The notes: a model not told the origin generated them from the letters alone. A stretch of 35,349 nucleotides of DNA from Planctomycetaceae bacterium (GCA_947441435.1 CANETX010000007.1:1-35349); one strand, 5' to 3'. Positions 1 to 35,349 are shown, counted from the first letter of the stretch. Numbers and translations: made by a program.

Positions 1-195
1 AAGAACTGGTCGATGTATTCACTGACGACTCGTCGCGCCTGGCTGTGCGTTGCGAATGAGCGCTTGCGCAAGAGTTCCCACTCGAGCGTGCTGAAGAAAC
101 TTTCGGCGACTGCGTTGTCCCAGCAATCACCACTCTCACTCATGCTCGGTTGCATGTGAAGTGCGCAGAGCCGATCGGTGTAGAGATCACTGCCA
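1..195 (-). pseudogene. IS3-family transposase (OrfB/rve) remnant, partial at the window edge
   Basis: Reverse-strand translation reads ...YTDRLCALHMQPSMSESGDCWDNAVAESFFSTLEWELLRKRSFATHSQARRVVSEYIDQF, matching the IS3 OrfB block around the catalytic E (SMSxxGxCxDNAxAESFFxTLExE). Homology is lost right of about 195 and the C-terminus lies off the left edge. Confidence 0.8.
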
Positions 196-314
196 TACAC
201 ACTCGGCAAGATGTTTGATTGGTTGGCATTGCGGCGCAAGCCTACCCCTGCGGAGAAGCACGACCGACCCTTGCGGCTCTTGCCGGCGCGACTGCGTACC
301 GTCGCGACGAGACC

Positions 315-1991
315 CTACTTGCGGATCCCGCGGTCGAGGTGCACTTTGACCTTTCGTCCGCGAATCGTCGCGCTCCGAAGCGCCTTGATGACTTGATCTA
401 CATCTGCAGAAGGCAACTCGACGATCGAAAACGACTCTGCGATTTCGATGTCCCCAATCCCGCGCGGATTGACGTTCGCCTCATTGGCGATCGCCCCCAC
501 AAGATCCGCAGGACGGATTCCCATGCGCGATCCGCCGGCGATGTAAATCCGCACAAGGTCTCGGGGATCCGGACCGCGATTCCATTGTCCTCGCCTTGGC
601 TGCTCTGGCGCAGACTGGCGATGGGCGCCCTTCTCGAACGTCGGGATGTGCATGTCGTCCTCGTTCGATCCCTCCCCCTCCGAAGCCTCGTGGACGAGTC
701 GGACCGCAGCGGCCGCGATGTCCATCGGATCGAACTCCGCCGCGAGCGTCTCGACGACGACTCGGAATCCATCCGACCCCCCCGCAAGCAACTTCTCGCG
801 CACTGCGGCCTTGGTGACATCAAGTCGACGCGCCTTCACATCCATCGGCGTCGGCACGGTCGCGATCTCGATCTTCTGTTTTGTCAGGTGCTCGATGTTG
901 CGGAGCAGTCGATGCTCGCGTGGATCCGCCAGCGTGATGGCGACACCTTCCCGACCAGCGCGACCCGTGCGGCCGATGCGATGCACATACGACTCTGGCG
1001 ACATCGGTACATTGAAATTCACCACATGGGTCAGGTGATCGATGTCGATCCCGCGCGCTGCGACATCGGTCGCGACGACGAGATCCACCATCGCGCCGCG
1101 CGCCTTCTTCATCACACGGTCGCGCTCCTGCTGGGACATGCCTCCATGGAGCGCCTCGACCCTATAACCGCGCCCGGCCAGTCGGTCCGCGAGCTCGTCC
1201 ACCTCGAGTCGCGTTCGGCAGAAGATGAGCGCGAGCGTCGGCGACTCGAGATCGAGCACGCGCCCAAGCGCAGCAATCTTCTGGGCCCGCGAGATCAGAT
1301 ACGCAGTCTGGCGCACCTTGGGAATGGTTCCACGCGTCCCCTTGTCACGCGGAATCAAAATCCGGGCCGGATCCTTTAGATGACGCTCCGCAATCGACGC
1401 GATGCGCGGGGGCAGGGTCGCCGAGAAGAGCGCTGTCTGACGGCTCTTCGGCGTCGCATTGAGGATGAGTTCGAGATCCTCGGCGAATCCCATGTCGAGC
1501 ATCTCATCGGCCTCATCAAGGACGACGGACTTGAGCGCGCTCAGGTCCAGCGTCTCGCGGCGCAAGTGATCGAGCGCACGCCCGGGTGTCGCTACGACGA
1601 TGTGAGTGCCACGATCGAGTCCGATGATCTGCCTGCGAAACTCCTGGCCTCCATAGATCGGCAGCACGGAGACTCCAGTTCCCTTGCTGTAGGTGTGGAA
1701 CGCATCAGACACCTGCACTGCCAGTTCGCGCGTCGGCACGAGGACCAGCGCGAACGGCTTGTTCGCGACAGCCTTGGTCTTCCCGATTCGCTGGAGCAGC
1801 GGCAGCGCGAATGCGGCCGTCTTTCCCGTGCCTGTTGCAGCCTGCCCGAGCAGATCGCGCCCTTCCAAGAGCGGCACGATTGCCGCAGTCTGGATCGGGG
1901 TCGGCTCTTCATAACCGAGCGCGGTGAGTCCCGCGAGCAGTTCCTTCCCGAGACCGAGTTCCGCAAATGTCCTCTTGACGCCTTCCTTCAT
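315..1991 (-). CDS. deaD: DEAD-box ATP-dependent RNA helicase with C-terminal DbpA-type RNA-binding domain
   Basis: Motifs PTPIQ, ATGTGKT, PTRELA, DEAD, SAT, HRIGRTGRAGR; C-terminal VRIYIAGGSRMGIRPADLVGAIANEANV...VELPSADVDQVIKAL. Confidence 0.95.
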   Translation of the reverse strand: MKEGVKRTFAELGLGKELLAGLTALGYEEPTPIQTAAIVPLLEGRDLLGQAATGTGKTAAFALPLLQRIGKTKAVANKPFALVLVPTRELAVQVSDAFHTYSKGTGVSVLPIYGGQEFRRQIIGLDRGTHIVVATPGRALDHLRRETLDLSALKSVVLDEADEMLDMGFAEDLELILNATPKSRQTALFSATLPPRIASIAERHLKDPARILIPRDKGTRGTIPKVRQTAYLISRAQKIAALGRVLDLESPTLALIFCRTRLEVDELADRLAGRGYRVEALHGGMSQQERDRVMKKARGAMVDLVVATDVAARGIDIDHLTHVVNFNVPMSPESYVHRIGRTGRAGREGVAITLADPREHRLLRNIEHLTKQKIEIATVPTPMDVKARRLDVTKAAVREKLLAGGSDGFRVVVETLAAEFDPMDIAAAAVRLVHEASEGEGSNEDDMHIPTFEKGAHRQSAPEQPRRGQWNRGPDPRDLVRIYIAGGSRMGIRPADLVGAIANEANVNPRGIGDIEIAESFSIVELPSADVDQVIKALRSATIRGRKVKVHLDRGIRK

Positions 1992-1997
1992 TGACGG

Positions 1998-2003
1998 AGG
2001 GTA
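1998..2003 (-). promoter_or_regulatory. TACCCT candidate -10 element, 6 nt from the helicase ATG
   Basis: Reverse strand TACCCT-ccgtca-ATG; part of a recurrent motif in the window. Confidence 0.5.
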
Positions 2004-2089
2004 CCGCCGATGCCAGGATCACCTCGCCAGTCCCTCGGATCGGTCTCTCTCGCCCTAGACACACCCTTGGTCAAAGCCACGTCACTCGG

Positions 2090-3493
2090 TCACGCAACCG
2101 TCTCCCGCACCCACCGGTGCCAGTCACTCGAGAACACATGGTTGGGGTCGAGGGAATCCTTGCGCGCGAGGAACGTGGGGAGTTGCGGGTACGCGCGCAA
2201 GAGATGATCACGGGTCGCCCACCGGTGATACGTCAAGAAGAAGGATCCGCCACGATCGAGCGCGAGATCGATGAGCGCGCGAAAACTCTCGCTCGCGTGA
2301 GCGCGTCCCTCTGGCGTGTGCGCAACATGCAGGTTGAAGATCACGCACGCTTGGTCATCCTTCGCCCAAGGCAAGAACGTCTCTGAGTCCCGGCGGATCA
2401 AGCGAATCGTCCCGTAGATCACTTCGGCGCCCCGCTCGGTGAGGACTCGCGCGGCATCATGCAGGAAGTCGACGAGACGATCGTGCGGGACATACAACTC
2501 CGAGATCATCTCGCTGCACCGACAGGGCGATGCGAGCTTCGCATCGATGCCTTCGTGGTACCCGTCGAGGTAGATGCCGAGTTGATGGGTGTCCGACCAG
2601 TAGAGGTGGCCATCCGTGGCGATGTAGTGCTGCGCGTAGAGCCCGAATGCACGCGCCTTGTCGGTGTGGGCGAGCAGCAGCAACTCTTCCCAGTCGTCGG
2701 CCGAGAGTTCGCGCGACGGTGCGGCGGGCGGCTTGGCATCGAGTGCGGGCTCGTAGCAGGAGAAGACTCCCTTGGTCAGAAACCCGCGGGATGCCGGATC
2801 GATGTCAAACTGAAAGTCGCCGTAGATGAAACCCGCATCAATACGCCGACGTGCGGCGTTGACGGCATCGTCGATGTCGATGAGCCGCACGACACGCCGG
2901 ACCGGCACGCGTGGGCAGAGTCGCAGAGTCACAGTGACGATCACGCCGAAGAGCCCGTACCCGCCGATCGCAAGCGCGAAGACGTCGGCGTGGTCGGTTC
3001 GGCTGCAGGTGACAAGATCTCCGCGTGCGTTCACGAGCGTGAAGCACTCGACATCATGGACGATCGGTGGCATGGTCAGCCCCCGCCCATGCGCGTTGGC
3101 GGAAAGTGCGCCGCCGAGAGTGAGACGGTCTGCGCCCGTCTGCTTCTGCGCGATTCCCCACTGCGGTTCGCGCAGCGGATCGCGTTGGGTTTGCAGCGCG
3201 AGATATCCAGCGATCAACTCGGGCCACTCAATGCCCGCCTCCGCAGTGACGAGTCCGCGGTCGCTGTCGAAGGCGAGGATGCGATCGAGTCCCCGCATGT
3301 CAAGGAGCGTTTCGCCCTCGAGAAACTGCTGCCCTCCCATGGCGTGGCGCGATCCACAGATCGCAAGCGAACGCCCCTCCGCGCCACACCGCTGCACAAT
3401 CTCGCACACCTCCGTGAGAGTCGAAGGGCGGATGACTTCGCGAACGGTCGTGGTGCAGAGCCCCGAGTGGATGTCATTGACGATCAGCGCCAT
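2090..3493 (-). CDS. FAD-binding oxidoreductase (FAD_binding_4 / aldonolactone oxidase-like)
   Basis: N-terminal ICGSRHAMGGQQF FAD motif, RLTLGGALSANAHGRG, and a C-terminal domain resembling D-arabinono-1,4-lactone oxidase-like enzymes; ATG start at 3493. Confidence 0.85.
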   Translation of the reverse strand: MALIVNDIHSGLCTTTVREVIRPSTLTEVCEIVQRCGAEGRSLAICGSRHAMGGQQFLEGETLLDMRGLDRILAFDSDRGLVTAEAGIEWPELIAGYLALQTQRDPLREPQWGIAQKQTGADRLTLGGALSANAHGRGLTMPPIVHDVECFTLVNARGDLVTCSRTDHADVFALAIGGYGLFGVIVTVTLRLCPRVPVRRVVRLIDIDDAVNAARRRIDAGFIYGDFQFDIDPASRGFLTKGVFSCYEPALDAKPPAAPSRELSADDWEELLLLAHTDKARAFGLYAQHYIATDGHLYWSDTHQLGIYLDGYHEGIDAKLASPCRCSEMISELYVPHDRLVDFLHDAARVLTERGAEVIYGTIRLIRRDSETFLPWAKDDQACVIFNLHVAHTPEGRAHASESFRALIDLALDRGGSFFLTYHRWATRDHLLRAYPQLPTFLARKDSLDPNHVFSSDWHRWVRETVA

Positions 3494-3529
3494 GGTGAGC
3501 CCGTCGGTGAAACCGTGGACGGCACCAGG

Positions 3530-4195
3530 CTATTGCATCGCAATCTGACGCTGAAAGTTGGCGGCGAGCGTGTGGATCACGGCCTGGTAGTCGTCATAAC
3601 TGACTTGCCCTTGCTTCGCGCGCAACACCTTGATCTCACCTGCGGCGGCGAACAGCGCTTCGGTCATTCGAATCGTGCTTGGCTGAAAATTGATGCGCAA
3701 GCGCGGCCACAACCGCTGCAGAGTGTCGCTCTGGGCCCAATTGAGAAAGTTCCCAAGCCAGATGTTCACGCCGGTCTTGTCGTGCCGGTAAATCGTCTTG
3801 TAGTCCTCAAAGATCTGGAACACCGAGATGGCAAACGCAACCTGATGCATGTCCTTTGAAGACTCAATTGAGAGATCTGGATACATCTCCGCCGGCAGCG
3901 AACCCAAGTTGTCGTAGTCATGAGCAAGCCGAAAGTTTGGCGTGATCCACAAGTCATTGATGATCTTGATGGTGGACAGTTCCAACGCCTTCTCGGTCGC
4001 CAACTCTTGGCTGCGCGCCTGGTGATAGAGCGTCAGTGCCACGAACAGCCCGGCTCCGCCCGTCAGCAACATCATCAGCCTGTAGATCGTGGATCGTTCA
4101 ATGGGTTGATCCGGGGCCGGGTCCTGCACGAGCAAGTACGCAAACAGCACGCTGAGGGCGATCATTGTGCAAAGCAGGTACTTTGAAAACGTCAC
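3530..4195 (-). CDS. Hypothetical membrane protein with two N-terminal TM helices
   Basis: Two hydrophobic segments (YLLCTMIALSVLFAYLLV; LMMLLTGGAGLFVALTLY); GTG start preceded by AGGAGG. Confidence 0.7.
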   Translation of the reverse strand: MTFSKYLLCTMIALSVLFAYLLVQDPAPDQPIERSTIYRLMMLLTGGAGLFVALTLYHQARSQELATEKALELSTIKIINDLWITPNFRLAHDYDNLGSLPAEMYPDLSIESSKDMHQVAFAISVFQIFEDYKTIYRHDKTGVNIWLGNFLNWAQSDTLQRLWPRLRINFQPSTIRMTEALFAAAGEIKVLRAKQGQVSYDDYQAVIHTLAANFQRQIAMQ

Positions 4196-4244
4196 GTATG
4201 TCCTCCTGGCCGAGTGAACCGAGGGCCCAATGTGGACGGCGATC

Positions 4245-4262
4245 CTAGGGCCTTCTCCCTAG
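4245..4262. terminator. Hairpin CTAGGG-ccttct-CCCTAG between the SIMPL gene and the downstream membrane protein gene
   Basis: Perfect 6-bp inverted repeat with 6-nt loop in the only substantial gap between the two genes; no clear U tract, so function is uncertain. Confidence 0.3.
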
Positions 4263-4292
4263 CCGAGTCGCTCTCAGTGTCCATCCAATCGG

Positions 4293-5066
4293 CTACGGCT
4301 CGATCGCGTAGGTGAGGCTCACGACTGCCTTCACAGTCTTGTGGATCGTCGAGGTGTCGCTGATTCCCCAATCGCTGACGTCCGTCGAACCTGCGGCGAC
4401 GATCTGAAAGACCCCCTGCGACGCACTCATGAGTCCTCCGACACCGGCGCGCGATCCCTTGGCGAGCAGGGTTGCGCGGTCGTAGCCGTTCTGCGTGGCC
4501 TTCCCGAGCAATTCCATCTTGATCTCCTCCAGGCCAGAGACGAGGAACGACGGGGAGCCGGATGAGACCTCCACCCCCTCCTTCACGAGGTCTGTGACGA
4601 GGCTCGACAACGCGAGCAGTGCCTGCACGCGCGACGAACGCACCTTGATCGACTGGTGCAGTCGATACCCCTCGATCGCGTTGGTGTCCTTGCCCTTGCT
4701 GTCCTTCGTGAAGTACTCGGTGGTGGTGACATCAAGCTTCGTGATTTCCGTGTCGGTGAAACCCTGCTTCAGGATCAGCGCGTTCAGTTTCGTGATGCCG
4801 ACCTCGAGGATTGCATACGCCTCCGCCGGCGTCTTGCCTCGTGCGATCACCGAGCCGTTCCAGCGCCCGGTGTCGGAGACCACCGCGGCCTCCGCGAGTC
4901 CCTTCACCTGGATGGTGGCCGGTTCGCGCTTGAAGTTGGCGATCGCACGGCCCAGCGCCTGTGATCCGACGGTGACTCCAAGCGCGAGCATTGCGCCGAA
5001 ACAAAACATCCCGAAGCCAAAGTTCTTGACGAGCGGCGGAAGACGATGAATGAGTGTGTTTGACAT
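4293..5066 (-). CDS. SIMPL (DUF541) domain protein
   Basis: ATIQVKGLAEAAVVSDTGRWNGSVIARG...AYAILE...VTTTEYFTKDSKGKDTNAIEGYRLHQSIKVRSSRV; N-terminal TM; AAGGA Shine-Dalgarno before ATG. Confidence 0.8.
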   Translation of the reverse strand: MSNTLIHRLPPLVKNFGFGMFCFGAMLALGVTVGSQALGRAIANFKREPATIQVKGLAEAAVVSDTGRWNGSVIARGKTPAEAYAILEVGITKLNALILKQGFTDTEITKLDVTTTEYFTKDSKGKDTNAIEGYRLHQSIKVRSSRVQALLALSSLVTDLVKEGVEVSSGSPSFLVSGLEEIKMELLGKATQNGYDRATLLAKGSRAGVGGLMSASQGVFQIVAAGSTDVSDWGISDTSTIHKTVKAVVSLTYAIEP

Positions 5067-5226
5067 CGAAGCGTCCTTGCAGAGGTGCGAGCGTCACGCG
5101 ACATCCATGCCGCGTGGGGGGATCTAGCCTAAACCCCTCCGGGCCGATGTCCAGTGGCAACCTGCAAATCTCCAGTCCGGGCCTGAAACAAGGGCAAACT
5201 GAGGCGACGCCGATCGCCCAACCCTC

Positions 5227-7230
5227 TCACACGGTGAATCTCGAAACTTCCTGCTTGAGTTCCCCAACCGAGGCCCGCAGTTCCACCGTCGCCTTGTTCG
5301 AGTCCTCCAATGCACCGGCAGTGCGCTCGGCTCCGTCGGCGAGCCGGGACATTGCATCCCGAATCTGCTGTGCCCCCTGCGACTGGGCGCGCATCCCTTC
5401 GGCGACATCCCCGAACCGCGCCGAAATCGCCTGGACCGACGTGATGATCTCACCGAGCGTTCCCGAGACCTCGCCGATCTCGCGCACGCCCCCACTGACA
5501 TGATCTGAGAAGGCGCTCATCTCCTTGACCCCGGCGGTCACGCTCTTCTGCATCTCGTTCACCATCCGCTCGATGTCGAGCGAGGCCACCGCGGTCTGAT
5601 CCGCCAACCGGGTGATCTCGCGAGCCACCACCAGGAATCCGAGTCCCTGGTCGCCGGCCTTCTCGGCCTCGATCGTGGCGTTGATCGAGAGAAGATTGGT
5701 CCGGTCGGCAACCTTGACCATCGTCGTGATGACGCCGGTGATGTCCGTGGCTCGCTCGCGGATGGTGGCCAACTTCCCGCTGATCGATGCGGTGCTTGCC
5801 TCCAAGGTGCGCATCGTCGCGTCCATCCCTGCGAGATCCTTGCGCCCCTCCAACGCCTTCTCTCCGGTGCTCGCCGCGAGGTCGTTGACCTCGGCCATCG
5901 TCCGTGACAGCTCGTTGCTTGTCGCCGCGATCTCCGTCACTGCTGAGACGGCATCGCTTGTGGACCCTCCAAGATCCGCCACGACACGCTGCTGCTCGGC
6001 GCTCGTTGCTTGGATCGAGGTGGCGACGCGATCCAATGTCACCGACGAGCCTTGGATGCGGGAGATCAGTCCCCGCAAGTCGTTGGTCATCGTCTGGATC
6101 GCGGTGAGCAACGCACCGGTCTCGTCGTTGGAGTGCTCCCCGACATCGACGCGCAGATCCCCGCCCGCCACCTGCCGGGCGACCGCCACCGCCGTCCGGA
6201 GCGGGCGCGAGATGCTCCGCGCAACTACGAGCGCCGTCAGTGCCACGGCAAGCACGGTGGCAAGTGACAACCAGAGGATCGTCTTGCGCTGAAGGCGGAG
6301 TTCAGCAAATGCCTCGCTGGAATCTTGCTTGACGTTGATCCCCCACCGATAGCTGGGGAGGTAGCACCACGCTGCGACAACTTCATTCCCGCGGTAATCC
6401 TGAACAATGCCGTCACCGCGCTGCCCGCTTGCGGCGAGCTGGGTGCCACTGCCAGCCCCAACGCCGAGCGGAATCTTCATGCGGAAGGCGGCATCCGGCG
6501 AGTGCCGGAGCGGCGCCGTGATCAGCACGCTGTCGCCAGAGCGCTCACCGACCACGATCTCGCCAGTCTCGCCCAGGCCGCTCATGTTGGACAGCACATT
6601 CCAGACTCGTTCTGGTCCGAGCCCGCCAGCAAAGACTCCGATGACGCGTCCATCCTCTATGATCGGGCTCGTCACGAAGGCGATCGGACCCGGCGACCCT
6701 GCGTAGAGTTGAAAGGCCGTGAAGTCGGTCTGGAGCAACGCCTTGGAACGAAGGCAGCCGCTGGCAAGTTCGGTGGTCGACAGCGGGGCCGCAAGGATGG
6801 AGGCCGACACCTCGAACGCGGGGGTCAGTGAGTAGTGAATTGTCCCAACTCTGTCGAGCAGCAGGAGTTCGTGGTAGCCCAACTTGCCGGCGAGGTCTGC
6901 AAGACTCGCCTTCGCTTGCGCCACCCGCGCCGCGTCCCCCGAGAGGATGCCTCCAAGGGCACCGTGGACATTGGGGCTCGTTGCCAGCGTCGTCGCGTCC
7001 GCGATTCGCTCCACCGCATACGTCTCAAGTTCGCTTGATCGTTCAGCAGCGAGTCGGATGAGGTTGAATCGCACAGCCTCCTCCCGAGCGTGGGTCGCAC
7101 TGCGTGCCGTGATCGTCGTCAGCACCGCACACGGGACAAGCGAGATCGCGAGAAACCAGAGCAGGAGGCGACCCGCGATCGAGCGGTGAACGCCGAACCC
7201 TGCCTGGGCGGTGGTCGTTCCATCGCTCAC
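5227..7230 (-). CDS. Methyl-accepting chemotaxis protein, dCache-like sensor + HAMP + WspA-like signalling tip
   Basis: TM1 LLLWFLAISLVPCAVLTTI, periplasmic sensor, TM2, HAMP (RPLRTAVAVARQVAGGDL), tip VADRTNLLSINATIEAEKAGDQGLGFLVVAREITRLADQTAVASLDIERMV. The GTG start at 7230 overlaps the upstream stop (GTGA), so the ORF-track start at 7347 is probably too long. Confidence 0.9.
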   Translation of the reverse strand: MSDGTTTAQAGFGVHRSIAGRLLLWFLAISLVPCAVLTTITARSATHAREEAVRFNLIRLAAERSSELETYAVERIADATTLATSPNVHGALGGILSGDAARVAQAKASLADLAGKLGYHELLLLDRVGTIHYSLTPAFEVSASILAAPLSTTELASGCLRSKALLQTDFTAFQLYAGSPGPIAFVTSPIIEDGRVIGVFAGGLGPERVWNVLSNMSGLGETGEIVVGERSGDSVLITAPLRHSPDAAFRMKIPLGVGAGSGTQLAASGQRGDGIVQDYRGNEVVAAWCYLPSYRWGINVKQDSSEAFAELRLQRKTILWLSLATVLAVALTALVVARSISRPLRTAVAVARQVAGGDLRVDVGEHSNDETGALLTAIQTMTNDLRGLISRIQGSSVTLDRVATSIQATSAEQQRVVADLGGSTSDAVSAVTEIAATSNELSRTMAEVNDLAASTGEKALEGRKDLAGMDATMRTLEASTASISGKLATIRERATDITGVITTMVKVADRTNLLSINATIEAEKAGDQGLGFLVVAREITRLADQTAVASLDIERMVNEMQKSVTAGVKEMSAFSDHVSGGVREIGEVSGTLGEIITSVQAISARFGDVAEGMRAQSQGAQQIRDAMSRLADGAERTAGALEDSNKATVELRASVGELKQEVSRFTV

Positions 7231-8516
7231 GGTGCCGCCCACTTCCCGCCCCACCCTCGGGCGAGGGCTTCCACGAACTCTTGCCACTGCGTGCGCGTCC
7301 TCGATATCGGGAATGGGACCGGGCGCACAGCGGTCTTGCTCGTCCACACAATGTCGAACTGGCCATCCTGGCGGACTCGACCGATCGACACCGGCCGCCA
7401 GGTGTGCTGCGTGGCAGGATCGACCGCGATGATCCCCTCGGGAGCGTTGAGGCTCTGATGACGGATGGCGTACCGAACCTGTTGCACATCGGTCGTCCCC
7501 GACTCGCGCACCGCCTGCGCCCAGAGCATCACGCTGTTGTACGCCGTGGTGATCACGTCCGAGATCGGCCGGTCCTGGCCATATCTCGCCTTGAACGCGC
7601 GGACGAACTCCGCATTCTCAGGTCGATCGATGCTCTGGAAGTAGTTCCATGCTGCGTAGGTCCCGACGATGTCGTCCCGTGACACCGATCGCAGTTCATC
7701 CTCGGCGAGTGCGAATGTCAGGACCGGCGTCTGGTCGAGACGGATCCCGGCCTTGCGAAGCTCCTTCGCAAACGCGAGCGCGGAGTCCCCGACGACCGTG
7801 CTGAGCACGACGTCCGGCTTCGCCGCCGCGATTTCGCGTACGGCAGCGGCGAAGTCGGTGCTGCCGAAGCGGACATACACCTCGCCAACGCGCTCGGCTC
7901 CCAGCCCAACAAGCTGATCGCCGATGATCGCGTTGACGCAGTGCGGCCAGATGTAGTCGGAACCGATGAGGAAAAATCGATTGGCGCCAAGTTTCTCATG
8001 GCACCACTGCACCGCCGGGGTGATCTGCTGGTTTGGCGCCGCCCCTGTGTAGATGACATTGTCAGACTGCTCGAGACCCTCGTACGCCATCGGATACACC
8101 AGCAGGTGATCGAACTTTTCGAAGACGGGCAGCACGCTCTTGCGGCTGGCACTCGTCCAACAGCCGAACACCACGCACGCCTCTTCCTTGACGATCAAGT
8201 GTTGTGCCTGGGCGGCAAAACGAGGCCAATCGGATGCGCCGTCGGCGATCACCCACGCGACCTGTCGACCGAGGAGTCCCCCGGAAGCGTTGATCTGCTC
8301 CAGCGCGAGCACCTCTGCGTCGATCATCGAACTCTCGCTGACCGCCATCGGCCCGGTCTGTGAGTGGAGGATCCCGACGACGATCGGGGCACGGTTCACG
8401 AGCAACTTGTCGAACGCAAGCCAGCCGAGCAGGCCGATTGCAGCCGCCACCACGACCACCGCGAGTCCGTATCTCCGTGGGGGTGAAGCCATCCTCTCGA
8501 AGGATATCACTCGCAT
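7227..8516 (-). CDS. UrtA/AmiC-like (urea/amide) type I periplasmic binding protein, N-terminally membrane anchored
   Basis: ILHSQTGPMAVSESSMIDAEVLALEQINASGG, DGASDWPRFAAQAQHLI, VFGCWTSASRKSVLPVFEKFDHLLVYPMAYEG, GAAPNQQITPAVQW, typical UrtA-family segments. N-terminal TM (LAVVVVAAAIGLLGWLAF). ATG at 8516 preceded by GAGGTG. Confidence 0.88.
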   Translation of the reverse strand: MRVISFERMASPPRRYGLAVVVVAAAIGLLGWLAFDKLLVNRAPIVVGILHSQTGPMAVSESSMIDAEVLALEQINASGGLLGRQVAWVIADGASDWPRFAAQAQHLIVKEEACVVFGCWTSASRKSVLPVFEKFDHLLVYPMAYEGLEQSDNVIYTGAAPNQQITPAVQWCHEKLGANRFFLIGSDYIWPHCVNAIIGDQLVGLGAERVGEVYVRFGSTDFAAAVREIAAAKPDVVLSTVVGDSALAFAKELRKAGIRLDQTPVLTFALAEDELRSVSRDDIVGTYAAWNYFQSIDRPENAEFVRAFKARYGQDRPISDVITTAYNSVMLWAQAVRESGTTDVQQVRYAIRHQSLNAPEGIIAVDPATQHTWRPVSIGRVRQDGQFDIVWTSKTAVRPVPFPISRTRTQWQEFVEALARGWGGKWAAP

Positions 8517-8644
8517 CGATGCACCTCGATGCACCTCGCCGTGACGCTGCGACGGTCGCAGGGCGAGTTACCATCACTGAAGCGCGCTCGATGAACCGCA
8601 TACGCAACAGATTCCGATGAGCAGTTGGAGGGCTCCTGCTCGGG

Positions 8645-9385
8645 ATGTGCTCGGTGCCGTTGCCCCCTGCTACCGCGGGCTCCGACATCCAGATTGAGCG
8701 CCCCAGGGATCGCGAGTTCGTGCGCGACTTGGCCGGGAAGCTCGATGCACAATCGAAGGCACACATTCAGGATGTCTGCGACCGGCTGCTGAAGGACAAG
8801 GCGACGCCGGTGGTCGTCGTGACGATCGAGTCGATGGCCCGGTACGGCGGCGACGGAAGTTCCATCGAGACATTCGCCACCCGCCTGTTCGATCAGTGGC
8901 AGATTGGCGTGTCGTCGCTTGGAAAGAACCCGTGGAACACCGGAATCCTCCTCCTGATTTCCAAGAGTGACCGCGGGGCCCGCATCGAGCTAGGAGCTGG
9001 TTGGGAGCGACGCGAGGATGCCCTGTGCCAACAGATCATGGACGAGCAGATCATCCCTCGCTTCAAGGCAGGTGACTTCTCCGCCGGGATCGTGGCAGGA
9101 GTTGACTCGCTGGACAAGATGGCCCGCAAGTTGAAGTTGCCGCCCCCTCCTCGTCCCAGTTGGTTTTTCCCGGCGATCGTGGGATCCATCGCTCTGTCGA
9201 TCTTCACGGCCGTCTCGCTGAGGCGGAGCGGCTCGAACGGCTGGGCTTGGGTGTTCTGGGGAGTGGCGTTCGCCCTCCTTGGATACTTCATGTGGGCCGT
9301 CCTGGCCCGGGCCGTCAGCCGCGCCACCGGGGGGATTTGCGGCGGCGGTTTCTCGGGCGGCGGCGGAGCCTCCGGCTCCTGGTGA
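8645..9385 (+). CDS. TPM domain (YgcG/DUF477) protein
   Basis: VRDLAGKLDAQSKAHIQDVCDRLLKDKATPVVVVTIESM...NTGILLLISKSDRGARIELGAGW; two TM segments and C-terminal GGGFSGGGGASGSW. N-terminal start uncertain. Confidence 0.85.
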   Translation: MCSVPLPPATAGSDIQIERPRDREFVRDLAGKLDAQSKAHIQDVCDRLLKDKATPVVVVTIESMARYGGDGSSIETFATRLFDQWQIGVSSLGKNPWNTGILLLISKSDRGARIELGAGWERREDALCQQIMDEQIIPRFKAGDFSAGIVAGVDSLDKMARKLKLPPPPRPSWFFPAIVGSIALSIFTAVSLRRSGSNGWAWVFWGVAFALLGYFMWAVLARAVSRATGGICGGGFSGGGGASGSW

Positions 9386-9397
9386 GGATCACGACCA

Positions 9398-9958
9398 ATG
9401 CAGCGAGCATCGAAACTCTTCCAGCCGGAACAACTGCAAGCGATCGAACGTGCCGTTCGCGACGCGGAGTCGCAGACATCCTGCGAACTCGTGCCGGTTG
9501 TCGCCACGAGTTCCGGTCGCTACGACCGGCCTGAGGACATCGTCGGTGTCTGGATGTCTGTGATTGCGGCCTGTGCCGTCTGGCTGATGCTCCCCCGAGA
9601 TCTTCACGAGTCGGGATGCTGGGACGGCATGCCGCTGTGGGTCGGCCTCTTCACGATGGTGGTCTGCGTCGTGCTGGCATTCCTGATCGGGACGCTGGCA
9701 GGAAGCCGCATCGCGCCGCTACGGCGCCTGTTCACCCCCCGGGCCGTGGTGTTTGCAGATCAGTCGATCCTTGAGAAGCTCGGTCAGCCATTCCTGGATC
9801 GACTGTGCCAGCAGTTGACGGCCGACCTTCATCGAGGAAACGCCGCCGACGCCCTGAGCAGTGTGATCCGAGAGGCGGGCGCGCAACTCTCTGGCCCATT
9901 CCCCCGCACGGCATCTGATGTCAACGAGTTGCACGATGCACTCATCCTGATCGACTGA
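9398..9958 (+). CDS. TPM domain protein (membrane), second copy
   Basis: LFQPEQLQAIERAVRDAESQTSCELVPVVATSSGRYDRPEDIVG followed by two TM helices; starts 12 nt after the first TPM gene. Confidence 0.8.
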   Translation: MQRASKLFQPEQLQAIERAVRDAESQTSCELVPVVATSSGRYDRPEDIVGVWMSVIAACAVWLMLPRDLHESGCWDGMPLWVGLFTMVVCVVLAFLIGTLAGSRIAPLRRLFTPRAVVFADQSILEKLGQPFLDRLCQQLTADLHRGNAADALSSVIREAGAQLSGPFPRTASDVNELHDALILID

Positions 9959-10015
9959 CGCCAACAGTTGCTACCGACCGCAGCCAAGCGCGCACGCCTG
10001 CACTCCGGTGCCCAT

Positions 10016-10615
10016 CTAGAACTGCCGGCGGAATCGCGCGTGAAGCGCGATCAGCGCGGCGTAGTCGCCACGATCTGCTGTCCTGAGGGCCGCGAGATAC
10101 TCCTCTCGAATCGTGCTGGCACTCCCGATAGTCGTGTCTGGCCAGTGGGTGAGGTCGGGGCTATGCAGCCGCAGCCAGATGTTTGCAAGCATCCGGGACC
10201 ATCGACCATTGCCGTTGTCGAATGGATGGATCGAGACCGCGCGGTGATGCATGCGGACCGCCTGCTCGAGGAGGGGCATCCGCGACTCGCTCCACGCGGG
10301 AAGGTCATGCAGCAGCCCATGGAGTTCGCCTTCAATGCGATGCGGTAACGCGCCAATGTTCGTCTCCGCGCGCCTCAATTGCCCAGCCCATGTCCACACG
10401 TCGCCGAACATCTCGCGGTGAAGTCGTAGGACCCAGGGGTAGTCGAACGGTGCGGTGCGCAGAGATGGCGCCGCCGCAAAGTACTTGATGATTGCTCTGC
10501 GGATGTTCTCGGCCTCCGCGGCGTCGAGCTGCGCCCGAGTCCTGACATCTTTCAGACGGAGCCCCGAGAGATCGTCAAGCGGAGTCTGCCCGGGAGTGAT
10601 CCGATCGGGGAGCAT
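10016..10615 (-). CDS. Fic/DOC family protein, mobile mystery protein B-like
   Basis: Fic motif HPFDNGNGRWSR; N-terminal TPLDDLSGLRLKDVRTRAQLDAAEAENI. ATG at 10615 overlaps the upstream stop as TGATG, preferred over the GTG at 10627. Confidence 0.9.
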   Translation of the reverse strand: MLPDRITPGQTPLDDLSGLRLKDVRTRAQLDAAEAENIRRAIIKYFAAAPSLRTAPFDYPWVLRLHREMFGDVWTWAGQLRRAETNIGALPHRIEGELHGLLHDLPAWSESRMPLLEQAVRMHHRAVSIHPFDNGNGRWSRMLANIWLRLHSPDLTHWPDTTIGSASTIREEYLAALRTADRGDYAALIALHARFRRQF

Positions 10616-11001
10616 CACTCTGCCCACAGTCGGCGTGACGGGCCAGCGAGCAATTCGTGATACGAGCGCGCGACAAGGGTCTCGTAGGTCTCGCGGTCGA
10701 CTGCTTGGCTCTCGAGGGCGCTGGTGCCTTGAACGATGCTCGCGATCCTCTCAGCCTTCGCGCGCGCCTGACCGCGCCGAAACTCCTCGACCGGGGAGTC
10801 GGCGAATCCGAGCGGCGCGCCCAGCGCATTGGCGACCGCCGCGACATTCCCTACTGACGCTTGGTTGAACTTGCCGCCGAAGATTCGCTTCACGGTCGGG
10901 AGTGGGACCCCGCTTCTGGATGCAACTGCGGCGAGGGTCATCCCAAGCTGCCGTCGGCGGGAGGACAGCTGGTGGACGGAGTCGTGTTGGAGTGGAGGCA
11001 T
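10615..11001 (-). CDS. XRE-family helix-turn-helix regulator, candidate antitoxin of the Fic protein
   Basis: HTH LSSRRRQLGMTLAAVASRSGVPLPTVKRIFGG; start MPPLQHDS at 11001 (the 11112 ORF-track start is likely spurious); coupled to fic. Confidence 0.8.
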   Translation of the reverse strand: MPPLQHDSVHQLSSRRRQLGMTLAAVASRSGVPLPTVKRIFGGKFNQASVGNVAAVANALGAPLGFADSPVEEFRRGQARAKAERIASIVQGTSALESQAVDRETYETLVARSYHELLAGPSRRLWAE

Positions 11002-11012
11002 GTGTGAATATA

Positions 11013-11028
11013 GGATGATATATGATCC
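11013..11028. promoter_or_regulatory. Near-perfect 16-bp palindrome GGATGATATATGATCC, candidate XRE operator
   Basis: 14 of 16 bases are palindromic; lies immediately upstream of TATATT (11007-11012, reverse strand) and 11 nt from the ATG at 11001. Confidence 0.6.
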
Positions 11029-11130
11029 GTTTTCCACTGTATCGCAGCTAGTTTGTGAGCCAACACTCTTGACGCACGCCACAATAGTCCGGTAACCGCC
11101 TGACCAAGACATCCAGCGAGCTCGGGCTGC

Positions 11131-11739
11131 TTATCCCCTGTTCGCCGTGCGGGCCTCAACCGCGGCAGGCAGCTGTTCCAGTCGCTGTTGCCGCGGTCCG
11201 GACAGTTCGACGACGTGCGGCCGATTCCCCTCAGGCATCGCGCCATACCGACCTTCGCGATAAATCTGTTTGAAGATCGCATCAACTTCGTCGCGGTATG
11301 CGTGGTCGATCGGCCGGATCCCGTCCGACTCCATCTCCACCGGCCACTCCGCTGACTTCGGCACGAAGGCGAGAATGTCGAGGCGATCCAGCGATTCCCT
11401 CACGGAAGGAACCATGCTCTCAACGAATGCGTCGTCGATGTCTGTGGTGCGCTTGTTGGCGGTGTACTGGGAGTACGCGAGATAGTCGATCGGCGCGCGA
11501 TCGAAGATCACCTCATCGCTCGACTTGGCATAGCGATGAACTCTGCTGATGTTGTAATACAGCTGGATTCCGTTGTGCAGTTTGGTTGATGCGTCGCGAA
11601 AGAGAATCTCGTATGGACCGTGCAGGCCCAAGGCTCGATACGGCTCCTCTTCGCGTGTGAACTCTGGGTGCAGTGCGATCCAGTCATTGACGATGGTGGA
11701 CTTTCCCAAAGAGTGGCTTCCGGAGACTGCAATGCGCAC
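11131..11739 (-). CDS. AAA_28-like / NadR-kinase-like P-loop NTPase
   Basis: Walker A GSHSLGKST at the N-terminus, FDRAPIDYLAY segment typical of AAA_28/NadR-like P-loop proteins; GTG start. Confidence 0.7.
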   Translation of the reverse strand: MRIAVSGSHSLGKSTIVNDWIALHPEFTREEEPYRALGLHGPYEILFRDASTKLHNGIQLYYNISRVHRYAKSSDEVIFDRAPIDYLAYSQYTANKRTTDIDDAFVESMVPSVRESLDRLDILAFVPKSAEWPVEMESDGIRPIDHAYRDEVDAIFKQIYREGRYGAMPEGNRPHVVELSGPRQQRLEQLPAAVEARTANRG

Positions 11740-11753
11740 CGGGAGCGGGAAGT

Positions 11754-13262
11754 CTAGGGAGAGCCGCGCACCGTCTGGACTCCGCTGAAGAACCCAGCGG
11801 GATCGACGCGGCGCTTCGTCGCTTGAAGCCTCGGGTAGTTCGCTCCCCAGTAGTGCGCGGGAAACTGGGCTTCGGTGAGGTCTTCATCTGCGTAGTTCAC
11901 GTAGCCGCCAGAACCACCGTTCGCGAGCCCCGGTGCGATCGCTGCATAGGCGCCACGGAGCCAACTCTGGTTGGCGGCGATCGAGTGCGGAGTCGGTGAG
12001 AGCACGTACCCCAAGTACTGCACCTCGAGCGTGGCCGCACGGTGCGCGAATGCTGTCGCGGTCGGCGCAACATCCGACACGGCACCTCCGAGCGTGAGGA
12101 AGTTGATGGAGGCGTAGTCCGCAGCCGTCAGGACCGGTGAGGCAAGGCGCTCCAGCATCGACTGCCGCACGGCAGCACCCGTGCCTGGGCTCGGCGGGCC
12201 GTACACCATTGACGACTTTGCGCGGTAGTGCTGACGCATGGCGACCGCGGTCGGATCGCAAACCGGGGAACTCGCCTCGTAGCTGTATCCCATGCCGGGA
12301 GTGGCGGGGATGCCGCCCAGACCAGTGAGGACTTCGCGTGCCGCGAGCGCATCGGCCATGGATCCGCGCGACCAGAGCACGCCGATGCACTGGGGCACCG
12401 CCAGCGCCGCTGCGGTCCGACTGAACACGGCGGCCGCCGACGCATCTCGTGGAAGCCGGCCATCGAGAGCGGCATCCTGCATGAGCTGCAACACCTCATC
12501 TGCCGCATCGAGCGGCCAGTACCACACGATGACTTGCAGCGGGGTGAATGGAACGGCTTCGACCGTGAAGTCCACCGCAACACCAAAGCTGCCGCCCCCT
12601 CCCCCGCGCAGCGCCCAGAAGAGATCATCGTCGCCGCGCGGCGACGCTGTCACGATCGAGCCATCGGCCAGCACCATCCTGACCGCGCGCACGCGATCAC
12701 AGGTGAGTCCGTGCGCTCGCTGCAAGTAGCCGAATCCTCCCCCCTGCGCGATCCCCCCGAATCCGACCGTGTCGCAACCTCCGGAGGGCAGGGTCCAGTT
12801 GCCGATGCATCGCAAGTCACCGTAGACGCGCTGCAGTTGCGTGCCGCTGCCGAGTTTGAACATCGATCCGCCCAGTGGCTGCACCCCTGCCAACGAAGCC
12901 ATGTCGAGCACGATCCCGGTTCCACCAGACGCGCCGATGTATGAATGACCGCCCGACCGAACGGCCAAGCGAACGCCATGCACGCGGGCGAATTCGATCG
13001 TGCGCTGGATGTCGGACTCTGAAGCAGGTCGAACGATCGCAAATGGCCGAGGGTCAAACCTCAGGTTGTATAGGAGCCGAGCGGAGGCGTACGGTGCATC
13101 CGACGGGAGGAGCACGGTGCCCGCGATCGAGGACCTGAACCGCGACCTCGCTGCATCTCCGATGGTCGCACCGACACACTCATCGGCTACGGCGTGCCTT
13201 GCTGCGCCCAAGGCGGCGAGCATCGCGCCCGAGCGGATGATGAAGTCCCGGCGGCCCAGCAT
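11754..13262 (-). CDS. Berberine-bridge-type FAD-linked oxidoreductase, TAT exported
   Basis: N-terminal RRDFIIRSGAMLAALGAARHAVA; RSGGHSYIGASGG; GGCDTVGFGGIAQGGGFGYLQRAHGL; C-terminal YVNYADEDL...HYWGANYPRLQATKRRVDPAGFF (BBE). Confidence 0.92.
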   Translation of the reverse strand: MLGRRDFIIRSGAMLAALGAARHAVADECVGATIGDAARSRFRSSIAGTVLLPSDAPYASARLLYNLRFDPRPFAIVRPASESDIQRTIEFARVHGVRLAVRSGGHSYIGASGGTGIVLDMASLAGVQPLGGSMFKLGSGTQLQRVYGDLRCIGNWTLPSGGCDTVGFGGIAQGGGFGYLQRAHGLTCDRVRAVRMVLADGSIVTASPRGDDDLFWALRGGGGGSFGVAVDFTVEAVPFTPLQVIVWYWPLDAADEVLQLMQDAALDGRLPRDASAAAVFSRTAAALAVPQCIGVLWSRGSMADALAAREVLTGLGGIPATPGMGYSYEASSPVCDPTAVAMRQHYRAKSSMVYGPPSPGTGAAVRQSMLERLASPVLTAADYASINFLTLGGAVSDVAPTATAFAHRAATLEVQYLGYVLSPTPHSIAANQSWLRGAYAAIAPGLANGGSGGYVNYADEDLTEAQFPAHYWGANYPRLQATKRRVDPAGFFSGVQTVRGSP

Positions 13263-13268
13263 CCATTC

Positions 13269-13274
13269 ACTGTA
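13269..13274 (-). promoter_or_regulatory. TACAGT candidate -10 element, 6 nt from the BBE oxidase ATG
   Basis: Reverse strand TTGAAT-16 nt-TACAGT-gaatgg-ATG. Confidence 0.55.
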
Positions 13275-13334
13275 GAACCGACTTCGCGCGATTCAAGAAA
13301 GGGCGGGCCTTTCCGCGCTCTGGAGTTCTACCCT

Positions 13335-14126
13335 ATGCCCGTGGGCCTTCAGATCTGCATCTCGCTGCTGGCAGGAGTCATCGCGCAAGGTGGCGATGGA
13401 TGGCCCGCGTTCACCTATGGGGTGGGACGCTGGCCGATCGAGGCCGGTGGGAACGGGAGGACCTATGCGGTGCTGCTCGTCGAGGAACCGTGGTCCTGGC
13501 ACGATGCGCGCGACGTTGCACAGGCCGCCGGCGGAGATCTCGCGCCCGCAGCGACCGCAGCGGAGTTTGCGTTCGTGGTCGCGCTCGCGCAGACGCGCCC
13601 CGCTTTCTCCTGTGTCGGGCCGTGGATCGGCGGCTTCCGCGAAGCCGGATCGCCAGGTGCGTCTTGGACCTGGCCTGATGGTTCGCCGGTTGGAGAATTC
13701 GCATGGCAGGTTGGACGACCTGCGCAGTCGGTGATGCTCGATTCGGCGCTGTACCTCGTTGGGGAAGGTGCGCCTGAGGGAACGTGGTCCGATGCACTCC
13801 CCGGCCCCGACGCCGGTGCGCAGGTCTTGAGCGCGATGGTGCGATGGGACGCGTTCATCGATTGCGACGCCGACGGCTCTCCCGATGCGCTAGAGATCCT
13901 CGCCGATGCCTCGCTCGATGCGGACTGGGATGGTCAGATCGATGGATGCACACCGTTCCTGCCCGAGGACATCAACCACGACGGGCATGTCGACGGTCTT
14001 GACCTCGTAGCGCTGTTGTCAGCATGGGGATCCGTGGATGGTTCGCCAACTCCCGCCGACATCAATCAAGACGGGGTCGTCGACGGCGCCGACTTCAGCC
14101 AGCTGTTTGCCGCGTGGACTGGTTGA
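13335..14126 (+). CDS. Secreted C-type-lectin-like protein with dockerin type I / EF-hand repeats
   Basis: DCDADGSPDALEILADASLDADWDGQIDGC, DINHDGHVDGLDLVALLSAWG and DINQDGVVDGADFSQLFAAWTG; N-terminal signal-like LQICISLLAGVIAQ; lectin-like WSWHDARDVAQAAGGDLAPAATAAEFAFV...WIGGFREAG. Start may be GTG 13341. Confidence 0.8.
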   Translation: MPVGLQICISLLAGVIAQGGDGWPAFTYGVGRWPIEAGGNGRTYAVLLVEEPWSWHDARDVAQAAGGDLAPAATAAEFAFVVALAQTRPAFSCVGPWIGGFREAGSPGASWTWPDGSPVGEFAWQVGRPAQSVMLDSALYLVGEGAPEGTWSDALPGPDAGAQVLSAMVRWDAFIDCDADGSPDALEILADASLDADWDGQIDGCTPFLPEDINHDGHVDGLDLVALLSAWGSVDGSPTPADINQDGVVDGADFSQLFAAWTG

Positions 14127-14184
14127 CGACGAATCGGCGCTCGCGCCATCGGCATCGTGAACCGCCGGACACGAAGGGCGCGGC

Positions 14185-14190
14185 TACCCT
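14185..14190 (+). promoter_or_regulatory. TACCCT candidate -10 element, 7 nt from ATG 14198
   Basis: TACCCT-tgcttcc-ATG. Confidence 0.45.
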
Positions 14191-14197
14191 TGCTTCC

Positions 14198-15478
14198 ATG
14201 ACACTCTCCGCGACACTTGTCTCAACCGTCCTCGCCTTGGCCGCCACGCCCTCGATGCCTGCGCGAGCGCAGTCCACCGCTCCGGACGCCCCGGCAACTG
14301 AGCTGGACTTTGAACCGATGCCCGTGCTCAGCGCCAGTGCAATTCTGCGCCCGGAGTACTGCAAGGGACCCAATTTCACGGTGCGCGATCAAGTCACGAC
14401 GCAGTCGGGTTGGAATCACTACACCATTGATTCCGACTTTGGGGTGTTTGAAGCCAGCGGCAACATGATGCTGATGCGGCGGGTGTCGGAGATTGCCGCG
14501 ATGGGGGCGATGCAGTCCATGTCGCAGAACAAGGAGTTCATGAAGGCTGCTGAGCAGAGCGCGAAGGTCCCGCTGCTGGTCGCCGAGAATCTCGTGAAGA
14601 AGCCTGCCGACACAATCGCCAGCGTGCCAAAGGGCGTCTTTGGATTTCTGAGTCAAACCGGCCAATCCGTGTCGGACACCTTGAGTGGCCGCAAGGGCAA
14701 CGCGGCCGAGGGCAACGCCATCGACAATTTTTCTGGATTCTCGAAGGTGAAGCGCGACCTTGCCATGAGGTTGGGTGTGGATCCCTACAGCTCCAACGAC
14801 GCCTTCCAGAAGGCGTTGAACAAGGCGGCCTGGCCAATCTTCTTGGGCAAGATCAGCGTGCAGGGAGGAATGAGTTTCGTTGGCGGTCCTGCGGGCAAGG
14901 CGTTGTTTGCGCTGAACATGACGGGCAAGATGGAGAACGCCTTGCGCGACCTCGACCCAGCCGGTCTGCGCGTGACCAACCTGGCGGCGTTGAAGGAGCT
15001 GGGAATCAGCAAGGTCGACAGCGACGCGTTCCTGAACAACACTGTCTTTACGCCTTCCATCCACACTGCGATCGTGAACGCGCTCTCGGAACTGGGTCAT
15101 GTCGAGGGTCGCGATGACTTTCTGCGCGAGGCCGCGGGCAGCGACAGCGAACTCATGGCGTACTCCTATCAATTCACCGCACAGATGATGGCGCGGTTGC
15201 ACCGGTCCTCCGCCATCACAGCCATCGTGCACACGGTTCATCTCACTGTGTGCCAAAATCAGAGTGGCACCATCCTCATTCCACTTGAGTGGGATTACGC
15301 CGAGTGGTCGCCGCTTGTTGAGGCGTTTGTGCCGGCAGTGAAGGAGTTGAAGGGGGCCACGCCTGCGACTGGTTACTCGCTTGTCATCACCGGCGTTACC
15401 TCACCCACGACTGCCAAAGCACTCGCAGCGGGCGGCATGGGTGTCCAAACGAAGGCGCTGCCTGGTCCGCTCAAGTAG
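14198..15478 (+). CDS. Secreted hypothetical protein
   Basis: Signal peptide MTLSATLVSTVLALAATPSMPARAQ; no recognised domain; start by ATG position and an adjacent TACCCT. Confidence 0.7.
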   Translation: MTLSATLVSTVLALAATPSMPARAQSTAPDAPATELDFEPMPVLSASAILRPEYCKGPNFTVRDQVTTQSGWNHYTIDSDFGVFEASGNMMLMRRVSEIAAMGAMQSMSQNKEFMKAAEQSAKVPLLVAENLVKKPADTIASVPKGVFGFLSQTGQSVSDTLSGRKGNAAEGNAIDNFSGFSKVKRDLAMRLGVDPYSSNDAFQKALNKAAWPIFLGKISVQGGMSFVGGPAGKALFALNMTGKMENALRDLDPAGLRVTNLAALKELGISKVDSDAFLNNTVFTPSIHTAIVNALSELGHVEGRDDFLREAAGSDSELMAYSYQFTAQMMARLHRSSAITAIVHTVHLTVCQNQSGTILIPLEWDYAEWSPLVEAFVPAVKELKGATPATGYSLVITGVTSPTTAKALAAGGMGVQTKALPGPLK

Positions 15479-15544
15479 GAACGCCGCGCCCGGTGATCCG
15501 CAACGCCATCGAGCGTACGAACTCCTTCGGTACCGTGTTGTCGC

Positions 15545-17095
15545 GTGGGCGACGATCTCCAACCCGTGGCGTCAGTTGAGACGATCGAGTTGCCAGCGCA
15601 ACTCCGACTCGACGCCTGGCGACAGCTTGAGTTCGACCACTCGGGCACGAGGCTCGCGCTTGAGTACATGGTGGACGCCCGCGCGTTTCCGTGGCTTTCC
15701 GAGCACTCCGTGGATGTCGCGCTTCCCGCTGGGCTGGGTGCTGCCGCGATGCTCTTGTGGGTCACCCGTCGCATCATTCGCAGGCCGCGCACAGTCGGTC
15801 GCACGTATTGCCGGCGATGCGGCTACGACCTTACTCCCCCAGAGGGCGCGATCCTGTGCGCCACCTGTCACGAGTGTGGGCAGCGCACTCTGGGACGCGC
15901 GTTGCAAGGACGTCGGCTTCGCCCTTGGCACTTCGCGCTCCCAATGCTCTTCCTGGGATGTGTCATCGCGTGCGCTGGCATCTGCTACGAAGGCCTTTCG
16001 TCGATGCAGACCGCGCTCGCGCCCTCGGCTTGGCCCATCGCGTCGATCGAATCCGGCATTCGCGGATGGCCGCTGTGGCGCATCAAGTGCGCCCCGTCGT
16101 GGGAGTCCCGGTGCGCCTCTTACTCGCTCGGCACCGATGGACGGTTGCACGGCCATCCATGGATCGTTCCCATGCATCCTGCATGGCGCTTCAGTTCTGA
16201 TGGCTCGCACCTCGTCTCACTGGAGTTCTCTCAACGCGGCGGGTGGATCCACCGTGCGCTGATCCATGACTTCGCCGCGCGGACGAGCCGCACGGTCGAC
16301 TTCGGGACGGCAACCGATGGGTTCTTTCAACTCGCAGCAGTGGCGGCTCATGGGACCTCCGCGCTCGTCATTCAGACGCTCTTGGTGGGTGCAGCCGGGG
16401 AAGCAGATACCAAGCTTCTGCAACTCGATCTTGCCACCGGGGTGCTCACGGCGATCGCGTCCACCACGGTTCCCTCCTGGGATGGCGGAGGATCACCGCT
16501 GAGTTACTCGACGCCTCCGATGTCGGCATGCGTCAGCCAATCGCAGGCGATTCCCTGGGCTCTCGTCGTGCACGACCTGCGACGCTTGGGTGGCGGTGCC
16601 CGCGGCGCGCGAGGCGGCTCGCTCCTGATCGTTGGCACCGCCGAGGGCGAACGACGCATCCCCATTCCACACGTGATGGGCGTCTTGCCGACGAGCTTCA
16701 CATGCGTGATCGCCGATGATGACACGGTGGTCATCAATGGCTCACTTAGCGTCCATGTGCGTACCGCCACGTTCGCAAGCAAGGCCAAGGCGCGCTTCGA
16801 CGTGATCCCGACCGACGATCCCCACACTGATCGGTTGGTTGAGTACGAACTTCTGATGACCGCGACCCTTGACGGGGGTGACACAGGCACCGAGACCGAG
16901 CGCGGCACGATTGCGATGCTTGACTCGCGCCCCCAGGCGCCAGCAAGGAGCGGATCGCCTTACCAGTACCGTCCACTTGCCGCATTCAGTCCCCGAAGCG
17001 GGATCTGTGCACTCGAGTGTGCGGACGGTGCGGCCGACGCGCCTCGGGTCCTGAGAGTCTGGCGCTTGACGCCGCAGCTCCCGCACGGGCAGTAG
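15545..17095 (+). CDS. Membrane protein with zinc ribbon and a WD40-like C-terminal region
   Basis: TYCRRCGYDLTPPEGAILCATCHECG (CxxC...CxxCxxC) between two TM helices; GTG start; repeats resembling beta-propeller blades downstream. Confidence 0.65.
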   Translation: MGDDLQPVASVETIELPAQLRLDAWRQLEFDHSGTRLALEYMVDARAFPWLSEHSVDVALPAGLGAAAMLLWVTRRIIRRPRTVGRTYCRRCGYDLTPPEGAILCATCHECGQRTLGRALQGRRLRPWHFALPMLFLGCVIACAGICYEGLSSMQTALAPSAWPIASIESGIRGWPLWRIKCAPSWESRCASYSLGTDGRLHGHPWIVPMHPAWRFSSDGSHLVSLEFSQRGGWIHRALIHDFAARTSRTVDFGTATDGFFQLAAVAAHGTSALVIQTLLVGAAGEADTKLLQLDLATGVLTAIASTTVPSWDGGGSPLSYSTPPMSACVSQSQAIPWALVVHDLRRLGGGARGARGGSLLIVGTAEGERRIPIPHVMGVLPTSFTCVIADDDTVVINGSLSVHVRTATFASKAKARFDVIPTDDPHTDRLVEYELLMTATLDGGDTGTETERGTIAMLDSRPQAPARSGSPYQYRPLAAFSPRSGICALECADGAADAPRVLRVWRLTPQLPHGQ

Positions 17096-17108
17096 GCTTG
17101 CCCCTCCG

Positions 17109-17642
17109 ATGCTTGAACACATTTGGCCGACACTTCCGACTCCGCTGCGCGCCGAACTCATCGCCCAGTGCGTGACGTATCTCAAGAGCGCCCCCGACGA
17201 ATGCGACTCCTTTGCGACCCTCGTTGCGGATATCACCAAGTCACGCGCGCAGACGATCAAGTCGCAGTGGCGCCTCGCGAACTTCTATGGCACCACGCTT
17301 GCGATCACCCGCGAGCCCCAGAGAGCATCGCCATACTTCGCGCAGACATTTCTGGCGGCCCGCAAGAGCGACGTAGCCGCGCTCTACAACGCGCTCCGCG
17401 TTGCGCACAAGGACTTGGCGCTCGAGGAGGCGGCGGCGGCGACTTCGCCACCGACCCAAGCCCTGTTCGCGAGTGTCCTTGAGAAGGGCCTCGACGGAAT
17501 CGACCCCGCGATCGTGCAGTGCATGATTGCTGTGATCGCCGATACAGGGGTCGACACCTGGCAGAGCCCAGCGCGCAAGGCGCTCGAAGCGCATCTTGCG
17601 ACAACGTCTTCGGCGCAAGCGGCAGTGCGCGCCAAGAGCTGA
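17109..17642 (+). CDS. Hypothetical alpha-helical protein
   Basis: ORF 14 nt after the upstream gene and overlapping ABC-F as TGATG. Confidence 0.65.
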   Translation: MLEHIWPTLPTPLRAELIAQCVTYLKSAPDECDSFATLVADITKSRAQTIKSQWRLANFYGTTLAITREPQRASPYFAQTFLAARKSDVAALYNALRVAHKDLALEEAAAATSPPTQALFASVLEKGLDGIDPAIVQCMIAVIADTGVDTWQSPARKALEAHLATTSSAQAAVRAKS

Positions 17643-19558
17643 TGCTGCTGAGCGCGAGCGACCTCTCAAAGTCACACGGACTCCGCGAACTCTTTCGCGG
17701 GGTCTCGGTCAGCGTCGCCGATGGCGATCGCGTTGGGTTCATCGGTCCAAATGGATCGGGGAAGAGCACGATGCTGCGGATGTTCGCTGGCGTCGAAGAG
17801 CCCGATGTTGGCATCGTGCGTACGCAGCGCGGCGCAGTGATTGTCTATGTTCCGCAGCGCGATGACTTCCCCGATGGCACCACCCCACGGTCCGTGGCGA
17901 CAGCGGCGTCGCTGTCCGCGGCGTCGGTGCACGGCGACTCGCATGAAGCTGAAGTGCTCGGTGGGATGATCTTGGGCAAATTGGGATTTGCGGAGTCGCG
18001 TATGAACGACCCCGTCGCGCTGCTGTCGGGCGGTTGGAAGAAGCGACTCTCGATTGCGCGCGGGCTGTGCGAAGCGGGCGGCACTCCAGACCTCCTGCTC
18101 CTTGACGAGCCGACGAACCATCTTGATGTTGAGGGCATCCGCTGGCTTGAACAGTTCCTCGCCCGGCCATCCAATGACATCCGCGCCGGAGCATGTGTGT
18201 TCGTCACCCACGACCGCGCATTCCTGGAGCGCGTTGCGACACGTGTCATCGAGCTGAGCCGGGCGTATGCGCAAGGCACGCTCGCTGCCGAGGGCAATTA
18301 CACGGAGTTTCTGCGCCGCCGCGCGGACTATCTCGAATCGCAGGCGCGCGCCGAGAGCGCGCTGGCGAACGAAGTGCGCATCGACAATGTGTGGCTCGGT
18401 CGCGGGGCGCAAGCACGGCGGACGAAGGCGAAGGGGCGCATTGAGGACAGCGCAGAGCGACGCGATGCGCTCGACGCGATCACCGAACGCAATGCCGCTG
18501 CGACTGCCGGCGGCGCAGGGGTCGATTTCACTGCCAGTGGACGGCGCACCCGCAAGCTCGTGCATGCCGAGGGGATCTCCAAGAGTTTTGCCGATGAGCG
18601 CGGAACGGTTCGCACGCTCTTCCGCGGGCTCGATCTCGAACTTACCCCAGGCGATCGCATCGGATTGATGGGCCCGAACGGTTCGGGCAAGACGACACTG
18701 CTGCGACTCCTCTGCGGTGACCTTGCACCCGACACTGGCAGCGTGCGATTCGCGGATCCGATGCCGCGCATCGTCGTGCTGCGCCAACAGCGCGCGGACA
18801 TTCCGGAGAGCACGCTCTTGCGCGATGCGATCTGCCCGCTCGGGGATGTCGTCGACTTCCAAGGCAGACCGATGCACATCACCGCATGGGCACGCCGGTT
18901 TCTCTTCAAGGATGCGCAGCTCCTGCAGACCGTCGGCAATCTGTCGGGGGGCGAGCGCGCGCGGGCGCACCTCGCGCGCATGATGCTCGAACCCGCGGAC
19001 ATCCTCGTGCTCGATGAACCGACCAACGATCTGGACATCCCGACGCTTGAAGTGCTTGAGGAGTCGGTCGAGTCGTTCCCTGGGGCGGTCCTGCTCGTCA
19101 CCCACGATCGAACGATGCTCCGGCGGCTCGCCAAGAGTGTCGTGGTGATCGGTGCCCCCGATGCGTCGGTCTCGGTGGTGGCGAGCCTCGATCAAGCGCT
19201 GAGCGCGCTCGAGCGCGCCGAGCGCGAGACACAAGAGCGCGATCGGGCGAGCCAACGCGCAGAGCGCGCGGACGCGGTGCGCGCAGGAGGCGGGCCATCC
19301 CCGGTGACGCCAGCGCAATCGGCCGCTGTGGCCCGCAAGAGGCTCAATTTCAAGGAACAGCGTGAATTCGACGGCATCGAAGCGGCGGTCCACGCCGCCG
19401 AGGAGGTGTCGCACACAGCAGAGGCGCGGCTGCGCGATCCTGCGATTGCGGCAGATCACGTCAAGATGGCTCAGGCGTGTCAGGCACTCGATGCTGCCCA
19501 TGCAAAGGTCGCGACGCTTTATGCGCGCTGGCAAGAACTCGAGAGCCGGCGCGGGTGA
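17642..19558 (+). CDS. uup: ABC-F family ATPase, Uup-like
   Basis: Two Walker A (GPNGSGKST, GPNGSGKTT), two signature regions (LLSGGWKKR, LSGGERARAHLA), DEPTNHLD/DEPTNDLD, Uup-like C-terminal coiled coil (RKRLNFKEQREFDGIEAAVHAAEE). Confidence 0.92.
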   Translation: MLLSASDLSKSHGLRELFRGVSVSVADGDRVGFIGPNGSGKSTMLRMFAGVEEPDVGIVRTQRGAVIVYVPQRDDFPDGTTPRSVATAASLSAASVHGDSHEAEVLGGMILGKLGFAESRMNDPVALLSGGWKKRLSIARGLCEAGGTPDLLLLDEPTNHLDVEGIRWLEQFLARPSNDIRAGACVFVTHDRAFLERVATRVIELSRAYAQGTLAAEGNYTEFLRRRADYLESQARAESALANEVRIDNVWLGRGAQARRTKAKGRIEDSAERRDALDAITERNAAATAGGAGVDFTASGRRTRKLVHAEGISKSFADERGTVRTLFRGLDLELTPGDRIGLMGPNGSGKTTLLRLLCGDLAPDTGSVRFADPMPRIVVLRQQRADIPESTLLRDAICPLGDVVDFQGRPMHITAWARRFLFKDAQLLQTVGNLSGGERARAHLARMMLEPADILVLDEPTNDLDIPTLEVLEESVESFPGAVLLVTHDRTMLRRLAKSVVVIGAPDASVSVVASLDQALSALERAERETQERDRASQRAERADAVRAGGGPSPVTPAQSAAVARKRLNFKEQREFDGIEAAVHAAEEVSHTAEARLRDPAIAADHVKMAQACQALDAAHAKVATLYARWQELESRRG

Positions 19559-19634
19559 GTCGGTTGACAGGGGCCGGCCCCCCCGCCTGGCGTCACTGCT
19601 GGATCACTCTCCGACCGCATCGAGCCCGATGTCG

Positions 19635-20699
19635 TCAAACGCCTGCGCGCACCATGTCGGTGACAAAGAGCATGAGTAGCGTGGACACCTCGATCTCGAA
19701 CCAGTCGCGCGAACGCCCCGAGAACGGCTGACAAATGGCTGCGGCGTGGCCCACATCCTTGGGTCGGTATCGCCGCCGCCATCGCTTGTGATCCTGCCAC
19801 AGGGTCATCGTGCGGAAGTCGTCGATCTTGGCGATCACATCTCCCTGTTGGAAGACGATCGACTCATTGATCCCCTCGAACGGCTCGCCGCGCGCGCTCA
19901 TCACGATCGTGACGAGATCCCCCCGCTCCGTCGCGAGCGCGATCGACATGTTCTCGTCACGGCCTTCGGGGTCAGCGAACGAGAGCGTGACCTCGATCGA
20001 GGTGGGGATGCCCTGCCACGCCAGCATGTGGATCGCAAGATCCAGCCAGTGGCCGACATTGCCGCAGATCCGGGTCCCCTCTTGCGGGTCGCGGTACCAG
20101 TGACCGGCCGGAAGGAGATGCCCGAGCACGATGCACATCAGGCTCAGCGGACCATCCGTCCCCTCGCACCTCCGGGCAATCTCGCGGATCGCCGCCGAGT
20201 GAGGACCGTTGTAACCGGCAAACACCCGTCCACGCGCGGCGCGTGCGAGCGGAAAGAGCTGCGCGGCCTGCTCGACAGTCGTGCAGATCGGCTTCTCGAT
20301 ATAAACGCGCTTCCCCGCCTCAAGGCACGCGACCGCGTATCGGCTGTGCGACGCATGGTTTGAGGCAACATAGATGAGTTCGCACGACGGATTCGCGATG
20401 ACCTTCTGAGCAACACCACCCGGCGCGGCGATCCGGAAGAATCGCGCGAAGGTCGACTGCGCCTCATGGCTCGGATCGCAGCAGTCCACGAATCGATTCC
20501 CGAATCGCCGGCACAGGATGCACCCGATGGTCGCGAACGCGAACTGGCCGCACCCGATCACACCCACATCTCGGACCCGGGCAAGGCGCGGTCTCACGAA
20601 CCCCGGCAGCCGGCGGCTCCTTCCCGCCACTTTGTAAAACGTCCGCCACCAACCGTAGATCCCGAGAAACCGAATCGTCTTGGTCAGCCCGCGAATCAT
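19635..20699 (-). CDS. Gfo/Idh/MocA family oxidoreductase
   Basis: Rossmann DVGVIGCGQFA, SCELIYVASNHASHSRYAVACLEAGKRVYIEKPICTT. Confidence 0.9.
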   Translation of the reverse strand: MIRGLTKTIRFLGIYGWWRTFYKVAGRSRRLPGFVRPRLARVRDVGVIGCGQFAFATIGCILCRRFGNRFVDCCDPSHEAQSTFARFFRIAAPGGVAQKVIANPSCELIYVASNHASHSRYAVACLEAGKRVYIEKPICTTVEQAAQLFPLARAARGRVFAGYNGPHSAAIREIARRCEGTDGPLSLMCIVLGHLLPAGHWYRDPQEGTRICGNVGHWLDLAIHMLAWQGIPTSIEVTLSFADPEGRDENMSIALATERGDLVTIVMSARGEPFEGINESIVFQQGDVIAKIDDFRTMTLWQDHKRWRRRYRPKDVGHAAAICQPFSGRSRDWFEIEVSTLLMLFVTDMVRAGV

Positions 20700-20718
20700 C
20701 GTGCCCCATCCTCCGTGG

Positions 20719-21402
20719 TCAGTCTGCCGCTCCGCGCTGGCGATCAGCGGCGATGGCGACTGAACCGAGCTTCGCGATGAGCCCGACGATGATCACGAGG
20801 CCGGTGATCGCCTCAATCATGCTCGCGGATCGCGCCCAACTCGACCGAGGGACGATGTCGCCGTAACCGACTGTGGCAATCGTCGTCACCGAGTAGTAGA
20901 GCGCGTCGTACCAGCCGAAGATGAGTGCGGCGTTGTCAGCGGCCGTTGAGTAGGCCTTCGGATCGACCGCGGAGATGTGCCGGTGCACCGACCCGAAGAG
21001 CACGGCGACCAGCAGGTACACGACGAGCCCCCCATACACGCGGTCGTCGATGACCGCCTTCGCCCGCAGCAACTCTTTGGCAAGGACAATGACGAGGTAG
21101 AGGTAGTACGCCCACACGAGATAAGAGATCTTGCTCAGCGCCATCGCGTGTGGATCGAATCGGTAGCCGAACCACCCCCACGTGGCAAGGACTAGAAAGA
21201 GCGCGGCGAGTGGAATCGCCCGCTTCCAGTGGCTGATCGCGGCCACGCCGAGTATCGGCAGCACCACGAGGATCACCGGAAAGAGGTCGCGCAGGAACTC
21301 AGATTCTCCGTCGAGGAGCGGGTGCGCTCCGATGAGCAGAATCAGCGCGACGAGGAGCGGCAGCGTCCGGTTCTTCAGCCATTTGAGTGGGTCGCGGCGC
21401 AT
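20719..21402 (-). CDS. Ion_trans_2-type potassium channel
   Basis: Multiple TM helices and selectivity filter YYSVTTIATVGYGDIVP; likely start MRRDPLKW at 21402 rather than 21678. Confidence 0.88.
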   Translation of the reverse strand: MRRDPLKWLKNRTLPLLVALILLIGAHPLLDGESEFLRDLFPVILVVLPILGVAAISHWKRAIPLAALFLVLATWGWFGYRFDPHAMALSKISYLVWAYYLYLVIVLAKELLRAKAVIDDRVYGGLVVYLLVAVLFGSVHRHISAVDPKAYSTAADNAALIFGWYDALYYSVTTIATVGYGDIVPRSSWARSASMIEAITGLVIIVGLIAKLGSVAIAADRQRGAAD

Positions 21403-21469
21403 GCAGGGCTGGTCCAGTGGATCCGCGCCTACTGTAGCGAACGGGTGCCTCACTATTATTCGCCGACTC

Positions 21470-22549
21470 ATGACCGTGCTCGCTTCGTTCTTCGCGCTCG
21501 CGTGCGCACTCACTGGCGCAGCAACTGCACAACCTTCTCCTGACCCGCGGTGCTCCGACCTCATCGTCGGTGTTCTGGTGCAGGCTCCCTTCGTCGAGAA
21601 GACTCCTTCGGGCGAGTACACAGGGTTCGCGATCGAGCTGTGGGAAGAGATCGCGCGCCGCACGCAGACCACATTCACCTACCGCGAGTACTCCACAGTC
21701 CCGCAGATTCTCGACGCCGTCTCGACTTCGGCGGTCGATCTCGCCGTGACTGACCTGACCGTCACTGGCGAGCGCCTCGAGCGCATGGAATTCTGCCAGC
21801 CGTTCTACCACTCTGGGCTCACCATCATGATCAATGAGGACCGCCGCGTGTCGTTCACGCGACTGCTCGACAGCCTGCGGTCGAGCGGAAGCTTGGAACT
21901 TGCGGGAATCGCGTGCGCGGCCATCCTCGCGCTGACCGTCGTGGTGACCGTGGCATTGAGACGACTCAACCCCGCATTCTCCAAGCACTGGCATCACGGA
22001 CTCGCAGAGTCGTTCTATCACGTCGTTTCTGTCGCGATGACCGGCAAGACCAGTTACAAGGGGACGGTTGGTCCCCTCGGCCGCATCGTCGCGGCGATCT
22101 GGATCCTGTGCGGTGTGGCGGTCGTCGCGTACATCACGTCGACCGTGACCTCCGAGATGACGGCGAACAAACTGCGCGATGCCATCTCGGGGCCAGGCGA
22201 TCTCGCCGGCAAGAACGTCGGCGTGGTCCGCGGCACCACGAGCGCCGACTACTCGAAGACGCAGGGGTGGCAGACGCTGGGATTCGATCACTTGGGGCTC
22301 GCCGTCGACGCGCTCGTCGCGCGCGAGATCCAGGCAATCGTGTTCGACGCACCCGCCCTCCAGTTCTACGACCACGCCCACCCCGAGCTGCCACTCGCGG
22401 AAGTCGGTCCGATCTTCGACCCCTCGCGGTATGCCTTCGCACTTCCGGCGGGGAGCCCCCACCGCATCCCCTTCAATGTCGCCCTGCTCCAACTGGAGGA
22501 GGCTGGGGTCGGCGCGAAGCTGCGGGCGCAGTACTTCGGGACGCAGTGA
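21470..22549 (+). CDS. Prokaryotic ionotropic glutamate receptor-like protein (SBP_bac_3 split by an M1-P-M3 pore module)
   Basis: Signal peptide; S1 DLAVTDLTVTGERLERMEFCQPFYHSGLTIMI; TM LELAGIACAAILALTVVVTVAL; pore-like SFYHVVSVAMTGKTSYKGTVGPLGR; TM IVAAIWILCGVAVVAYITSTVTSEMTA; S2 NVGVVRGTTSADY...AIVFDAPALQFY. Confidence 0.85.
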   Translation: MTVLASFFALACALTGAATAQPSPDPRCSDLIVGVLVQAPFVEKTPSGEYTGFAIELWEEIARRTQTTFTYREYSTVPQILDAVSTSAVDLAVTDLTVTGERLERMEFCQPFYHSGLTIMINEDRRVSFTRLLDSLRSSGSLELAGIACAAILALTVVVTVALRRLNPAFSKHWHHGLAESFYHVVSVAMTGKTSYKGTVGPLGRIVAAIWILCGVAVVAYITSTVTSEMTANKLRDAISGPGDLAGKNVGVVRGTTSADYSKTQGWQTLGFDHLGLAVDALVAREIQAIVFDAPALQFYDHAHPELPLAEVGPIFDPSRYAFALPAGSPHRIPFNVALLQLEEAGVGAKLRAQYFGTQ

Positions 22550-22563
22550 GTCCGCGCCGCGCG

Positions 22564-23973
22564 TCAGGCCGTCCGAACCGTCCGTGCCGTCTCGTGCCGC
22601 TCGGCGAGCGCGTCCCACTTCGAGTCGAAGGCCCACTCGTAGTTGCGCCATCTCCCGATGGATCCTGAATTGATCGGCTTCGTCACCTGTTCGTGGCTGA
22701 GCGTGAACACCGTCCGCGAGTTGCGCTCGGGAGCGAGCACGGCGTCGTGGGCGTCGAGTCCAAGCAGCGCGAGCACTTTCATCGCATGGTTCGCCGGATC
22801 CGCGACAAGCCGCTCGTAGACGATCGCCTCGTGGTCCACGCCCAAGCGCGCCAGCGCGTCCGGGAGCAGCAGCCGTTCGGCTTCAATGACGCTGCGGATC
22901 GAACCAAGTGACGACATCCATCCATAGTGCATGGGATTGAAGAACGAGAGGAACGCGCTGATGGCGTTGTCGCGAGGGTCCCGGGCGATGTGGACCATCT
23001 TCGCGCCGGGAAGGACAGCACACACTTCGGGGAGGACCCGCCACACGCACAAAGTCTTGTCGAATGTCCACCGCGCTCCGACGCGCGCGAGCCGCCTCGC
23101 GCCTGCGACATATCGATCGCGCAGTTCACGCAGCGCCTCGCGCGGCAACTGCCCGTGCGCCCCCAACGGCACGCCGAGCGACGCTACTCCCTCGGCAAGA
23201 CGCTCGACTCCGTCGTACTCACCAATCCCGCTGATCTCGGGGTGGCCATCGAGCATCTGTTCAAGAAGCGTCGTCCCCGACCTCGGTAGCCCGACGACGA
23301 GCACGACGCCATCGACGGGGTCCTGCTTGGGAGTTCCCCATCCCCCCGAACGCGCGAGCAACTCGACCTGGCGTCGAATTCCCCCGACGAGACCCTCGAG
23401 GTCGTAGGGTGGGGTCGTCTCACGGTGCAGTTCGGTGGCAAAATCGAACGCCTCGCGGTATCGACCGAGCCGATCAAGGAGCTGCACCGCCTCAAACCCC
23501 GCAACGCGCTTCAAGACAACTCCACCGCCGGGTCCTGCCCCGCGCGAGATCTTCGTCAGCGCTTCGGCCGCAGCCGCCGCATCCGCCCAACTCTCGATAC
23601 GCGCACGCATGAGCGCGCCGCGGGAATCAACGGCGAGCAGCGCAGAGCGATCCACGAGGTCGGCAAGCGCCTCGCGATGATGGGCGAAGTAGAGCGTCTC
23701 GGCGAGCGCGACGGTCGCCTCAAGGGCATACGGGGATTTCGACTGCGCCACCGGCGTCAGCGCAGCGATCGCCCGATCGGCGCGGCCCAGTCGTTGATCG
23801 ACCAGCCCCCGCAGCAGCGCGCACTGCGGATCCCGCATCGCGGACGAGCCCAGCGCATCGATCGCCTCATCTGCGTCGCCGATTTTTCCTTGGTGGAACA
23901 ACGCTTGCACATGCGCGAGCGACGCGGGCGTTCCCCGGAGCGTCTGCCCCGCAATCGGTCGACGCGCCTGCAT
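22564..23973 (-). CDS. TPR-sulfotransferase family protein
   Basis: PAPS-binding VVLVVGLPRSGTTLLEQMLDGHPEISGIGEY; N-terminal TPR-like helices; CxxRDPRDNAISAFLSFF-type region (IARDPRDNAISAF). Confidence 0.9.
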   Translation of the reverse strand: MQARRPIAGQTLRGTPASLAHVQALFHQGKIGDADEAIDALGSSAMRDPQCALLRGLVDQRLGRADRAIAALTPVAQSKSPYALEATVALAETLYFAHHREALADLVDRSALLAVDSRGALMRARIESWADAAAAAEALTKISRGAGPGGGVVLKRVAGFEAVQLLDRLGRYREAFDFATELHRETTPPYDLEGLVGGIRRQVELLARSGGWGTPKQDPVDGVVLVVGLPRSGTTLLEQMLDGHPEISGIGEYDGVERLAEGVASLGVPLGAHGQLPREALRELRDRYVAGARRLARVGARWTFDKTLCVWRVLPEVCAVLPGAKMVHIARDPRDNAISAFLSFFNPMHYGWMSSLGSIRSVIEAERLLLPDALARLGVDHEAIVYERLVADPANHAMKVLALLGLDAHDAVLAPERNSRTVFTLSHEQVTKPINSGSIGRWRNYEWAFDSKWDALAERHETARTVRTA

Positions 23974-23979
23974 GGATCG

Positions 23980-23985
23980 ATGGTA
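23980..23985 (-). promoter_or_regulatory. TACCAT candidate -10 element, 6 nt from the sulfotransferase ATG
   Basis: Reverse strand TACCAT-cgatcc-ATG. Confidence 0.5.
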
Positions 23986-24011
23986 ACGCGCACCCATCGA
24001 CGCTTGATCTC

Positions 24012-24017
24012 TACACT
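24012..24017 (+). promoter_or_regulatory. TACACT candidate -10 element, 6 nt from the cdsA ATG
   Basis: TACACT-cagcgg-ATG. Confidence 0.5.
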
Positions 24018-24023
24018 CAGCGG

Positions 24024-24905
24024 ATGCTCCGACAGCGGCTCGTGACGGGTGCCCTCCTTATCGCCGCACTCCTCGCGCTTGCGGCGGTCGACTCTCAGGT
24101 TCCAACGCTCTACGTTTACGAGATGCGGATCGGCCCCGGATGCGTGCTCGCTGGGTTCATCGCGCTCGTTGTCGCGCCGCTCATGTCCAGGGAACTCGCG
24201 TCGCTCTGCAACCCGCGGCCCACGCGGGCTCTGCAGGTCGTCCACTTCGTGGCCATCATCGCTGGAGTCGCCTGCCTCTTTCTCGCGCCCGAGATGGTCC
24301 CAACCCATCAACTCCTGCCGCTGGCGCTCTCAACGACGGTCGGCATTGCGCTCTTGGCGGCGGTCGCCCACGGCAGGAAACACTCGGCCGAAGGCACGCT
24401 TGCCGCGGTCGGCGGCGCGCTCCTCTCCTTCGCATGGGTCGGGATCCCCATGGGATTCTGGCTCCTCCTGCGCAAGGATCGCGAGGCGTACACCATGGCC
24501 GCAGCGATCCTCTGCGTCAAGAGTTCGGACATCGGCGCATACTTCACTGGAACCCTGATCGGCCGCCACAAACTGATCCCGTGGCTGAGTCCTGGAAAGT
24601 CGTGGGAGGGATTGTGGGGAGGTCTCGTGACAAGTGCCGCAGTCGGAGCGCTGCTTGCGGTGGGATCGCAATCCGCGTGGGCAGCGGACCGCTTCGTGGA
24701 ACCCGTTTCTGCAGGCTGGGGCGCTTTCTCGGGTGCCGTACTCGGCCTCGCGGGAGTCCTCGGCGACCTCTTCGAGAGCCTTCTGAAGCGAGGCGCCGGG
24801 GTGAAGGACTCTGGCAACGTTCTCCCGGGAATGGGCGGGGCATTCGACGTTCTCGATTCGCTGCTTTTGGCTGGCCCGCTCGCGTGGTGGCTTTTGGCGT
24901 CTTGA
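24024..24905 (+). CDS. cdsA: Phosphatidate cytidylyltransferase
   Basis: Multi-TM; SPGKSWEGLWGG, GDLFESLLKRGAGVKDSGNVLPGMGGAFDVLDSLL (CTP_transf_1 signature). Confidence 0.93.
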   Translation: MLRQRLVTGALLIAALLALAAVDSQVPTLYVYEMRIGPGCVLAGFIALVVAPLMSRELASLCNPRPTRALQVVHFVAIIAGVACLFLAPEMVPTHQLLPLALSTTVGIALLAAVAHGRKHSAEGTLAAVGGALLSFAWVGIPMGFWLLLRKDREAYTMAAAILCVKSSDIGAYFTGTLIGRHKLIPWLSPGKSWEGLWGGLVTSAAVGALLAVGSQSAWAADRFVEPVSAGWGAFSGAVLGLAGVLGDLFESLLKRGAGVKDSGNVLPGMGGAFDVLDSLLLAGPLAWWLLAS

Positions 24906-24954
24906 ACGCGAAAGAAGTGATTCCGGGCCGCGCCTGTGCTACAGTTGGGGACCG

Positions 24955-25698
24955 ATGACACTCCTTGGCGACCTCGTCTCCCTCCACCAAGTCGACTGCC
25001 AAGTTCGTGCGCTCCGGGGAAGGTTGGACACTGCGGAGCGGCACTTCAAGGGCCAAGAGCGCCTCCATCAGGAACTCGCGGGACGGCTCGCGGAAGTCAA
25101 GAGCCAGATCCGCCAGCATCAGGCCACGGCGGCCAACCACGAGGCCGAGGGTGGCAGCATCAAGACCAAGATTGAAACATACCGGTCGCAGCTCAATCAG
25201 TCCACGAATCCCAAGCAGTACGCGGCGATCCTCAACGAACTGAAAGTGCTTCAGGCGCAGCGCGACGAGATCGACACGCTTGAACTCGCGCAACTCCAGA
25301 AGGCGGACGATCTCTTGGTCAAGGCCACGGAGCTTGAGACGAAGGTCTCCGAACGCGTGACGCTCTGCGATTCCGCGAAGAAGGAAATCGGCGTCTGCCG
25401 TGGCGAAGTTGGGACCCGTCTCGGCGAACTCGACCGCGAGCGCACCGACGCGTCGGCCCGCATTCCCAAGCGCGAACTCGACATCTTCGACCGTGTCGCG
25501 GACCTCTACGAGGGTGAGGCGATGTCCGAACTCGTCGCCGTCGATGTGCGCCGCCGCGAGTATGTCTGCGGAGTCTGCAACATGGAACTCCCGCCGGACA
25601 AGTACGCGACGCTCGCGTCCAATCCGAATGTCGTCGTGACCTGCACGAGTTGCCACCGCATCCTGTTCATGCCGCAGGTCGGCAGCGCGATCGCGTGA
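24955..25698 (+). CDS. Coiled-coil C4-type zinc ribbon protein
   Basis: Long coiled coil then VCGVCNMELPPDKYATLASNPNVVVTCTSCHRILF (zf-RING_7/CT398-like). Confidence 0.88.
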   Translation: MTLLGDLVSLHQVDCQVRALRGRLDTAERHFKGQERLHQELAGRLAEVKSQIRQHQATAANHEAEGGSIKTKIETYRSQLNQSTNPKQYAAILNELKVLQAQRDEIDTLELAQLQKADDLLVKATELETKVSERVTLCDSAKKEIGVCRGEVGTRLGELDRERTDASARIPKRELDIFDRVADLYEGEAMSELVAVDVRRREYVCGVCNMELPPDKYATLASNPNVVVTCTSCHRILFMPQVGSAIA

Positions 25699-25722
25699 CG
25701 CTCCCCCGCTCTCGCGGGATCC

Positions 25723-26157
25723 TCAGCCGTATCCAAGCCGCTCAAGATCCTCTTCGGTGAGTCCGAAGTGATGGCCGATCTCATGGAGCAGCGTGATCCG
25801 GATCTCTTCCTCGACGCGCGCCTCGCCGCCGCATGCAGACCCGTCCTCGTCGACTGACGCTTCCCAGCCCCCCGCTGCATCGAGGACTCCCCGGCGAAAG
25901 AGTTGGATCTGTTCAGGCAGTTCACCAGAGTGCGCGACCGATCGCTCCATCAGCGATGTCCCCGAGTGAAGACCGCAGAGGTCGTCGACGTCGGGGTCGA
26001 GCCCGAGCGACTCAAGGAGTTCGGCGCTCGCCGCATCGTCGACGATGAGGGGAGACTCTTCGAGGAGATCGTGGATGGACTTCGGCTGCGCGGCGAGGAC
26101 TCGCTCAAGAATGGCGTCGAAACGGGCGCGACCCGCCGCCGTCCACTGCGCGCTCAT
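25723..26157 (-). CDS. Minimal metallopeptidase (zincin_1 / DUF1025-like)
   Basis: VEEEIRITLLHEIGHHFGLTEEDLERLGYG; start overlaps the pyrD stop as ATGA. Confidence 0.88.
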   Translation of the reverse strand: MSAQWTAAGRARFDAILERVLAAQPKSIHDLLEESPLIVDDAASAELLESLGLDPDVDDLCGLHSGTSLMERSVAHSGELPEQIQLFRRGVLDAAGGWEASVDEDGSACGGEARVEEEIRITLLHEIGHHFGLTEEDLERLGYG

Positions 26158-27086
26158 AGCCGCACTTGACCGACGAGTTCCGTGATGCTCGTGCACCCTT
26201 GCGTGAGCACCCATGACTCAAGTCCCTTCGCAACCCGCTTGGGAGAGCGCGGGTCCGCCATGGTGGCCGTGCCCATGCCGATCGCCGTTGCGCCCGCGAG
26301 GATGAGTTCCGCCGCGTCCTCCCAGTCCATCACGCCGCCGAGTCCGACGATCGGGACACCGGCCTCGCGCGCGACGCCCGCGTGCACCTCGCGGACGACT
26401 CTTACAACGAGCGGATGGATCGCCGGGCCCGAGAGCCCGCCCACTCCGCGCGAGAGCCGCGGTTCTCTGGTGCGCACGTCGATCGCCATCGCCGGAAGAG
26501 TGTTGCACAGCACGAGCGCGTTCGCCCCGCCCTCGACTGCGGCCGCGGCCATCGCGCAGGGATCGGCCATGTCTGGAGGCAGCTTGACGAAGAGTCGTGC
26601 CGACGCCGCGCGCGCGCGCACGGCTCGCAGGAGGCCCAGAAGCGACGCCGGATCCGCCGAGAAACTCCGTCCCGTCTGAGTATTGGGACACGAGACATTG
26701 AGTTCGATCGCGGCGAACTCGCCGGTGGCTGCGAGCGTTTCGGCGACGACAGCGAACTCGTCGAGCGCATGGCCGGCGACGCTGACGATCACCGGGATCG
26801 GCGACTCGCGCACGCGCGGAACTTCGCGTTCCACGAACGCATCGAGCCCCATGTTGGCGAGCCCGATCGCGTTGAGCATCCCAACCTTCGTCGGCACCAC
26901 GCGCGCCGGCGCGTTTCCCTCGCGCTCAAGACGGGTGATGCTCTTCGTGGTGATCGCGCCGAGCCCCGCGACCCCGGCACCGTCGCGCAGTTCGCTCACA
27001 TAGCCGCAGGTTCCCCCGGCGGCGATCAGCGGAGTGCGCAGCGCAAGTCCTGCGAGCGTGATCGCCAGTGGATCGCGTTGGGCCAC
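26154..27086 (-). CDS. pyrD: Dihydroorotate dehydrogenase (class 1B-like)
   Basis: LRTPLIAAGGTCGY, TTKSITRLEREGNAPARVV, AIELNVSCPNT (catalytic Cys), IVGLGGVMDWEDAAELILAGATAIGMGTA. Confidence 0.93.
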   Translation of the reverse strand: MAQRDPLAITLAGLALRTPLIAAGGTCGYVSELRDGAGVAGLGAITTKSITRLEREGNAPARVVPTKVGMLNAIGLANMGLDAFVEREVPRVRESPIPVIVSVAGHALDEFAVVAETLAATGEFAAIELNVSCPNTQTGRSFSADPASLLGLLRAVRARAASARLFVKLPPDMADPCAMAAAAVEGGANALVLCNTLPAMAIDVRTREPRLSRGVGGLSGPAIHPLVVRVVREVHAGVAREAGVPIVGLGGVMDWEDAAELILAGATAIGMGTATMADPRSPKRVAKGLESWVLTQGCTSITELVGQVRL

Positions 27087-27105
27087 GCCATGGTTGTAAC
27101 AGATC

Positions 27106-27111
27106 TATGAT
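27106..27111 (+). promoter_or_regulatory. TATGAT candidate -10 element, 8 nt from the TPR-YggX ATG
   Basis: TATGAT-cagcagac-ATG. Confidence 0.45.
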
Positions 27112-27119
27112 CAGCAGAC

Positions 27120-27755
27120 ATGAGCACTCCTGAGCGCATCGCGCAGTTTGAGAAGATGGCTTCGGCCGACCCCACCAACGAGATGGCGCACTTCAGCCTC
27201 GGGAATGCGTACCTGCAGGCCGGACGCCACGCCGAGGCGGCGCAAAGCCTCGACCGGGTGATCGAACTGAGCCCGGGAATGAGCAAGGCGTTTCAACTTT
27301 GCGGACAGGCGATGATCGGCGCGGGATGGACCGACCGCGCGAGCGAGGTGCTTCTTCGGGGCCACGAGATCGCCGCCGAGCGTGGCGACCGGATGGTCGA
27401 GCAGGCGATCGCGAAGCTGCTCCAATCCATTGGCCGGGAACCCCCGACGCGCGCGGCATCACCGGCTGGAGCCGCTGCCGACGGCGCGGGCGACGGCTCC
27501 TTCTCCTGTCGACGCACGGGACGAAGCGGCACGAAACTCGCGGAGCCTCCGATGCGCGGACCAGTCGGCGCATGGATCTTCGAGAACATCTCTGCGGAGA
27601 CGTGGAAGGAGTGGATCGGCCAGGGAACCAAGGTCATCAATGAGATGCGCCTCGACTTCTCCCGCGACAAGGATCAAGAGATCTACGAACAGCACATGTT
27701 CGAGTACCTCGGCATCGACGAGGAACTGCTCGCCTCGCTCCGCGCGCCGCGCTAG
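27120..27755 (+). CDS. TPR protein fused to an Fe(2+)-trafficking protein (YggX) domain
   Basis: N-terminal TPRs (NEMAHFSLGNAYLQAGRHAEAAQSLDRVIELSPG); C-terminal FSCRRTGRSGTKLAEPPMRGPVGAWIFENISAETWKEWIGQGTKVINEMRLDFSRDKDQEIYEQHMFEYLG matches the YggX pattern. Confidence 0.85.
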   Translation: MSTPERIAQFEKMASADPTNEMAHFSLGNAYLQAGRHAEAAQSLDRVIELSPGMSKAFQLCGQAMIGAGWTDRASEVLLRGHEIAAERGDRMVEQAIAKLLQSIGREPPTRAASPAGAAADGAGDGSFSCRRTGRSGTKLAEPPMRGPVGAWIFENISAETWKEWIGQGTKVINEMRLDFSRDKDQEIYEQHMFEYLGIDEELLASLRAPR

Positions 27756-29743
27756 ACCCGGCGCAGCCAGACCCACCACTCCAGAAGCAGCACCGCGAGC
27801 GCCGCGAGCAGGAGCCACGGCCAGAGCGCGCTGAGGCGCTCTCCTCCACCGACGACTCCCGCCACGCGCTCCGAAGCGAAGTCAAGCGACTCGGCAGCCT
27901 GAACGCTCCCCTCCTCGCGTGAGTTCATGTTCACGGCGACGCGCTCGGCTCGAGCTCCGGCAGGATTCGCGGGACCCTCCCATGCGATCTCGTGGACACC
28001 GCTTGTGCGCAACGGGCCAAACGAGACCTCGGAGCCACTTCCAACCGTCAGCGCTTCGGTGGATCCATCCGCACTTCGCCATGTGACTTTCGCCGCCCCA
28101 GCGGGCACGCGCGCTGCGGCGACATCGCCCGGAGTGAGCGGCTCGTCGGTCACGGATGCCCCGCCGGACGCGAGCCAACGGATCGAGTTCGCCACGAAGT
28201 TCACGAATCCACGCTGAAATGGCCAGTTGCTCTCCATCGGGTCGAAGGTCAGATAGACGGCGGTGAGCGGACCTCGTTGCACGGTCAGGACGAGCGGACC
28301 TTCGCTCGCTTCGACGATCGCGTCGGCATCCGCGCCTCCCGCGACCGCGTGCATCGAGGCGACGAACAGTTCATCGAGGTTCACGAACTCAAGGAGAGGA
28401 TGCCCCTCGCGGGATCCCCGCACGATCGCGTTCGACTTCGATCCGTAGGGGACGATTCCCTCGATGGGTGGCGGTGGGCCAAAGATGAGGTAGCGCCCGC
28501 GACGGACGAGGTTCGGCGCGACGCCGTCGAGCACGATCGCGTCGTACTGGTCGGGTGTCCCTGAGTCCGCGTCGATCTTCGAGTTCCACTCGTCCACCGA
28601 AAACGCGTCGAGCGTGGCGAGCCCCATCGCCCCGAGGATGCTGCGAAGGACGAAAGACCCTCGGCCGACGAGCGCGACGGTCAACGCCTCTTGTGGCGGT
28701 GCGATGACAGACGCACGATCATCCGCAGGAAGTGCGTCCCCTTCCAATAGCCGCACGGTGAGGAGGCCTCCGCTCGGAAGGGCGATCGAAGGAAAGACGA
28801 CCTGCGACTCACCGGGGGCCACGACCGTCGATCCTGTCGCGACCGATCGGGCTGGCACTTCGACTGGCCTAGGTGTGACTGCACGGATCGACCCGTCAAC
28901 CCGAAGTTCCAAGTCAGTGCGGCGAATCTCATGCCCCCAGTTGATGACGCGCGCGTACACCTCCACTTCATCAGGATGGTCCGGCGTCCGCGCCGCAGCA
29001 AGTGCGCCGAGCCCCGCGTTGGCTTGCTGTTCTCCCGCGACCGGACGGTACACGACCCTTTCGCCCGGACGCAGCGCGCATAAGGCGACATCGGCGACGA
29101 GACCGTCGGAGAAGATCTCGTACGACGGTGGTTCGGCCGGAGTCGCCGAGGCGTCATCTGGATTGGTCACGGTGGTGAATGCGCGTGCAAGCTCGAATCC
29201 ATCGGCGATCTTGGTCGTCTCATCAGTGGGGACGATGGACTCGATCGCCCCGGTGAGCTGCGCCGCGTTGGTCGTGAATGGCGCGATGACCTCCGCCTCC
29301 CTCGCGAAGGCGATCACCATGACCGACGGCGCAGGCCCGGAGAAGAGACCGCCACCATGAAGCTGCCTGATGCGCGCGACGGCCCTGCGCTTGGCCTCCT
29401 CGAGGCGCGTCGTTCCACCCTCCATGTCCTGCGTGCCCATCGAACCGGAGCGGTCGATGAGGAAGACGATCCGTGCCGCCGATCGCTCGCCCATGTCCGC
29501 CTGCGGCTGCGCGATGGCGAGGACGACGAGAGCCAGCGCGAGGAGTTGGAGAAGGAGAAGCAGCGAGAACCGGATCCGCTGAAATGGAGTGTTCGCGTGG
29601 AGGTCTTCGGTCGCCCGCTTCCAGAGAAGGGTGCTCGACACCACGCGCCGAGTCCGGCGGAGCCGGAGGAAGTAGAGCGCCACCAGGGGCGGAATCGTCG
29701 AGAGCGCCACGATTCCCGCAGCGAGCGGTGCCAGCCACGTCAC
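27752..29743 (-). CDS. BatA-like membrane protein with VWA domain
   Basis: N-terminal WLAPLAAGIVALSTIPPLVALYFLRLRR; VWA IVFLIDRSGSMGTQD; C-terminal TM LWPWLLLAALAVLLLEWWVWLRR. Confidence 0.88.
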   Translation of the reverse strand: MTWLAPLAAGIVALSTIPPLVALYFLRLRRTRRVVSSTLLWKRATEDLHANTPFQRIRFSLLLLLQLLALALVVLAIAQPQADMGERSAARIVFLIDRSGSMGTQDMEGGTTRLEEAKRRAVARIRQLHGGGLFSGPAPSVMVIAFAREAEVIAPFTTNAAQLTGAIESIVPTDETTKIADGFELARAFTTVTNPDDASATPAEPPSYEIFSDGLVADVALCALRPGERVVYRPVAGEQQANAGLGALAAARTPDHPDEVEVYARVINWGHEIRRTDLELRVDGSIRAVTPRPVEVPARSVATGSTVVAPGESQVVFPSIALPSGGLLTVRLLEGDALPADDRASVIAPPQEALTVALVGRGSFVLRSILGAMGLATLDAFSVDEWNSKIDADSGTPDQYDAIVLDGVAPNLVRRGRYLIFGPPPPIEGIVPYGSKSNAIVRGSREGHPLLEFVNLDELFVASMHAVAGGADADAIVEASEGPLVLTVQRGPLTAVYLTFDPMESNWPFQRGFVNFVANSIRWLASGGASVTDEPLTPGDVAAARVPAGAAKVTWRSADGSTEALTVGSGSEVSFGPLRTSGVHEIAWEGPANPAGARAERVAVNMNSREEGSVQAAESLDFASERVAGVVGGGERLSALWPWLLLAALAVLLLEWWVWLRRV

Positions 29744-30645
29744 GCCAATAGCCCTCGACGGCGCAGGTAGTCAATGAGCAGCGTGTCGAGGTCGAGCGTC
29801 GTCTCGACCAGCACATGCGAGATCGAACGCCTCACCGCGAAGTCGCGCATCCCGGCGATGTACTGCTCCATTGAGTTCCGGTACTCGGAGAGCACCGCAC
29901 TCGACGCCGTCACCTCGATCTCCTGCTGCGTCTCGGAGTCGACGAGGCGCATGTCACCGGACAGGCCGTGCCGCGCCGGATCCGTCTCCTGCGGAGCGAG
30001 AATCTGCAACGCGAAGAGATCGAATCCTCGCCCAGCGACATACTTCAGCCCCTGTTCGTAGCCGTCTGGAAAGAGGAAGTCGCTCAGGACGAGGAGCACG
30101 CCGCGCCCCTGTCCGCCGAGTGCGATCGCGCGCATCGCATCGCCGAACTGCGCTTCGCCACCGATGGGTCGGCCAAGGAGCCACTGCCCCATCTCGCGCG
30201 TGCGCCTGCGCGAGCGCAGGCCGCTCAGCCGTTCGAGGCGCTCGCCTCCGAAGGCAAAGAGGCTGACCCGGTTGTTGTTGACGAGGCCGATGTAGCCGAG
30301 CGCCATCGCCAATCGCCGCGCGTAGTCGATCTTGTTCGGTTCCCCTGCGTCCATCGAAGCGCTCACGTCGAGGGCGATGACCATCGACAGGTCTTCCTCT
30401 TCGAGGAACATCTTGAGGAAGAGCCGATCGAGCCGCGCATAGATGTTCCAGTCGACGAACCGAAGATCGTCGCCGGGCGAGTAATTGCGGAAGTCGGCGA
30501 ACTCGACCGACTGCCCGCGCCGACGGCTCCTGCGCTCTCCCTGGATCTTGCTCGTGAAGATCTTGCGGCTGATGACATCGAGTTGGTCGAGCCGGGCCAT
30601 CAACCGAGAGTCGATGAGTTCGTCGACGGTGGTGGGCCGGCTCAC
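29740..30645 (-). CDS. DUF58 domain protein (VWA-like)
   Basis: GERRSRRRGQSVEFADFRNYSPGDDLRFVDWNIYARLDRLFLKMFLEEEDLSMVIALDVSASM. Confidence 0.93.
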   Translation of the reverse strand: MSRPTTVDELIDSRLMARLDQLDVISRKIFTSKIQGERRSRRRGQSVEFADFRNYSPGDDLRFVDWNIYARLDRLFLKMFLEEEDLSMVIALDVSASMDAGEPNKIDYARRLAMALGYIGLVNNNRVSLFAFGGERLERLSGLRSRRRTREMGQWLLGRPIGGEAQFGDAMRAIALGGQGRGVLLVLSDFLFPDGYEQGLKYVAGRGFDLFALQILAPQETDPARHGLSGDMRLVDSETQQEIEVTASSAVLSEYRNSMEQYIAGMRDFAVRRSISHVLVETTLDLDTLLIDYLRRRGLLA

Positions 30646-31673
30646 GGCTGCAACTCCCGTGGCGTCGTGCGCACGATCTCTTCGATGATGCCGTCGACAT
30701 TCACGCCTGAGGCATCGGCCTCGAAGCTGCGCGCGATGCGGTGGCGCAACACGCTCGGCGCGACGGCGGCGAGATCCTGCGTGCTCGCCGCCGAACGTCC
30801 CCCCATGAGCGCTCGCACCTTGGCCGCTTTCACGAGCCCTTGCCCCCCGCGCGGGCTTGCGCCGACGACCACCATGCGGTTAATGAACTCGCTCGCGTCG
30901 GGCCCGGGGTGGGTCGCCAGCACGAGGCGAACCGCGTAGTCCTGCACATGCGGCGCGATGAGCACGGCGCGTGCAAGTCCCTGCGCAAAGACGATCTCTT
31001 CGGGAGTGATGACCTGCGAGATCGTCTCGGCCGCCTGCGACGTTCCCGTCGTGCGCTCGACGATCGTCCCCACGTCCTCACGCGAGGCGTAGGGAACGAT
31101 GACTTTCAGGAGGAAGCGATCGAGCTGTGCTTCAGGCAGCGGATAGGTCCCCTCCTGCTCGATTGGATTCTGCGTCGCGAGGACAAGAAAGGGCCGCTCC
31201 AGATGACGGGTCTCCCCGCCCACCGTCACCGAGAATTCCTGCATCGCCTCGAGGAGGGCCGACTGGGTCTTCGGCGAGGCGCGATTGACTTCATCGGCGA
31301 GGAGGATCTGCGCGAAGATCGGTCCAGGGCGGAACTGGAAGCAGCGATGGCGACTCGCCGCATCGTCGACGACGATCTGCGTGCCGATGATGTCGGCGGG
31401 CATGAGGTCCGGGGTGAACTGGATCCGCGAGAACTTGAGTCCGAGCGCTTGCCCGAGCGTCCGCACGAGGAGCGTCTTCCCAAGTCCGGGGACACCTTCA
31501 AGCAGCACATGGCCGTTCGCAAAGAGCGCTGTGAACACTTCGTCGACGACCGCGCGCTGCCCGACGATCGCCTTGGCGACTTCATCGCGCAACTTGGTGG
31601 CGACTCCTCGGAAGTCTGCGCAGGCCTCGCGCAACTCCTCGACCGACTTGATGGACTCGACAGAGATGGTCAC
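30642..31673 (-). CDS. MoxR-family AAA+ ATPase
   Basis: VLLEGVPGLGKTLLVRTLGQAL, RIQFTPDLMPADIIGTQI, LLADEVNRASPKTQSALLEAMQE, FLVLATQNPIEQEGTYPLPEAQLDRFL. Confidence 0.95.
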   Translation of the reverse strand: MTISVESIKSVEELREACADFRGVATKLRDEVAKAIVGQRAVVDEVFTALFANGHVLLEGVPGLGKTLLVRTLGQALGLKFSRIQFTPDLMPADIIGTQIVVDDAASRHRCFQFRPGPIFAQILLADEVNRASPKTQSALLEAMQEFSVTVGGETRHLERPFLVLATQNPIEQEGTYPLPEAQLDRFLLKVIVPYASREDVGTIVERTTGTSQAAETISQVITPEEIVFAQGLARAVLIAPHVQDYAVRLVLATHPGPDASEFINRMVVVGASPRGGQGLVKAAKVRALMGGRSAASTQDLAAVAPSVLRHRIARSFEADASGVNVDGIIEEIVRTTPRELQP

Positions 31674-34615
31674 AGCGCGTCGTCCTCGGTGCGCTCACCT
31701 TGAGCGCGCTGCTTGGCGCGGCGAAGGCGAGCGAGCGGAGACTCTTCTTCGCCTTCGGGAAGGTCCGCAGGCGGCGCTGTCGGCGTCGGTGTGGACGGCG
31801 CCGACATGGGTTGGTCGGTCGCGGTCTTGGCTGCGCGCTTCACGGGCCGCGGGATCGTCGGCGACTCGGCATCGCCTTTCGCCTCGCCCTTGGCCGACCT
31901 CGACCGCGCACGTTTCCACGCGGCGACCGTGCTCCCATCGCTGACAACTCCCCCACCGAGCGCCTGCTGGGCAAGTTCCCGCGCCGCCTCGCGGTCGAAC
32001 ACGAGTCTCCGAACCGCGACATCGATCACCAGAAGCGCCGCCGCGATGATGGCGAGGATGTCCCAGATTCGCCGGACGCTCTCGGGCTGCCGAAGCCCGT
32101 TGCGCTCGAAGAGATTGGCGACGGGGAGATCGGACATCGTGAGAACGCGCCCACCCGTCGACTCCGCAACGCTCCTCAGAAGCGCCGCATTGTCTCTCGT
32201 CGTGCGGAACTCCCGCGGATACGCAAGCGACACCGCCCCCTGCACCGAGCCACCTGAACGCTGTCCGCTGCCATCGAGCAGCCCGACATCGACGAGGTAC
32301 GAGCCCGTCTCGCTCGCTGGGAATGAGCCGCGATAGCGCCCAGGCCCAACCTGCTCAAGCGCGAAGGGGAGAATCGATCCATCAGGACCGACGACGCTCG
32401 ACTGTGTCCGAAGAAAATTCGCGAGCCCTCCCTCACCTGACATCGCTTCGAGATCAACGGACGCGACTTCCCCTTCGATCGTCGTCCGCAGTACGACATT
32501 CGACGGCGCCGCCGGGCGCATCAGCCAGCGCACCGTCCGCTCCCACATCGGCTGGAATCCTCCCCACGCGGGCCACGCCCCGCCCCAGCGCCCCCACAGG
32601 TCGCTCGTGAACGCCACGCATTTCCCGATGCCGTAGTTCCAGTAGGCGTAGATCGGATCGTTCCCTTCAGTCGTCCGGTTGAGGATCGGGATCTGCCCGA
32701 GTCCCTCGCGCGGAACCGTCAGGACATATCCCCTCACGGGAGGGACCTGCGAGAGCCCCTCGATCGGCCCACCGATCCCCGCAGCGGATGTCGGCTGGAA
32801 CTCGCCTTCGACAATCAGCGTGCGTGAGACAAGCGACGCTTCCTTCACGAAGATCTTGGGCAGGAGTTTCGGATTCGTCACTTGATAGAAGCTCCCCCCC
32901 GTCAACTCCGCCATCGCCTTCATGTTCTGGAGTTGCTGTGCATCGCCATGGCCCGCGAGCATGACCGTCGTGATCGTGACCTTCAGTTCGCGGTACTTGT
33001 CGAGCAGTTCCTTGGACGGCGGGGCGGGATCGCCATCGGAGATGACGATCGCGTGGCGCTGTCCGACTTTCACCGTGCGCAGTCCCTCGAGGGCAACCTC
33101 CATCGACGCGGCGAAGTCGGGCATGTCACCTACGCTCATGGACTTCGCGGCGGCGATCGCCTTCGACTTGTCTCCTGCGAGTTGCATGGGGAAATACCAC
33201 CCCGACCCGTTGATTCCCCCAGCGCCGCCCCAGCCAAAGACGACGATGCCGACATAGTCGAGCCGCGAGAGCGCCTCGATCGCACTGACCGCGACAACCT
33301 CGCTCCAGTAGTTCGCGTCGGCCATCTCGCAGGAGTGCATGACGAGGGCGAGCGCTCCGCGGGGGAGTTCGCGAGTCGCCGGCGGATCCAGTTTCACTGG
33401 CCACGCGCGCGCCGTCTCGCTGCCGATCCATCCGCCTGCGCCGTACGCCTTGTCTCCCCCGAGGACGAGCATCCCGCCACCGAGGTCGTGCACATAGGCG
33501 TGGAGCATCCGGTCGGTCGCGTTGTCGATCTCGTAGCGCGCCACATTGGCCAGGACGATCGCATCGAATCCCGCGATGTAGGCGATCCCCTGCTCGAGCG
33601 CATCCGGGGGAGCAACGTCGACGGTGATGCCTCCCGCACGCAGAGCGGCGACGAGCGCCTCTGCTTCTCCCTGACCATCAACGACGAGGACTCGCCCCTC
33701 GCCCGAGACGAACACGGTCGTCGCTCCCCGCTTGTTCTCGATGATGCCGTCGCTGCTGCCCGCGTCGGGCTCGAAGACCGCCTCGTAGCGCTGCGCCCCG
33801 GGGGCATCGAGGCTGATGGGAATGTCGATGGTGTTGGGACCCGCGCGCAGCGTCACGGCGAGTCCATCGCCAGGATCCGCGGAGTCAAGATCGACGCTTC
33901 GCCCATTCTCCTTCAGGTACAGCGTCCCCGACGCTCCACCTTGGCTGCGCAGGAACATCTTGAGGTCGACTGACTGGCCGATGCGCGCCCGCGATGGGGC
34001 GCGAATCCCCTCGAAGACCGTCACCTTCTGCAGCTGGTACTCGATGGGAAGAACATCGATGGGAATGCCGTTGGCGCTCGCTAGGTCGGCAGCTTCACGG
34101 AGACTCCCCGCAGTCTCGTTGCCGTCGGAGACGAGGAGCACACGGTTCATCGTGTCCGCAGGAAGAAGCGCGAGCGCACGCCGCACTCCCTTGGCGAGGT
34201 CGGATCCGTCACGATCTCCCGAGTGCGCGCCGAAGGAGACCTCGCCGCCAGTTTCGGGCATCTGCGCGACCGAGGCGGTCCGGGCGACGGTCACCACGCC
34301 CACTCGGTTGTCCGGGTTCTCGGTGGCATTGAGCGCCTTGTGCAGCGCCTTCTCCGCCTTCGTGAGTGCGTCGGAGGGAACCGACTGGCTGACATCGCCG
34401 ACGACGAGCACGGTGACTCCCTCGCCGCGACGGATGATGGATGGCTGCGCGAGGCTCAAGGCAAGCAGCGCCACGAGAAGCGTGCGCGCCACGGCACTCA
34501 TCCATCCTCGAACCACTCCAGTTGCGTGCCGTCGCCGGAAACTCATCCACCACAGAAGGGGAACGACCAGCAGCAGGAGGAGCGCGATCGGCCGTTCGAA
34601 TCCAATCGGGAGCAT
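31670..34615 (-). CDS. Large membrane VWA / glutamine-amidotransferase-fold protein
   Basis: Two N-terminal TMs; VWA1 VLVVGDVSQSVPSDALTKAEKAL; GATase1-like FDAIVLANVARYEIDN...LGGGMLVLGGDKAYGAGGW; VWA2 with altered MIDAS (ALALVMHSCEMADANYW). Start MLPIGFERP at 34615 preferred over 34765. Confidence 0.85.
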   Translation of the reverse strand: MLPIGFERPIALLLLLVVPLLWWMSFRRRHATGVVRGWMSAVARTLLVALLALSLAQPSIIRRGEGVTVLVVGDVSQSVPSDALTKAEKALHKALNATENPDNRVGVVTVARTASVAQMPETGGEVSFGAHSGDRDGSDLAKGVRRALALLPADTMNRVLLVSDGNETAGSLREAADLASANGIPIDVLPIEYQLQKVTVFEGIRAPSRARIGQSVDLKMFLRSQGGASGTLYLKENGRSVDLDSADPGDGLAVTLRAGPNTIDIPISLDAPGAQRYEAVFEPDAGSSDGIIENKRGATTVFVSGEGRVLVVDGQGEAEALVAALRAGGITVDVAPPDALEQGIAYIAGFDAIVLANVARYEIDNATDRMLHAYVHDLGGGMLVLGGDKAYGAGGWIGSETARAWPVKLDPPATRELPRGALALVMHSCEMADANYWSEVVAVSAIEALSRLDYVGIVVFGWGGAGGINGSGWYFPMQLAGDKSKAIAAAKSMSVGDMPDFAASMEVALEGLRTVKVGQRHAIVISDGDPAPPSKELLDKYRELKVTITTVMLAGHGDAQQLQNMKAMAELTGGSFYQVTNPKLLPKIFVKEASLVSRTLIVEGEFQPTSAAGIGGPIEGLSQVPPVRGYVLTVPREGLGQIPILNRTTEGNDPIYAYWNYGIGKCVAFTSDLWGRWGGAWPAWGGFQPMWERTVRWLMRPAAPSNVVLRTTIEGEVASVDLEAMSGEGGLANFLRTQSSVVGPDGSILPFALEQVGPGRYRGSFPASETGSYLVDVGLLDGSGQRSGGSVQGAVSLAYPREFRTTRDNAALLRSVAESTGGRVLTMSDLPVANLFERNGLRQPESVRRIWDILAIIAAALLVIDVAVRRLVFDREAARELAQQALGGGVVSDGSTVAAWKRARSRSAKGEAKGDAESPTIPRPVKRAAKTATDQPMSAPSTPTPTAPPADLPEGEEESPLARLRRAKQRAQGERTEDDAL

Positions 34616-34629
34616 GCGTCCGATGAATC

Positions 34630-35349
34630 CTATCGGAGCGACGCGAGCGGCATCGACTGCACCCGCGCGTTCGCGCTGTCGAGGACGAACACCCGTCCGC
34701 GATCCTCTTCGACCGCCCACGGCGCGTTCAGTCGCCCCAATTCGACCCCACCGCCACCGAAGCAACCGAGCGAGTGGCCATCGGAAGGGTCGATGCGCTG
34801 GAGTCGGCAGTTTCCGAACTCAGCGACGAGGAGCGAGCCATCCTCGAGCACATGGACGCCGTAGGGGTAGGCGAACTCTCCTCCTTCGCGACCTGCGCGG
34901 CCGAGCGTCCGAAGGAGCGTTCCCGTCGGCGTGAAGACTTGGATGCGGTGGTTGCACGAGTCCGCGACGAAGAGTTCGCGGCCGTCGCGGGAAAGCGCGA
35001 TCGACTGCGGTCGCGCGAACTGACCGGGCTCGGTGCCGGGAGCGCCGAATTGGCGGAGGAACTTGTGGTCATGCGAGAACACCTGGATGCGATCGTTCCC
35101 CCCGTACTCCGAGACATAGATCTCGCCTTGGGGAGAAAACGCGACATCGCATGGATAGATGAACTCTCCCGGTGCGGTGCCGAAGGAGCCGAACTCCGAG
35201 AGCCGGTTGCCTTCGCGATCGAAGACGAGGATTCGCTTCTCATGCGTGTCGGCGATGTAGACGCGGCCGTCGGGACTGATCGAGATTCCTGTGGGCTTGC
35301 CTCGATCGAAGCGCGGCATTCGCCAGCCGAGTTCGAATCGCCCATCGGC
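34630..35349 (-). CDS. NHL-repeat protein, 5'-truncated by the window edge
   Basis: Repeats GKPTGISISPDGRVYIADTHEKRILVFDREG, GEFIYPCDVAFSPQGEIYVSEYGGNDRIQVFS, GQFARPQSIALSRDGRELFVADSCNHRIQVFT. Frame stays open to 35349 (ADGRFELGWR upstream of the listed Met). Confidence 0.88.
   Translation of the reverse strand, partial: ADGRFELGWRMPRFDRGKPTGISISPDGRVYIADTHEKRILVFDREGNRLSEFGSFGTAPGEFIYPCDVAFSPQGEIYVSEYGGNDRIQVFSHDHKFLRQFGAPGTEPGQFARPQSIALSRDGRELFVADSCNHRIQVFTPTGTLLRTLGRAGREGGEFAYPYGVHVLEDGSLLVAEFGNCRLQRIDPSDGHSLGCFGGGGVELGRLNAPWAVEEDRGRVFVLDSANARVQSMPLASLR

What the first reader, a model, noticed from the sequence alone, without database searches (positions are those of the whole stretch)
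1998..27111. Recurrent TAnnnT (often TACnnT) hexamer 5-10 nt before first-gene start codons: signature of widespread leaderless transcription
Seen in sequence: helicase TACCCT-6-ATG(1991,-); XRE TATATT-5-ATG(11001,-); BBE oxidase TACAGT-6-ATG(13262,-); dockerin protein TACCCT(13329-13334)-6-GTG(13341); TACCCT-7-ATG(14198); TACCGT(15531-15536)-8-GTG(15545); TAGGCT(17093-17098)-10-ATG(17109); TATTAT(21454-21459)-10-ATG(21470); sulfotransferase TACCAT-6-ATG(23973,-); cdsA TACACT-6-ATG(24024); zinc ribbon TACAGT(24940-24945)-9-ATG(24955); TPR-YggX TATGAT-8-ATG(27120); near-miss pyrD TACAAC-6-GTG(27086,-). These genes mostly lack a convincing Shine-Dalgarno, whereas others (4195 with AGGAGG, SIMPL with AAGGA, the UrtA-like gene with GAGGTG) have one, suggesting two initiation classes. 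Established knowledge: a -10 box abutting the start codon marks leaderless mRNAs, for example in Deinococcus and Actinobacteria. I do not know of a description for this planctomycete lineage. The rule also corrects several start sites.
Basis: partly seen in the sequence, partly recalled or inferred. Interest (0 to 1): 0.75.

Follow-up and report, generated by a model that had tools for sequence, protein, structure and literature searches.

The report
Leaderless −10 promoters in freshwater planctomycetes
In a lineage of lake-dwelling planctomycete bacteria a bare three-letter promoter signal (TA...T) sits exactly where transcription would begin on the start codon of many genes, and the same signal has been erased about ten-fold from both strands of the coding DNA, evidence that it really acts as a switch-on signal for mRNAs without a leader.

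Summary
All 13 hexamers are at the stated places. In 1.25 Mb of the same genome, with starts chosen without any upstream motif, TAnnnT upstream of 646 promoter-type genes jumps from 1 occurrence at a 5-nt gap to 88 at 6 nt (37, 23, 29, 16 at 7-10 nt; about 3 per position elsewhere). De novo motif search finds it unaided. It is conserved upstream of cdsA, the zinc-ribbon gene and TPR-YggX across related species. TAnnnT is purged from coding sequence on both strands (0.094 and 0.097 of the synonymous-shuffle expectation), the two most depleted of 256 comparable patterns, with the same position-5 preference as the promoters. A weak TTG occurs at the normal -35 spacing. Best reading: TAnnnT is the sigma-70 -10 element and transcription starts on the start codon (leaderless mRNA), for roughly 40% of divergently transcribed genes. 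The mechanism is known from Deinococcus, Actinobacteria and others; no description for Planctomycetota was found in the library searched. The strength of the purge is the unexpected part. Corrections: the gap is 6 or more, not 5-10; the split into leaderless and Shine-Dalgarno classes is only weakly supported. No TSS data exist.

The parts
1998..2003 (-). TACCCT, -10-like hexamer, gap 6 to ATG 1991 (DEAD-box RNA helicase, DbpA/DeaD type)
11007..11012 (-). TATATT, gap 5 to ATG 11001 (HTH/XRE ORF 10615-11112); atypical spacing, doubtful member
   Evidence: gap 5 almost unused genome-wide; HTH domain
13269..13274 (-). TACAGT, gap 6 to ATG 13262 (BBE/FAD oxidase)
13329..13334 (+). TACCCT, gap 6 to GTG 13341 (dockerin-domain protein); a motif-free caller had chosen ATG 13335, the rule moves it to GTG 13341
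14185..14190 (+). TACCCT, gap 7 to ATG 14198
15531..15536 (+). TACCGT, gap 8 to GTG 15545
17093..17098 (+). TAGGCT, gap 10 to ATG 17109; overlaps the TAG stop codon of the upstream gene, weak case
21454..21459 (+). TATTAT, gap 10 to ATG 21470 (transporter substrate-binding domain protein)
23980..23985 (-). TACCAT, gap 6 to ATG 23973 (sulfotransferase)
24012..24017 (+). TACACT, gap 6 to ATG 24024 (cdsA); TAnnnT at gap 6-9 in 14 of 15 orthologues as called, 15 of 15 after moving the start in L173
24940..24945 (+). TACAGT, gap 9 to ATG 24955 (zinc-ribbon protein); TAnnnT at gap 9-11 in 11 of 14 orthologues, often in a TGCTAnnnT (extended -10) form
27093..27098 (-). TACAAC within TGTTACAAC, gap 6 to GTG 27086 (pyrD); non-canonical last base, TGTTACAA[G/C] conserved in 15 of 15 loci
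27106..27111 (+). TATGAT, gap 8 to ATG 27120 (TPR-YggX); TAnnnT at gap 8 in all 12 orthologues found

Best explanation
TAnnnT is the -10 element of housekeeping sigma-70 promoters. In this Phycisphaerae lineage it is placed so that the first transcribed base, about 7 bp downstream of the hexamer, is the A or G of the start codon, giving leaderless mRNAs (gap 6) or leaders of a few bases (gaps 7-10). The -35 element is mostly dispensable, so three bases carry most of the promoter information. As a consequence, stray TAnnnT is selected against on both strands of coding and convergent intergenic DNA. Shown here: position, conservation, purge, shared base preference, weak -35. Inferred: sigma-70 binding, TSS at the start codon, and translation of 5'-AUG/GUG mRNA.
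For: Hard onset at gap 6 with motif-free starts, replicated in relatives. Unsupervised EM on divergent genes returns T-A-n-n-[CA]-T with gap 6 as mode, in about 63% of sequences. Rarer among operon-internal genes (5.4% against 16.0% at gap 6). Conserved across orthologues. Coding purge: 235 observed/2494 expected sense, 211/2180 antisense; top two of 256 three-of-six patterns, next 0.41. Position 5 is A/C-rich in promoters (52+101 against 28 G, 12 T) and the purge is strongest for A 0.022 and C 0.041 against G 0.159 and T 0.182. Remaining coding hexamers cluster in the last 100 nt before a co-directional gene (0.80/kb against 0.12/kb before an opposite-strand gene, 0.24/kb in gene bodies). Convergent intergenic regions depleted (0.44, 0.40), divergent enriched (1.6). 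TTG at spacer 16-19: 20 against 8.6 expected (p 6e-4), replicated 27 against 15.6 (p 0.006).
Against: No transcript data. SD frequency differs little between TAnnnT and other first genes. Gaps of 7-10 nt make up more than half of the cases and could carry 1-4 nt leaders. The -35 replicate is absent in more distant Phycisphaerae. A general TpA avoidance (0.42-0.76 for TAnnnA/C/G) contributes to the purge. The gene starts come from a caller written here and the MAG is 83% complete.
Confidence: 0.9

Rival explanations
1. The hexamer is an mRNA element (ribosomal protein S1 or other AU-rich ribosome-recruiting signal) in a normal 5' leader.
For: Nakagawa 2017 (PMC5397173) attributes an upstream A/T bias in one planctomycete to 'leaderless and/or RPS1'.
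Against: Purge equally strong on the antisense strand of genes; strict T-A-3-T register with a hard onset at gap 6; weaker at operon-internal genes, which also need translation; TTG at -35 spacing.
Confidence: 0.04
2. Promoters with short but real leaders: the hexamer is a -10 box, but transcription usually starts 1-5 nt before the start codon.
For: Gaps 7-10 are in sum as common as gap 6 (105 against 88).
Against: The mode and the sharp lower edge fall at gap 6, where position 7 downstream of the -10 is the start codon; a free leader length would give no edge there.
Confidence: 0.15
3. The pattern is compositional or a start-calling artefact (AT-rich upstream sequence, stop codons of upstream genes, selective listing).
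Against: Motif-free starts; other 3-of-6 patterns of like composition at the same place are found in only 7-10% of divergent genes against 48%; divergent genes have no upstream stop on that strand; orthologue conservation.
Confidence: 0.01
4. The coding purge is not promoter avoidance but restriction-site avoidance, codon-pair bias or a mutational bias against TAnnnT.
For: TpA itself is avoided (TAnnnA 0.42).
Against: All three frames and both strands are depleted; the same hexamer is enriched at promoters in the same genome, which restriction or mutation bias does not predict; specificity at positions 5 and 6 matches the promoters.
Confidence: 0.07

Closest known systems
-10-motif (TANNNT) adjacent to ORFs in Deinococcus-Thermus (PMC12340547)
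   Same: TANNNT a few nt upstream of the start codon, spacing requirement, -35 dispensable, leaderless genes, coexisting RBS class
   Different: There proven by mutation and expression assays; here sequence evidence only, in Planctomycetota, with a strong coding purge that a term search of that paper's main text did not find discussed
TA-like signals of leaderless genes in bacteria (Zheng 2011, PMC3160421)
   Same: TANNNT about 12 bp upstream of the start (first T at -12 here); high-GC form with uninformative middle
   Different: Their list of bacterial groups with leaderless genes does not include Planctomycetes
Leaderless transcriptome of mycobacteria and TANNNT depletion in Mtb coding DNA (PMC3898074, PMC10653884)
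   Same: TANNNT -10, many leaderless genes, depletion in all three frames
   Different: Here measured on both strands and, against synonymous shuffles, about ten-fold; no equal measure for Mtb was available
Selection against spurious -10 motifs (Froula and Francino 2007, PMC1939733)
   Same: Under-representation in coding and nonregulatory regions, over-representation in regulatory ones
   Different: Statistical shift in coding regions of 24 of 42 genomes there; E. coli by the present method only 0.79

Membership tests
Bacterial leaderless genes with a TA-like -10 signal | TANNNT with first T about 12 bp upstream of the start codon | tested here: met
   Peak at -12, hard edge at -11
Bacterial leaderless genes with a TA-like -10 signal | Enriched at first/single genes rather than operon-internal genes | tested here: met
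   16.0% divergent against 5.4% operon-internal at gap 6
Bacterial leaderless genes with a TA-like -10 signal | Absence of Shine-Dalgarno in these genes | tested here: inconclusive
   Loose SD 12-19% with TAnnnT against 19-25% without; low overall SD use
Bacterial leaderless genes with a TA-like -10 signal | TSS at or within a few nt of the start codon | not testable with these tools
   No RNA data for this lineage
Bacterial leaderless genes with a TA-like -10 signal | 5'-AUG/GUG mRNA is translated | not testable with these tools
   Needs reporter or proteomics
Sigma-70 -10 element | -35 TTG at 16-19 bp spacing in at least some promoters | tested here: met
   20 against 8.6 expected, replicated 27 against 15.6; weak, an excess of about 5% of promoters
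Sigma-70 -10 element | Housekeeping sigma factor present with intact -35-reading region 4.2 | tested here: met
   RpoD over the family cut-off at G000:C9; region 4.2 reads [31 protein letters not shown]
Genomes under selection against spurious promoters | -10 motif under-represented in coding and convergent DNA, over-represented in regulatory DNA | tested here: met
   0.094/0.097 coding; 0.44/0.40 convergent, 1.61/1.55 divergent

The most novel reading that the evidence does not exclude
In this lineage a bare TAnnnT, without -35 or extended -10, is enough to start transcription in vivo, so that coding DNA on both strands is under one of the strongest genome-wide counter-selections known against a three-base motif; promoter specificity is achieved by cleaning the genome rather than by elaborating the promoter.
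Probability: 0.45. Interest if true: 0.75.

Novelty: new member of a known kind. Interest (0 to 1): 0.58.

Why it matters
It extends leaderless -10/ORF architecture to an uncultured freshwater lineage of Planctomycetota, a phylum in which no description was found. It gives a rule (TAnnnT, then at least 6 nt, then the start codon) that corrects gene starts in its MAGs. The ten-fold two-strand purge makes an old idea, that selection scrubs genomes of accidental promoters, visible in raw sequence, and lets promoter specificity be read from what a genome avoids, without any RNA.

Tried and rejected
No-Rho hypothesis for the purge: Rho is present in the genome, with a shorter paralogue, so absence of Rho cannot explain it. 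Extended -10 (TGn) as a general feature: TG at -3/-2 in 15 of 235, not above neighbouring positions; only individual promoters such as zinc-ribbon and pyrD show it. Rank correlation of purge with promoter use over 61 middle triplets was not significant (rho -0.17); the relation shows position by position only. Correlation of purge with excess of gap-6 sites across 41 planctomycete genomes is strong overall (rho -0.73) but not outside the genus (rho -0.27, p 0.2), and species are not independent. The decoy TnnnAT (23% of divergent genes) was set aside because TAnnAT hexamers match it too. 16S rRNA, for its anti-SD tail, is not in the assembly. Two guessed plasmid accessions were not held; other plasmids were used as comparators.

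Full report
What was checked. The window is contig C7 of a 2.06-Mb, 192-contig, 83%-complete assembly. Thirteen hexamers were read back and all stand as listed.

Position. Among 318 divergent-class genes (upstream neighbour on the other strand) TAnnnT is found at gap 5 in 0.3%, gap 6 in 16.0%, gap 7 in 8.2%, gap 8 in 6.0%, gap 9 in 4.7%, with 0.55% per position as background; operon-internal genes show 5.4% at gap 6, internal ATG codons 0.1%. Over 646 first-type genes the counts by hexamer start are 1 at -11, 88 at -12, 37 at -13, then 23, 29, 16. An unsupervised ZOOPS-EM on the 40 nt upstream of divergent genes returns T(.88) A(.88) n n [C/A] T(.93) with gap 6 as mode. Allowing for start uncertainty, 48% of divergent, 29% of intermediate, 22% of distant and 11.5% of operon-internal genes have a TAnnnT at gap 6-9, against 7-10% in divergent genes for three decoy patterns. 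The net share is thus about 40% of divergent genes; over all genes about one fifth (my subtraction, approximate).

Why a transcription signal. (a) Coding DNA is purged of it on both strands: 235 observed against 2494 expected under within-gene synonymous shuffling, and 211 against 2180 for the reverse complement. In an unbiased scan of 256 three-of-six patterns, TAnnnT (0.092) and AnnnTA (0.098) rank first and second; the third is 0.41. A general TpA avoidance exists (TAnnnC 0.76, TAnnnG 0.70), so the part specific to the final T is about seven- to eight-fold. (b) Promoters and purge share base preference at position 5 (A and C). (c) Residual coding hexamers lie where promoters of the next gene would be (0.80/kb in the last 100 nt before a co-directional gene, 0.12/kb before an opposite-strand gene). 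(d) Convergent intergenic DNA is depleted, divergent enriched. (e) A weak TTG stands 16-19 bp upstream, in this genome and again in relatives. (f) RpoD is present with a canonical region 4.2. An mRNA-level signal predicts neither the antisense purge in (a) nor (d) nor (e).

Why leaderless. The hexamer-to-start gap has a hard lower edge at 6 nt. By established sigma-70 biochemistry (own knowledge), transcription starts mostly 7 bp downstream of the -10 element, i.e. after 6 nt; a smaller gap would put the start inside the start codon. Relatives give 0 at gap 5 and 54 at gap 6 of 358 genes. This step is inference: no RNA data exist.

Conservation. With orthologues in relatives from the same genus or close to it (proteins of these three genes 49-81% identical): cdsA has TAnnnT at gap 6-9 in 14 of 15 (15 of 15 if the start in L173 is moved to the ATG nine bases upstream); the zinc-ribbon gene at gap 9-11 in 11 of 14, often as TGCTAnnnT; TPR-YggX at gap 8 in 12 of 12; the operon-internal genes 27752-31673 show essentially none. 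The pyrD 'near miss' is kept as TGTTACAA[G/C], 6-7 nt, GTG in 15 of 15 loci including the window.

Where it occurs. With small genomes and freshwater habitat the lineage resembles the CL500-3/Nemodlikiaceae group of PMC6461901; that identification is a suggestion only. In the congeners examined the count of TANNNT-6-ATG exceeds that of TANNNT-4-ATG by about 40-85 per Mb and the purge is 0.08-0.36; other families of the order average 0.43. Pooled more distant Phycisphaerae loci show it too (32 at gap 6 against about 3 background, purge 0.28-0.30). Across the phylum it is patchy: gap-6/gap-4 ratios of 4-9 in several high-GC genomes, about 1 in many others, and hardly any purge in three AT-rich planctomycetes (0.78-0.96). 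Comparators by the same method (sense/antisense): E. coli 0.79/0.79, Sinorhizobium plasmid 0.61/0.68, Deinococcus plasmid 0.55/0.46, Streptomyces plasmid 0.44/0.25; plasmids are imperfect stand-ins for chromosomes.

Against what is known. TANNNT leaderless promoters are described for many bacteria (PMC3160421), with experiments in Deinococcus (PMC12340547) and mycobacteria (PMC3898074); TANNNT depletion in Mtb coding sequence and its consequence, intragenic transcription on recoding, are in PMC10653884; wider -10 avoidance is in PMC1939733. For Planctomycetes only one species with an ambiguous 'leaderless and/or RPS1' bias was found (PMC5397173); further searches gave nothing. The library lacks most subscription papers, so absence is not proof. 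This is therefore a new, well-supported member of a known kind, with an unusually strong purge.

Gap 5 is hardly used; the XRE case is doubtful; the 17109 case overlaps a stop codon; the SD/leaderless dichotomy is weak: SD-like words are enriched in operon-internal and distant genes (GGAGG 29 against 3), yet TAnnnT genes do not clearly lack them. The start-correction claim holds in examples (13335 to GTG 13341).

Noticed in passing
window 27087-27119: pyrD (-) and TPR-YggX (+) start codons are only 33 bp apart; both -10 hexamers (27093-27098 and 27106-27111) lie 7 bp apart, so the two promoters should exclude each other. The block TTGTAACA...CTA is conserved in 15 loci and may also be an operator.
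   Followed up: partly
window 23974-24023: The divergent pair sulfotransferase (-)/cdsA (+) has its two -10 elements within the 50 bp between start codons; the cdsA side is conserved in relatives, the sulfotransferase side was found in only four.
   Followed up: partly
window 31670-34615 (-), upstream of 34615: TAnnnT at gap 11-12 is kept in all seven orthologues found, a longer-gap class (leader of about 5 nt).
   Followed up: no
G000:C113:229-1473 and G000:C32:2965-4080: Two Rho-family proteins, one full-length and one shorter, in this genome and in most relatives.
   Followed up: no
coding DNA of the whole genome: TACGGT (83 of 166 expected) and TAGGTT (21 of 29) are the least purged TAnnnT forms (both strands together) and almost absent from promoters: they are probably poor -10 elements.
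   Followed up: partly
same-genus genomes G002, G008, G010, G012, G017: Species with GC near 50% purge TAnnnT less (0.20-0.36) than those near 65% (0.08); within the genus GC and purge correlate (rho -0.76).
   Followed up: partly
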